From the NCBI GenBank assembly GCA_964036295.1, contig OZ038467.1, positions 18,945,670 through 19,009,669 on the forward strand: a stretch of 64,000 nucleotides of DNA, written 5' to 3'. A program made the position numbers and the translations under genes. The notes beneath the pieces were generated by a model. The model saw nothing but the letters and a program-made list of their open reading frames with translations, did no database searches and had not been told where the DNA came from. Shown piece after piece: positions 1-64,000 of this stretch (positions are counted from its first letter, which is position 1; each line of letters begins with the position of its first letter). Origin of the DNA: Plumapathes pennacea (taxonomy: Eukaryota; Cnidaria; Anthozoa; Antipatharia; Myriopathidae).

Positions 1-3000
1 AAAGCAGTGAGAATTGAAAAGAACAGTTAAAAACGCAGACAGTTAAACAGATGACAGACAAGGTAGACAGAGAGGGGCACAAACAAAAGCAGTGAGAATT
101 AAAAAGAACAGTTAGAAACGTAGACAGTAAAACAGATGACAGACAGGGTAAACAGAGAGGGACACAAAAGAAAGCAGTGAGAATTAAAAAGATCAGTTAA
201 AAACGTAGACAGTAAAACAGATGACAAACAAGGTAGACAGCGAGGGACACGAACGAAAGCAGTGAGAATTAAAAGGAACAGTTAAAACGAAAACCGCGTA
301 GACAGTAAAACAGATGACAGACAAGGTAGACAGCGAGGGACACAAACGAAAGCAGTGAGACTTAAAAGGAACAGTTAAAACGAAACGTAGACAGTAAAAC
401 AGATGACGGACAAGGTAGAAAGCGAGGGACACAAACGAAAGCAGTTAGAATTAAAAGGAACAGTTAAAACGAAACGTAAACAGTAAAACAAATGACAGAA
501 AAAGTAGACAGAGAGGGACACAAACGAAAGCAGTTAGAATTAATAGGAACAGTTAAAACAAAAACGTAGACAGTAAAACAGATGACAAACAAAGTAGACA
601 GAGAGGGACACGAACGAAAACAGTTAGAATTAAAAGGAACAGTTAAAACAAAAACGTAGACAGTAAAACAGATGAGAGACAAGGTAGACAGAGAGGGACA
701 CAAACGAAAGCAGTTAGAATTAAAAGGAACAGTTAAAACGAAAACGTAGATAATAAAAAAGATGACAGACAAAGTAGACAGAGAGGGATACAAACGAAAG
801 CAGTTAGAATTAAAAGGAACAGTTAAAATAAAAACGTAGACACTAAAACAGATGACAGACAAGGTAGACAGACAGAAACACAAACGAAAGCAGTTAGAAT
901 TAAAAGGAACAGTTAAAACGAAACGTAGACAGTAAAACAGATGACGGACAGGGTAGAAAGCGAGGGACACAAACGAAAGCAGTTAGATTTAAAAGGAACA
1001 GTTAAAACGAAACGTAGACAGTAAAACAGGTGACGGACAAGGTAGACAGCGAGGGACACGAACGAAATCAGTGAGAATTAAAAGGAACAGTTAAAAACGT
1101 AGACAGTAAAACAGATGACAGACAAGGTAGACAGAGAGGGACACAAACAAAAGCAGTGAGAATTAAAAAGATCAGTTAAAAACGTAGACAGTAAAACAGA
1201 TGACAGTCAAGGTAGACAGAGAAGGACACAAAAGAAAGCAGTGAGAATTGAAAAGAACAGTTAAAAACGTAGACAGTAAAACAGATGACAGACAAAGTAG
1301 ACAGAGAGGGGCACAAACAAAAGCAGTGAGAATTAAAAAGATCAGTTAAAAACGTAGACAGTAAAACAGATGACAGACAAGGTAGACAGAAAGGGGCACA
1401 AACAAAAACAGTGAGAATTAAAAAGATCAGTTAAAAACGTAGACAGTAAAACAGATGACAGACAAGGTAGACAGAGAGGGACACAAAAGAAAGCAGTGAG
1501 AATTGAAAAGAACAGTTAAAAACGTAGACAGTAAAACAGATGACAGACAAGGTAGACAGAGAGGGGCACAAACAAAAGCAGTGAGAATTAAAAAGATCAG
1601 TTAAAAACGTAGACAGTAAAACAGATGACAGAAAAGGTAGACAGAGAGGGGCACAAACAAAAGCAGTGAGAATTAAAAAGATCAGTTAAAAACGTAGACA
1701 GTAAAACAGATGACAGACAAGGTAGACAGAGAGGGACACAAAAGAAAGCAGTCAGAATTAAAAGGAACAGTTAAAACGAAACGTAGACAGTAAAACAGAT
1801 GACGGACAAGGTAGACAGCGAGGGACACGAACGAAAGCAGTTAGAATTAAAAGGAACAGTTAAAACGAAACGTAGACAGTAAAACAAATGACGGACAAGG
1901 TAGACAGCGAGGGACACAAACGAAAGCAGTGAGAATTAAAAGGAACAGTTAAAACGAAACGTAGACAGTAAAACAGGTGACGGACATGGTAGACAGCGAG
2001 GGACACAAACGAAAGCAGTTAGAATTAAAAGGAACAGTTAAAACGAAACGTAGACAGTAAAACAGGTGACGGACAAGGTAGACAGAGAGAGACACAAACG
2101 AAAGCAGTTAGAATTAAAAGGAACAGTTAAAACGAAAACGTAGACAGTAAAACAGGTGACGGACAAGGTAGACAGAGAGAGACACAAACGAAAGGAGTTA
2201 GAATTAAAAGGAACAGTTAAAACGAAAACGTAGACAGTAAAACAGATGACGGACAAGGTAGACAGCGAGGGACACAAATGAAAGCAGTTAGAATTAAAAG
2301 GAACAGTTAAAACGAAACGTAGACAGTAAAAAAGATGACGGACAAGGTAGACAGCGTGGGACACAAACGAAAGCAGTGAGAATTAAAAAGAAAAGATAAA
2401 ACGAAACGTAGAAAGTAAAACAGATGACAGACAAGGTAGACATCAAGGGACACGAACGAAAGCAGTTAGAATTAAAAAGAACAGTTAAAACGAAAACGTA
2501 GACAGTGAAACAGATGACAGACAAGGTAGACAGAGAGGGAAACAAACGAAAGCAGTGAGAATTAAAAGGAACAGTTAAAACGAAACGTAGAGAGAAAAAC
2601 AGATGACAGACAAGGTAGACAGCGAGGGACACAAACGAAAGCAGTGAGAATTAAAAGGAACAGTTAAAACGAAACGTAGACAGTAAAACAGATGACAGAC
2701 TAGGTAGACAGAGAGGGACACAAACGAAAGCAGTGAGAATTAAAAGGAACAGTTAAAACGAAACGTAGACAGTAAAACAGATGACAGACAAAGTAGACAG
2801 AGAGGGACAAAAAGGAAAGCAGTGAGAATTAAAAGGAACAGTTAAAACGAAACGTAGACAGTAAAACAGATGACAGACAAAGTAGACAGAGAGGGACAAA
2901 AAGGAAAGCAGTGAGAATTAAAAGGAACAGTTAAAACGAAACGTAGACAGTAAAACAAATGACAGAAAAAGTAGACAGAGAGGGACACAAACGAAAGAAG

Positions 3001-6000
3001 TTAGAATTAAAAGGAAAAGTTAAAACGAAACGTAGAGAGTAAAACAGATGACAGACAAGGTAGACAGAGGGGGACACAAAAGAAAGCAGTTAGAATTAAA
3101 AGGAACAGTTAAAACGAAAACGTACAGAGTAAAACAGATGACAGACAAAGTAGACAGAGAGGGATACAAACGAAAGCAGTTAGAATTAAACAGTTAAAAC
3201 AAAAACGTAGACAGTAAAACAGATGACAGACAAGATAGACAGAGAGGGACACAAACGAAAGTAGTTAGAATTAATAGGAACAGTTAAAACGAAAACGTAG
3301 AAAGTAAAACAGATGACAGACAAGGTAGACAGCGAGGGACATAAAAGAAAGCAGTGAGAATTAAAAGGAACAGTTAAAACGAAAACGTAGACAGTAAAAC
3401 AGATGACAGACAAAGTAAACAGAAAGGGATACAAACGAAAGCAGTTACAATTAAAAAGGAACAGTTAAAACGAAACGTAGACAGTAAAACAGATGACAAA
3501 CAAAGTAGACAGAGAGGGATACAAACGAAAGCACTTAGAATTAAAAGGAACAGTTAAAACGAAAACGTAGACAGTAAAACAGATGACAGACAAAGTAGAC
3601 AGAGAGGGATACAAACGAAAGCAGTGAGAATTAAAAGGAACAGTTAAAACGAAACATAGACAGTAAAATAGATGACAGACAAAGTAGACAGAGAGGGACA
3701 CAAACGAAAGTAGTGAGAATTAAAAGGAACAGTTAAAACGAAACGTAGACAGTAAAACAGATGACAGACAAAGAAGAAAGAGAGGGACACGAACGAAAGC
3801 AGTGAGAATTAAAAGGAACAGTTAAAACAAAACGTAGACAGTAAAACACATGACAGACAAAGTAGACAACGAGGAACACAAACGAAAGCAGTTAGAATTA
3901 AAAGGAACAGTTAAAACGAAAACGTAGATAGTAAAACAGATGACAGACAAGGTAGACAGAGAGGGATACAAACGAAAGCAGTTAGAATTAAAAAGAACAG
4001 TTAAAACGAAAACGTAGACAGTAAAACAGATGACGGACAAGGTAGACAGCGAGGGACACAAACGAAAGCAGTTAGAATTAAAAGGAACAGTTAAAACGAA
4101 AGGTAGACAGTAAAACAGGTGACGGACAAGGTAGACGGCGAAGGACACGAACGAAAGCAGCGAGAATTAAAAGGAACAGTTAAAACGAAAACGTAGACAG
4201 TAAAACAGATGACGGACAAGGTAGAAAGCGAGGGACACAAACGAAAGCAGTTAGAATTAAAAGGAACAGTTAAAACGAAACGTAGACAGTAAAAAAGATG
4301 ACAGACAAGGTAGACAGAGAAGGGCACAAACAAAAGCAGTGAGAATTAAAAAGAACAGTTAAAAACGTAGACAGTAAAACAGATGACAGACAAGGTAGAC
4401 AGAGAGGGACATAAAAGAAAGCAGTGAGAATTGAAAAGAACAGTTAAAAACGTAGACAGTTAAACAGATGACAGACAAGGTAGACAGAGAGGGATACAAA
4501 CGAAAGCAGTTAGAATTAAAAAGAACAGTTAAAACGAAAACGTAGACAGTAAAACAGATGACGGACAAGGTAGACAGCGAGGGACACGAACGAAAGCAGT
4601 TAGAATTAAAAGGAACAGTTAAAACGAAACGTAGACAGTAAAACAGGTGACGGACAAGGTAGACAGCGAGGGACACGAACGAAAGCAGCGAGAATTAAAA
4701 GGAACAGTTAAAACGAAAACGTAGACAGTAAAACAGATGACGGACAAGGAAGAAAGCGAGGGACACAAACGAAAGCAGTTAGAATTAAAAGGAACAATTA
4801 AAACGAAACGTAGACAGTAAAACAGATGACAGACAAGGTAGACAGAGAAGGGCACAAACAAAAGCAGTAAGAATTAAAAAGAACAGTTAAAAACGTAGAC
4901 AGTAAAACAGATGACAGACAAGGTAGACAGAGAGGGACATAAAAGAAAGCAGTGAGAATTGAAAAGAACAGTTAAAAACGTAGACAGTAAAACAGATGAC
5001 AGACAAGGTAGACAGAGAGGGGCACAAACAAAAGCAGTGAGAATTAAAAAGAACAGTTATAAACGTAGACAGTAAAACAGATGACAGACAAGGTAGACAG
5101 AGAGGGACACATAAGAAAGCAGTGAGACTTAAAAGGAACAGTTAAAAACGTAGACAGTAAAACAGATGACAAACCAGGTAGACAGCGAGGGACACGAACG
5201 AAAGCAGTTAGAATTAAAAGGAACAGTTAAAACGAAAACCGCGTAGACAGTAAAACAGATGACAGACAAGGTACACAGCGAGGGACACAAACGAAAGCAG
5301 TGAGACTTAAAAGGAACAGTTAAAACGAAACGTAGACAGTAAAATAGATGACGGACAGGGTAGAAAACGAGGGACACAAACGAAAGCAGTTAGAATTAAA
5401 AGGAACAGTTAAAACGAAACGTAGACAGTAAAACAGGTGACGGACAAGGTAAACAGCGAGGGACACGAACGAAATCAGTGAGAATTAAAAGGAACAGTTA
5501 AAAACGTAGACAGTAAAACAGATGACGGACAAGGTAGACAGCGAGGGACACAAACGAAAGCAGTTAGAATTAAAAGGAACAGTTAAAACGAAACGTAGAC
5601 AGTAAAACAGGTGACGGACATGGTAGACAGCGAGGGACACAAACGAAAGCAGTTAGAATTAAAAGGAACAGTTAAAACGAAACGTAGACATTAAAACAGG
5701 TGACGGACAAGGTAGACAGCGAGGGACACGAACGAAATCAGTGAGAATTAAAAGGAACAGTTAAAAACGTAGACAGTAAAACAGATGACAGACAAGGTAG
5801 ACAGCGAGGGACACAAACGAAAGCAGCGAGAATTAAAAGGAACAGTTAAAACGAAACGTAGACAGTAAAACAGGTGACGGACATGGTAGACAGCGATGGA
5901 CACAAACGAAAGCAGTTAGAATTAAAAGGAACAGTTAAAACGAAACGTAGACAGTAAAGCAGGTGACGGACATGGTAGACAGCGAGGGACACAAACGAAA

Positions 6001-9000
6001 GCAGTTAGAATTAAAAGGAACAGTTAAAACGAAAACGTAGACACTAAAACAGGTGACGGACAAGGTAGACAGCGAGGGACAAGAACGAAATCAGTGAGAA
6101 TTAAAAAGATCAGTTAAAAACGTAGACAGTAAAACAGATGACAGACAAGGTAGACAGAGAGGGACACAAAAGAAAGCAGTGAGAATTGAAAAGAACAGTT
6201 AAAAACGTAGACAGTAAAACAGATGACAGACAAAGTAGACAGAGAGGGGCACAAACAAAAGCAGTGAGAATTAAAAAGATCAGTTAAAAACGTAGACAGT
6301 AAAACAGATGACAGACAAGGTAGACAGAGAGGGGCACAAACAAAAGCAGTGAGAATTAAAAAGATCAGTTAAAAACGTAGACAGTAAAACAGATGACAGA
6401 CAAAGTAGACAGAGAGGGACACAAAAGAAAGCAATCAGAATTAAAAGGAACAGTTAAAACGAAACGTAGACAGTAAAACAGATGACGGACAAGGTAAACA
6501 GCGAGGGACACGAACGAAAGCAGTTAGAATTAAAAGGAACAGTTAAAACGAAACGTAGACAGTAAAACAGATGACGGACAAGGTAGACAGCGAGGGACAC
6601 AAACGAAAGCAGGTAGAATTAAAAGGAACAGTTAAAACGAAACGTAGACAGTAAAACAGGTGACGGACATGGTAGACAGCGAGGGACACAAACGAAAGCA
6701 GTTAGAATTAAAAGGAACAGTTAAAACGAAACGTAGACAGTAAAACAGGTGACGGACAAGGTAGACAGCGAGGGACACGAACGAAAGCAGTGAGAATTAA
6801 AAGGAACAGTTAAAAACGTAGACAGTAAAACAGATGACAAACAAGGTAGACAGCGAGGGACACAAACGAAAGCAGTGAGAATTAAAAGGAACAGTTAAAA
6901 CGAAACGTAGACAGTAAAACAGGTGACGGACATGGTAGACAGCGAGGGACACAAACGAAAGCAGTTAGAATTAAAAGGAACAGTTAAAACGAAACGTAGA
7001 CAGTAAAACAGGTGACGGACATGGTAGACAGCGAGGGACACAAACGAAAGCAGTTAGAATTAAAAGGAACAGTTAAAACGAAAACGTAGACACTAAAACA
7101 GGTGACGGACAAGGTAGACAGCGAGGGACACGAACGAAATCAGTGAGAATTAAAAAGATCAGTTAAAAACGTAGACAGTAAAACAGATGACAGACAAGGT
7201 AGACAGAGAGGGACACAAAAGAAAGCAGTGAGAATTGAAAAGAACAGTTAAAAACGTAGACAGTAAAACAGATGACAGACAAAGTAGACAGAGAGGGGCA
7301 CAAACAAAAGCAGTGAGAATTAAAAAGATCAGTTAAAAACGTAGACAGTAAAACAGATGACAGACAAGGTAGACAGAGAGGGGCACAAACAAAAGCAGTG
7401 AGAATTAAAAAAATCAGTTAAAAACGTAGACAGTAAAACAGATGACAGACAAGGTAGACAGAGAGGGACACAAAAGAAAACAGTCAGAATTAAAAGGAAC
7501 AGTTAAAACGAAACGTAGACAGTAAAACAGATGACGGACAAGGTAGACAGCGAGGGACACGAACGAAAGCAGTTAGAATTAAAAGGAACAGTTAAAACGA
7601 AACGTAGACAGTAAAACAGGTGACGGACAAGGTAGACAGCGAGGGACACGAACGAAAGCAGCGAGAATTAAAAGGAACAATTAAAACGAAAACCTAGACA
7701 GTAAAACAGATGAAGGACAAGGTAGACAGCGAGGGACACGAACAAAAGCAGTTAGAATTAAAAGGAACAGTTAAAACGAAACGTAGACAGTAAAACAGAT
7801 GACAGAAAAAGTAGACAGAGAGGGACACAAACGAAAGCAGTTAGAATTAAAAGGAACAGTTAAAACGAAACGTAGACAGTAAAACAGATGACAGACAAGG
7901 TAGACAGCGAGGGACACAAACGAAAGCAGTTAGAATTAAAAGGAACAGTTAAAACGAAACGTAGACAGTAAAACAGATGACAGACAAGGTAGACAGCGAG
8001 GGACACAAACGAAAGCAGTGAAAATTGAAAAGAACAGTTAAAAACGTAGACAGTAAAACAGATGACAGACAAGGTAGACAGAGAGGGACATAAAAGAAAG
8101 CAGTGAGAATTGAAAAGAACAGTTAAAAACGTAGACAGTAAAACAGATGACAGACAAGGTAGACAGAGAGGGGCACAAACAAAAGCAGTGAGAATTAAAA
8201 AGAACAGTTATAAACGTAGACAGTAAAACAGATGACAGACAGGGTAGACAGAGAGGGACACAAAAGAAAGCAGTGAGAATTAAAAAGAACAGTTAAAAAC
8301 GTAGACAGTAAAACAGATGACAAACAAGGTAGACAGCGAGGGACACGAACGAAAGCAGTGAGAATTAAAAGGAACAGTTAAAACGAAAACCGCGTAGACA
8401 GTAAAACAGATGACAGACAAGGTAGACAGCGAGGGACACAAACGAAAGCAGTGAGACTTAAAAGGAACAGTTAAAACGAAACGTAGACAGTAAAACAGAT
8501 GACGGACAAGGTAGAAAGCGAGGGACACAAACGAAAGCAGTTAGAATTAAAAGGAACAAATAAAACGAAACGTAGACAGTAAAACAGATGACAGAAAAAG
8601 TAGACAGAGAGGGACACAAACGAAAGCAGTTAGAATTAATAGGAACAGTTAAAACAAAAACGTAGACAGTAAAACAGATGACAAACAAAGTAGACAGAGA
8701 GGGACACGAACGAAAGCAGTTAGAATTAAAAGGAACAGTTAAAACAAAAACGTAGACAGTAAAACAGATGACAGACAAGGTAGACAGCGAGGGACACAAA
8801 CGAAAGCAGTTAGAATTAAAAGGAACAGTTAAAACGAAAACGTAGATAATAAAAAAGATGACAGACAAAGTAGACAGAGAGGGATACAAACGAAAGCAGT
8901 TAGAATTAAAAGGAACAGTTAAAACAAAAACGTAAACACTAAAAGAGATGACAGACAAGGTAGACAGAGAGAGACACAAACGAAAGCAGTTAGAATTAAA

Positions 9001-12000
9001 AGGAACAGTTAAAACGAAACGTAGACAGTAAAACAGATGACGGACAGGGTAGAAAGCGAGGGACACAAACCAAAGCAGTTAGAATTAAAAGTAACAGTTA
9101 AAACGAAACGTAGACAGTAAAACAGGTGACGGACAAGGTAGACAGCGAGGGACACGAACGAAATCAGTGAGAATTAAAAGGAACAGTTAAAAACGTAGAC
9201 AGTAAAACAGATGACAGACAAGGTAGACAGAGAGGGACACAAACAAAAGCAGTGAGAATTAAAAAGATCAGTTAAAAACGTAGACAGTAAAACAGATGAC
9301 AGACAAGGTAGACAGAGAGGGACACAAAAGAAAGCAGTGAGAATTGAAAAGAACAGTTAAAAACGTAGACAGTAAAACAGATGACAGACAAAGTAGACAG
9401 AGAGGGGCACAAACAAAAGCAGTGAGAATTAAAAAGATCAGTTAAAAACGTAGACAGTAAAACAGATGACAGACAAGGTAGACAGAGAGGGGCACAAACA
9501 AAAGCAGTGAGAATTAAAAAGATCAGTTAAAAACGTAGACAGTAAAACAGATGACAGACAAAGTAGACAGAGAGGGACACAAAAGAAAGCAGTCAGAATT
9601 AAAAGGAACAGTTAAAACAAAACGTAGACAGTAAAACAGATGACGGACAAGGTAGACAGCGAGGGACACGAACGAAAGCAGTTAGAATTAAAAGGAACAG
9701 TTAAAACGAAACGTAGACAGTAAAACAGATGACGGACAAGGTAGACAGCGAGGGACACAAACGAAAGCAGTTAGAATTAAAAGGAACAGTTAAAACGAAA
9801 CGTAGACAGTAAAACAGGTGACGGACATGGTAGACAGCGAGGGACACAAACGAAAGCAGTTAGAATTAAAAGGAACAGTTAAAACGAAAACGTAGACAGT
9901 AAAACAGGTGACGGACAAGGTGGACAGCGAGGGACACGAACGAAATCAGTGAGAATTAAAAGGAACAGTTAAAAACGTAGACAGTAAAACAGATGACAGA
10001 CAAGGTAGACAGCGAGGGACACAAACGAAAGCAGTGAGAATTAAAAGGAACAGTTAAAACGAAACGTAGACAGTAAAACAGGTGACGGACATGGTAGACA
10101 GCGAGGGACACAAACGAAAGCAGTTAGAATTAAAAGGAACAGTTAAAACGAAAACGTAGACAGTAAAACAGGTGACGGACAAGGTAGACAGCGAGGGACA
10201 CGAACGAAATCAGTGAGAATTAAAAAGATCAGTTAAAAACGTAGACAGTAAAACAGATGACAGACAAGGTAGACAGAGAGGGACTCAAAAGAAAGCAGTG
10301 AGAATTGAAAAGAACAGTTAAAAACGTAGACAGTAAAACAGATGACAGACAAAGTAGACAGAGAGGGGCACAAACAAAAGCAGTGAGAATTAAAAAGATC
10401 AGTTAAAAACGTAGACAGTAAAACAGATGACAGACAAGGTAGACAGAGAGGGGCACAAACAAAAGCAGTGAGAATTAAAAAGATCAGTTAAAAACGTAGA
10501 CAGTAAAACAGATGACAGACAAGGTAGACAGAGAGGGACACAAAAGAAAGCAGTCAGAATTAAAAGGAACAGTTAAAACGAAACGTAGACAGTAAAACAG
10601 ATGACGGACAAGGTAGACAGCGAGGGACACGAACGAAAGCAATTAGAATTAAAAGGAACAGTTAAAACGAAACGTAGACAGTAAAACAGATGACGGACAA
10701 GGTAGACAGCGAGGGACACAAACGAAAGCAGTGAGACTTAAAAGGAACAGTTAAAACGAAACGTAGACAGTAAAACAGGTGACGGACATGGTAGACAGCG
10801 AGGGACACAAACGAAAGCAGTTAGAATTAAAAGGAACAGTTAAAACGAAACGTAGACAGTAAAACAGGTGACGGACATGGTAGACAGCGAGGGACACAAA
10901 CGAAAGCAGTTAGAATTAAAAGGAACAGTTAAAACGAAAACGTAGACAGTAAAACAGGTGACGGACAAGGTAGACAGAGAGAGACACAAACGAAAGGAGT
11001 TAGAATTAAAAGGAACAGTTAAAACGAAAACGTAGACAGTAAAACAGATGACGGACAAGGTAGACAGCGAGGGACACAAATGAAAGCAGTTAGAATTAAA
11101 AGGAACAGTTAAAAGGAAACGTAGACAGTAAAAAAGATGACGGACAAGGTAGACAGCGTGGGACACAAACGAAAGCAGTGAGAATTAAAAAGAAAAGGTA
11201 AAACGAAACGTAGACAGTAAAACAGATGACAGACAAGGTAGACAGCAAGGGACACGAACGAAAGCAGTTAGAATTAAAAAGAACAGTTAAAACGAAAACG
11301 TAGACAGTGAAACAGATGACAGACAAGGTAGACAGAGAGGGACACAAACGAAAGCAGTGAGAATTAAAAGGAACAGTTAAAACGAAACGTAGAGAGAAAA
11401 ACAGATGACAGACAAGGTAGACAGCGAGGGACACAAACGAAAGCAGTGAGAATTAAAAGGAACAGTTAAAACGAAACGTAGACAGTAAAACAGATGACAG
11501 ACAAGGTAGACAGAGAGGGACACAAACGAAAGCAGTGAGAATTAAAAGGAACAGTTAAAACGAAACGTAGAGTGAAAAACAGATGACAGACAAGGTAGAC
11601 AGCAAGGGACACGAACGAAAGCAGTTAGAATTAAAAGGAACAGTTAAAACGAAAACGTAGACAGTGAAACAGATGACAGACAAGGTAGACAGAGAGGGAA
11701 ACAAACGAAAGCAGTTACAATTAAAAGGAACAGTTAAAACGAAACGTAGAGAGAAAAACAGATGACAGACAAGGTAGACAGCGAGGGACACAAACGAAAG
11801 CAGTGAGAATTAAAAGGAACAGTTAAAACGAAACGTAGACAGTAAAACAGATGACGGACAAGGTAGACAGCGAGGGACACAAACGAAAGCAGTTACAATT
11901 AAAAGGAACAGTTAAAACGAAACGTAGACAGTAAAACAGGTGACGGACATGGTAGACAGCGAGGGACACAAACGAAAGCAGTTAGAATTAAAAGGAACAG

Positions 12001-15000
12001 TTAAAACGAAAACGTAGACAGTAAAACAGGTGACGGACAAGGTAGACAGCGAGGGACACGAACGAAATCAGTGAGAATTAAAAGGAACAGTTAAAAACGT
12101 AGACAGTAAAACAGCTGACAGACAAGGTAGACAGCGAGGGACACAAACGAAAGCAGTGAGAATTAAAAGGAACAGTTAAAACGAAACGTAGACAGTAAAA
12201 CAGGTGACGGACATGGTAGACAGCGAGGGACACAAACGAAAGCAGTTAGAATTAAAAGGAACAGTTAAAACGAAACGTAGACAGTAAAACAGGTGACGGA
12301 CATGGTAGACAGCGAGGGACACAAACGAAAGCAGTTAGAATTAAAAGGAACAGTTAAAACGAAAACGTAGACAGTAAAACAGGTGACGGACAAGGTAGAC
12401 AGCGAGGGACACGAACGAAATCAGTGAGAATTAAAAAGATCAGTTAAAAACGTAGACAGTAAAACAGATGACAGACAAGGTAGACAGAGAGGGACACAAA
12501 AGAAAGCAGTGAGAATTGAAAAGAACAGTTAAAAACGTAGACAGTAAAACAGATGACAGACAAAGTAGACAGAGAGGGGCACAAACAAAAGCAGTGAGAA
12601 TTAAAAAGATCAGTTAAAAACGTAGACAGTAAAACAGATGACAGACAAGGTAGACAGAGAGGGGCACAAACAAAAGCAGTGAGAATTAAAAAGATCAGTT
12701 AAAAACGTAGACAGTAAAACAGATGACAGACAAGGTAGACAGAGAGGGACACAAAAGAAAGCAGTCAGAATTAAAAGGAACAGTTAAAACGAAACGTAGA
12801 CAGTAAAACAGATGACGGACAAGGTAGACAGCGAGGGACACGAACGAAAGCAGTTAGAATTAAAAGGAACAGTTAAAACGAAACGTAGACAGTAAAACAG
12901 ATGACGGACAAGGTAGACAGCGAGGGACACAAACGAAAGCAGTGAGACTTAAAAGGAACAGTTAAAACGAAACGTAGACAGTAAAACAGGTGACGGACAT
13001 GGTAGACAGCGAGGGACACAAACGAAAGCAGTTAGAATTAAAAGGAACAGTTAAAACGAAACGTAGACAGTAAAACAGGTGACGGACATGGTAGACAGCG
13101 AGGGACACAAACGAAAGCAGTTAGAATTAAAAGGAACAGTTAAAACGAAAACGTAGACAGTAAAACAGGTGACGGACAAGGTAGACAGAGAGAGACACAA
13201 ACGAAAGGAGTTAGAATTAAAAGGAACAGTTAAAACGAAAACGTAGACAGTAAAACAGATGACGGACAAGGTAGACAGCGAGGGACACAAATGAAAGCAG
13301 TTAGAATTAAAAGGAACAGTTAAAAGGAAACGTAGACAGTAAAAAAGATGACGGACAAGGTAGACAGCGTGGGACACAAACGAAAGCAGTGAGAATTAAA
13401 AAGAAAAGGTAAAACGAAACGTAGACAGTAAAACAGATGACAGACAAGGTAGACAGCAAGGGACACGAACGAAAGCAGTTAGAATTAAAAAGAACAGTTA
13501 AAACGAAAACGTAGACAGTGAAACAGATGACAGACAAGGTAGACAGAGAGGGAAACAAACGAAAGCAGTGAGAATTAAAAGGAACAGTTAAAACGAAACG
13601 TAGAGAGAAAAACAGATGACAGACAAGGTAGACAGCGAGGGACACAAACGAAAGCAGTGAGAATTAAAAGGAACAGTTAAAACGAAACGTAGACAGTAAA
13701 ACAGATGACAGACAAGGTAGACAGAGAGGGACACAAACGAAAGCAGTGAGAATTAAAAGGAACAGTTAAAACGAAACGTAGAGAGAAAAACAGATGACAG
13801 ACAAGGTAGACAGCAAGGGACACGAACGAAAGCAGTTAGAATTAAAAGGAACAGTTAAAACGAAAACGTAGACAGTGAAACAGATGACAGACAAGGTAGA
13901 CAGAGAGGGAAACAAACGAAAGCAGTTACAATTAAAAGGAACAGTTAAAACGAAACGTAGAGAGAAAAACAGATGACAGACAAGGTAGACAGCGAGGGAC
14001 ACAAACGAAAGCAGTTAGAATTAAAAGGAACAGTTAAAACGAAACGTAGACAGTAAAACAGATGACAGACAAAGTAGACAGAGAGGGACACGAACGAAAG
14101 CAGTTAGAATTAAAGGGAACAGTTAAATCGAAACGTACACAGTAAAACAGATGACAGACAAAGTAGACAGAGAGGGACACAAACGAAAGCAGTGAGAATT
14201 AAAAGGAACAGTTAAAACGAAACGTAGACAGTAAAACAGGTGACGGACATGGTAGACAGCGAGGGACACAAACGAAAGCAGTTAGAATTAAAAGGAACAG
14301 TTAAAACGAAACGTAGACAGTAAAACAGGTGACGGACATGGTAGACAGCGAGGGACACAAACGAAAGCAGTTAGAATTAAAAGGAACAGTTAAAACGAAA
14401 ACGTAGACAGTAAAACAGGTGACGGACAAGGTAGACAGCGAGGGACACGAACGAAATCAGTGAGAATTAAAAGGAACAGTTAAAAACGTAGACAGTAAAA
14501 CAGATGACAGACAAGGTAGACAGAGAGGGACACAAAAGAAAGCAGTGAGAATTGAAAAGAACAGTTAAAAACGTAGACAGTAAAACAGATGACAGACAAA
14601 GTAGACAGAGAGGGGCACAAACAAAAGCAGTGAGAATTAAAAAGATCAGTTAAAAACGTAGACAGTAAAACAGATGACAGACAAGGTAGACAGAGAGGGG
14701 CACATACAAAAGCAGTCAGAATTAAAAAGATCAGTTAAAAACGTAGACAGTAAAACAGATGACAGACAAGGTAGACAGAGAGGGACACAAAAGAAAGCAG
14801 TCAGAATTAAAAGGAACAGTTAAAACGAAACGTAGACAGTAAAACAGATGACGGACAAGGTAGACAGCGAGGGACACGAACGAAAGCAGTTAGAATTAAA
14901 GGGAACAGTTAAAACGAAACGTACACAGTAAAACAGATGACAGACAAAGTAGACAGAGAGGGACACAAACGAAAGCAGTGAGAATTAAAAAGAATAGTTA

Positions 15001-15051
15001 AAACGAAACGTAGACAGTAAAACAGATGACAGACAAAGTAGACAGAGAGGG
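1..15051. repeat. 15-kb satellite array, 85/89/90-bp monomers
   Basis: One uninterrupted tandem array fills the left quarter of the window, about 170 monomers. The commonest monomer is 89 bp; others are 90 bp (GAAAACG for GAAACG) or 85 bp (TTAAAAACG for TTAAAACGAAACG). The plus strand is purine-rich. Blocks recur at larger scale: the stretch around 10840-11791 repeats 2211 bp later at 13051-14002, 193-970 recurs about 8096 bp later, and 4091-4333 recurs 528 bp later. The array runs off the left edge, so its true length is unknown. The open frames of 60-200 codons on the minus strand are by-products of 90-bp monomers and are not genes. Confidence 0.97.
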
Positions 15052-15240
15052 AAGAAGTGGATACGATAGTCATGTTGTGCAGAAAACAGCAGAGAAAGCA
15101 AAAGGGAAACAAAGGAAGGAAAGATAGATAGATAGATAGAAAGAAAGAAAGAAAGAAAGAAATATATGGAAAACGAAAAGACAAAAAAAAGGTGAAAAGA
15201 AAACAGGGCTGGGTTGTTCAAAGACCGGTTAAGCTAACCC
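15052..15240. repeat. Satellite right border with GATA/GAAA microsatellite
   Basis: The 89-bp periodicity stops near 15051. It is followed by unique purine-rich sequence and a short (GATA)n-(GAAA)n tract at about 15127-15165. No gene is seen here. Confidence 0.8.
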
Positions 15241-15620
15241 TGGGATAACCAAATTCTTTTTCTCTTGTCTGTGGCTAACAAACTGCAGAGTTTTAATGAA
15301 AGATTAACTAAAAAGTTTGTTCTTGTTCAAAACATAGCGACAGAGTCCTTTTTTGGCCAAACGCTTTTGTTTTTAGGCTTAAAAATGACAACAAAGTTTC
15401 GACTTAACCCGGGGTTAGCTTACCCTTGCTTCGAACAACCGGGCCCAGAAAATGAATAAATTAAAGTTGCTGTACAAGCGGACACCCTTGGGAAGCAGAC
15501 AAAGTGTCCTTAACTGGAACTGTCCGCTTACGAGAATGTCCGCCCAAAGAGCTTCGACTGTATTTAAGAACCTGAGTAGAGCAATCTCACCACATCAGAA
15601 ATGAAAAAATGAAAATTAAC
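15241..15620. other. Intron sequence with dispersed-repeat fragments
   Basis: No exon is seen. The 'c' exon expected after the MAM2 'b' exon is absent. About 15470-15570 (GACACCCTTGGGAAGCAGAC ... TGTCCGCTTACGAG) matches a second copy near 27365-27555, so it is a dispersed repeat. Confidence 0.6.
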
Positions 15621-15871
15621 CTGATAACAATTCGTGGCTCCTTTCCCCAGATTTACGAGCGCCTCGTTCCAGTTGTCTCCGTGGTCCTTTTGGGCGGTCC
15701 ACACACGGTCCCGTTGGTTAGTTTTAAATCTTTGATACACGTTGAGTATGCCCAGGTTGAAACCCTTCATGTGATAAAAGAACTGCAGACACTGCGGACC
15801 GCACATCACTTCACTCGTCATCACTGCCTTCCCTCCCTTTCGAGAGCCATGAAAATAGAAATACTTGCCAC
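15621..15871 (-). CDS. Exon 7 of third MAM gene: MAM2 'b' module, last exon in window
   Basis: The exon encodes GGKYFYFHGSRKGGKAV, then MCGPQCLQFFYHMKGFN and a stretch ending NCYQ at donor GTTAAT in phase 0. The extra Cys of MCGPQC is shared with MAM2 of the complete gene (MCGTRC). No downstream exon is found; the satellite begins 570 bp further on. Confidence 0.85.
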
Positions 15872-18800
15872 CTACAGCAGATCAATGTTTGAATTTTAAC
15901 ATGACTGATCAACTTCAATTTTCTACTTTAGTTTCGCATCAGAGATGTATATCACACACAGCATGGAAAACTTGGCTTTTTATACCTTGCTTCCCGGGGG
16001 GGGGGGAGGGGGGGGGCACTCATCACAATTTTGGGTGGGGTGTGCCGCCCGGTCCTGAAAACCCTTACCCTATTTCAGACCAAAATACCTGATTTTCTAT
16101 ACCCTATTTCAGACCTGACTCCAAACTTTTTTCCATATTTCAGACATTTTTCAGAGAATTTTTGTTCTTTTGCAACAATTTCCGCCCTGTGTTTTCTTCC
16201 ATTTGCCGTGTAATGTCCACGGCGACATATTTCTGACAAAATCGATACTCTATTTCAGACCAAAAAGGCAAAATCGATACCCTATTTCAGACTAAAAATG
16301 CTCGAAAACGATACCCTTTGGGGCGGCACATATCTATATGGCTTATATACGGGAGTAACCCCCCCCCCCCCCCCTCTCCCCCTCGAGCCTTGCTTATATG
16401 AAAGCTGAGTAGCTGATTAAACTATCAATTCTCTCTGCATCACTCATACATTTTCTTTTTAAAAGGTTGGGAGAATCTGTACTCTGAGCTTGGCATAGTG
16501 AAAGCGCACAATGCGTGAATGTGTCTGCATAACACCTTTTATTCTGTGTATGTGTTGCTGTCTGTGGTAAATGTGAATAAGTATATGGTTATGCAGGCTT
16601 GAACTGTCTTCATATTTCCTTTGTGGTTTGCATAGGTAAAGGTAATGAGAACATGTTATATATATGTTTATTATATAGATGTCGATGAAATATCTCCAGG
16701 ATTTCTCCATATCTAAAAAATGATATTTTCATCGCGCGCGAAATCTTCACACGTGAAGGATAAAAATGATATGTTCACTGTGCGCGTGAGTTTTGAAGAC
16801 ACCAAGTTCTGACAGGAAATAATACCTGTGAGATATGTCTTTGTTCTGGATATTTCATCGATATCTATATAATAAACAGAATATTATAATGCCGCTTGGA
16901 GATACGAATCCCATCTTCTCGTGTTGATAATATTGTCAACACTCGAAGATAAAATTCGTATCTACGCACGGCCATGTAATACCCTCTATGTATGTGTGTG
17001 TGTGTCTGTGTCTGTGTGTCTGTGTGTCTGTGTCTGTGTGTGTGAAAATTCGTGATCTTACCGGGATTGCGTCCGTGGTCAAGTTTGGGGGTATTTCTTG
17101 AATGCTGGCTTCCAGTGAGCCAATTCAACTCGTTTGCTCCTCCTTCATTGGTCCAACCGCACGGACCAAAGTCAAATGAGCAGCTCCCTAACAAACAAAA
17201 TAGTACTCTACAGTGAATCTATTATTAAGGAACACTTATTTAAGAGACACTTTTCGATCGGAAACAGGCTCAAACGGTCAAAATGTTTCAGGACATCAGT
17301 AATAATCCTGATCACAAATTATATAAATTATTACCTGAGCCAAACAAATGTAATCTTCAACTGAGAAATAGTCGAAGATATCACGTTCCCATTTGCAAAA
17401 CGAATAGACTAAAGAATAGCTTTTTCTACAGCAATTGCATGTATATAAACGATTTCATTGGAAGTTTTACGGATTATATCTTAGTATAGTTTTACCAATT
17501 GAACTCATTTGTAAAGTTTTATCTAATTCAGCTCTAGAGCTGTAATTTTAAAGCTTCAATAAACTATTTATCTTTATCTTATCTTTATCTCTCATCTTAT
17601 TTAAAACATACACCTTGTAGGAGCGGTCTCTGCCGTTTCTTCAGTCATTTTCTCTAACTAAATTGTCTAACGGACACCTCTCTATAACGGACAGTTGACG
17701 CTGGTCCTGATGGTGTCTTTCTTAGAGGGAGTTGACTTATTAGCAATACTTATTGAAGTTCGGTTCATTATTTAGGCACGAGTGTTTTACTGGAAAATAT
17801 ACCGTGCGTAAAATCCATACGAAACTACATCCGGGACCTGCATGAGTGGCGTATTTTCCATGTCCTCACTAGTGAAGATATCGTTGGAATCATTTCCCGC
17901 TTTTGCACGGTTAATTGTGCAATTTCTCGTAAAACACTCGTGCCTAATATAATAAAAAGAAAATTACACGGCGGTTTGAAGATGTGGATTTTATTTACTC
18001 GTGGTGAAAATAAAATTCATATCTTCGCACCGCCGTGTAATATCCTCTATATATATACTACTATAAATTGAGCGACAGACACCCGAAGCTAGTACATATC
18101 GCAGATAAATAGAAGACAAGAGGTCAGATAAATAACAGACACTTGACAAAGGTTCACGGAGATACAATGAACACACGACAAAGGTTTACAGAGACACAAC
18201 GAACACACGACAAAGGTTCACGGAGACACAACAAACACACGATAAAGGTTTAAGGAGACACAACAAACACACGACAAAGGTTCACGGAGACACAACGAAC
18301 ACACGACAAAGGTTCACGGAGACACAACGAACACACGACAAAGGTTCACGGAGACACAACGAACACACGACAAAGGTTCACGGAGACACAACGAACACAC
18401 GACAAAGGTTCACGGAGACACAACGAACACACCACAAAGGTTCACGGAGACACAACAAACACACGACGAAGGTTTACGGAGACACAACGAACACATGACA
18501 ATAGTTCGCGGAGACAATGAACACACGACAATAGTTCACGGAGACACAACGAACACACGACAAAGGTTCACGGAGACACAACGAACACACCACAAAGGTT
18601 CACGGACACACAACGAACACACGACGAAGGTTTACGGAGACAAAACGAACACACGACAATATTTCACGGAGATAACGAACACACGACAATAGTTCACGGA
18701 GACACAACGAACACACGACAATAGTTCACGGAGACACAACGAACACACGACAAAGGTTCACGGAGACACAACGAACACACGACAAAGGTTCACGGAGACA

Positions 18801-21800
18801 CAACGAACACATGACAAAGGTTCACGGAGACACAACGAACACACGACAAAGGTTCACGGAGACACAACGAACACACGACGAATGTTTAAGGAGACACAAG
18901 GAACACACGACAATAGTTCACGGAGACACAACGAACACGCGACCATAGCTCACGGAGACAACGAACACACGACAATAGTTCACGGAGACACAACGAACAC
19001 ACAACAAAGGTTTACGGAAACACAACGAACACACGACAAAGGTTTACGGAAACACAACGAACACACGACAAAGGTTTAAAGCCGAAACACAACAGTCACT
19101 CATATAAAACTCTTCGCAGTACTTAACTGCCGCTGACCTGTATCAGTTGGCGATGGAGAAGGGACCGGCGCGCCTCCGACACAGGAGCGAGGAAGGAAGA
19201 AAACGTCATCAAGGGCAATTTCACTTCCGCCCCTACTTCCCACAGACGCAACAAAAGTGACCTGTAAGTAAATTCACGACAAGAAAAACGTGGCATCAGC
19301 AGTAGTAATACAGTAAACAACCGCTTATAAGAACCTACATTTTTACAAGTCAGCCTGAATAGGTTCTTATATATTTATCGGGTGTTTAGTAGGAGATCAG
19401 GCTGTTTAGGTTCAAAACTACAATCCTGGCCAAAAGTATGTGGGACACTCTGAAAAAATGCTATGTTTTCACCACCACTCCTTGTTCAACAACGAAAGCG
19501 GCTCCTGTTTCCGAAACTTAGTCCTCCCCCTCCCTCCCATACAATGTTGCTTAAAGGAAGTGCACTTTGAGCACATTCATTCAACATTGTAAGGGGGGAG
19601 GGGGGCGGGAAGAGGGAAAGTGTCATAATTTTTAGATAAAAGGCTAAGTGTCCCACGACTTTTGGCCAGGATTGTAGGTTGTTAATATTTCAGGGGTTTA
19701 AACTGCTTGCTACTGTTCAGAACAGTACTAATCTCATTATTTCAGTCGTGTCACAGAAACTATTAAATCACTGTTTAATAGGTAGGCAACTCAATAGCTA
19801 AAATAAGTATTGTACAGTTGTAGTAAAGTACATTTTACTCATACAATGCCTGTTTTATGAATTAGCAGGTTTCAAATGTCAGGCTGAATGGGTTTTTATG
19901 TAAGGGGGGTCTAAATTTCAAATTTCAGTCTGTAGGTTCTTAATATTTTCTCAGTCTTTTATTTTATTTAAACACGGTAAAAACATCAGTCATTCAAAAC
20001 ATCAGTACATCAAGTTATTTGAAAGTATTTACATAAAAATATTAATGCATCAATAAAACTGTTTTACATGTTTGCCGTGTGGGAGTCCGCTGTAGAAAAT
20101 AGTTTATCAATGCCTCTTTTGAAGTGATTGATGGAATAGGACATTCTAAGTTCGTGGGGAAGACTGTTCCAGAGATATGCCCCACTGTAGCTGAAGCTAA
20201 GTTTTAAATATTCTGTCCTGGGTTTTGGCAGGTTCAGTTTGTTTTCCGCATCTCTTAGATTATAGTTTGTGATTCGTGGTGCAAATAGGTCTTGTAGATA
20301 AACTGGGGTTTGTTTGTGAATATTTTTAAACATGGCAATGGCCTTTTGTTTCTTCCAATTTACAGATAGCTTGTCCGATCCAAGCATACTAAGCAGTAAG
20401 CTAGAATTTGTGTCATAGCCCACTAGGGCCTTATAAGCGCGTGTTTACTGTAGTTGTAGTAATAGTAGTTGGTACAGCAGTCATGTATAATAGTGGTAAC
20501 ATTAAGTGGTGTAGTTAGTCAAAGGTGTTTGTTATGCATGAAGTGTGGTGTATGTAATAATTATACCTACCTTGTATTTGTTTCCAGAGACAGGGACACT
20601 ACCCATATGCCATCCGGATCCCTGCTGACCGTGTTTTGACCACAAGATTTTTCCTGGGCTGTCCACAACTGTAAGTGAGCCCACGGTACTGCCTTGCATG
20701 CTGTAGTAGAAATACATGCACTTCGTTCCTCCCAGAGTTATACTGCTCAATTTGGCTACATCATCGGTTTTTCGCGGGAACGAGCTGTCGATGTACGCAT
20801 AAGAACCTGAAAGATATAATAACATTCATGACACTTAGATATTGATTAACTTCTTTGAGGGCCTAGATGGGGGGGGGGGGGGGGGGGGAGGGGGGGGGAG
20901 AGGTGGGGGGTCTGCACAACACTTAACAGTACAAATTTTAGGCCCATAACACTTAACAGTAAACCCCATCTAGGCCGTCTTGTCTTGTTTTACTAAATAT
21001 CTAGTCTCATAACACTTAACTGTAATTTTTTTACATAACACTTAACATTATATATTTTTGGCATCAAAAGTTCGGGCCCATAACACTTAACAGTAACCCC
21101 ATCTAGGCCCTCTTCTTTCGTTTGTAGGGAACACGGAAGAAGTGTGGGGAAGCTCGACGCCGCAAGTACTTCTGGGGCGGATTTCGGGGGGGGGGGTGAA
21201 TTGGGTGGCCCCTCCCCCTTTGAATTAGCAACTATAATAATAATTTGCGAATAGTGTGACAGAAAATAAATGCAATCAATCTAAACAGGTGTCTCAATAT
21301 AAGTAATCCTATTTTCTAGCTGTGCTTAAAATAGAGTACAGTATATCGCGTTTGACCGTAATTCTTTACTGTGCCCCAAAATTGTCTCAACGCGGGAAAG
21401 GCCATTTCAGAGATCTGAGATTTCAAAACTTTCGGGAGAGCACGCACTTGCACCCCCCCCCCCCCCCCCCCCTACCCCACCCAAATAGCTGTCGCCTTTG
21501 GTGTTCAACGATACTCAACCCCATACTCAAGGTTCACGGAGACACAACGAACACACGATGACAAAGGTTTACGGAGACACAACGAACACACGACAAAGGT
21601 TTACGGAGACACAACGAACACACGACAAAGGTTTACGAAGACACAACGAACACCCGGCAAACTTTTACGGAGACAACGAACACACGACAAAGGTTTACGG
21701 AGACACAACGAACACACTACAAATGTTTACGGAGACACAACGAATACACTACAAAGGTTTACGGAGACACAACAAACACACGGCAAAGCTTTAAGGCCGA

Positions 21801-24800
21801 AACACAACAAATGTCACTCAGATAAAACTCTTTGCAGCAGCTGCCGCTGACCTGTATCAGTTGGTAAAGACATTGCAAGCGACAATTTAGAAAACAACAA
21901 TAGAAAATCAGGTTTGACGCGGACTGACGTCAAACTGGCACGCACGTACTATCTTGAGTTTAATGCAGGTGACATTGGTCATCGTTTACCAATCAGATCG
22001 CGCGTACTATTCACCTTATTTTACACCATAGCTTTTTTTCTCTTACCAAGGTCTGTGATGTCTCCTTTAGTTCCCGTATGTTTGTTAAGCGTCTTCGCCT
22101 TGCGTCTTTTCCAATCAAATGAATCGTCTTTGTCATTGCTCCATTTGCAGAAGTTTTTATCAAAGTCACAATCAGCTGAAAAAAATATCAGTAATCAACT
22201 ATACAGTACAATACAGTGGAACCTTCTGTAAAGGTGATGTTACACGAGACAATTTTTAACGACGATTTTTCGCCCAACACCTACAATTTTGTAGCTAGCG
22301 CTTTGGCTTTTACTCTAAAAACATGGCGAACCTTCGCCAAAGGCGGAATTTTGTGCAAAGATTGCTATTCATTGATAGTTCGACGATTACTAGGCAAGAA
22401 GTATAGAAAAAAAATTGTTGCGCAAAAAATCGTCGTTAAAAATCGTCTCGTGTAACATCACCTTAAGCGACCACCCTTCGTTCGTCTTTAAGTGATCGCT
22501 TACGGGAGGTGGTCGCTTACGGGAATTTCTCACCATGGGAGGCCTGAGTGAGATTCAGCTTTGAGCCACAACAAGGAGTCAAATAATGCAGTTTTAGTGA
22601 GTGAAAAACAGCTTGTGTTTTGATAAATCAACATCGTGTCCTGTTGCACGTTGCATTAAATACGCTAGTGCTTTGTCCGGTCCGGTTTCTGAAAGGAAGT
22701 TAAGTTACTTTTAGACAAGAATTAGATAATTCCAATATGGCTGCATTTGTAATCTATTAGTCTATAGCTTATAGTTAGTGGTTAATACTTTTATTATATC
22801 TTAGATTTCTTGTTTTAGACAGATTTTATCTCTAAGTTCCTTTAGAAGTTGGATAGCAATTGGGGCGCAAGTCCTGTTTCTTCCTCCTGTCATTACACTC
22901 CATTACTTTGTATTCATTTAGGGCCTGATTATATGAGCCGGGCTGGCCCGGTTGGGCGGTTTGCCGAGATCCCGCCATGGCTGTGAAACACACCAAAAAT
23001 CGACTACGCGATTACATGAGAACCGGGCCAGCCCGGAAAGCCGGGATCCCGGCTCTGAGCCACAGGGATCCCGGCTGACTGGGCTGACATTTTTCCATGT
23101 AATCGCACGCAACGGGCCAGCCCGGCTCATATAATCTGGCCCTTAGTGTGTGTATGATCAATTTAATAAACTAAACTAAACTAAGTCTACACTCAGCTCA
23201 GAGGCGAGTGGTATTGACTGCTCACCCAGTCTCTCGCGGAACATCTCATCCACCAAAGCTGAAAATAACAAAAAAAAATGAGATGCGTTCCCAATAATTA
23301 CTCACGGCACCAGAGTAAGAGCAAGGCAAAACGAGGACACATTGTTGCAGCAGTTTTGTGTCCTTCGATGTTTCCAGGGCGGCAAAACGTGCAGCAGCAT
23401 TGTTGCGCTCCGCGCGGACATAACAAATGTTTATGAGGTTTCCAGAAACATTTTGTGTTCAGGAGATAAATTTTGTGCCCGCAACAAATGTATATCGCGT
23501 AGCAAAACGGGGCAAAATTTGGGAAACATGTGCGCCCTAGCAATGTGTCCTCGTTTTGCCTTAAGGCCATGTCACACGAGGCAATTGTTCTTGCAACTTG
23601 CAACGCAACGCCGTTGCGAGACAAGTTGCAGAAGAAATTGCTCGTGCGACACCCCTCTTTGCAACTTGCAACGCAACAAAAACTGCGAGACAAGTTGCAG
23701 AAAAAGTTGAAATGTCTTCTACTTTTCGCAACGTTGCGCAGTCTTGTTGCACCGTGTGACATGTACTTTGTAACTTGCCTCGCAATGCTGTCGTCAGCGT
23801 TACGGGACAAGTTGCAGGAAAAATTGCCTCGTGTAACATGGCCTTTAAATGTAGATGTTGTGAAAATGCGGTGTTGCGTGACTAGGCACGTGCTTGGGAA
23901 TTTAGCGCCATTCACCTAAACCTCCGGCTAGGTCAAGAGTGAATTGTGGAAGAATTGTTACCCGATCCGTGTGTCAGTGGCTGGATCCGATCTGCGAGAA
24001 GTCCATCGCTACATTTTGCTCCACAGAAGTGTGCCTCATTTTGGCGTTTTCTACGCTTTCGTGTTTTAGCAGTTTTGTTTTTGTTTTTGTTTTCGTTTTT
24101 GTTTTTTGTTTTTTTGGCCAATCAGGAACAAATCCACGACATAATTACGATCTGGCTTGTAAGTCGCGATGGCGTTTCCTCGCACTGGTGATTGGTTTCT
24201 TCTTTAAAGTAAGACTAACCAAACAAAACTGATTAGTTGAAAGTGTTTCGTACAGCCTCTGTAATAGTATAGGTAACTGATATGAGTTGCTTGTGCAATT
24301 AATCCTTTCACTCCTAAGTTCAAAATGCATATTCTCCCAACCTTTTAAGAGGAAAATGTATGAGTGATGCAGTAAGAATTGATAGTTTAATCAGCTATCT
24401 GAGCAAGGTATCAAAAGCCAAGTTCTCCTTACTATACAATGTGTTTCTGGTGAGAAACTGAAGAAGAAAATCGAAGTTGATCACTCTTGGGAGTGAAAGG
24501 GTTAATGATTTACACCACTCGAGATGTTAGAAATTACTTGTTTATCATGCGACTATAAAAGGGTTTGTTGGGACTCAAAATTCAAACAAAATTCTCTCGT
24601 TTAAGGACGCGCTAATGTCATGGTTGAAACTTGTTTTCGGACACCGAAATTTAACTCTTGTCGGATAAAGTCGTGGAAAAGCTACAGAAAGTACAGAACA
24701 CTGAAAAAAAGATTGGTTGCTACGATAACATTAATTAATTTCACTCAGTGTCATATGATAAGCGGAGTAATTCGACAGTCATCCGAAAAACGGTTTGTAG

Positions 24801-26067
24801 AAAACTTTTAAAAATAACCATTGAAATAGGATAGCACACATGCGGTGACGATTTAACTGCAGTGTGATAAACTGATCCATAGAAGCTGTGGCGGTTAAGA
24901 TGAGGAAAAACCGACCCTGCAGCCGACGAGTAGGCCATTGTGCCACATTCGGAGTCACTGCGAATGACAAAATTGCCGCTGTTCATTCGCAAATTTGCCT
25001 GATCTGCTAAATAATAATAAGTTTACGATTTGCAAGGGTTAATTTTTTTAATTAAAGGCACAATAAAGATTACTTTTTTTTTTAAGATAAGTCTCCGCTT
25101 AAGATGCTTTGAATAATCATGTAACTCTTCTTTCGCTCTGTACAGTCCGCAGACCTTGGTCTCGGCATGCGACTGCAAGTTAACTGGCGTTGACTGTTCG
25201 AGGAAGATTAATCAATTAGGGAAACGGATATTGATGTTTCCTAAAAGCAAGCTCCCTAAACCCTCTAACTGTGACAAACTAGACGCGGATTATTTAAAAA
25301 TTCTACGAAGCTGATTATGGAAAACTTCTATTCCCTATAAAACATATCAGATAAAAGTCGGTGTTGTAAAATCATTCTTTTTGTGGTTAAATATCCTCGA
25401 TTGGTGCTTGGTTTTCCTAAAGCCACCCTATTGAAGAAACGTCTATACAAAGACAGCAACACAGCGACTCGAAATGTACAAAAGTTAAAATTATAAAGAA
25501 ATAGAAATTCCTTTGAATATTAGGCGTAGCAATTGCATGTTCCTTTTTCGTCGTTTGGATAAAAAAGTGCTCAAAAAAGACATCTATAAATAGGCTGGTG
25601 TATCAAAAAAAGTTGATATAGGTACTGGAACGCCGTAAGAGGAACAGTAGCTGACGATTCAAGCGTTAACCCTTCGTCAGAGGGATGACGAAGGGCTAAC
25701 GGTCAAAAAGTCAGCATTGCTACTCTTACGGCGTTCCAGTACCTATGCCAAATTTTTGTTGATACACCAGCGTTTTTATCACCACGCCAACGCAGTTAAT
25801 CTAGTTTTTTTAAGAGCTGGTATCACACCATCTATAAATTGGTCGAACATCAACCCCGATCGAATTCTTTTCCCCTGTTTTTTTTGTTTGTCTATTGTAG
25901 TTTTTTTCCTCGTAGCGTTGGATTATGTTAGGCTTACATTTGTGTCAGGCCCGGATGTTTTCAACGCAATAAGTCGGCTTACCTTGCAAACCTGTGTCTG
26001 CTGCCAACGAAAAATATACGTTAGCCACAAGCGCAGCGACCAGGAAGTACAAAAATGTCTTCATCAT
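15621..26067 (-). CDS. Partial gene for secreted multi-MAM-domain protein (third paralogue, 5' part)
   Basis: Seven exons on the minus strand join in frame: 26067-25983, 23258-23226, 22175-22047, 20806-20571, 19261-19138, 17187-17062 and 15871-15621. They total 984 nt, or 328 codons. The product starts with a signal peptide, then a short linker, a complete MAM domain and the first two exons of a second MAM domain. All introns are GT-AG, with phases repeating 1, 1, 0. The second MAM resembles MAM2, not MAM1, of the neighbouring complete gene, so this is a positional paralogue. The last exon ends in phase 0 and needs a 'c' exon that is not found before the satellite; the gene must continue beyond the left edge or be truncated. 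MAM domains mediate extracellular adhesion or oligomerisation; the specific role is unknown. Confidence 0.82.
15999..16385. repeat. Dispersed element with G/C-rich ends (family H)
   Basis: The element is bounded by a G-run and a C-run. Inside, CCCTATTTCAGACCAAAA is repeated several times, followed by TTTGGGGCGGCACAT. Related copies lie at 41826-42240, 55615-55850 and 63238-63362. It sits in the intron between MAM2 a and b of the third gene. Confidence 0.65.
16388..16500. repeat. Partial copy of TTAACCCTTTCACTCC foldback family (family C)
   Basis: ATTAAACTATCAATTCTCTC ... CATTTTCTTTTTAAAAGGTTGGGAGAATCTG matches the inner half of the full copies at 24299-24505 and 52554-52760. Only part of the element remains. 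Confidence 0.6.
16885..17044. repeat. Short foldback element and (TG)n microsatellite
   Basis: About 16888-16985 forms an imperfect hairpin (GGAGATACGAAT ... ATTCGTATCT). It is followed by a TG/TCTG tract to 17044, which ends close to the MAM2 'a' donor. Confidence 0.6.
17062..17187 (-). CDS. Exon 6 of third MAM gene: MAM2 'a' module
   Basis: The exon encodes GSCSFDFGPCGWTNEGG and ends LDHGRNP before donor GTAAGA. It runs phase 1 to phase 1. The GSCSFDxGPCGW start matches MAM2 of the complete gene (47373-47248) and differs from the CDF/CNF starts of the other domains. Confidence 0.88.
17280..17592 (+). pseudogene. 3' end of a non-LTR retrotransposon (LINE)
   Basis: The plus strand encodes a peptide with DPDHKLYKLLPEPN, then YHVPICKTNRLKNSF and a stop near 17489. 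This resembles the extreme C-terminus of LINE ORF2 proteins, which often end in a (DP.H.L..LLP ... P.C.T.R..NSF) tail. About 100 bp of 3' untranslated sequence follows, with AATAAA and a terminal TTATCT tandem repeat typical of a LINE tail. The reverse transcriptase domain is absent, so this is a 5'-truncated insertion. Confidence 0.6.
17600..17770. repeat. Dispersed GCGGTCTCTG/TAACGGACAG repeat fragment
   Basis: The stretch from GTAGGAGCGGTCTCTGCCGT to CTTAGAGGGAGTTGA matches 37610-37720 in the complete gene's intron. It is repeat-derived; no gene is seen. Confidence 0.55.
17773..18050. repeat. Two adjacent foldback elements
   Basis: 17773-17951 has inverted ends (AGGCACGAGTGTTTTAC / GTAAAACACTCGTGCCT). 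17964-18045 is a second hairpin (TTACACGGCGGTTTGAAGAT ... CACCGCCGTGTAA). The second resembles the hairpin at 16888-16985. Confidence 0.7.
18133..19080. repeat. 32-bp minisatellite, array 1
   Basis: The unit is CAAAGGTTCACGGAGACACA plus ACGAACACACGA, with about 30 copies. Variants include CAATAGTTCACGG and CAAAGGTTTACGG. The array lies in the intron just downstream of the MAM1 'c' exon. A shorter array of the same unit is at 21529-21790. Confidence 0.93.
19138..19261 (-). CDS. Exon 5 of third MAM gene: MAM1 'c' module
   Basis: The exon starts after TTACAG and encodes VTFVASVGSRGGSEIALDDV, then FFLPRSC (fourth MAM Cys) and a Pro/Ser-rich linker (PVPSPSPTDT). It ends in phase 1 at donor GTCAGC. 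The last bases and donor are duplicated at about 21840-21865. Confidence 0.85.
19421..19674. mobile_element. Tc1/mariner-like MITE, copy 1
   Basis: Terminal inverted repeats CAATCCTGGCCAAAAGT / ACTTTTGGCCAGGATTG are flanked by TA on both sides. The middle is a C-run followed by a G-run. TA flanks and the CC-GGCCAAAAGT-like end fit the Tc1/mariner superfamily. No transposase is present. Other copies are at 44557-44814 and 49262-49509. Confidence 0.8.
19950..20423 (-). pseudogene. LINE ORF2 C-terminus with 3' tail
   Basis: A 119-codon frame ends at 20064. It contains KKQKAIAMFKNIHKQTP, YLQDLFAPRITNYNLRD and SYSGAYLWNSLPHELR, which are characteristic of the C-terminal region of jockey/CR1/L2-type LINE reverse transcriptases. 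The catalytic domain is missing (5' truncation). The 3' side ends in an A-rich AAATAAAATAAAA tail near 19960. It lies in the MAM1 b-c intron in the same orientation as the gene. Confidence 0.8.
20571..20806 (-). CDS. Exon 4 of third MAM gene: MAM1 'b' module
   Basis: The exon encodes the MAM core: GSYAYIDSSFPRK, then KCMYFYYSMQGSTVGSLTV and ILWSKHGQQGSGW. The acceptor is CTTTCAG and the donor GTAGGT. It starts in phase 1 and ends in phase 0, as do all 'b' exons of the cluster. It carries the third conserved MAM Cys. Confidence 0.9.
20857..21113. repeat. Foldback element with CATAACACTTAAC repeats
   Basis: The inverted ends are GAGGGCCTAGATGGGG / CCCCATCTAGGCCCTC. Inside, CATAACACTTAACAGTA or a close variant occurs five times beside a long G-run. 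It begins about 50 bp upstream of the MAM1 'b' acceptor. Confidence 0.7.
21114..21528. other. Intron sequence, no gene
   Basis: Mostly unique AT-rich sequence with G-run (21189-21196) and C-run (21453-21472) tracts. No exon signal in phase with the gene is seen. Confidence 0.5.
21529..21790. repeat. 32-bp minisatellite, array 2
   Basis: About eight copies of the unit seen at 18133-19080. The right flank (GGCCGAAACACAACA ... CTGCCGCTGACCTGTATCAG) also matches the right flank of array 1, including the end of the MAM1 'c' exon. Confidence 0.9.
22047..22175 (-). CDS. Exon 3 of third MAM gene: MAM1 'a' module
   Basis: The exon starts after TTTTTTTCAG and encodes ADCDFDKNFCKWSNDKDDSF and then DW, the start of a MAM domain with its first two conserved Cys and the Trp. 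It runs phase 1 to phase 1, with donor GTAAGA. The usual TGP..DH segment is replaced by a Lys/Thr-rich stretch (KAKTLNKHTGTKGD). Confidence 0.88.
22231..22464. mobile_element. MITE-like foldback element (GTGATGTTACACGAGAC ends)
   Basis: Inverted ends AAGGTGATGTTACACGAGAC / GTCTCGTGTAACATCACCTT extend inward for about 40 bp. It has no coding capacity. A different element with related termini is at 23563-23845. Confidence 0.8.
22920..23143. mobile_element. MITE-like foldback element (AGGGCC-GATTATATGAGCC ends)
   Basis: Ends AGGGCCTGATTATATGAGCC and its near-complement GGCTCATATAATCTGGCCCT are followed by CCGGGCTGG arms. The overlapping 60-70-codon frames are due to the hairpin and are not genes. 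Confidence 0.8.
23226..23258 (-). CDS. Probable 33-nt linker microexon of third MAM gene
   Basis: A long T-rich tract ending TTATTTTCAG precedes 33 nt that read A-LVDEMFRERL when joined to the G left by exon 1. A good donor (GTGAGC) follows. Start and end are both phase 1, so the microexon can be included or skipped without changing frame. I did not find a counterpart in the complete gene. It is inferred from splice signals and phase only. Confidence 0.5.
23323..23562. mobile_element. MITE-like foldback element with 22-bp perfect ends
   Basis: Ends AAGGCAAAACGAGGACACAT and ATGTGTCCTCGTTTTGCCTT are perfect complements over 22 bp. It abuts the next element at 23563. The long open frames that cross both elements are artefacts. 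Confidence 0.82.
23563..23845. mobile_element. MITE-like foldback element with internal TTGCAACTTGCAACGCAAC repeats
   Basis: Outer ends AAGGCCATGTCACACGAGGC and GCCTCGTGTAACATGGCCTT pair. The interior holds several copies of a TTGCAACTTGCAACGCAAC / GCGAGACAAGTTGCAG unit in both orientations. Confidence 0.8.
24299..24505. mobile_element. MITE-like element, family C (TTAACCCTTTCACTCC ends)
   Basis: Ends TTAATCCTTTCACTCCTAAG and CTTGGGAGTGAAAGGGTTAA. The body reads GAGAATTGATAGTTTAATCA ... AAGTTGATCAC. This is the most frequent element here: near-full copies at 52554, 46732, 52820 and 60600, a head-to-head pair at 43474-43793, and fragments in other introns. Confidence 0.8.
24506..25593. other. 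Intron 1 of third MAM gene, no supported exon
   Basis: AT-rich sequence. A partial copy of the GACAGTCATCCGAAAA terminus occurs at about 24773-24795. An 83-codon frame at 24992-24741 follows a plausible acceptor but has no recognisable domain. Nothing else is supported. Confidence 0.5.
25594..25771. mobile_element. MITE-like palindrome, family B, copy 1
   Basis: Ends GCTGGTGTATCAA / TTGATACACCAGC; inner arms include GGAACGCCGTAAGAGGAACA against its complement. A better preserved copy is at 29000-29172. Confidence 0.8.
25983..26067 (-). CDS. Exon 1 of third MAM gene: signal peptide
   Basis: The exon encodes 28 residues beginning MMKTFLYFLVAALVANVYFS, a typical signal peptide with a probable cut after LAA. 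The start is set at this MM pair because the hydrophobic core follows at once; an in-frame Met at 26142 would add 25 residues without signal character. The donor GTAAGC leaves phase 1. A weaker in-phase donor (GTTTGC) lies 9 nt upstream. Confidence 0.75.
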
Positions 26068-27070
26068 TGCAAAGGAATATCCTTGTTCTTGCACAAACTG
26101 CAACGCAAAAATAGATTGAATTCCTCGACGGAAATTTGCCAAGTTGTAAACTAATCACTTCGCTTGTTCCCGAGCTCAATCTCTGGCCTTGCCCTTGGCA
26201 AGTAATGTCAACTAAGAATGTAATGACATCAGAGAGATACATTTAAATGAAAGTGTGAACAGATTTTGCTAGATAGAGAGCTGGCTGATGAAGTAAAGAA
26301 ATGTTATCCTTCCGCGGCGGCTTCCGGCGTTCCTGCTGTTAGTGAAACCACTCCAGCTTTCCCCGGCTTTTACTTGAGTTACTTAACCTCTAAAAATACG
26401 CTTTGAGCACGAGTGTTAGCATTTGCAAATTTGGCAGAGGAAAAGCAAGATTGTAAGTTCTTTGTGAAACGTAGTTAGAAAGCCCAGCTCGTGAAATAAA
26501 ATACCGGGAAAATATATAAGCAAGATGCTGGGCTATGCCAGTAAAGCTATGGTTCGTAGAAGCAAGCAGCGAATAAATACAAACTTTCTTTAATTACTGT
26601 ATTAAAATTAAAGCAGCTGCGTTGGATAGTTTTAACTGTAAAAACTGGCAAATAATTAGAACATCTGCCAAGATAAAATTGTCTGAGTTACTGGAATACT
26701 TTGTCTGTTTGAGACCGGAAATATGTTAATACTGATAGGACAGGGTATTATAACTTTATGAACAAGGAATATATAATATTCACCAAGTTGTCAGAAAATT
26801 GTTCGCCTCTGACCATCTGGAAAAGCTTCGCAAATGAGCCGACATCAGTCAGATTTAAATACTCTATAAACGCTCAGGCGCTCAGGTTTGCATGGGCGCA
26901 GAAGGAAATGAATCAATCTTTTGTCAAAAGAAGATATTCACACCTTTTGAGTTTTGAGTTTGTGTTTTAGCATGGTATTCTGACAAACACAACAACAACA
27001 ACTATAACTACAAAAAAAAAGAAGACTGGTCAGTAGCTTGACAGATGTGAACGGGTGTTTATAAACTATT
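26068..27070. other. Region upstream of third MAM gene
   Basis: This contains the presumed 5' leader and promoter of the third gene. A CATTTAAATG TATA-like motif lies near 26236-26245. No further gene is seen. Confidence 0.35.
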
Positions 27071-27307
27071 AAGGCCGATTTTCAGTGAAGTAAGCGGAGA
27101 CGTAAGACACTTGCGCGTGTGAAAATTAGCGAACGGAGATGAACGTAACCGAAGTAAGCGGAGACGGAGACGCAAGAAAAAGAAAACCTTCCGTTCTGCT
27201 TCCTTCACCGCTTCCTTCTCCGCTTCCGTCTCCGTTCGCTAATTTCACACGCGCGCAAGTGTCTTACGTCTCCGTCTCCGCTTACTTCACTAGTGAAAAT
27301 CGGCCTT
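27071..27307. mobile_element. MITE-like foldback element (AAGGCCGATTTTCA ends)
   Basis: Ends AAGGCCGATTTTCA and TGAAAATCGGCCTT pair. The arms continue with AGTGAAGTAAGCGGAGACGT and GCGCGTGTGAAAATTAGCGA against their complements. Confidence 0.85.
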
Positions 27308-28545
27308 TAGACTTTACAATGAAGTGCAACACTTTAAAAGAGTAAAAACACTTGAAGCTCACACAAGCGGACACTCTTGGGAAGCAGATAAAGTGTCAAT
27401 AACTGAAACTGTCTGCTTACGAGAATGTGTAAATACAAAGTTTAAATAGACTAGTTTAAACGGGGCTTCGTAAATAAGTCGGTCCGTAAGTAGAGCTGTC
27501 CGCTTACGAGAGTGTCCGCTTACAAGAGTGTCCGCCCAGAGAGCTTCGACTGCATGTGTTATAAACTTGTGTAGTGCATTAACAGTACGATGAAGTGTAT
27601 TTAGAAGTAAAATCTAAAATCGGACGTGCTTTGCTCGAGAAGAAAAAAACAAAAACAAAAACAAAAACAAAAAACAAAAAACAGAAAACCCAGTTTGAAT
27701 GGAATAACTATGTCATTCAAAAGCAGTTTCACTAGACAGTTTAATACTGTGTACAATTAAGGGAATGAAAATAATTAACCTTGTGACTCCTACTACTTTG
27801 TCAAATTCCTTGACCCAGCGGGCCCGACGTTGCCGAATCTATTGAGGTTTTGATTACGAGTTTCGTCAAGTCCAACAATCGTTATGAAAGTCTCTTCAAT
27901 ACATTCATCGACCTATTCAGGCTGTGTTTGTGTGGGTCGAGTCCGAAATAGGAAAAGCTGGAACAGCCTAACTGTTTGTTCTATAGTACAGCAAAAAATG
28001 CTAGCGATCCGGACAGCCGTAAACTTAGTTTACAGATTTACTGATCAACTCTTTACTATTTCTGTTCATTACTTTGTCCTTTAACTACAAGGAATCTTCT
28101 TTGCACGCAAAGCAATATAAAGCACGCCCTATTTTATAGGGAAATCAGTGTAAATAGAAGCCGCAAACGTGATCGGAACTGGGCAAAAATATCCTGATCA
28201 CGCAAAAGATTTTTCTTGATAATTCCAATCATCTGATAATATGAAATATATCTGGTCGACAGCCGCGAAAACCATCACGGCAGGGCCAAAGTTTGCAGGT
28301 TATAATTCCGGTTTATTCTGTTGAATAGACATCACTTAGCACCTACCGATACATTCTGAAAACCTCACTGTGTAGGCAGATTCATTGCACTAAAAATGCA
28401 AGCTTCGCAACTCAGCCAGACCAAGTGTTTTATTACAGATCACGAGGTCAAACCGACCAAGCATAAAGAGCTTGTTGTTTTAGGATACAGTCAACTTTCT
28501 CTAAAACGGACGTTGCCGATTTTCACTTGTTTCTCACACTAAATG
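27308..28545. other. Intergenic sequence with repeat fragments
   Basis: 27365-27555 carries TGTCCGCTTACGAGAGTGTC repeats related to 15470-15570. About 27640-27685 is an ACAAAAACAAAA-rich tract. No gene is supported. Confidence 0.5.
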
Positions 28546-28823
28546 CACGCATCAAGAGTTCCGACTTTTAGTTGGATCGCACTGTATTCTGGGTAGGTTT
28601 GGCTAAAGAAAAGTGAGCACAAACTTTACAATATCCGCCATTTTGCATTTCGAGCTTGGAGCTTGGTAACAGATGTGTACGTTTTAGAACGGATAGAAGT
28701 TGACTGAGCTCCAAGCGTGAAGTACAAAATGACGGATATTGTGGAGTTGGTGCTCACTTTTCTGAGCCAAACCTACCCAGAATACAGTGCGATCAAACCA
28801 AAAGCCGGAACTCTTGATGCGTG
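28546..28823. mobile_element. MITE-like foldback element, family A, copy 1
   Basis: 17-bp ends CACGCATCAAGAGTTCC / GGAACTCTTGATGCGTG. The arms include CACTGTATTCTGGGTAGG and AATATCCGCCATTTTGCA paired with complements. A second copy of similar length is at 63682-63956. Confidence 0.88.
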
Positions 28824-28999
28824 TATGCTAGTCCCCAGGAGCAGTCCACCATAGATAATTCGCTGTAGCTCAAAAGTATAATCGCGTTACTTGCATTCTT
28901 TCATACTGGGAAATACAGAAAAACGCAGGTAGACTCAAAGAACAATGTAATACCAGCTCTTAAGAGAACTAGGTTGACTGCGTCGGCGTGGCGGAAGAC

Positions 29000-29172
29000 A
29001 AACTGGTGTATCAACTAGGTGTTGATGAGGGTAATGGAACGCCGTAAAAGAGACAATAGCTGACGTTTCGAGCGACTTCGCTCTGACGAAGGGCTAGCGC
29101 TCGAAACGTCAGCTATTGTCTCTTTTACGGCGTTCCATTACCCTCATCAACACGTAGTTGATACACCAGTTT
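29000..29172. mobile_element. MITE-like near-perfect palindrome, family B, copy 2
   Basis: Ends AAACTGGTGTATCAAC / GTTGATACACCAGTTT. The arms GGTAATGGAACGCCGTAAAA and GACAATAGCTGACGTTTCGA are almost perfectly complementary, with the centre near 29088. Confidence 0.9.
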
Positions 29173-29889
29173 GTAGACTCAAAGAAGATGGCTTAAGGGG
29201 CTGACAAACCATGAACTACTTGATAAGAGAGTGTCATTCTCAGCACAGCAATAAAACAACCTACGTTAGGACAAGAGGCGATATTCATGACCGTATTTTC
29301 ATGCTAGTCGAGCCTAGTTTCAAACACATACCGCACCAAGTATCTGAGTATCAAAACTGATCCCAACACAATACTGTACTGTATTATTGCTTCCATAAAT
29401 GTGAAATCACAGACCAAATCAAAACTATATATAGTTTGCATGCAAGGCAAACAGATGCAAACAAACGTGAATATACAACATAATTTCACAGATAATATTA
29501 AATTTCAACTCGAAAGGAGGTGCAGAGAGAAAGAAGAAAAGGCAAAACGAAAAGAATACCACTGTTACTGCATGTTTATGTAATCTCGTTGTATATATGT
29601 TGCTTTGTTTCCGATAATGAATCCACAGTTTCATTAAAGAAAACCTATCCAACTAATTGTGCGCTAAGTATATTGGCCTGATTCAACTGGCTGATACAAA
29701 TCTGACGATGACATCATCTCTGACTCGGTGACCAAGCAAGTGAAAAAAGGAAATGGCTCTATACAACTTGGCTATGAAAACTAAACGTCATATCCAAACG
29801 GTGAGTTCATCTGAAGAGGGGCTCTGGAACCTCAATGGTCCTTTTGAAATCACATCGAAATCTACGAGTCGAAAAGCAAATCCAGAAAA
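29173..29889. other. Intergenic, no supported gene
   Basis: AT-rich unique sequence. Small overlapping frames of 60-75 codons on both strands (29304-29652) have no recognised domain or splice context. Confidence 0.5.
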
Positions 29890-32190
29890 TTAGCGGTTGA
29901 TCAAAGTTAAATTTCTCCTTCATTACCTAACCAGCCGTATGTAGTTTAGTTGGGAGAAAATGGCAAGTGATCTCTTGCTTGGTTTAAGGGTGATCAGAAT
30001 CGAAGTTCTCTTCATTATCTAATCAGCTGTATGTAGTTTAGTTGGGTGAAAATGGCAAGTGATCTCTTGCTTGGTTAAGGGTGATCAGGGTCGAAGTTCT
30101 CCTTTCGTTATCTAGTCAGCTGTATGCAGTTTAGTTAGGAGAAAATGGCAGGTGATATCTTGCTTGGGTTAAGAGTGATCGGAGTCAAAGTTCTCTTTTC
30201 ATTAACTAATCAGCTGTATGTAGTATAGTTAGGAGAAAATGGCAGATGATCTCTTGCTTGAGTTAAGTGATCAGAGACGAAGTTCTCTTCATTATCTAGT
30301 CAGCTGTATGCAGTTTAGTTAGGAGAAAATGGCAGGTGATCTCTTGCTTGAGTTAAGTGATCAGAGACGAAGTTCTCTTCATTATCTAGTCAGCTGTATG
30401 CAGTTTAGTTAGGTGATATCTTGCTTGGGTTAAGAGTGATCGGAGTCGAAGTTCTCTTTTCATTAACTAATCAGCTGTAAGTAGTTTAGTTAGGAGAAAA
30501 TGGCAGATGATCTCTTGCTTGAGTTAAGTGATCAGAGACGAAGTTCTCTTCATTATCTAGTCAGCAGTATGCAGTTTAGTTAGGTGATATCTTGCTTGGT
30601 TTAAGAGTGATCGGAGTCGAAGTTCTCTTTTCATTAACTAATCAGCTGTATGTAGTTTAGTTAGGAGAAAATGGCAGATAATCTCTTGCTTGAGTTAAGT
30701 GATCAGAGACGAAGTTCTCTTCATTATCTAGTCAGCTGTATGCAGTTTAGTTAGGAGATCTCTTGCTTGGGTTAAGAGTGATCGGAGTCGAAGTTCTCTT
30801 TTCATTAACTAATCAGCTGTAAGTAGTTTAGTTAGGAGAAAATGGCAGATGATCTCTTGCTTGAGTTAAGTGATCAGAGTCGAAGTTCTCTTCATTATCT
30901 AGTCAGCTGTATGCAGTTTAGTTAGGTGATCTCTTGCTTGGGTTAAGAGTGATCGGAGTCGAAGTTCTCTTTTCATTAACTAATCAGCTGTAAGTAGTTT
31001 AGTTAGGAGAAAATGGCAGATGATCTCTTGCTTGAGTTAAGTGATCAGAGACGAAGTTCTCTTCATTATCTAGTCAGCTGTATGCAGTTTAGTTAGGAGA
31101 TCTCTTGCTTGGGTTAAGAGTGATCGGAGTCGAAGTTCTCTTTTCATTAACTAATCAGTTGTATGTAGTTTAGTTAGGAGAAAATGGCAGATAATCTCTT
31201 GCTTGAGTTAAGTGATCAGAGTCGAAGTTCTCTTCATTATCTAGTCAGCAGTATGCAGTTTAGTTAGGTGATATCTTGCTTGGTTTAAGAGTGATCGGAG
31301 TCGAAGTTCTCTTTTCATTAACTAATCAGCTGTAAGTAGTTTAGTTAGGAGAAAATGGCAGATGATCTCTTGCTTGAGTTAAGTGATCAGAGACGAAGTT
31401 CTCTTCATTATCTAGTCAGCTGTAAGTAGTTTAGTTAAGAGAAAATGGCAGGTGATCTCTTGCTTGAGTTAAGTGATCAGAGACGAAGTTCTCTTCATTA
31501 TCTAGTCAGCTGTAAGTAGTTTAGTTAAGAGAAAATGGCAGATGATCTCTTGCTTGAGTTAAGTGATCAGAGACGAAGTTCTCTTCATTATCTAGTCAGC
31601 TGTAAGTAGTTTAGTTAAGAGAAAATGGCAGGTGATCTCTTGCTTGAGTTAAGTGATCAGAGACGAAGTTCTCTTCATTATCTAGTCAGCTGTAAGTAGT
31701 TTAGTTAAGAGAAAATGGCAGATGATCTCTTGCTTGAGTTAAGTGATCAGAGACGAAGTTCTCTTCATTATCTAGTCAGCTGTAAGTAGTTTAGTTAAGA
31801 GAAAATGGCAGGTGATCTCTTGCTTGAGTTAAGTGATCAGAGACGAAGTTCTCTTCATTATCTAGTCAGCTGTAAGTAGTTTAGTTAAGAGAAAATGGCA
31901 GATGATCTCTTGCTTGAGTTAAGTGATCAGAGACGAAGTTCTCTTCATTATCTAGTCAGCTGTAAGTAGTTTAGTTAAGAGAAAATGGCAGGTGATCTCT
32001 GCTTAGGTTGAGTGATCAAAGACGAAGTTCCCCTTTCATTAACTAATCTACTGTATGTGGTTTACTTGGGGAAAAGTGGCACGAATCTCATGATTGGGTT
32101 AAGAGTGATCAGAGTCAATTTTCTCCTTCCAATACTCAGTCATTTGTACGTAATGCATCATTCAGGAAAAAGTGCAAACAGACCACTTAC
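29890..32190. repeat. 90-bp tandem array with 180-bp higher-order repeat
   Basis: The unit is GATCTCTTGCTTGAGTTAAG, TGATCAGAGACGAAGTTCTC, TTCATTATCTAGTCAGCTGT and a GTAGTTTAGTT..GAGAAAATGGCAG end. There are about 25 copies, diverged at the borders. From 31381 to 31990 copies are almost identical and alternate GGCAGGTGATC with GGCAGATGATC, giving a 180-bp dimer period. It ends about 170 bp past the poly(A) signal of the complete MAM gene. Confidence 0.93.
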
Positions 32191-32360
32191 TCATCAGGGC
32201 CTGATTGTTCAAAGCCCGATCAAGCTAATTCAGGGTTAATCAAATTCTTTGCTCCATACTCTTGGCTGATAAACTGAAAGATTTTGTCACTAAACCACTA
32301 ACTGCAAACAAGTAGCTCAGTGCCTCAGGGAGAAAGACACTTAATTGAGCCGGTTAATAG

Positions 32361-32366
32361 TTTATT
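32361..32366 (-). terminator. AATAAA polyadenylation signal of the five-MAM gene
   Basis: AATAAA on the minus strand lies about 50 nt after the stop codon at 32418. It is the first such hexamer downstream, so cleavage is expected near 32340. Confidence 0.65.
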
Positions 32367-32417
32367 GTACTGACTTCCTAACTGACGAGCTCTGAGTGCA
32401 TTTACCTTAGAACTCAG

Positions 32418-32522
32418 TCAGTGTCGTCTTCTCTTCGCCTTACAGGAACCTTTAGTGAAGGTAATATCATCGATAGCGATGTCACCACGGTAACTGTCGC
32501 CCACCGTAGCTTCAATGACAAT
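32418..32522 (-). CDS. Exon 16 (last) of five-MAM gene: MAM5 'c' module, stop
   Basis: Encodes [20 protein letters not shown], then TFTKGSC and the tail KAKRRRH with TGA at 32420-32418. The exon is 105 nt, the same length as the terminal exon of the upstream paralogue at 63446-63550. Confidence 0.92.
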
Positions 32523-35500
32523 CTATAAGAGAAGTTTTTTTTTTTAGGTTGAGTCAAATATTGTAGATGGTTAAACACGCAAGAAATGGATTCTCGAACT
32601 ACAGTAGTACCCTAAGGTTCTAACCTTTAGGTGGATTCAATAGTTTTTAATACAACGCCGTATTTTTTATACGTTCCTGGTAAAAACCAAGCTAGCCAGG
32701 GAAATAATGACCGGCAAATGAGCCAATCAGAGCGCCCGATTTCACCGGTAGTAGCTAAAGCCATATAATAAAACGCTGTATTGCAAATACGTACCTGGTG
32801 AAAACCAAGCTGGCCAGGAATATCAACCTCTGCTTTTTGCCACTTGTCGCCTTGACTTCGTTCCAATCTGAAAAGCACAGGGGGCGCAGCACTTCCAGGT
32901 TTGATGGCAGTGGCTTTGTTGTCCCGGGAGACGCGGTAGACTTGCAGTGATCCGATGTTGCTGCCGTGCATGTGGTAGTAGAACTCCATGCAAGTCGAGA
33001 ACGGCAAAGCTTTTAGGATTAGTCTGGCCGTATCCCCGAGCTTCCTTGGTGAGGAGGTTTCTATGAATATGTAATATCCTGACAGGAAAGAGAAAAAGAA
33101 TTGAAATGAATGTTTTATTTATACACGATATACAATCAGAAAGGCTGGTGGGGTCGTAAATTTGATGTCCAAGCGACACAACAACGTCGTAAAATGCAGT
33201 GTAGACACGCGGAGTATCGATCACTCATATCTCGCACTGCAGACAACTTTTATGCTCGGTTTCACAAGAGATGCAAGCACAAGCACAAGTATAAGCACAA
33301 GCACAGGCACAGGCAAAATCACAAGGACAGGCACAAGCACAAACACTAGCAAAAGCACACACAAACAAAAACAAAGACACAAGCACAAGCAAAAGCAAAA
33401 GCACAAACACAAGCAAAGGCACAAGGACAGGCAAAAGCACAAACACAAGCAAAGGCACAAGGATAGGCAAAGGCACAAGCACAAGCAAAGGCACAAGGAC
33501 AGGCAAAGGCACAAACACAAGAAAAGGCACAAGGACAGGCAAAGGCACAAGCACAAGCAAAGGCACAAACACAAGCAAAGGCACAAGGACAGGCAAAGGC
33601 ACAAGGACAGGCAAAGGCACAAACACAAGCAAAGGCACAAGGACAGGCAAAGGCACAAACACAAGCAAAGGCACAAGGACAGGCAAAGGCACAAACACAA
33701 GCAAAGGCACAAGGACAGGCAAAGGTACAAGGACAGGCAAAGGCACAAGGACAGGCAAAGGCACAAGGACAGGCAAAGGCACAAACACAAGCAAAGGCAC
33801 AAGGACAGGCAAAGGTACAAGGACAGGTAAAGGCACAAGGACAGGCAAAGGCACAAGGACAGGCAAAGGCACAAGCACAAGCAAAGGCACAAGGACAGGC
33901 AAAGGTACAAGCACAAGCAAAAGCACAAGGACAGGCAAAGGCACAAGGACAAGCAAAGGCACAAGGACAAGCAAAGGCACAAGCACAAGCAAAGGCACAA
34001 GGACAGGGAAAGGCACAAACACAAGCAAAGGCACAAGGACAGGCAAAGGCACAAACACAAGCAAAGGCACAAGGACAGGCAAAAGCACAAGGACAGGCAA
34101 AGGCACAAGAACAGGCAAAGGCACAAGGACAAGCAAAGGCACAAGCACAAGCAAAGGCACAAGGACAGGCAAAGGCACAAACACAAGCAAAGGCACAAGG
34201 ACAAGCAAAGGCACAAACACTAGAAAAGGCACAAGGACAGGCAAAGGCACAAACACAAGCAAAGGCACAAGGACAGGCAAAGGCACAAACACAAGCAAAG
34301 GCACAAGGACAGGGAAAGGCACAAGGACAGGCAAAGGCACAAGGACAGGTAAAGGCACAAACACTAGAAAAGGCACAAGGACAGGCAAAGGCACAAACAC
34401 AAGAAAAGGCACAAGGACAGGCAAAGGCACAAACACAAGCAAAGAGACAAGGACAGGCAAAGGCACAAACACAAGCAAAGGCACAAGGACAGGCAAAGGC
34501 ACAAACACAAGCAAAGGCACAAGGACAGGCAAAGGCACAAGCACAAGCAAAGGCACAAACACAAGCAAAGGCAAAAGCACAAACACAAGCAAAGGCACAA
34601 GGACAGGCACAAGGACAGGCAAAGGCACAAACACTAGAAAAGGCACAAGGACAGGCAAAGGCACAAGCACAAGCAAAGGCACAAGGACAGGCAAAGGCAC
34701 AAGGACAGGCAAAGGCACAAACACAAGCAAAGGCACAAGGACAGGCAAAGGCACAAGGACAGGCAAAGGCACAAACACAAGCAAAGGCACAAGGACAGGC
34801 AAAGGCACAAACACAAGCAAAGGCACAAGGACAGGCAAAAGCACAAGGACAAGCAAAGGCGCAAACACAAGCAAAGGCAAAAGCACAAACACAAGCAAAG
34901 GCACAAGGACAGGCACAAGGACAGGCAAAGGCACAAACACTAGAAAAGGCACAAGGACAGGCAAAGGCACAAGCACAAGCAAAGGCACAAGGACAGGCAA
35001 AGGCACAAACACAAGAAAAGGCACAAGGACAGGTAAAGGCACAAACACAAGAAAAGGCACAAGGACAGGCAAAGGCACAAACACAAGCAAAGGCACAAGG
35101 ACAGGCAAAGGCACAAACACAAGCAAAGGCACAAGGACAGGCAATAGCACAAGCACAAGCAAACGCACAAACACAAGCAAAGGCACAAGCACAAGCAAAG
35201 GCACAAGGACAAGCACAAGCACATACGCCAACCAAAATCATTTGTCTTGTTTTCCAAAATAATTTTGGTGCTCAAAGTCGATAGCATAAAAATAGGGAGG
35301 AAGTGGGGGGAGGGGGAGCTTATTACATAAATTGACCTTATAGAAGTGCAGGGCTTATTAGAGCATTTACGGTACCACAAGAAACGCGTACAAATCTCAG
35401 GTGCATCCGTTGGTTCTCTTAAAGTTTCGCATTAGCTAGACAATCAGATATGGCAAAGCCAGGTAAAAAGGTAAGCGCGCTTCTAGAGCAAGTGTAACCA

Positions 35501-37439
35501 CGGCTTATGTAAAGGATATGTGTGGATTATTTGACGGCCTGACAACCAACATAATCCCACCAATTAAGTTTCACAGCGCGTGGTAATAAAACAACGAGCT
35601 CTCACTTTATGAACTCTCCAATTAGTGAACCCATCGCAGCAAACGATTAGAATCAAGTCGAGTTATAGATACCCTCTCCCCGTAGACGCTTTGCGCGCCC
35701 ATGTTTATATTTACATCCGGCATCCGGAGCTCGACGGTCCTGAGGCGCCCACGTTATGACTGATCGATCTGATTGTCACTGTTTGCCATATTCAATAGAC
35801 GCTCTGGGTTTTTGCTGATTTATTTCCCGATAAAACGTAGAAAAACATAAGAATCCGCCATTTTCGTACAATACGAAAATGGCCGCCGTCTGTCACTGGG
35901 CGCGCAAAGCATCCACGGTGAGAGGGTCTCTTTAAAGGTTTTAGAGAAAACAGGCAATGTAAGGGACAAACCGTTGCCACCGTGGTCATGATTGGGGCCT
36001 GTGTTACCCGAAGGTGTTCTGTCTTTCTGCACAGTCCAGTCAAACTTGTCGGTATCATCGTTCTTCCATTTGCAGAAATCCTTCGAGTCGAAATTGCAAT
36101 CACCTGATGATAAAAAAAAAAAAATTATAATAATAACAACTAGCGGGTACCCCGTAAAATACGGGGATCGAATTTTTTTTCTTTCTTTTTTTTCCTTTTT
36201 TTTTTTTTTGAAGTCCATTTAGAGTATCTCGAATGCAGTTTCCAGTGTCAAAAAGTAGACTTCTCTGTAGTGCGTGTACCACTCAACCGTATCACTCGAC
36301 GAATTGCCGATCGATTGACATAAAATCTCCATGCTTTTCGAACATGCGGCAGCATCAGCCCGACATCCAGTCACCTGACAGCACAAATTCTCTTTTTAAA
36401 CTCATTTCCAATTTTTAAAAGAACTGTGGTCGGCATACAAGGCCAATATTTATCCTTAGTTTCACTCGATGTGGCGGCCATCTTGGATTTCTTTATGGGA
36501 AAGAACGTTACGGACGGACGGACGGACGGAAGTGGCTTAGCGTATTACTAGATGGACTAGCGGGACCCCCGTAAAATACGGTGATCGGAGTTTTTTAAAT
36601 TATTATTCTTTCTTCTTTTTTTCTTTTTTAAGTCCATTTCGAGTATCTCGAATGCAGCTTACAGTGTCAATGTACAAATTTCTCTGTAGTGCGTATACCA
36701 CTCGACCGTATCATTCGACCGTATCACTCAAAAAATTGCCGATCGATCGACATGAAAATCTCCCCGTTTTTTGAACATGCGGAAGCATCAGCCCAACATC
36801 CAGTCACCTGACAGCACAAATTTTCTTTTTAAACTCATTTCCGATTTCTAAAAGAATTGTGGTCGGCACACGAGGCCAATATTTATACTTAGTTTCACTC
36901 GATATGGCGGCCATCTTGGATTTCTTTATGAGGAGGCCTGGGAAGGAGCGTTACGGACGGACGGACGGAAGTGAGTTAGCGCATTATTATATAGACTAGC
37001 GGGACCCCCGTAAAATACGGTGATCTGTTTTTGCAATTTCTGATTGTTCTGGCTTTTCTCGCTTGGGAAACGTCATGCTGACAACCGAGAACATATCGAA
37101 ATACAAACCAAGAGAAAGCTTTTTGAGACATTCACAAAGCGACGGCATTTCAATCTTGTTGTATTTCATCTTCGATACTGTTTACAGTGTACAGTACAAA
37201 CGAAGCAAAAACAGAAAATTCGGCGAATATAAATGTCACCTTGTATTCTTATAAAGGCTTCTTCGCATTTGCATCGCTCGGTTACGAGAAACTCAGCTTG
37301 ATTTTCACAGCGATCTTGCCCGTATGACAATTGTCCGGGTGAGTGCTTCAGTACAGGGTCCAAGGTAACTGACTTGAAGTCATTTCAACTCCATGACAAT
37401 ATTTGATATTTGGAAGTGGCTTAGCGTATTATTATGTAG

Positions 37440-37529
<90 letters not shown>

Positions 37530-40500
37530 GTAATAATAATAATAATAATAATAACAGCATAGACAACTTCCGTTTAACGGTTACCCCTCCAAGGTGGACA
37601 TCTAGTAGGGGCGGTCTCTGTAGTTTCATCATGTACTCTAACTGAAATATCTTTAAGAGTAATACCTCTAAACGGACAGTTGGAGCTGGTCCTGAGGGTG
37701 TCCGTCTTAGAGGGGCTGAACTGTACTGAACTTTATTGAGTATTTTGACGTCATCAGTATGGAATTCTTCAGCTCGAATTCGTGGGACACTTAAAAAATG
37801 CTCAGTTGTACTACTTAAGAGGGTTCCCGCTGTAAACTCGAGTAATTATCACAGTAAAATAAAAATAATTCTTGTACCAACACAATTTAATTGTAATTGA
37901 GAATTTTTGCCACTTCCTTAAAGACCTTGATGCCCGGCATCTTTTACTGTAACACCGAAAAATAATTCACAAAACTCTCCAAGAAACAGGAGGACAAATA
38001 TTCCTGTCAAACTCTTATTTTGCAATGATAACGCACGTATTACTGTACATTGAGCTAGGAAGGTAACCAAAAACATTCACATCGATCTTCCCTTACGCTT
38101 CTCGACTTTTTCGGTGTTTCTCATAAATACTCACGTTACATGTTACAACTAGGAAACCAACATAAATCACAGAAATAGCGCTTCTTTTTCTGCTGCAGAC
38201 TTTTTGCGTGCATTGCTCGAATTTACAGCGGAAAGCCTCTTAATAATTATTGGTGCGGCAATGTTAGTTAAACATCGTCCTGATAAGTTCTCATCTCGAT
38301 CACCCTTCACGCTACTCTTGGTAACCTTTAGGGAGAATTTACATGTGCATTTGTTTTCAGAGGATTAATGAATGTGGGGTTCTTACCCGTGTCCACTTTG
38401 TATGCAGCGTCCAAGAATTGCACCTCGACATCGCTCTTGGAACAGTTTCCCGGCGTGGTGCTGATGACGTCAAGAGCAATGTCCCCCTGGAAAGCCAGGC
38501 CTCGCACACCAACGAAAGAAACCTGGTGACGAAAGCGGACGCCATCGATTTAACACGCGCATAGGCAGGAAAGCATACTAAATTGAACAAGCAACACAGG
38601 GAGCTTAAAGTGAACTGTATCAGACGCCATATACTATCTGAGGCGCCATCGATTTAACACGTGCACCATACAGCTTGAACAACAAAGATCGACCGAGCCA
38701 GGGTAGGAACGCAGTAAATTACTCTAGTCTGTTAACACCCTACGTCTTCATAAGCACATCTGTTTTTCGTTGACTTTAATGGCGTACATCTTCTCTTCCT
38801 CAACAAAATAAATGCAGCAAGGCCTCGCCAAGACCATCAGCTTTGTTAGACACTTGTGCCCCTAAATACAATTTTCCTATTTTGTACCAGCTGCTGTCAT
38901 TGTCCAAGGCTAATAAAGACCAGGTTCATTTTAGTGATGCCGTTGATGTGACGTCACGTGCCACGTGTCTCTACAAAAGCTGACAGAGTATCACCCTTTC
39001 TCACATTCATAGAATCCTAGACTGACAAACGCTCTCACCTTGTAGTTTGTCCCATTTAACTCTACAGACCCCAGCAGCCAATCAGGGCCTTGGTCTCCCA
39101 CCTTTGACCACACAACGCGTTTTTGATCCGTGTCCAGGTCCCAGAGCTCCACTTTAAGCTCGGCCACAAATTTGCCGTACATGAGGTAATAAAACTTCAA
39201 ACAAGTGGCGCCAGACAGCATTTTACTGTCAAGTTTGGCTGTTTGAGTCGGTTTCCTTCCTGAGGCTTCCATGTAGATGTACTGTCCTACAACAAAATTA
39301 TCGCAAAACTGCAATTTTTTGGTTCTTGTGTAAGGATGCGCAAATGGAAACTGGGAGGATTCGGGAAGCATAGACTGCTGCAAGAAGTGAGTTCGACTTA
39401 TTGTTTCATCAGTAAGTAAATAAATCAAAGAAACAAACAAACGTTCTTTACTTCCCTCTGTATCTCATTCACGCACATAGCCTTCAAAAAACCAACAAAT
39501 ACCAACACTGAAGTAAAGTTCATTTATTATGACGGGGAGGGATATCCAAACTTGAAGCATAAAAATTTAGCAGCCGTCCTTCCTAGCGTTTCAATTTTTT
39601 GGCTGCCCCCTTGGTAGTTGAAAAGAATTTCAGAGGCCCCCGTCCCCTCTCTTCCAACAGTTTTTTTAGAGTCCCCCTAGGGGTGTCTATAAATATTCGG
39701 AGCCCCCCCCCCCCCCCCCTCCAATATCCTCATCCCCCCTTGTCATAATAAATGAACTTCCAAAACAACAACAATAACACAACAACTATCAACTCTCGTT
39801 ACATTTCTCATACACTTTCCTCTTGAATGTTTGGGAGAATATGCATGGTGAACTTAGAAGTGAAAGAGATAAAAAAGCACAAACCTGTTCCGTCGTAGTC
39901 ATAACTCGGTCCAGTTTCCGAGGACGGAGTGTCCCCTGAATGGCGTACCCAGTCGAAGTCGTCATAAGCGGAGTTAAACCAATGACAGAAGCTGTTTTGA
40001 AAATTACAGTATTCTGAAGGTAGGACAAGTAGAAACAAGAATGGCTGAATTAGTGTGAAAAATTACAGTACTCTGAAGGGACTAGAAACAGAGATACATC
40101 ATACAGTATGGAGGATTTGGCTTTTGATAGCTTGCTAATGTCATAGCTGATTGAAATATCTATTCTCATTGCATCACTCACACATTTTCTTCTTGAATGG
40201 TTGGGAGATTCTGCATTATGAACTTGGGAGTGAAAGTGTTAAACGCCTGCACTGTGACTCTGTTTACGAACCGCTCTCTAAACATAACCGAAGTTTTTCA
40301 CTTTCGATTTTTACCAACAGACTTACAGTAAAACATAACTTATTTTAGAGCGGTTTTCGGATGGCTGTCGAAAGTAATTGTGTGATTGCTTTGGTTTTGC
40401 GTTTGCTTCGCTTTCGGATTGGTCCACATGAGTTTGTCAGCATGCTCAGCCAATCAGGAACAAAACCAAAACCAAAACCAAACACTTCTCACGCAAGCAA

Positions 40501-42323
40501 TGGCGTGTAGTCGCACTGCTGATTGGAAAGTAAAACCAAACGCAAGACCAAACGCAAATTACTTTGGCTTCCAATTGGCTGAACTGTTTTCTCTCAGTCT
40601 CTGTGATTGGCCTGTGTGATTACTTTGGTTTTGGTTTTCGACAGTCATCCGAAAACGGCTCTATATATTTCTTGGCAGTCGACCTCACAATCAGTCTCGG
40701 TCGTTACCTCCTTGAGTCTTGACAACCAACGACTGGTCAGGGGTCGTTATTTTGGTGTCATTAATGACAGGACACTTTTCAGGGGTAAACTCGATCTCGT
40801 CAATACCAATGTCTCCTCTCCAACCCGACCCGACCGCCGCCTCGATGAACATCTGTACAGAAAGAAGACACAAGTTGTAACGAAGGACTACGAGGACAAG
40901 ACGAAGGGGACGCGAGTTGTAGCAAAGCAATACGAGGGAAAGACGAAGGGGACACGAGTTGTAACGAAGCAATACGAGGACAAGACGAAGAGGACAAAAG
41001 TTGTAAGAAGCAACACGAGGACAAGACGAAGGGGATACGAGTTGTAACGAAGAAATACGAAGGAGACATAAGTTTTAACAAAGCAATACGCGGGCAAGGC
41101 AAGAGAACACGAGTTATAACGAAGCAATACGAGGTCTAGACGAAGGGAACACGAGTTATAACGAAGAAAAACGACGGCAAGACAAGGGAACACGAATTAT
41201 AACAAGCAAGACGAGGACAAGACGAGAGAAACGAGTTGTAGCAAAGCAATACGAGGACAAGACGAAGGGGACACGAGTTATAACGAAGTAATACGAGGAC
41301 AAGACGAAGGGAACACGAGTTATAACGAAGCATTACGAAGGGGACACGAGTCAAAACGAAGCAATACGAGCGCAAAGAGAAACGGGCAAGTGTGCGCTTT
41401 TTAAACGTTTTGGCAATGACGTAAAGTTGTTGAAAATAAGCGGTTTTTTTTTTTATCAACCGACTTGCCCTCTTTACCTGGTAAAACATATGGCTGCAGT
41501 CAATATCAACATAGCCCTGAAGCCACTTGTTGCCATGGTTTCCGCTTCGGCGCCAAACAATCTCATTGTTCCTGTACACCGTCAACGATCCAACGTCCGG
41601 GCCGTACATGTGGTACTTAAAGCGCATGCACCAACTACCACTCAGACTACTGCTGACCAGCATTGCCTTCTGTCCCCGGAATCGAGGCTCAGAAGCTTCG
41701 ATGTACGCGTAGCCACCTGGGATAGAAACCATATGAACACAAGTCGAAACACACAATATGTTTCCAAGTGTCCAAGTGAGCATTTGCGTGTGCTTTTGCA
41801 CAGGTTGTAGGGCCTTGTCAAATCACCCCCCCGGGGAGGGGCACTCCCTTAAACTAGGTATGGGCCTGAGTCCCTGTGACCCTGACCCTGTTCCAGAGTA
41901 AAGAAAGGTAATTTTGCTACCCTGTTCCAGACTACGAAGCGACTCCACAAATCGGAAACGGTTTTCTTGAATAAACATGTGGCGTTGCGTGATTTAAAGC
42001 AATGGTTCAGAGCTGTTTTGCAGCGACAGACTCGACTATAAATCATCAAGGATTCTGGAAGGAAGAAATATCGACCTTGTTCCAGAGCCAGACTGAACGA
42101 AAATTATACCCTGTCCCAGAGAGAGACGGTGATTTGCATACCCTGTTCGAGAGTCTGAGAGGCGAAAAGTATACCCTATTGAGCGGCACATCCCCGTATA
42201 GCCCATATAGGGGAGTGCCCCCCACCGCTCACCCCCGGGTCAAAACATCGTTATCGTTAATAGAGCGAAATTAGACCAATAATTTATCATTAGACCAATA
42301 ATTTATGAATGTGCATAGCACAT

Positions 42324-42370
<47 letters not shown>

Positions 42371-45300
42371 TGTATGTATTTTTTTTTTTTATTTCTCTGT
42401 TAATGTTATTTGATTTGTCAGTCAATATGCCTATGCAATATAAGCCTCTGGCTTTGGCTATTAATTTCAAATATGTAAAAATCATAAAACAATAAAGGCA
42501 AATTATTATTATTATAGAGAGATGCGTTTAACTGTACTTTCTTTGGTTGCGGGCTAGAGTAGTCTCCAGGAAGACTGCTGTTGGTGACTGAAGTGTCGAC
42601 TCCCTGAGTGGATGTCAAGTGAAGAGATTTCGTCAGATGATGGCATTTATAGCCGTTTTCACATGAATGTCGAAAGTAATCGTGTGATTGCTTTGGTTTT
42701 GCGTTTGCTACGCTTTCCGATTGGTCCAAACAAGTTTTGCAACATTCTTGGCCAATCAAGAGCAAAAGCAAAACCTGGTTGCGATACTCTCACCCAGCTG
42801 ATTGGTTAGTAAAACAACTCGCATTTACTTGGTTTTGGTTTTGGTTGTACTAGAACGTTTGGACGTGTTTTTTGCTTTGGTTTTGGTTTTCGACAGTCAT
42901 CCGAAAAGCGCCGAAAGATGTCTCTGGTAGTTGACGTGATTGGTTTGTTTTTTCGTGATCGATTGGTCGAGAAGACTTGGGAGTGTTTCGTTATTGGAGA
43001 TCTGTTGTTCTTTCGATCCGTCTATTAATCATTCAGCTGCGTTTGATGCCGTCTATCAGTCTAGTCCAGAATTTCTTCGACTAAAAGTCGCCTAAAGCTG
43101 CTTCAATCCTGGCTTTCAATTGGCTAAACTGTACAAGTAGTGTACAGTGTCCAATTGTCCTCATCTGGGGACTTTTATGACTTTAACCAGCGCCAATGGA
43201 GCAAACCCCACCCATCCCCCCTAAACTCCATTTTAAGGTGACAAAACACTACTGAGGGGGGTGGTCGCCACCAAAAATTAGTATTCAAAATGAGAATAAA
43301 TGGTCGCAGTACACTACTTGTACACAGGGGAGAGCGTACCTCGGCCAGAGGAGTCAGCGGTCGGTCCAGTCCCTGAACTCGGTGTTGTTCCATTGCCCCA
43401 TGTCCAAGAGAAATCACCGAGTCGAGACTCCTGCCAGTTGCAAAAATCCTGGTCGAAGTTACACTTGACTGAAACGCAGCGAGAACTGATAGTTTAATGA
43501 GCTGAGCAAAGGAATCAAAAGTCAAGTTCTCCTAACTGTAGGATATATTTCTGGTGAGAAACTGAAGGAGAAATTTGAAGTTGATCACTCTTGGGAGTGA
43601 AAGATTTGAGTGATTAACTTCGATTTTCTCCTTCAGTTTCTCACCAGAAATATATCATATAGTAAGGAGAACTTGGCTTTTGATACCTTGCTCAGAAGAT
43701 AGCTGATTAAACTATCAATTCTCACAACATCACTCATACAATTTCCTTTTAAAGGTTAGGAGAATCTGCGTTTTGAACTTGGGAGTTAAGAAACAGCGCC
43801 GCGAGTAAATGTTCTCGTCGAGATCTTCACGTTTTTAGGTTTCGTTTCGTTTCGTTTTGTTTGAGAGTTCAGGAGTTGTTTTTTTTTTTCTGCTCTATGT
43901 TTGTCAGTGAAACGTTTACAATATCAAACGCACAGACCTTTTTTCGCGGCGTCGGAGCCTTTGGTAGCAAGTGAACAGCAGTCGCCATCCGTGACCAGCA
44001 AGTCGTCGATTGCAATGCGTCCCTGATTAACCAAACCTGACGAAACGCCTTCAATAATGAGCTGTAAGCAAAGGAAAAAAATACCAATGTTAAATTACAA
44101 ACCGCAACAACACTGCAGCAGACGCACATATGCCGCACGTATATACGTATGTGGAGCGCTTTTCGGATGACTGCCAAAAACCAAAACCAAAGCAATCACA
44201 GAGCCAATCAATGAAGCGAGCCAAAGCACTTCCGACCTATTAGAAGTGCGAACAAAAACTCGACCAAAACCAAGTAATTGCGACTGGTTTTGCGGACCAA
44301 TCAGCAGCGCTAGAACGCTACTGTCACTTGCTTCCTTGCGTGGGAATATCGCAAATGTTGCTTTTGTTCAAGAATGTTAGGACCAATCGGAAAGCGTAGC
44401 GAACGCAAACCAAAGCAATCACACGACTCCTTTCGACAGTCATCCGAAAATGGCTCTATGTATGTATGTACGTATGTATGTATAATCGAACCCCGCTAAG
44501 TCTCACGGTACATGAAAAAAAGTTCAAAATAGCGGGGTTTCGAAGTAACCAAGCTACAATTCTGGCCAAAAGTTGTGGGACACTTAGCCTTTTATGTAAA
44601 AATTATGACACTTTCCCTCTTCCCGCCCCCCTTCCCTCCTACAATGTTGACTGAGTGTGCTCAAAGTGCACTCCCTTTATGCAACATTGTATGGGGGGGG
44701 GGGGGGGGGGGGAGGGCTACCTTTCGGAAAAAGAGCCGCTTTCGTTATTTAAAAGAGAGTAATGTTAAAAAATAGCATTTTTCAGAGTGTCCCACATACT
44801 TTTGGCCAGGATTGTAGCATCAAATTAAAAGAGTTTGTATTTGTATTGTTTATTTGAGTAAGGGCTGATCCACAGCTGTATGTAAGCACGTTAAGACAAA
44901 CTTCCAAGCTTTCACAACAGCATATGAAGATACAGAAGATGGGACACTGCCGAGCAATATTACGTCATCGACTAATAAATCAGTACGAGTTCAATTAAAA
45001 TTCAATATTTCCAGCTGTACTCTGATGTGTTCTGTTGTTTGTCCATAAAAGTTGACCAAGTTCGAAATAACAAGGTCGAATTTAGATCAAGGAGAACATT
45101 AAAAGGAGCAGTTCGAAATAACCGAGTAAATAACGGGGACTTCGAATTAACCAAATCCGAAATAGCGGGGTTCGACATAGAGCCGTTTTCGGATGACTGT
45201 CGAAAACCAAAACCAAAGTAATCACACAGGCCAATCACAGAGACTGAGAGAAAACAGTTCAGCCAATTGGAAGCCAAAGTAATTTGCGTTTGGTCTTGCG

Positions 45301-48300
45301 TTTGGTTTTACTTTCCAATCAGCAGTGCGAGTACACGCCATCGCTTGCGTGAGAAGTGTTTGGTTTTGGTTTTGGTTTTGTCTCTGATTAGCTGAGCATG
45401 CTGAAAAACTCGTGTGGACCAATCCGAAAGCAAAGCAAACGCAAAACCAAAGCAATCGCACAATTACTTTCGACAGTCATCCGAAAACCGCTCTAATATG
45501 TACGTAATGTGTACGTGCATTTATGTGACGTTGCTGATGACGTCACTGCCATGTTCTGCTCTACCCACAGTTCATCTGTGTGTGGATACATAACCTTACC
45601 CTATAGCACTGCGAGCTTTCAGCGTTGAGTTCAACCATGTGCTCGTTCCACGTTTGTCCCTGGTTTCCTGAGATGGCCACAATCCTGTCAGGGTCCTCGG
45701 AGTGATCCGTGAGTACCTTGTACACGTTAAGTTGGCCGGCATTGTAGCCGCTCATGAAGTGAAACAGCTGAAAACAACGCGTTCCGCACATCGGTTTGCT
45801 CAGAAGCGCCGCGTGTTTTCCTTGCTTGTGTCTTGCTCCATCAAAATAGTAGTACTTCCCTCCTGCGTGAAACGAGCACGTAATCAAACAAAGAAACATG
45901 ACCAAGTTCCTGTACACAGTAAGTTGGTTATGATAGTCCGGGTTATAGTAGTCTCCAGGAAGACTGTTGTTGGTGACAGACGTTTCGACTCCCTGAGCGA
46001 AAGTCATCTTCAGAGTCAAGTGAAAGGATTCGTCAGATGGCGGTATTTCTGACGAATCCTTTCACTTGACTCCAAAGATGACTTTCGCTCAGGGAGTCGA
46101 AACGTCTGTCACCAACAACAGTCTTCCTGGAGACTACTCTAGCCCGGACGATCATAACCAACCTACTGTTCACACTCCCAGGTTCAAAACATTTGCCATG
46201 TTCCTGTATACAGTCAACTCTCTCCAAAGCGGACACTTCTCTAAAGCGGACAGCATGCAGAGTTAGTCCTTGTCGATTTTCGCTTGTTTCTCTGTAGCTG
46301 AACTCTCTCTAAGGCGGACACGGCGTCCGCCTTGAGGAGAGTTCACTTTTACCTCTACAGCATCGATCACGCGAAGTAAGGCAACACTGTCATGGATTTA
46401 TCGCGTGACAAATTTTCCTGCTTTTAAATTTCAGTGAAAGTTGTGCACAAACCCTTTCGAAAACATGTGACAAACTCTGTGTTATAGTTAGTCGATAAAT
46501 ATAGCTAGAGTTGATTATAATTGGGAGGCGCGTGTATGTCCACTATGTATGTATGTATATGTATACTAAAAGGGGGGAGGGGAGAGGGCAATGACAGTAC
46601 ATTTCACTCAGAATCTAAAGTAGAGAAACTTAGAATAGCCTATTTATTTTACTTTTTGTGGGTTTTTGTTTTCTTTCTTTGTATAATGTCCCCAATTAGA
46701 CTTAGCAATGCTAAAAGACCATCTGGCACTTCAACCCTTTCACTCCTGAACTCATAATACAAGTTCTCGCAACCATTCGTGAAGAAAATGTATGAGCAAT
46801 GTGGTGAGAATTAATAATCCAATCAGCACTCTTCCTAGCAAATTATCAAACATCAAGTTCTCCACACTGTTTGATATATATCTCTGGTGAGGGACAAAGG
46901 AGAATATTGAAGCTGATCGAACCTGAACCACAACCACCAACTGCACGGTGCCGCCATCTTGGATTCAAAGCGAGGCTAACCTGACACGAAATTCGCCAGA
47001 CATAAAGCAAGAGAGTTTTCTATCACTGTGAAGTACCAGGGAGTCCTAAGATAGTATGCACATATGTTTCATTTGGGGAGTTACGTGCACAAATTTCCAA
47101 GGTAACTTTCTCAATTATGCTAGGACAGCCTCGTTTTGAAGCTTGTTCCAGTTTCCGTGCAAAGAACTCATCCTGTACGCAAACGCATTCAAAATATAGT
47201 TCTGTTTAGTGCTAGTTTTCCATTGTTATCAAAGAAAACCCACTTACCGACTTTTCCCCCATGATCCTTCTTGGGCTGCACACGTGGTCGATAGCTGGAG
47301 AGCTTCCAGTCCAGAGCGTCGCTCAATTTATCGTTTTCCCATCCACACGGACCAAGGTCGAAAGAGCAGCTCCCTGCATGAAGAGAGTTTAATGAAGCCA
47401 GGGTTTATTAATAGTAAAGACTTTCAAAAACCAAGAGATTAAAATATATCACTTGCAATGGCCAAGTTGAATGAGACCAAACAAAGCCGAACCTGATAAG
47501 AACTATCGTATACAGGAAGACTTTACAGAGGTTAAAGGGGCCTTCTCAGCCTTTTCAATGTTTTTTTTTTTTTACATCTGGAAAATGCAAGGCTGAATTT
47601 GGTTCCCAACACGAAGAACGTAATTAATCAAAAGAAAAATAGGTTAGTAGCACTTTTAGATCAAAAGAATCTAATCTTCTCCTCAAACGAGTGGGATGGA
47701 AGTGGATTGCTATTCGTCTTTCGACTTTCGGGGGCTCCAAAAATGGCGGAACCAAGGATTTCGGCGCGCAAAGGACTGTGGTTGAGAGGGCCCCTTTAGG
47801 ATTGCCGTATTCCGAAGTCCGCAAAGTCACACGTCAGGTCTGGCATATTTATGCTATGTTTTTGCGGGGAGGGGAGGGGCGCTTATTCAATTTTCCCTGG
47901 TCATTTATTTTTGCAATGCGTAACATTTGCCCGTAAACAACAACATAACGTTAGTTAACGAAACACAACCAAGCCGACTCGACCAACCATAGACCGACAT
48001 AACGGACCAATCACTTCTACAACCAGAGACATATATACCGCCATCTGACGAATACTTTTCACTTGACTCTGAAGATGACTTCCGCTCAGGTAGTCGAAAC
48101 GTCAGTCACCAACAACAGTCTTTCTGGAGACTACTCTAACCCGGACGATCACAACCAACCTACTGTTCACACTCCTGGGTTCAAACCATTTGCCAACATA
48201 ACGTTAGTATTACTGTACAGAGCCATTCGTATAGTTCTAATAGCGACACACTTAAAGTCATGTAACGTCGATTTCGATTTCCTATAGTGTTAATTTACCG

Positions 48301-51300
48301 TTTGTGCAAAAACATCACATTTTATAGAGGGGAGGGGAGGGGAGCTTATTTCATATTTTGGCTGAGAGGAGGGGCGCTTATTCGAGGGGGGGGGGTAGGG
48401 GAGAGCGGTGGAAAATTGCACGGCTTGCTTTTTCGTGCCCTTCATCTTAAACAAGACAACAAGAAACGTCATCTCTCACCGTTCCCTCCGTCTGAGCTAG
48501 AAACTACACTAACGGTGCTTTCCCCGTTACAAGAACCAGGAACGAATGAAATGTCATCAATTGCAGCATCGCTCGTGTAACTTCCACCAACGCTGGCTTC
48601 AATGCTTACCTGCCGACAGAATGAAACAAAACGCGGTTACTCCAGACTACTGCTCTCAGGGTTCGTGCAACTTTTCAAATCAAAATTCAAGGACTTCTCA
48701 AGGACAATTTTCATTTTTCAAGGACTGGAATTACCTGTTGTCTGAGAAAAGAAGTTAGCGTTCCTTGAAGGTTTTCAGTTTCTCATGAGCTTCTCACTGA
48801 GTACATCTGAACAGTCTTCCATACATGCTGTTCTTCAAAAAAGTGTTTGACTTGGTGGTCAAATTGCTAGTCCATAAATTTCTGGATTGAGTCATTAGCT
48901 ACCCTTAAAAATACATGACCTTTTCAAGGACTTCTGTCCGAAGGACTTTTCAAGGCGTCAAACAAATTCAAGGACTTTTCAAGACGAGCAGTCAAATTCA
49001 GGGCTTTTCAAGACTGTGCGAACCCTGTGCTTTGTATCTCCATCTGTACCTCATGTCCCAGAGCTCAAAATTTCCGCTAGCCCGACTCCCGGGGCTAGTA
49101 AAATTTGACATCAGACTACAGTAGCCAGAAACATTCGTTCGGTGTTCGACATGCAAGTAGACTTTCAAGTTACGCGATCACTGCAGTTGGTATTAAGAAG
49201 AGGGCTATGTTCAGGGCTAAAACCTTCTGATCCCGGGCTTCTGTGCTTGTATTACCTGCTACAATCCTGGTCAAAAGTGTTGGGACACTTAGCAATTTAT
49301 CTGATAATTATGACACTTTGACTCTTCCCGCCCCCCTCTCCCCATATAATGTTGACTGAGTGTGCTCAAAGTGCACTCCCTTTATGCAACATTGTATGAG
49401 GGAGAGGGGGGAGGGGAGAGTTAAAGGAGCCGCTTTTGTTGTTGAAAAGAGAATAATGTTGAAAAAATAGCATTTTTTTCAGTGTCCCACATACTTTTGA
49501 CCAGGATTGTAGTTCATGGCAGTAGTGAAAAACAAGGACATTTTTCGAGCCACGAATGCGTTCAATTCAAGCCCCACCCACCCCTCCCTGACCACTATAG
49601 GGAATATCAGTAATTGTGGAGTAAAATTGTAACCCTGGATGTCATGAGGACTCCACAGGTAGGGCTACAGTCTTCCGATCCTGGATTTCTACCCTTGTAA
49701 TACCAGCTACTTCATGGCAGTAGTGAAAAACAAGAACATTTTTCGAGCCCGGAATACGCTCAATTCAAGCCACCCTTCCCTGACCAATTATTTTTGGGGT
49801 AAAATTGTAAAATTGTAACTTACCACATAGCTTTTACCGTACAGCGTCACGTTACTTGTAAGCCAGTCCCGACCTTTGTTTCCTTCTTGTGACCAAAGAA
49901 CTGTCTTCAAATTGCCGTGAGTTATGATCACATTTATTGAACCCATAGCGTTGCCGAACATGTTGTAAGAGAAGCGCATACACTGATCACCACCCTGTTT
50001 TGGACTGTTCAGTACCGCTTTGTCACCCTTCCGCCGAGGCGAAGAGGCCTCGATGAAAATGTAGTAGCCTGTAAACAAATCAAGGCCGGTCAGAACCGAG
50101 ATATTGCACAACAGCGGTGTTCCGAGAAATGTTTTGCTTTCTGCACTAAAAGGTGACGAATCGTTCCATTGAAGGCTTTTAGAGTCACATAGGCCCGTTT
50201 CAGACTCCGCTCCTCGCATGCCCCGAACATAATGCAAATAAGAAAAATCCATTGTTTGAGCTCATTTGCATCAAGTTCGGCACATGTGAAGAGCGGCGTC
50301 TGAAACAGGCCTTAGAAATCAAAGCGCAATTCATTAGTTTTCTTGAACAACACTTGGAAATCTGAGCCAGTGTATTCCTCTTCGTTTGACCTTCCCCTTC
50401 TCTCATTCTTGTTTTCCTTTCGTTTCCCTTTCAATTCTTCCTCCCAAAAATTCTTCTCTCAACTCTTAAATTTTTTCACTACTCACAAAGATCTTCTCAT
50501 ACTCCAATCGTCTAATTTCTCTGTCCCATTCTCTGTTCTTAAGAGGGTTTCCGCTGTAAACTCGAGTAAACTCTGTAAACTCTAAGCCATTTTCTCTACT
50601 ACAATGTAACTATTTTTGCTTTAACTGTATTTCTTTGTATACTTGCACTCCACTTGCACTTATATCTTATATAATATATCCCAGTAATTTTAGAGGAAGC
50701 TTAAATGATATAAGCCTCCGGCTTCTTTTTTGAGCTCCCTCACCACACAATAATACAAAGAAAAAAATATCAATACGTATATGTATATAGTAATTTAGTA
50801 ATATAACTGTGTGTGGAAACAAAAAAAAAAAAAAAAAAAAACGGTAAAACGAAACAATTATTGTACCAACACAATTTATTTATGATTTCGAATTTTTCGC
50901 CACTTCTTCAAAATCGTGATGCCAGGCATCTATCACTGTAACACCGAAAGTAATTCACAAAACTCTCAAAGAAAAAGGAGGACAAATAATCCTATCAAAC
51001 TCTTATTTTGCATTGATGACGCACGTATTATGGCGCATTTTGAGCTAGGAAGGCAGCCAAAAACACTCACATCTTCCCTACGTTTCTTGAATACTTTCCG
51101 TGTTACTCATGCATGATCGTCTTACATAGAAAACCTTTTGATAATTTTTGGTAAAGCAATGTTAGTTAAACATCGCCCTGATAAGTTCTCATCTTGCCCT
51201 TCACCCTACTCCTCGTAACCTTTAGGGTGAGTTTACACGTGCATTTGTTTCGAGGGAATGAATAGACTTTTTGTGTGCATTGCTCGAATTTACAGCGGAA

Positions 51301-54300
51301 TATTTCTTCATTATTTCTTTCCCTCTCATTTTGTTCCTCTACTGTAAAGCCTGGTTTCCATATAATATCGTCTCTGACGTAGGGATCGTCTCTGTCGCAG
51401 AATTTTTTGTCAAGCGATCGGGACGCGATTATATGGAAACACTCTTGCGATTGTTTCAAACGATTCTTACGTCAGAAGGACTCGATCGTCCCGATAGAAC
51501 CGTGTTCTATCCTTGCGTCGACAAAAATTCTGGGACAGAGACGATCCTTACGTCAGAGACGATTATATGGAAACCAGGCTTTAAGCCTGGTTTCCATATA
51601 ATCGTCTCTGACGTAAGGATCGTCTCTGCATTTCCGGTCGTCTCCGACGCAAGGATAGAACATGGTTCTATCGGGACGATCGAGTCGCTTCTGACATAAG
51701 GATCGTTTGAAACAATCGCAAGAGTGTTTCCATATAATCTTCCCGATCGCTTGACAAAAAATTCTGCGACAGAGACGATCCTTACGTCAGAGACGATTAT
51801 ATGGAAACCAGGCTTTAGTCTCTTCTTGTGAATTCGTTGTGTGTTTCATGATTTATCACTCACCGTTTCCTGACGTGTGATCATTATTGGGTCCTGTACC
51901 ACTGCTTGGTGTTCTTCCTGTGCGTCTCACCCAATCAAACTGATCTTCCTTGTCATTAGTCCACTGACAGATGTTCTTGTCGAAGTTACAATCACCTGAA
52001 AGAAAATTCGCGATCCAGGTAATTTCTCTTTCCCGACGTCAGATACTCCTCTTTACACAAAAAAATCGCGACACTTTAATTTCGCAAATTTCGCGACTAT
52101 GAAAAAAAATCGTAAAACTTAAAAGTGCGAAATTACAGGGCCCTCTCAGCCTTTTCAATGTTTTTGTTTACATCTGGAAAATCCAAGGCTGAGTTTGGTT
52201 CCCTTCACGAAAGAACGTAATTAATCAAAAGAAGAATAGGTTAGTAGCACTTTTAGATCAAAAGAAACTAATCTTCTCCTCAAACGAGCCGGATGGAAGT
52301 GGATTGCTATTCATCTTTCGACTTTCGGGGGCCCCCAAAATGGCGGAACCAAGGATTTCGGCGCGCAAAGGACTGTGGTTGAAAGAGCCCCTTTAAACCA
52401 AAATTAAAGTGACCTAGGATATAAATTTTTCGAAAATCGCAAACTTGCACCCCCAAAATCGCGAAATTAGCATATCGCGAAAAGTTCACGTAATTTAGGT
52501 ACGCAAAATGTGCATGAACAGCGAGAAAAACTCGGTGACAGGTGGTTTTGCTATTAACCCTTTCACTGCCAAGCTCAAAATGCAGATTCTCCCAACCTTT
52601 TACGAGTAAAATGTATGAGTAATGTAGTGAGAATTGATAGTTTAATCAGCTTTCATCTTAACAAGGCATCAAAAGCTAATTTCTCCCTACTGTATATGTT
52701 TCTGGTGAGAAACTGAAGGAGAAAATCGAAGTTGATCATTATTGGGAGTGAGAGGGTTAATTGGCCGCAAAAAAAAACTGATAAAGTTTTCGCAGGAAAG
52801 ACAGTAAAAATATAATTCCTTTAACTTCTTCACTCCTGATCTCATAATTCAAATTCTCCCAAAGAAGAGAATATGAGAATTGATAGGCCAATCAGCTTTC
52901 ATCTGAGCAGCCTGTCAAGCAACAAATTCTCCATACTGTACACTGAGACTGAAAGAGAAAATTGAAGTTGATCACTCAGGAGTGAAAACAGGTTTTGAAT
53001 TATTTGACAGGCAGAACAAAACCTTGAGCGACAAGGAGAAACAAAAATTTGAAGTAACAAAAAAAAGACAAGGAAAACAGGCATATAAGGCTGAATCTCT
53101 GTGCAAATGCACAAAAATACAACACAAAAAAACAAAAACAAAAAAGAACTCAGTTTGAGTGTTCACAAGTCAGTATCAACTTGATGAAGAATAAGTCGAG
53201 TGATTTCGTTCAGTGATTAATGGCTACCGACACAGCTGGAATAGTACTAATGAAAAATGCAGCCAATTTATCCCAAGCAGATGCTTGTCAGCTGCAGCTT
53301 GTCAGCATGTTGCTCTCATTGACGGGCGCTGTCATTAAGTTAGGAATTTTAGCCTTGAATGAACAGTGTAGTTGCCAAAGTCTTCCTCGGTGGATTTCAA
53401 CTGATTGTAGTTGCGTAGGCGTGCGCCCAAGTAGCGCATAATGATGGAACAGAAACTCGATTTTAAATTCCGAGTTTTTCGGTTTCCGGATGACTGTCGA
53501 AAGCCAAAAACCAAGTAAATACACCGCCAGTCACGGAGATGCTGTACAAAGAAACACTTTAATCAAACTACCAGAAGCAAAGTAATTCATGATTGATTTT
53601 ACTTTGAATATTTGCAGAGAAAACGCCATCAGCATTGTTTCCTCGTGTGAGAACGAAACAGTTGGGTTTCGAAAAGTAATTATCAGTGTCAAATGGCAAA
53701 ATTTGCAGCCTTCTGCTGCTGTTTATTGTTTATACACGAAAAGTTCTAAAAACCTTAATTAATTTACATAGAACCGCATTAAAATAAGAAATATACATGC
53801 AAGTTTAAGCTTAGTGATAAAATCCCTCCCATCCCTTTAGGCATCCAAAAGGTTGACGACCTTAAGTTTGCTTTTAAATGAGTCTAGGGATGCGGCCAAA
53901 AGGAATGCGTATTGAGAAAAAACGACAGAAACCCCGGAGGAACGTTTGGTTTACCATAAAACCACATCCAACGGTTGTACTAAAAGGTTCAGGATATTCA
54001 ACCTAATTACAGTCAAAAGGATACATGGGAGACATTTGTTATTATTGAGTGGGTGGAAATGAGCTCTAAATACGTGTAAATTAACAGTCCAAACATCACA
54101 GGAAATGGATAAAAGTACTAAAAGTTTACTAAATTTGATCAAAACTCCGCGCTCAATAGATTGAAGCTCCAAGTCGAGGAAGAAAGTCTTTAGTTAGACT
54201 AACAACTTGTTCGCTCAGGCCAAGAATTTACAAAAGTCGCACTATTTCACAAGGATTAAAACTCATCGCGAAGACTTTGTGACTGTTTTTCGTTTAGTTC

Positions 54301-54649
54301 GCAACAAAAGTAGACGATGTATTGTAAAATGAACTCTGGTATTCGTTCAATTTAACAAAAATATGAAGGTTCAGAAACCTGATCACCGAGTGTACTGCAG
54401 CCGGGCATAGTTCGATGTACATGTACGCGTTTCGTCATGTGCAGGTATTGCACAACGGTAGCGAAAATAATCATCAAAATAATACAAACTGTCCTGTGCA
54501 CAGCAGAGAAAAGCTCCAGAAATGGTATCAGGATAATTTAAAGAAAACACAGAGGGAAAAAAACCACCTTTAAACTCACCATCAGCAGCCAGTGCGGTAG
54601 ACGTGAACAGAAAAGTCCCACAAAACACTAAAAAACACAAACGCATCAT
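32418..54649 (-). CDS. Secreted five-MAM-domain protein, complete 16-exon gene
   Basis: Sixteen minus-strand exons join in frame to 2637 nt, a predicted 878-residue protein. Order: signal peptide ([21 protein letters not shown]), then five consecutive MAM domains of about 165-180 residues, each spread over three exons (a, b, c), and a short basic tail (KAKRRRH). Every domain shows the four MAM cysteines, the conserved Trp after the second Cys, the aromatic IEAS strand and the GDIAIDD motif. All introns are GT-AG; phases repeat 1, 1, 0, so each domain is a symmetric 1-1 cassette. No membrane span is seen, so the product should be secreted. Likely N-glycosylation sequons are NVT, NGT (twice), NDT and NCS. 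MAM domains are known adhesion or oligomerisation modules; the precise role here is unknown. The start is chosen because the signal core follows at once; an in-frame Met at 54736 is probably outside or at the edge of the transcript. Confidence 0.9.
32655..32838. repeat. 118-bp tandem duplication across the exon 15 donor
   Basis: About 32655-32720 repeats 32770-32838: ACGTTCCTGGTAAAAACC against ACGTACCTGGTGAAAACC, followed by AAGCT-GCCAGG. The distal copy has GA in place of the donor GT and a TAG in the former frame, so it is non-functional. Confidence 0.75.
32795..33078 (-). CDS. Exon 15 of five-MAM gene: MAM5 'b' module
   Basis: Encodes [16 protein letters not shown], then [19 protein letters not shown] and a stretch ending QLGFHQ at donor GTACGT in phase 0. 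At 284 nt it is the longest 'b' exon, with a Pro/Ala-rich insertion ([11 protein letters not shown]). Confidence 0.9.
33262..35226. repeat. About 2 kb of hexamer-based 18-bp tandem repeat
   Basis: The array is built from AGGCAC, AAGGAC and ACACAA/AGCAAA hexamers, mostly as the 18-mers GCACAAGGACAGGCAAAG and GCACAAACACAAGCAAAG. It fills most of the intron between exons 15 and 14. Because the unit is a multiple of three and free of stops, all minus-strand frames are open (up to 668 codons); none is a gene. Confidence 0.95.
35227..35971. other. Intron 14, upstream part
   Basis: No repeat array and no exon signal are visible. A few inverted motifs (CCATTTTCGTACAATACGAA near 35858) occur. Nothing else is supported. 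Confidence 0.45.
35972..36103 (-). CDS. Exon 14 of five-MAM gene: MAM5 'a' module
   Basis: Encodes [20 protein letters not shown], then [20 protein letters not shown] and HGGN. This is a canonical MAM start with CNF, FCKW and the TGPxxDH loop. The acceptor follows a T-run (ATCATCAG); the donor is GTTTGT; phases are 1 and 1. Confidence 0.92.
36139..37440. repeat. Three tandem copies of a 415-445-bp dispersed element
   Basis: Copies begin at about 36139, 36555 and 36995 with ACTAGCGGGACCCCCGTAAA and end with ACGGACGGACGGAAGTG and TTAGCGTATTATTATGTAGA. The first two match throughout; the third keeps the ends but its centre is different sequence. The element sits in intron 13. Confidence 0.8.
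37437..37555. repeat. (TAA)n microsatellite
   Basis: About 118 bp of almost pure ATA/AAT trinucleotide, directly after the ATTATTATGTAGA end of the third tandem element copy. The Asn-rich frame on it is an artefact. Confidence 0.95.
37846..38372. repeat. Approximately 500-bp dispersed repeat, copy 1
   Basis: Matches 50845-51300 in intron 2: shared strings include TTGTACCAACACAATTTA, GTAACACCGAAA, AGCTAGGAAGG and ATGTTAGTTAAACATCG. It ends just before the exon 13 donor. Confidence 0.75.
38387..38522 (-). CDS. Exon 13 of five-MAM gene: MAM4 'c' module
   Basis: Encodes [20 protein letters not shown], then [10 protein letters not shown] with the fourth Cys and an NCS sequon, ending YKVDT at donor GTAAGA. 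It starts in phase 0 and ends in phase 1. The usual IAIDDI is IALDVI here, a small departure from consensus. Confidence 0.9.
39039..39286 (-). CDS. Exon 12 of five-MAM gene: MAM4 'b' module
   Basis: Encodes [19 protein letters not shown], then [19 protein letters not shown] and [14 protein letters not shown], ending GTNYK at donor GTGAGA in phase 0. Contains an NGT sequon near its end. Confidence 0.92.
39885..40013 (-). CDS. Exon 11 of five-MAM gene: MAM4 'a' module
   Basis: Encodes [19 protein letters not shown], then [20 protein letters not shown]. It runs phase 1 to phase 1. The acceptor CTTCAG and first bases are duplicated 59 nt upstream (40072). Confidence 0.9.
40085..40242. repeat. 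Partial family C element
   Basis: AGCTGATTGAAATATCTATT ... TTGAATGGTTGGGAG and AACTTGGGAGTGAAAGTGTT match the family C body. A further fragment is at 39804-39873. Confidence 0.6.
40347..40662. mobile_element. MITE-like element, family D (TTTTCGGATG-CTGTCGAAA ends)
   Basis: Ends AGAGCGGTTTTCGGATGGCT and AGTCATCCGAAAACGGCTCT. The arms carry GATTGGTCCA / CCAATC motifs and AACCAAAACCAAA runs. Copies at 42651-42912, 44154-44456 and 45179-45494. Similar 77-79-codon frames in two copies reflect element similarity, not a gene. Confidence 0.85.
40708..40852 (-). CDS. Exon 10 of five-MAM gene: MAM3 'c' module
   Basis: Encodes [20 protein letters not shown], then [18 protein letters not shown] and a linker ending VKTQG at donor GTAACG, phase 1. 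It contains an NDT sequon and the fourth MAM Cys. Confidence 0.92.
40868..41380. repeat. 42-bp minisatellite in intron 9
   Basis: The unit is GACACGAGTTGTAACGAAGC plus AATACGAGGACAAGACGAAG GG, about 12 imperfect copies, ending a few bases from the exon 10 acceptor. In the sense strand it is pyrimidine-rich and may act as the polypyrimidine region of that acceptor. Confidence 0.88.
41478..41716 (-). CDS. Exon 9 of five-MAM gene: MAM3 'b' module
   Basis: Encodes [18 protein letters not shown], then [19 protein letters not shown] and [14 protein letters not shown], ending HMFYQ at donor GTAAAG, phase 0. This is the closest of all the 'b' exons to a textbook MAM core. Confidence 0.94.
41826..42240. 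repeat. Dispersed element with G/C-rich ends (family H)
   Basis: Ends CCCGGGGAGGGGCACTCCCT and AGGGGAGTGCCCCCCACCG form an inverted repeat. The interior repeats CCCTGTTCCAGA. Related to 15999-16385. Confidence 0.7.
42327..42391. repeat. Long T-tract
   Basis: About 40 consecutive T, then a short gap and a further T-run. The flanking ATATAAGCCTCTGGCTTTGG resembles ATATAAGCCTCCGGCTTCTT near 50712, so this is probably the A-tail of a retroposed sequence on the minus strand. Confidence 0.6.
42651..42912. mobile_element. MITE-like element, family D
   Basis: Ends AGCCGTTTTCACATGAATGT and ACAGTCATCCGAAAAGCGCC; the left end is mutated. Confidence 0.78.
43340..43468 (-). CDS. Exon 8 of five-MAM gene: MAM3 'a' module
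   Basis: Encodes [19 protein letters not shown], then [17 protein letters not shown] and a short acidic loop (TADSSGR). It runs phase 1 to phase 1 with donor GTACGC. It carries an NGT sequon. The sequence just upstream of its acceptor is derived from a family C element. Confidence 0.92.
43474..43793. mobile_element. Two family C elements head to head
   Basis: 43474-43612 ends in CTTGGGAGTGAAAGA; 43613-43793 is the reverse orientation, from AACTTCGATTTTCTCCTTCA to AACTTGGGAGTTAAG. Together they form an inverted repeat in intron 7. Confidence 0.8.
43938..44061 (-). CDS. Exon 7 of five-MAM gene: MAM2 'c' module
   Basis: Encodes [20 protein letters not shown], then [18 protein letters not shown], ending KK at donor GTCTGT, phase 1. 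It has two adjacent Cys where other 'c' exons have one. Confidence 0.88.
44154..44456. mobile_element. MITE-like element, family D
   Basis: Ends GAGCGCTTTTCGGATGACTG and ACAGTCATCCGAAAATGGCTC. Non-coding. Confidence 0.82.
44481..45178. mobile_element. Foldback element with CGAACCCCGCT ends, interrupted by a nested MITE
   Basis: Ends AATCGAACCCCGCT and AGCGGGGTTCGACAT pair. GTTCGAAATAACCGAG-type strings fill the interior. The Tc1/mariner-like MITE at 44557-44814 is inserted inside. A related foldback is at 62384-62983. Confidence 0.7.
44557..44814. mobile_element. Tc1/mariner-like MITE, copy 2
   Basis: Ends CAATTCTGGCCAAAAGT / ACTTTTGGCCAGGATTG flanked by TA. The interior has the same ACAATGTTGACTGAGTGTGC core and a G-run. 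Confidence 0.82.
45179..45494. mobile_element. MITE-like element, family D
   Basis: Ends AGAGCCGTTTTCGGATGACT and AGTCATCCGAAAACCGCTCT are nearly perfect complements. It abuts the foldback ending at 45178. Confidence 0.88.
45600..45862 (-). CDS. Exon 6 of five-MAM gene: MAM2 'b' module
   Basis: Encodes [19 protein letters not shown], then [20 protein letters not shown] and a stretch ending SSQCYR at donor GTAAGG, phase 0. It has extra cysteines (MCGTRC, QCYR) relative to other 'b' exons, matching the third gene's MAM2 (MCGPQC, NCYQ). Confidence 0.92.
45911..46176. mobile_element. Near-perfect palindrome (GTCGAAACGTCTGTCACC arms)
   Basis: Arms of about 120 bp, AGTAGTCTCCAGGAAGACTG and TCGACTCCCTGAGCG against their complements, meet near 46045. 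Half copies occur at 48050-48190 and 42535-42640. Confidence 0.85.
46180..46731. other. Intron 5 sequence with AAGCGGACA repeat fragment
   Basis: 46205-46350 carries CTCTCTCCAAAGCGGACAC and its inverted complement. The rest is unique AT-rich intron. No exon is seen. Confidence 0.5.
46732..46925. mobile_element. Diverged family C element
   Basis: AACCCTTTCACTCCTGAACTC start, GAGAATTAATAATCCAATCA body; the right end is degenerate. Confidence 0.65.
47248..47373 (-). CDS. Exon 5 of five-MAM gene: MAM2 'a' module
   Basis: Encodes [19 protein letters not shown], then [10 protein letters not shown] and KKDHGGKV. It runs phase 1 to phase 1 with donor GTAAGT. The start matches the third gene's exon at 17187-17062. 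Confidence 0.92.
47532..47800. mobile_element. MITE-like element (TTAAAGGGGCC ends), copy 1
   Basis: Ends TTAAAGGGGCCTTCTCA and TGAGAGGGCCCCTTTA pair. A second copy with the same body (GGAAAATGCAAGGCTGA, AAATGGCGGAACCAAGGAT) is at 52137-52396. Confidence 0.82.
48050..48200. repeat. Half copy of the GTCGAAACGTC palindrome
   Basis: TTCACTTGACTCTGAAGATG and CCAACAACAGTCTTTCTGGA match the right arm of the palindrome at 45911-46176. Confidence 0.7.
48480..48609 (-). CDS. Exon 4 of five-MAM gene: MAM1 'c' module
   Basis: Encodes [20 protein letters not shown], then [11 protein letters not shown] and a Ser-rich linker ending SSSDGGN at donor GTGAGA, phase 1. The usual GDIAIDD is SDAAIDD here. Confidence 0.93.
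48657..49027. mobile_element. Foldback element rich in CAAGGACTTTTCAAG
   Basis: Ends CAGGGTTCG / CGAACCCTG. The interior has several AATTCAAGGACTTTTCAAG-like strings. It lies in intron 3. Confidence 0.7.
49202..49785. repeat. Tandem duplication; one copy holds a MITE insertion
   Basis: 49202-49258 plus 49512-49585 matches 49655-49785 (TGATCCCGGGCTTCTG / CGATCCTGGATTTCTA; TTCATGGCAGTAGTGAAAAA in both). The left copy is interrupted at its TA by the MITE at 49262-49509; the right copy keeps the empty TA at 49708-49709. Confidence 0.8.
49262..49509. mobile_element. Tc1/mariner-like MITE, copy 3
   Basis: CAATCCTGGTCAAAAGT / ACTTTTGACCAGGATTG ends, TA on each side. Same internal core as the other two copies. 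Confidence 0.85.
49824..50068 (-). CDS. Exon 3 of five-MAM gene: MAM1 'b' module
   Basis: Encodes [19 protein letters not shown], then [19 protein letters not shown] and [14 protein letters not shown], then [10 protein letters not shown] at donor GTAAGT, phase 0. Contains an NVT sequon. Confidence 0.94.
50340..50844. other. Intron 2 sequence, no gene
   Basis: AT/CT-rich. Contains ATATAAGCCTCCGGCTTC near 50710, shared with about 42430-42455, and an A-run at 50820-50840. Probably the 3' part of a dispersed repeat. Confidence 0.45.
50845..51300. repeat. Approximately 500-bp dispersed repeat, copy 2
   Basis: Matches 37846-38372, in the same orientation, in another intron of the same gene. Confidence 0.75.
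51345..51817. mobile_element. 473-bp palindrome of two abutting inverted elements
   Basis: TAAAGCCTGGTTTCCATATA starts the left arm; the right arm ends TATATGGAAACCAGGCTTTA. The arms are about 235 bp, meeting at about 51581 with almost no spacer. Repeated GTCTCTGACGTAAGGATCGT motifs. It lies 47 bp downstream of the exon 2 donor. Confidence 0.9.
51864..51995 (-). CDS. Exon 2 of five-MAM gene: MAM1 'a' module
   Basis: Encodes [19 protein letters not shown], then [20 protein letters not shown] and HTSGN, a canonical MAM start. Acceptor TTTCTTTCAG; donor GTGAGT; phases 1 and 1. Confidence 0.95.
52137..52396. mobile_element. MITE-like element (TTAAAGGGGCC ends), copy 2
   Basis: Same body as 47532-47800 in the same orientation; ends slightly more diverged. 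Confidence 0.8.
52554..52760. mobile_element. MITE-like element, family C, full copy
   Basis: Ends TTAACCCTTTCACTGCCAAG and TTGGGAGTGAGAGGGTTAA. In the same orientation as 24299-24505. Confidence 0.85.
52820..52990. mobile_element. Family C element, internally deleted
   Basis: CTTCACTCCTGATCTCATAA start and GATCACTCAGGAGTGAAAA end. Shorter than the full copies. Confidence 0.7.
53478..54579. other. Intron 1 of five-MAM gene
   Basis: 53478-53680 is a decayed family D element (TTTCCGGATGACTGTCGAAA). The rest is unique AT-rich sequence with no exon signal. Confidence 0.5.
54580..54649 (-). CDS. Exon 1 of five-MAM gene: signal peptide
   Basis: Encodes [20 protein letters not shown] and then AAD, a clear signal peptide with probable cleavage after ALA. 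Donor GTGAGT, phase 1, joins directly to MAM1. Confidence 0.9.
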
Positions 54650-54745
54650 GTTCGGCGTTAAAGTCTCGCAAACTCCCGTTTCTCTGTCACTCCTTACTCC
54701 CGCGCGCGATGCTACAAGTGTACACCCTAACTTCACTGTCCAAAC

Positions 54746-54752
54746 TTTTAAA
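54746..54752 (-). promoter_or_regulatory. Candidate TATA-like element of five-MAM gene
   Basis: TTTAAAA on the minus strand lies about 100 bp before the chosen ATG. Initiation about 30 bp downstream would leave a short leader and exclude the in-frame upstream Met at 54736. Position-based inference only. Confidence 0.3.
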
Positions 54753-56409
54753 CTTTCAGTGGAATCTCAAAAATGAAAACACCCGTCAGGATTTTCTTTC
54801 AAGAAACGAAATACGCTCAATTAAATTGTGCAGTGTTCGTCTCGTCGCCACAGGACGTAAGCTGGAAAGCCTGTTGGACATTGATTAACAACAGTGGTTC
54901 ATGAGGTTTTCCTGCGCGCATGAAAAACAAATTGACAGAAGCAATTTTCAATGTAAGCGCGGGGTAGTTTTACCAACACGCGATGTATTTCTGCGTTTTC
55001 TAAGTGAAAAGTAATTTATCAACACTTTTCAACACGCGACACACGGAAAATGTTTTATCAGTTTAATTTAAAATGTATTATTTAAAAATGTAATAAATCA
55101 ACAAATCTCCACCCCAAGCCTAGCAGGGGTTTTCGTCGGCCTTGCTCCGCCGGCATGCTAAGACACGTAACTCACAACATTCCAAACCCACGTTGTTCTA
55201 GAAACGCGCGTTAAGAAAGTTAAACGGCAAGCAATGACTCTATACGGGTTGTTGAGAAGTACCGCGAGAAAACAAACACAAGCAACGAAACATATAACTT
55301 CCTACTGTGCAGAAAATGTGTATGTGTACTTTTCTTTTCAGAGGAAGTCCTTCACAATATCTTAAAGCTTCCATAAAATATGACAGCTTAATCCATGGCT
55401 TATTCATCGCCTATTACGTTCCGTCAAACAAGGCTCCATCAATGGTGCAGAATTGTCTAGAACTCAAGGGAAACTGCAGATACGTGTCGCCGGTGATAGA
55501 TCCGAGCCATTATTTGAATTTTTTCGACATCTGGTTATTCAGTCAGTTTCAGTGGTACGGAAATACTAACAAAAAGTGCAATTTTAACCGTTTTGAGACA
55601 AAAATTTGCAACTTTCGACCCTAATTTAGCCCAAAATGTGCAGTTTTCGACCCTATTTCAGACCAAAATGTGCGATTTTCGACCCTTTCAGACCAAATAT
55701 CAAAATCTCCGACCCTATTCCAGACCAAAGGCTCAAAATCGAAACCCCATTTCAGACTAAAAACGCTGAAAATGATACCCTTTGGGGCGGCACATGACTT
55801 ATATAAAGGAGCCCCCCCCCCCCCCCCCCCTCCCCTCCCCCCGATACTAACAAAAGAATCTGTCGCTAATACGCGGCAGAACAAAAAGCAACAAAGATGG
55901 TGAAAAAATAATAGTCCACGCAGGTTTCCGTGGGAAGCAAATACCTTACAACGTATCTGCGTTTGCTTAGCCTGGGTGTTGTGAGTTAAAAATCGACCAT
56001 GAAAGGAATCCAAGAGTCGCGCAAGTAAAATATCATTCACGGATTTAAAGTCTTTAAAACTAATAATTTCTAGCCAGTAATAAAAAATATCGTAATATGT
56101 GAATCGTTACAGCACGACCTCGTTTACACGGATCCTGGCATAACCTTGTAACATGAAAAAGTGTAAATGCCAATCTGACACTTATAATGTATCAGGTTGA
56201 TGTGGAGAAGCTTAACTTTGGTGTTCCGACAAGGGACTGGCATTGCATTATATATAAGTGTGAATAAATGTTACAGCTTTTTACTTGGTAGTAAATTATC
56301 CCATTTTCAAGCAAATAGACGAGATCTCAGACCGAGAAATTTTTTCACCTATCCCCTTTTCAATCATATGTACGAGAACTCAGATCGAGTGTTTTTTCTT
56401 TTTCTTTTC

Positions 56410-56460
<51 letters not shown>

Positions 56461-57535
56461 CCTAAATATGCATTAAGATAAATCTCGCAGTGTTTCGGGC
56501 CTTTACTTTGCACATTTTAGGCTAAAAAAATATTACGTATTAAAACCCGAAGTCGATTCTCTGCGCGGCAAACGACAGAGAATACGTTCGCGTAAACGAG
56601 AAAACTAAAAAAAACATCAATAAAACGCGCTCCTCTTAGGAAAATAATCTAGATCATTAGGGTGCTGCTAAGAAGTTTGAAAAATATTATATTTGTCGAT
56701 CAATTTATGTTAGGAGGCCATTTGAATGCACTTTACTTAGAATTTGTGCCAGTGCCCTGTTTCATCTTGTTGCTGTTAAATTAGAGAATTTCTTTCACAT
56801 GAAGGCGGTTTTGCCTGACAACTGCCCGATAACTGATCAACAATAGGTCAAGTTCATAGCTTAAGTTGCCAACGTCTAGCAAGCGGACACTTAGGAGACA
56901 CTTGTATTCTTGTTCATTGTTTAACATTCCCATCAAACCCCGTTGAAAGGAACACAGCTAAAGCGGTGTCCTAATTAACGAGATTGTAGTTCAAACAACA
57001 GCACGCAGGAATTGTGCCGGGAAAATGCGCTGTTTAGGAAGGTATTCGTACTCTAAAGAGGTGTCCGTACTATGAAGAGGTGTCTGCACTGTAACGAGGT
57101 GTCCCGTACTATAGCGAGATGTCGCCATATCTGCCTGTATTACTACAGAACAAACTTTGAGCATGAAAATAAACTCCAGGCACGAAGTACTGATTTTATG
57201 GTCGACCTTAGTTGCAAGAATGTGTTCTTGATCCATGTAAGTTCGTTGTTAACAATCCAACCATACATTTCTCAGTATCCTCACATATAGATCTGCGTAA
57301 TTAAAAAACCAAGCCCTGACGTACAGAAAATGATCGATGATTTATACAGACCTTGCCTACAGCTGCTTTCACAGAAAGCGCGCGTACTCTATTTACGTAT
57401 GATTTTCTTTTCTAAATCGCCGATACGAAGCTCGCTGATACTGTAGACGCAATGGATACGCCAGAAATTGCCAGTAAGCAAGCCTCGAACAGCTGGATGT
57501 GTGCACGGTGACCTCATGTGTTTAAAAAGACACGC
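54753..57535. other. Intergenic sequence with repeats
   Basis: 55615-55850 is a family H fragment (CCCTATTTCAGACCAAAA, then a C-run). 56396-56460 is a long T-tract. Around 57050-57120 GAGGTGTCCGTACTAT-type motifs repeat. No supported gene. Confidence 0.55.
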
Positions 57536-57537
57536 TA

Positions 57538-57840
57538 TTCACGAAAACAAAACGACTAGACTCTAGAAAGCACCTTGAGCTCATTGGGCCAATTGAATAA
57601 AACAATTACAAATGAGAAGTTGGGCCAATTAACACTTTCAACCTAAAACCACGACCAAATGCTGTTACAGCTATGCATAGACACGTAATTCACGAAAACA
57701 AAACGACTAGACTCTAGAAAGCACTTTAGGGTTCATAAGGCCAAATTGAATAAAACAATTACAAATGAGAAGTTGGGCCAATTTACACTGAAACAACTTT
57801 CAATATGAAACCCATGGCCAAATACTGTTACAACTATACA
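57538..57840. repeat. 150-bp tandem duplication
   Basis: Two copies, 57538-57687 and 57688-57840, share ATTCACGAAAACAAAACGAC and AATTACAAATGAGAAGTTGG with modest divergence and small indels. Confidence 0.88.
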
Positions 57841-60599
57841 TTTGAGACTTGTGTCCATAACATTTAAAGGCTTTCATCAGACTAAAGTCCGCTTTTGGTG
57901 TTGTTAGAATAATGGTCCATCTTGCAAAATACACGTGTACTAAAATGTTTATTAAATTAAATGTGAATCCAGAAGCCGACCAGACAAAGCAGCAGCTCCG
58001 ACGGATCCGTATTTGCATACATTGCGTCAAAGGGCAATACTTTATGTTGTCATTTTTTCCTCAACTTTGTGCCTTCAGAGCCAAATATGCATGTGATCTT
58101 GGTTCATTGGTGCTAGTTTTTCCCTTGTAGAGCCTTGTTACATTCAGACCCATCGTTAATGTAGTCATCCTGTTACACGGAGCAGGATTATCCTGAGTAG
58201 ACCGTGCTGGCAATTTATTTCATCGATATACATATTCCTATTGTATTACCATTACTGCCAATGGAATTATAAGTAACGCCGTTGACTGATAAATAAGTAA
58301 TATGTGTTTGGATAACTGTTTCTAGAATGTTCTTCAAACTTCTGCTATAATATGTGCCTGGTTTCCATCGAATAACACGGTTTTAAGTTGCCGGATTATC
58401 ACAAAGCAGAAATCGTCTAACCTACCCGTGCATACACAATTCGAAAATGAGTTCTTCTTAAATGAGTTTAGTCAGCTTTCGAGAACTCTCAGTGCACTCA
58501 CTGTACCAAATATTAATAAGCCTAAATATAAACAACTTTGCTGAGTGTCCACCTATCGACCTTCCCCGGCAAATCGGGATTTAAATTGTAGGGGAAACTT
58601 TAGCGAGTGGGGTGTCTTAATTTTGAAATCTGGAGGCCCTGAAACACCATTTCCAGCACACTCAGACGAACTAGTATTCTGTCAAAAGCCTTGGTAAATT
58701 AATCGTCATTTTTAGGCTTATTTTCCATAAAATCGCTCAAAAAATATGCACAATGCAATCCCGCTGACAGTTTGCAGGCTATAAAAGAGTGCACGGTGGC
58801 TGATTTTAAGTGGGTATAATTCTGTAGACCATGAAAATTGCCGTGACAACAACAAGAAATACATAAGCAGTGCTGGGAGAAAAGCATCGAAAAATTGTCG
58901 TATGACAAGTATCATCGGGATTCGAGATTTTCAAGCAAAAATCGGGATAATTCCGACGAAATCAGGATGGTCGTTCACTGTCTTTGTCAAATAATGACCT
59001 CGACTACTGCGTTTACAGAAACATGACCGTGTGCAAGGCGCGCGCACAAAACGTGCAGTGAAATTTTAAAAACTGGAAACAACAATATTATGACAATTAT
59101 TTGCAGCTTACCGTGTGTTCTGCTCACGTGTCATGCCAAGAACTGCCAAGGCTCTCTCCACGGTCCAGACTCTCATTCCTGGTGCTCTGTGCATCCCATC
59201 AAATATTCATAGTCCTTGCCACGGTTTCCTTCCGTTGTCCTGTCGGGTATCAACGCAACGGCTCGCATAAGTCGAATAATTCAACAGAAGTCACTGAGTC
59301 ACGTGTGATAACTTCTCAGTGAAAGTGCAGGTTTTTTAGGCCGCGTACCGTAAAAATGGACCTTTTCATTAAACAACTATCCCTTTAACTCTGACTCTTT
59401 CGTATTTTTTCCCTCTTTGATGTCTGGTAGTGCCACAAGAACGCAAAAAGCCGCTCCTCGACTCATTGTTCGCTGACCCGCCATTTTGATTTTGTGTTGG
59501 TGACTGCTGGATTCAGCGCAGGCTCAACTAGCAAAGACAGACTGAGGGACGGGTGGGTGAGTGGAAATTAATTGGGCACAAACAAACTGAAAGCACCAAA
59601 TGATTCTATTCATATCATCCCTGAAAATTTTCTCAACTAAAGACTTGAAATGAGATAGTCAAGTAACGGCTTAGCTACTGATTTCCGGATCAGACTCAAT
59701 AATTGATTGTGTCGCAGTTCTTTGAGTAGGGTCGACAAAATCTGATATGTATTAAAAGGCCCAGAATAACCGTAACCGCTATGCATATCACAGCACCTGA
59801 CAAGTACCATAAATTTAGACTCCATAACCCACGCACTGCGTGGATGGAAATTTTGCTTTTTGCTAAATTTTTGGCAAAGGCGTTTTAGTGAGGTTTTCAA
59901 GGTCGAGTGGGTGTGTTCGATTGGTCTATTCAACGTTTTGCTTGTTCTCAGGGAGATTTAGATTTTTTTTTAAACCTCTATGTGCTTGCATTTTGAGCAA
60001 TTCCCCGACTCATCCTAACCCTAATCATCTCCAAACCAATAAATTTTACCGATCAGCGGCGCTATTCCTATTCCGGAATACACCAAATCGAACTCGCCTT
60101 CTGATTGTTCTACACGAAAATTACTTTCATACGCACAGGATTTACGCGGCATGAAATCAGTGCAGCACACATGTTATGACTATTAGTCATTACATTGTCA
60201 GTGGCAAGGCCGTACGCTTCTACTCAGAAATTGAATGACTTCGAACGGCTCCTTTTACTCCAGTGCGCTTAGGGCCACAGTATACCTAAATTGAAAAAGC
60301 TGTCTCATTTTTGTCTGGGCTAGAGAGGACGTTTTCTCGTCTTGCCTTTCTTGCAATTCTTGCGCACCGTTCCAGCGGAGAGCGTATTAAAGAGGATGGA
60401 ATCAAAGCAATTTCCGGGACTCCTGCCCTGCACCAAAGGAAACAACGAAACTAGCAATTGAAATTAATTGACTCCCTTCACAGCAGGCTTTATCCATCCA
60501 AGGTCACCCAAATATAGAACTTCGTGAATAACTGATCAAAAAACTACCTCACTCGGGTATTAGTTTTACTAGAGGAGCTGTGGATGTTTGGCTTCAGCC
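57841..60599. other. Intergenic, no supported gene
   Basis: Several 60-98-codon frames occur (the longest at 59933-59637, minus) but none shows a recognisable domain, signal peptide or consistent splice partner. Confidence 0.5.
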
Positions 60600-60787
60600 A
60601 ACCCTTTCACTCTCAAGAGTGATCAACTTCAATTTTCTCCCTCAGTTTCTCACCAAGGATATATAATACAGTAAGGAGAACTTGGCTTTTGATACCTTCC
60701 TCAGATGACAGCTAATTAAACTATCAGCTCTCTCTATATCACCCATACATTTTATTTTTAAAAGGTTGCGAGAATCTGCCGTTTTAA
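60600..60787. mobile_element. Family C element, reverse orientation
   Basis: AACCCTTTCACTCTCAAGAG, then CAACTTCAATTTTCTCCCTC and AAAAGGTTGCGAGAATCTGC. Opposite orientation to 24299 and 52554. Confidence 0.75.
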
Positions 60788-61488
60788 CCCAAATTCCGAA
60801 AGAACTGCTCCACAGAATTGTTTTCGATCTTTTTTCTTCAAAATACAGATCTTACATAAAGAAACATACTAGAAATACGATATTCGCAGATAATCCCACG
60901 CCCATGTAATCGGTTTTATTTATAATTATATCTATATCTATAGTAATTCCTGTTTGAAGAAATTGAATAACCGTTATCCAGTTTATAATTAGGCGTTAGT
61001 TGAAGGAAAACTACACCGACATGAAGTAACCGGGAACGGATGATGCGTACCCCTTTTGCGTGTAGAGAAGCGGTGCAGCATTGTGGTTTTCCCTTTTTTT
61101 TGGTGTCGTTTTTCCCAACCGATGGAGCGGATCATCTCTCTCTTAACGGCCTGGGGCGATAGCATTACCATATTCAAAATATAAACCTTTATAACTCGAA
61201 GGCGCAGCGTTAAAAAGCAGACTTATTCTAATAGTCAACATATTTCCGTCATGTAGATTCGATTGTAGATATATCATTTTTGGGCTTATGTGCACTTTAA
61301 GCTTGAGTTAAGCACTTTAAGCGGAGTTTTGTCGTCCCGTATCAAGAAACTTAATGTATCCGTGATGAAGCAATTTACAGATATACTGAAGATCAGAGAC
61401 CTCGTACTTCTACAAACCAATAATCAAGGCTTGATCGAACACGCTCAGAGAATGCTTTTAATTCACTTCAGTGAAGGTTGAAGAGGTG

Positions 61489-61697
61489 ACGGAGGAGCAC
61501 GACTTTTGAAGAGGAAGATGAGAAGTGAAGAGGAGGAGAAGTGAAGAGGAAGAGAAGTGAAGAGGAAGATGAGAAGTGAAGAGGAAGAGAAGTGAAGAGG
61601 AGGAGAAGTGAAGAGGAAGATGAGAAGTGAAGAGGAAGAGAAGTGAAGAGGAGGAGAAGTGAAGAGGAAGATGAGAAGTGAAGAGGAGGAGAAGCAC
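61489..61697. repeat. GA-rich minisatellite
   Basis: GAAGTGAAGAGGA-based units, alternately followed by AGA, GGA or AGATGA; almost purely purine on the plus strand. The three overlapping Ser/Leu-rich frames on the minus strand are artefacts. Confidence 0.9.
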
Positions 61698-61756
61698 GGG
61701 TGATAAAGAAGAGAACCGAGGAGCATGAACAGCCAATCAGTTGCCATAACACAAGC

Positions 61757-61785
61757 GATGTTATCAGACAGACAGACAGACAGAC
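61757..61785. repeat. (GACA)n microsatellite
   Basis: CAGACAGACAGACAGACAGA tract at the 3' boundary of the LINE fragment that follows. Confidence 0.85.
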
Positions 61786-62340
61786 AAGTTTATTAGAGCG
61801 CCTTGTTACGGGTGACGCACATAGGCAGTATCCTCTATAATATTCTGGGGCTTAAGTGCTAGTGTTTATGAGCTGTTGTATAATTTTAAAACATTCATAG
61901 ATATATTGTGCTGTTTGTGCCGTGCATTTTCCTGGTGCTATCAGTTTTTTTAAATTGTACTCCCTTTTTCTTTGTATATGGTACATGCAATTAGGAAATG
62001 TTCTCGTCCTCCATCTGTCGGCATTGGGGGCATGTCCTTAATTCAGGGCTTACATAGTTTTTTGTTGTATCGTCCGCGTTCGATTTCTAATATATGATCA
62101 CTTATTCTTAGTTTTGTCAAGGCTCTGCGGTGCTCGGTGTTCCGTGTACAACTGTTAGGTAGTTTTCAAATTTGAATTCCGTTTTAAATTCGCGGTAGGT
62201 TCTTAGTTCGTTTTTTCTTACGGATCTATCATCATCATTGAAAAGGCTTGATCTCCAGTCTCGTAATTCTATATCTGCTAGTCTTTGGTGTATGTCTCTG
62301 TGTAATGCTTTAATCTCGGGTATGTTTGCTCGACTGATAG
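61786..62340 (-). pseudogene. Decayed LINE ORF2 C-terminal remnant
   Basis: The minus strand reads, across frameshifts, ELRDWRSSLF, then NELRTYREFKTEFKFENYL, HRRALTKLRISDHILEIERG, TCPQC and EHFLIACTIYKEK. Together these match the end of a non-LTR retrotransposon ORF2: TYR-FK..F..E.YL, (R)RALTK-RIS.H-LEIERGRY and a CxxC...EHFL..C zinc-knuckle-like tail. At least two frame breaks and stops make it non-functional. The (GACA)n tract at its 3' side is typical of a LINE tail. Confidence 0.75.
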
Positions 62341-62383
62341 TTTGTTTGTATTCCCATAAAAAAAAACCGAAGCCAATTTTAAA

Positions 62384-62983
62384 TACAGTAGAACCTCGCT
62401 ATCTCGAACTCGGATATCTCGAAATCCCCGCTGTCTCGAACAGAAATCGATTTTCCCTTAAAAAAGAACTTGATAGAAATTTTCTTTGGTAGAAGCCCGC
62501 TATCTCGAACTCGGTTATCCCGAAATCCTCGCTATCTCGAACAGAATCCAAATTCCCTTGGAAATGAACTTGGTAGAAATTTCCCCTTGGTAGAGAACCC
62601 CGCCATCTCAATTCCCCGCTATCTCGAATTAGTATATACCACACAAGTGAATAGTGCTTTTCGTGCGCTCTGATTGGCTCCTCAATCTCGGAATACCAAG
62701 TACTATTCACCTCCCGGCGGCTTCCGGTAAAACAAAATGGCGCGCGAACCCAGTTTTTGCCCACTTTTGTCGGAAATAAAATAGCTATTTGGGAGTTGGC
62801 TATTAAACTTGTGTGGTATATACTAAAACAATTATTTGCCTCAGTGTCGGTGAATAGCGGTGGATATTTACCTCGCCGAAACGGCTCGGTAAATATCCAC
62901 CGCTATTCACCTCCACTTCGGCGAATAATTGTTAACTATTTCTCGTTTGCCTTAAGAGTTCGAAATAGCGGGGTTCTATTGTA
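62384..62983. mobile_element. Nested foldback element (ACAGTAGAACCTCGCTATCTCGAAC ends)
   Basis: Outer ends TAGAACCTCGCTATCTCGAA and TTCGAAATAGCGGGGTTCTA pair. CTATCTCGAACTCGG repeats lie inside the left arm. From about 62633 a second hairpin is nested (GTGTGGTATATACT, and AATAGCGGTGGATATTTACC with its complement). Confidence 0.75.
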
Positions 62984-63445
62984 ATAAAGACTTAATTTGG
63001 GCTGCCCAACTTCTTCCGTGTTGGAGCATGTCCATTCTCCTTGTAAGAAGGTCCAAAACTGTAAGCTTTTCGGCCTATTTCTGCTCGGCAGGCTTTGTTG
63101 ACGGCCTTTTTACTCAAGCCAGGTTTTGCTTACAGAATTTGACGTGAACTTGCTCAATTGGATCACGCGTTTCGTTATATTTTCCATCGAAACCCCATAT
63201 TTCGCAGCAGTACGTGAGGATAGGGGTTTGGTAAGTGTGGGGATCACCCTGTTTAAGACACGAAAATGTAAAATGGTATACCCTGTTTAAGAGAACAGAG
63301 AACCCTGACAACGATAACCTATCGGGCAGGACGTCCCCACCCCTCCCCCCCCCCCGCCCCACGGAACTCGCGGTCGCCCACTAAAACTAACTTTTCCTGA
63401 AAAAATGTACAATCTAGTTGAATGTGTGTTCATCGGGAGCCTTTC
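62984..63445. other. 3' flank of the rightmost MAM gene
   Basis: 63238-63362 is a family H fragment ending in a C-run. No AATAAA is seen on the minus strand close to the stop. No further gene. Confidence 0.45.
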
Positions 63446-63550
63446 TCACTTTGTGCGCGCTTTCACGAAGCAACTCCCCGTTAAAAATCCAACGTCATCA
63501 ATACCAATATCTCCACTGTATGAACGTCCCCGGACGCCTTCAATGAGAAC
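63446..63550 (-). CDS. Terminal exon of an upstream MAM gene (first paralogue): 'c' module, stop
   Basis: Starts after ATTCTCAG and encodes [20 protein letters not shown], then GFLTGSC and FVKARTK followed by TGA. Like the last exon of the complete gene it is 105 nt, enters in phase 0 and ends seven residues after the final Cys with a basic tail. The 'a' and 'b' exons lie beyond the right edge. A GTGAGA donor overlaps the stop (AAA|GTGAGA); its phase would be 2, which does not fit the phase-1 'a' exons, so termination is the better reading. Confidence 0.8.
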
Positions 63551-63681
63551 CTGAGAATAAGAAACGTACTGGCTTTAGATTTACAAGGGTTCACGTTATC
63601 ATTATCACTGCCATAACTGCCAAGGTCACTATGATCGTTAACGTCAGCACAATCACAAATCACCATCAACACCAGTATATA

Positions 63682-63956
63682 CACGCATCAAGAGTTCCAG
63701 CTTTTGGTTGGATCGCACTGCATTCTGGATAGGCTTGGCTCAGAAAAGTGAGCATCAACTCCACAATATCCGCCATTTTGTACTTAACGCTTGGAGCTCA
63801 GTCAACTTCTATCCGTTATAAAACCTACACATCTACCAAGCTCCAAACTTGAAATGCAAAATGGCGGATATTGTAGGAAGTTGATGCTAACACTTTTTAG
63901 CTAAACCTACCCAGAATACAGTGCGACCCAACCAAAAGTCGGAACTCTTGATGTGT
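63682..63956. mobile_element. MITE-like foldback element, family A, copy 2
   Basis: Ends ACGCATCAAGAGTTCC / GGAACTCTTGATGTGT; arms contain the CACTGCATTCTGGATAGG and AATATCCGCCATTTTG strings seen at 28546-28823. Confidence 0.88.
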
Positions 63957-64000
63957 ATATTGGCAGTGTAAACCCATAGATTACTACGTGATGGATAAAA

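Follow-up and report, generated by a model that had tools for sequence, protein, structure and literature searches.

A head-to-tail cluster of MAM-domain genes in Plumapathes pennacea, built from three-exon modules of two sequence classes

In MDGA1, enteropeptidase, an SR-C-like receptor, neuropilins, RPTP kappa/mu and meprins the MAM domain sits beside other domains, and the MAM domains of receptor phosphatases participate in adhesion. Human MAMDC2 is described as a secreted protein made of MAM domains only, four in number, with a length of 686 aa (PMC7507446). The skeletal matrix of corals is reported to include a protein combining MAM and LDL-receptor domains, which also has homologues in other animals (PMC4890752). 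Astacin proteases are reported to have acquired MAM domains several independent times, and these domains are said to evolve fast relative to the protease domain (PMC4545420). Modules flanked by phase 1 introns on both sides are presented as the rule among shuffled animal extracellular proteins (PMC8001218), in a work whose main text does not contain 'MAM' as a whole word; among the literature matches listed, none was evidently about the exon split of the MAM domain.

The locus reported here lies in a window of 64,000 nucleotides, i.e. the whole stretch of P. pennacea DNA that was analysed. It is very probably best explained as at least three tandem paralogous genes for secreted, MAM-only proteins, likely extracellular and adhesive, whose modules would have separated into two classes before a block of modules or a whole gene was duplicated. 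One gene (B) is complete; a partial gene (C) lies downstream of it, and a further gene (A), represented by its last exon only, lies upstream. The architecture of the gene B product, which is the level at which the comparison was made, resembles that described for MAMDC2 in that a short signal sequence, here judged by hydropathy, is followed by consecutive MAM domains only, but comprises five domains in 878 aa instead of four in 686. The coral and sea anemone proteins carrying MAM and LDL-receptor domains are, like the predicted proteins described here, cnidarian multi-MAM extracellular proteins; according to their description, however, they add LDL-receptor, fibronectin, EGF and trefoil domains, whereas here Pfam finds MAM only, and the two adjacent Nematostella models mentioned in the same work resemble halves of one coral protein and provide no parallel for tandem paralogues (PMC4890752). 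The class 1-1 modules described by Patthy are matched by the phase 1 flanks of the domains, by a signal exon ending in phase 1 and by the frequent glycine codons at phase 1 joins (PMC8001218), while the MAM modules differ in also having internal introns, in phase 1 and phase 0. The locus is a tidy instance of a known route of animal protein building and not a new kind of system; it leaves the knowledge of MAM domains and of exon shuffling unchanged, and offers a readable case in which one locus combines symmetric extracellular modules with what were probably two levels of duplication, first of the module and later of a block or gene.

Each MAM domain is split over three exons, indicated as a, b and c; domains M1 to M5 belong to gene B, M6 and M7 to gene C. 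MAM-like peptides were first looked for in the six frames, and nine long open frames were then compared with Pfam: seven of them matched MAM at E <=0.1, six above the Pfam cut-off. For nine other long open frames of the window Pfam had no match at E 0.01. Exon profiles were searched on both strands against 2,499 six-frame open stretches of at least 18 aa. A first set, built on 6 a, 6 b and 2 c exons of the window itself, recovered several exons outside its own training set, namely a4 (i-E 1e-13), b7 (5e-22), c5 (1e-9), c1 (5e-9), c0 (8e-5) and c4 (0.03); c2 was matched by the first c profile at an i-E of 3.1, level with chance matches. The second set, built on all 7+7+7 exons, returned 7 a (<=1.2e-16), 7 b (<=3e-31) and 7 c exons (<=6e-16), a self-recovery which is expected by design, and outside these exons the best match had an i-E of 0.42 for the a profile, of 2.1 for b and of 0.82 for c. 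The window contains 21 MAM exons, seven of each kind and all on the minus strand, and no further or decayed MAM exons were found in it by profile searches of both strands. The exons range from the end of b7, at 15621, to the start of c0, at 63550, and form six full MAM domains and one, M7, devoid of its c exon. These re-derived exons agree with the outer coordinates and exon counts of the original prediction, and the profiles confirmed its description of seven full or partial MAM domains plus one terminal c exon, distributed over three genes on one strand. Rfam produced no matches to the window at gathering scores, and a search of viral contigs with an alignment of five of the seven b exons gave 19 pattern matches, none of which was confirmed as a relative.

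Coding exon 1 of gene B is a signal-like exon of 70 nt (54580..54649, minus strand, as all the exons that follow), which ends in phase 1 and encodes a signal-like peptide of 23 residues, recognised by hydropathy; its donor ranks first of seven, and a weaker second donor, 12 nt further, also passed the screen. The MAM exons, located by profile and splice score, are a1 (51864..51995), b1 (49824..50068) and c1 (48480..48609) for the first domain; a2 (47248..47373), b2 (45600..45862) and c2 (43938..44061, on the second c profile) for the second, which belongs to the class with extra cysteines; a3 (43340..43468), b3 (41478..41716) and c3 (40708..40852) for the third; a4 (39885..40013), b4 (39039..39286, with the acceptor ranking second of five) and c4 (38387..38522) for the fourth; a5 (35972..36103), b5 (32795..33078) and the terminal exon c5 (32418..32522, 105 nt, stop TGA) for the fifth. 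When joined, the signal exon and the 15 MAM exons make up 2,637 nt that read in a single frame to the one stop at their end and code for 878 aa. An AATAAA is found at 32366, about 50 bases beyond the stop. The mean hydropathy of the signal is 1.98, while that of 19-residue segments starting after residue 40 never exceeds 1.13; a membrane anchor is therefore unlikely in this protein, and its sequence suggests that the product would be secreted after cleavage of the signal. A small peculiarity concerns c4, which reads IALDVIS, in contrast to the D-D or D-E pair found at this place in the six remaining c exons.

Gene C has two MAM domains, with exons in the order a6 (22047..22175), b6 (20571..20806), c6 (19138..19261), a7 (17062..17187) and b7 (15621..15871), all on the minus strand and supported by profile and splice score, with the donor of b7 ranking second. 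A screen of 22176-32417 for a signal exon let one donor and frame pass, with two adjacent ATGs, and identified a candidate exon of 85 nt (25983..26067, minus strand; MMKTFLYFLVAALVANVYFSLAADTGLQ), whose donor ranks first of four and which ends in phase 1, as does the signal exon of gene B. No c exon following b7 was found in the window with the second profiles. Beyond b7, positions 1-15052, up to the end of the window, are occupied by a tandem satellite with an 89-bp unit, present in about 171 copies with 92% matches. For gene A, the terminal MAM exon c0 (63446..63550, minus strand, 105 nt, stop TGA) was found by profile, with its acceptor ranking first of four; no AATAAA was seen in the 1,500 bases after it, in which the only related signal is an ATTAAA at 62314. 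Exons c0 and c5 are alike, as both are 105 nt long and contain a stop and a basic tail; their agreement in length and stop position is as expected if the genes are paralogous. The head-to-tail arrangement originally proposed is supported; all exons are on the minus strand, and signal-like exons lie between the runs of MAM exons.

Exon lengths vary within 126-132 (a), 236-284 (b) and 105-145 nt (c), the same ranges as in the original prediction. Exon ends were set by hand and start phases assigned from the open frame, resulting in phases 1-1 for a, 1-0 for b and 0-1 for c exons, except that the terminal exons c0 and c5 finish with a stop. The common a-b-c split with phases 1-1-0 that had been read from the sequence is borne out by the joined frames, which agree with it at every one of the 20 joins inspected (gene B has 15 of them and gene C has 5; the joins after b7 and before c0 lie outside this set), and the 2,637 nt of gene B reveal no frameshift between modules, a finding that had been named as able to refute the model. 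Joins between signal and domain or between domains are in phase 1 in 7 of 7 cases, M5 ending in a stop and the end of M7 falling outside the view. At the phase 1 joins of genes B and C the split codon is glycine in 11 of 14, including all seven a-b joins; Val, Glu and Ala occupy the remaining three. Since knowledge of the phase could bias the choice of the site, splice sites were scored with phase ignored, by evaluating each AG and GT within 30 nt of an exon end with weight tables. The chosen site ranked first for 20 of 21 acceptors and for 20 of 21 donors (19 of MAM exons and 2 of signal exons), the exceptions being the b4 acceptor (second of five) and the b7 donor (second of four); some sites ranking first nevertheless had low scores, among them the acceptors of c5 (-3.0) and b7 (-0.7) and the donor of a5 (-0.8). 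The predicted splicing is consistent with these scores, and phases, joined frames and phase-blind scores together support the symmetric 1-1 three-exon unit originally described. As a exons are also symmetric (1-1) on their own, the frame-neutral mobile unit could be a, b+c or a+b+c, and the three-exon unit is one of several possible ones.

The MAM assignment, for which a Pfam run on the joined protein had been proposed as a check, was evaluated in this way, and 5 + 2 stretches were found. MAM (PF00629) matches the gene B protein in five stretches (E 8.2e-166, 546.1 bits) and the gene C protein in two (E 5.4e-51, 173 bits), the cut-off being 26.4. The best stretches cover positions 1-158 and 1-157, respectively, of the 158 of the model, and MAM is the sole Pfam family detected at E <=0.001 in both joined proteins. 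The four conserved cysteines of the domain, which form two disulphides, are present in all six modules having a c exon, and the first three of them in M7, which lacks it; more than four cysteines are found in M2 (7) and M3 (5). Queries with three of the seven modules (M1, M2 and M5) detected, among PDB chains, MDGA1, enteropeptidase, an SR-C-like receptor, neuropilins, RPTP kappa/mu and meprins, the best match being MDGA1 with M5 (E 4.2e-29). By sequence these chains contain the same domain, but each has at most one matching stretch, whereas here MAM is the only domain and is repeated. Two TAL-effector chains, also matched by M2 (E 0.002 and 0.008), evidently arose by chance. An adhesive or matrix role would fit a secreted chain of five MAM domains.

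Pairwise identity among the seven modules ranges between 25 and 47%, with M7 entering the comparison through its a and b exons. The tree of all domains by position, which the original prediction had suggested, was built from the seven modules of this locus and separates M2 and M7 from M1, M3, M4, M5 and M6 with a support of 100/99.9; the split is found at 100/99 from the a and b exons alone, and is the sole firm branch of the tree. M2 and M7 are each second in their own gene and have two additional cysteines of the b exon in common. Since sisters occupy equal positions in two genes, it appears that a block of several domains, or an entire gene, was copied for at least part of the array. The other pair predicted by gene duplication, M1+M6, is present in the best tree with a support of 57/85, and the alternative M1+M5 is not rejected (p-AU 0.37), so that of the two positional pairs one is firm and the other weak. 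The original description of one strictly repeated cassette stands for the exon plan and fails for the sequences, which fall into two classes; similarly, the origin by cassette duplication then proposed may be retained for an older stage, while for M2 and M7 the tree indicates copying of a block or gene. Two domain classes and, probably, two levels of duplication have to replace the one uniform cassette.

According to the explanation we favour, each domain would be a three-exon 1-1 module within genes coding for a signal peptide and then MAM domains only, five in gene B. Inside one ancestral gene such modules would have multiplied by single-cassette duplication and diverged into two classes; the classes probably arose first; afterwards a block with modules 1 and 2 as a minimum, and on the simplest view the entire gene, would have been duplicated in tandem with the class order kept. 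The encoded proteins are most likely extracellular and may serve as rods that mediate adhesion or build matrix by means of MAM-MAM or MAM-ligand contacts.

Third codon positions differ most in all five of the module pairs compared, out of 21 possible; between M2 and M7, 61, 40 and 67 of 125 codons differ at positions 1, 2 and 3, with a slight excess at the third. This is modest evidence, with no rate estimate attached, of purifying selection between old paralogues. Comparison of the DNA of genes B and C by blastn (E 1e-5) gave 23 matches, two of which connect introns at the same position: 52540-52761 with 24285-24506, between signal and a exon, in the same orientation (86%), and 49259-49514 with 19416-19677, in the first b-c intron, in opposite orientation (83%). 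The gene C copies, however, match other gene B introns better (89% at 43608-43789 and 87% at 44550-44817); for this reason both were taken for dispersed repeats and rejected as relict intron homology. As the DNA similarity between the two genes is restricted to apparent dispersed repeats, either the duplication is not recent or introns turn over fast.

The modules might instead have been copied one at a time, within and between genes, and no larger block ever duplicated. As all of them have the same phases and are frame-neutral, this route is mechanically open, and the weak support of M1+M6 would agree with it; it has nevertheless to face the firm pairing of M2 with M7, both second and with their extra cysteines in common, and the fact that signal exons and terminal c exons are also paired between neighbouring genes, and we regard it as improbable. 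That the exons belong to one long MAM gene rather than to three, c5 and c0 being spliced onward through other donors and their stops skipped, is highly improbable: a GTAAGG does occur within c5, in phase 1 and ahead of the stop, but splicing there would interrupt the codon for the final conserved cysteine of the MAM domain, and the equal distance of the stops in c5 and c0 (105 nt), the signal-like exons between MAM runs and the AATAAA following c5 all argue against it.

A different question is raised by gene C, which could be truncated, because the donor of b7 ranks second and the window yielded no following c exon (c7). It might be a decaying fragment, whose 3' part was lost or displaced by the 89-bp satellite filling 1-15052. 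This reading, compatible with the tandem duplication of MAM-only genes favoured above, seems somewhat unlikely, since the five MAM exons are open in one frame and nine of the ten splice sites rank first; moreover the window ends within the satellite, so that c7 may lie beyond. Extending the favoured explanation, the locus could represent a tandem family, restricted to one lineage, of secreted rods with no domain but MAM, in which the second domain with its extra cysteines (M2/M7) has been kept across gene copies, resulting in a common adhesive core plus a specialised second module, and whose spread may also have made use of the phase 1 joins between a and b exons; this extension is speculative and, on present data, unlikely.

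Introns and intergenic regions of the cluster contain repeats of several kinds. Tandem arrays were found in the a5-b5 intron (33274-35223, 18/36-bp units, from whose composition long open frames on both strands follow), in the b3-c3 intron (40867-41338, 42-bp units), in two introns of gene C (18145-19076 and 21529-21793, made of a closely similar 32-bp unit) and between genes B and C (29913-32114, a nested array of 90/171/342-bp units). Two gene B introns host an inverted pair of 323-nt sequences (40342-40664 and 45177-45499), 97% complementary, which is perhaps a recent mobile element. The dispersed repeat at 24285-24513 occurs in several copies, located in introns and intergenic sequences in both orientations, which are 70-89% identical to the copy in that position. 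Finally, a 126-aa open frame in the b6-c6 intron (20064-20444, minus strand), with no Pfam match at E 0.1, presumably resembles the end of a reverse transcriptase.
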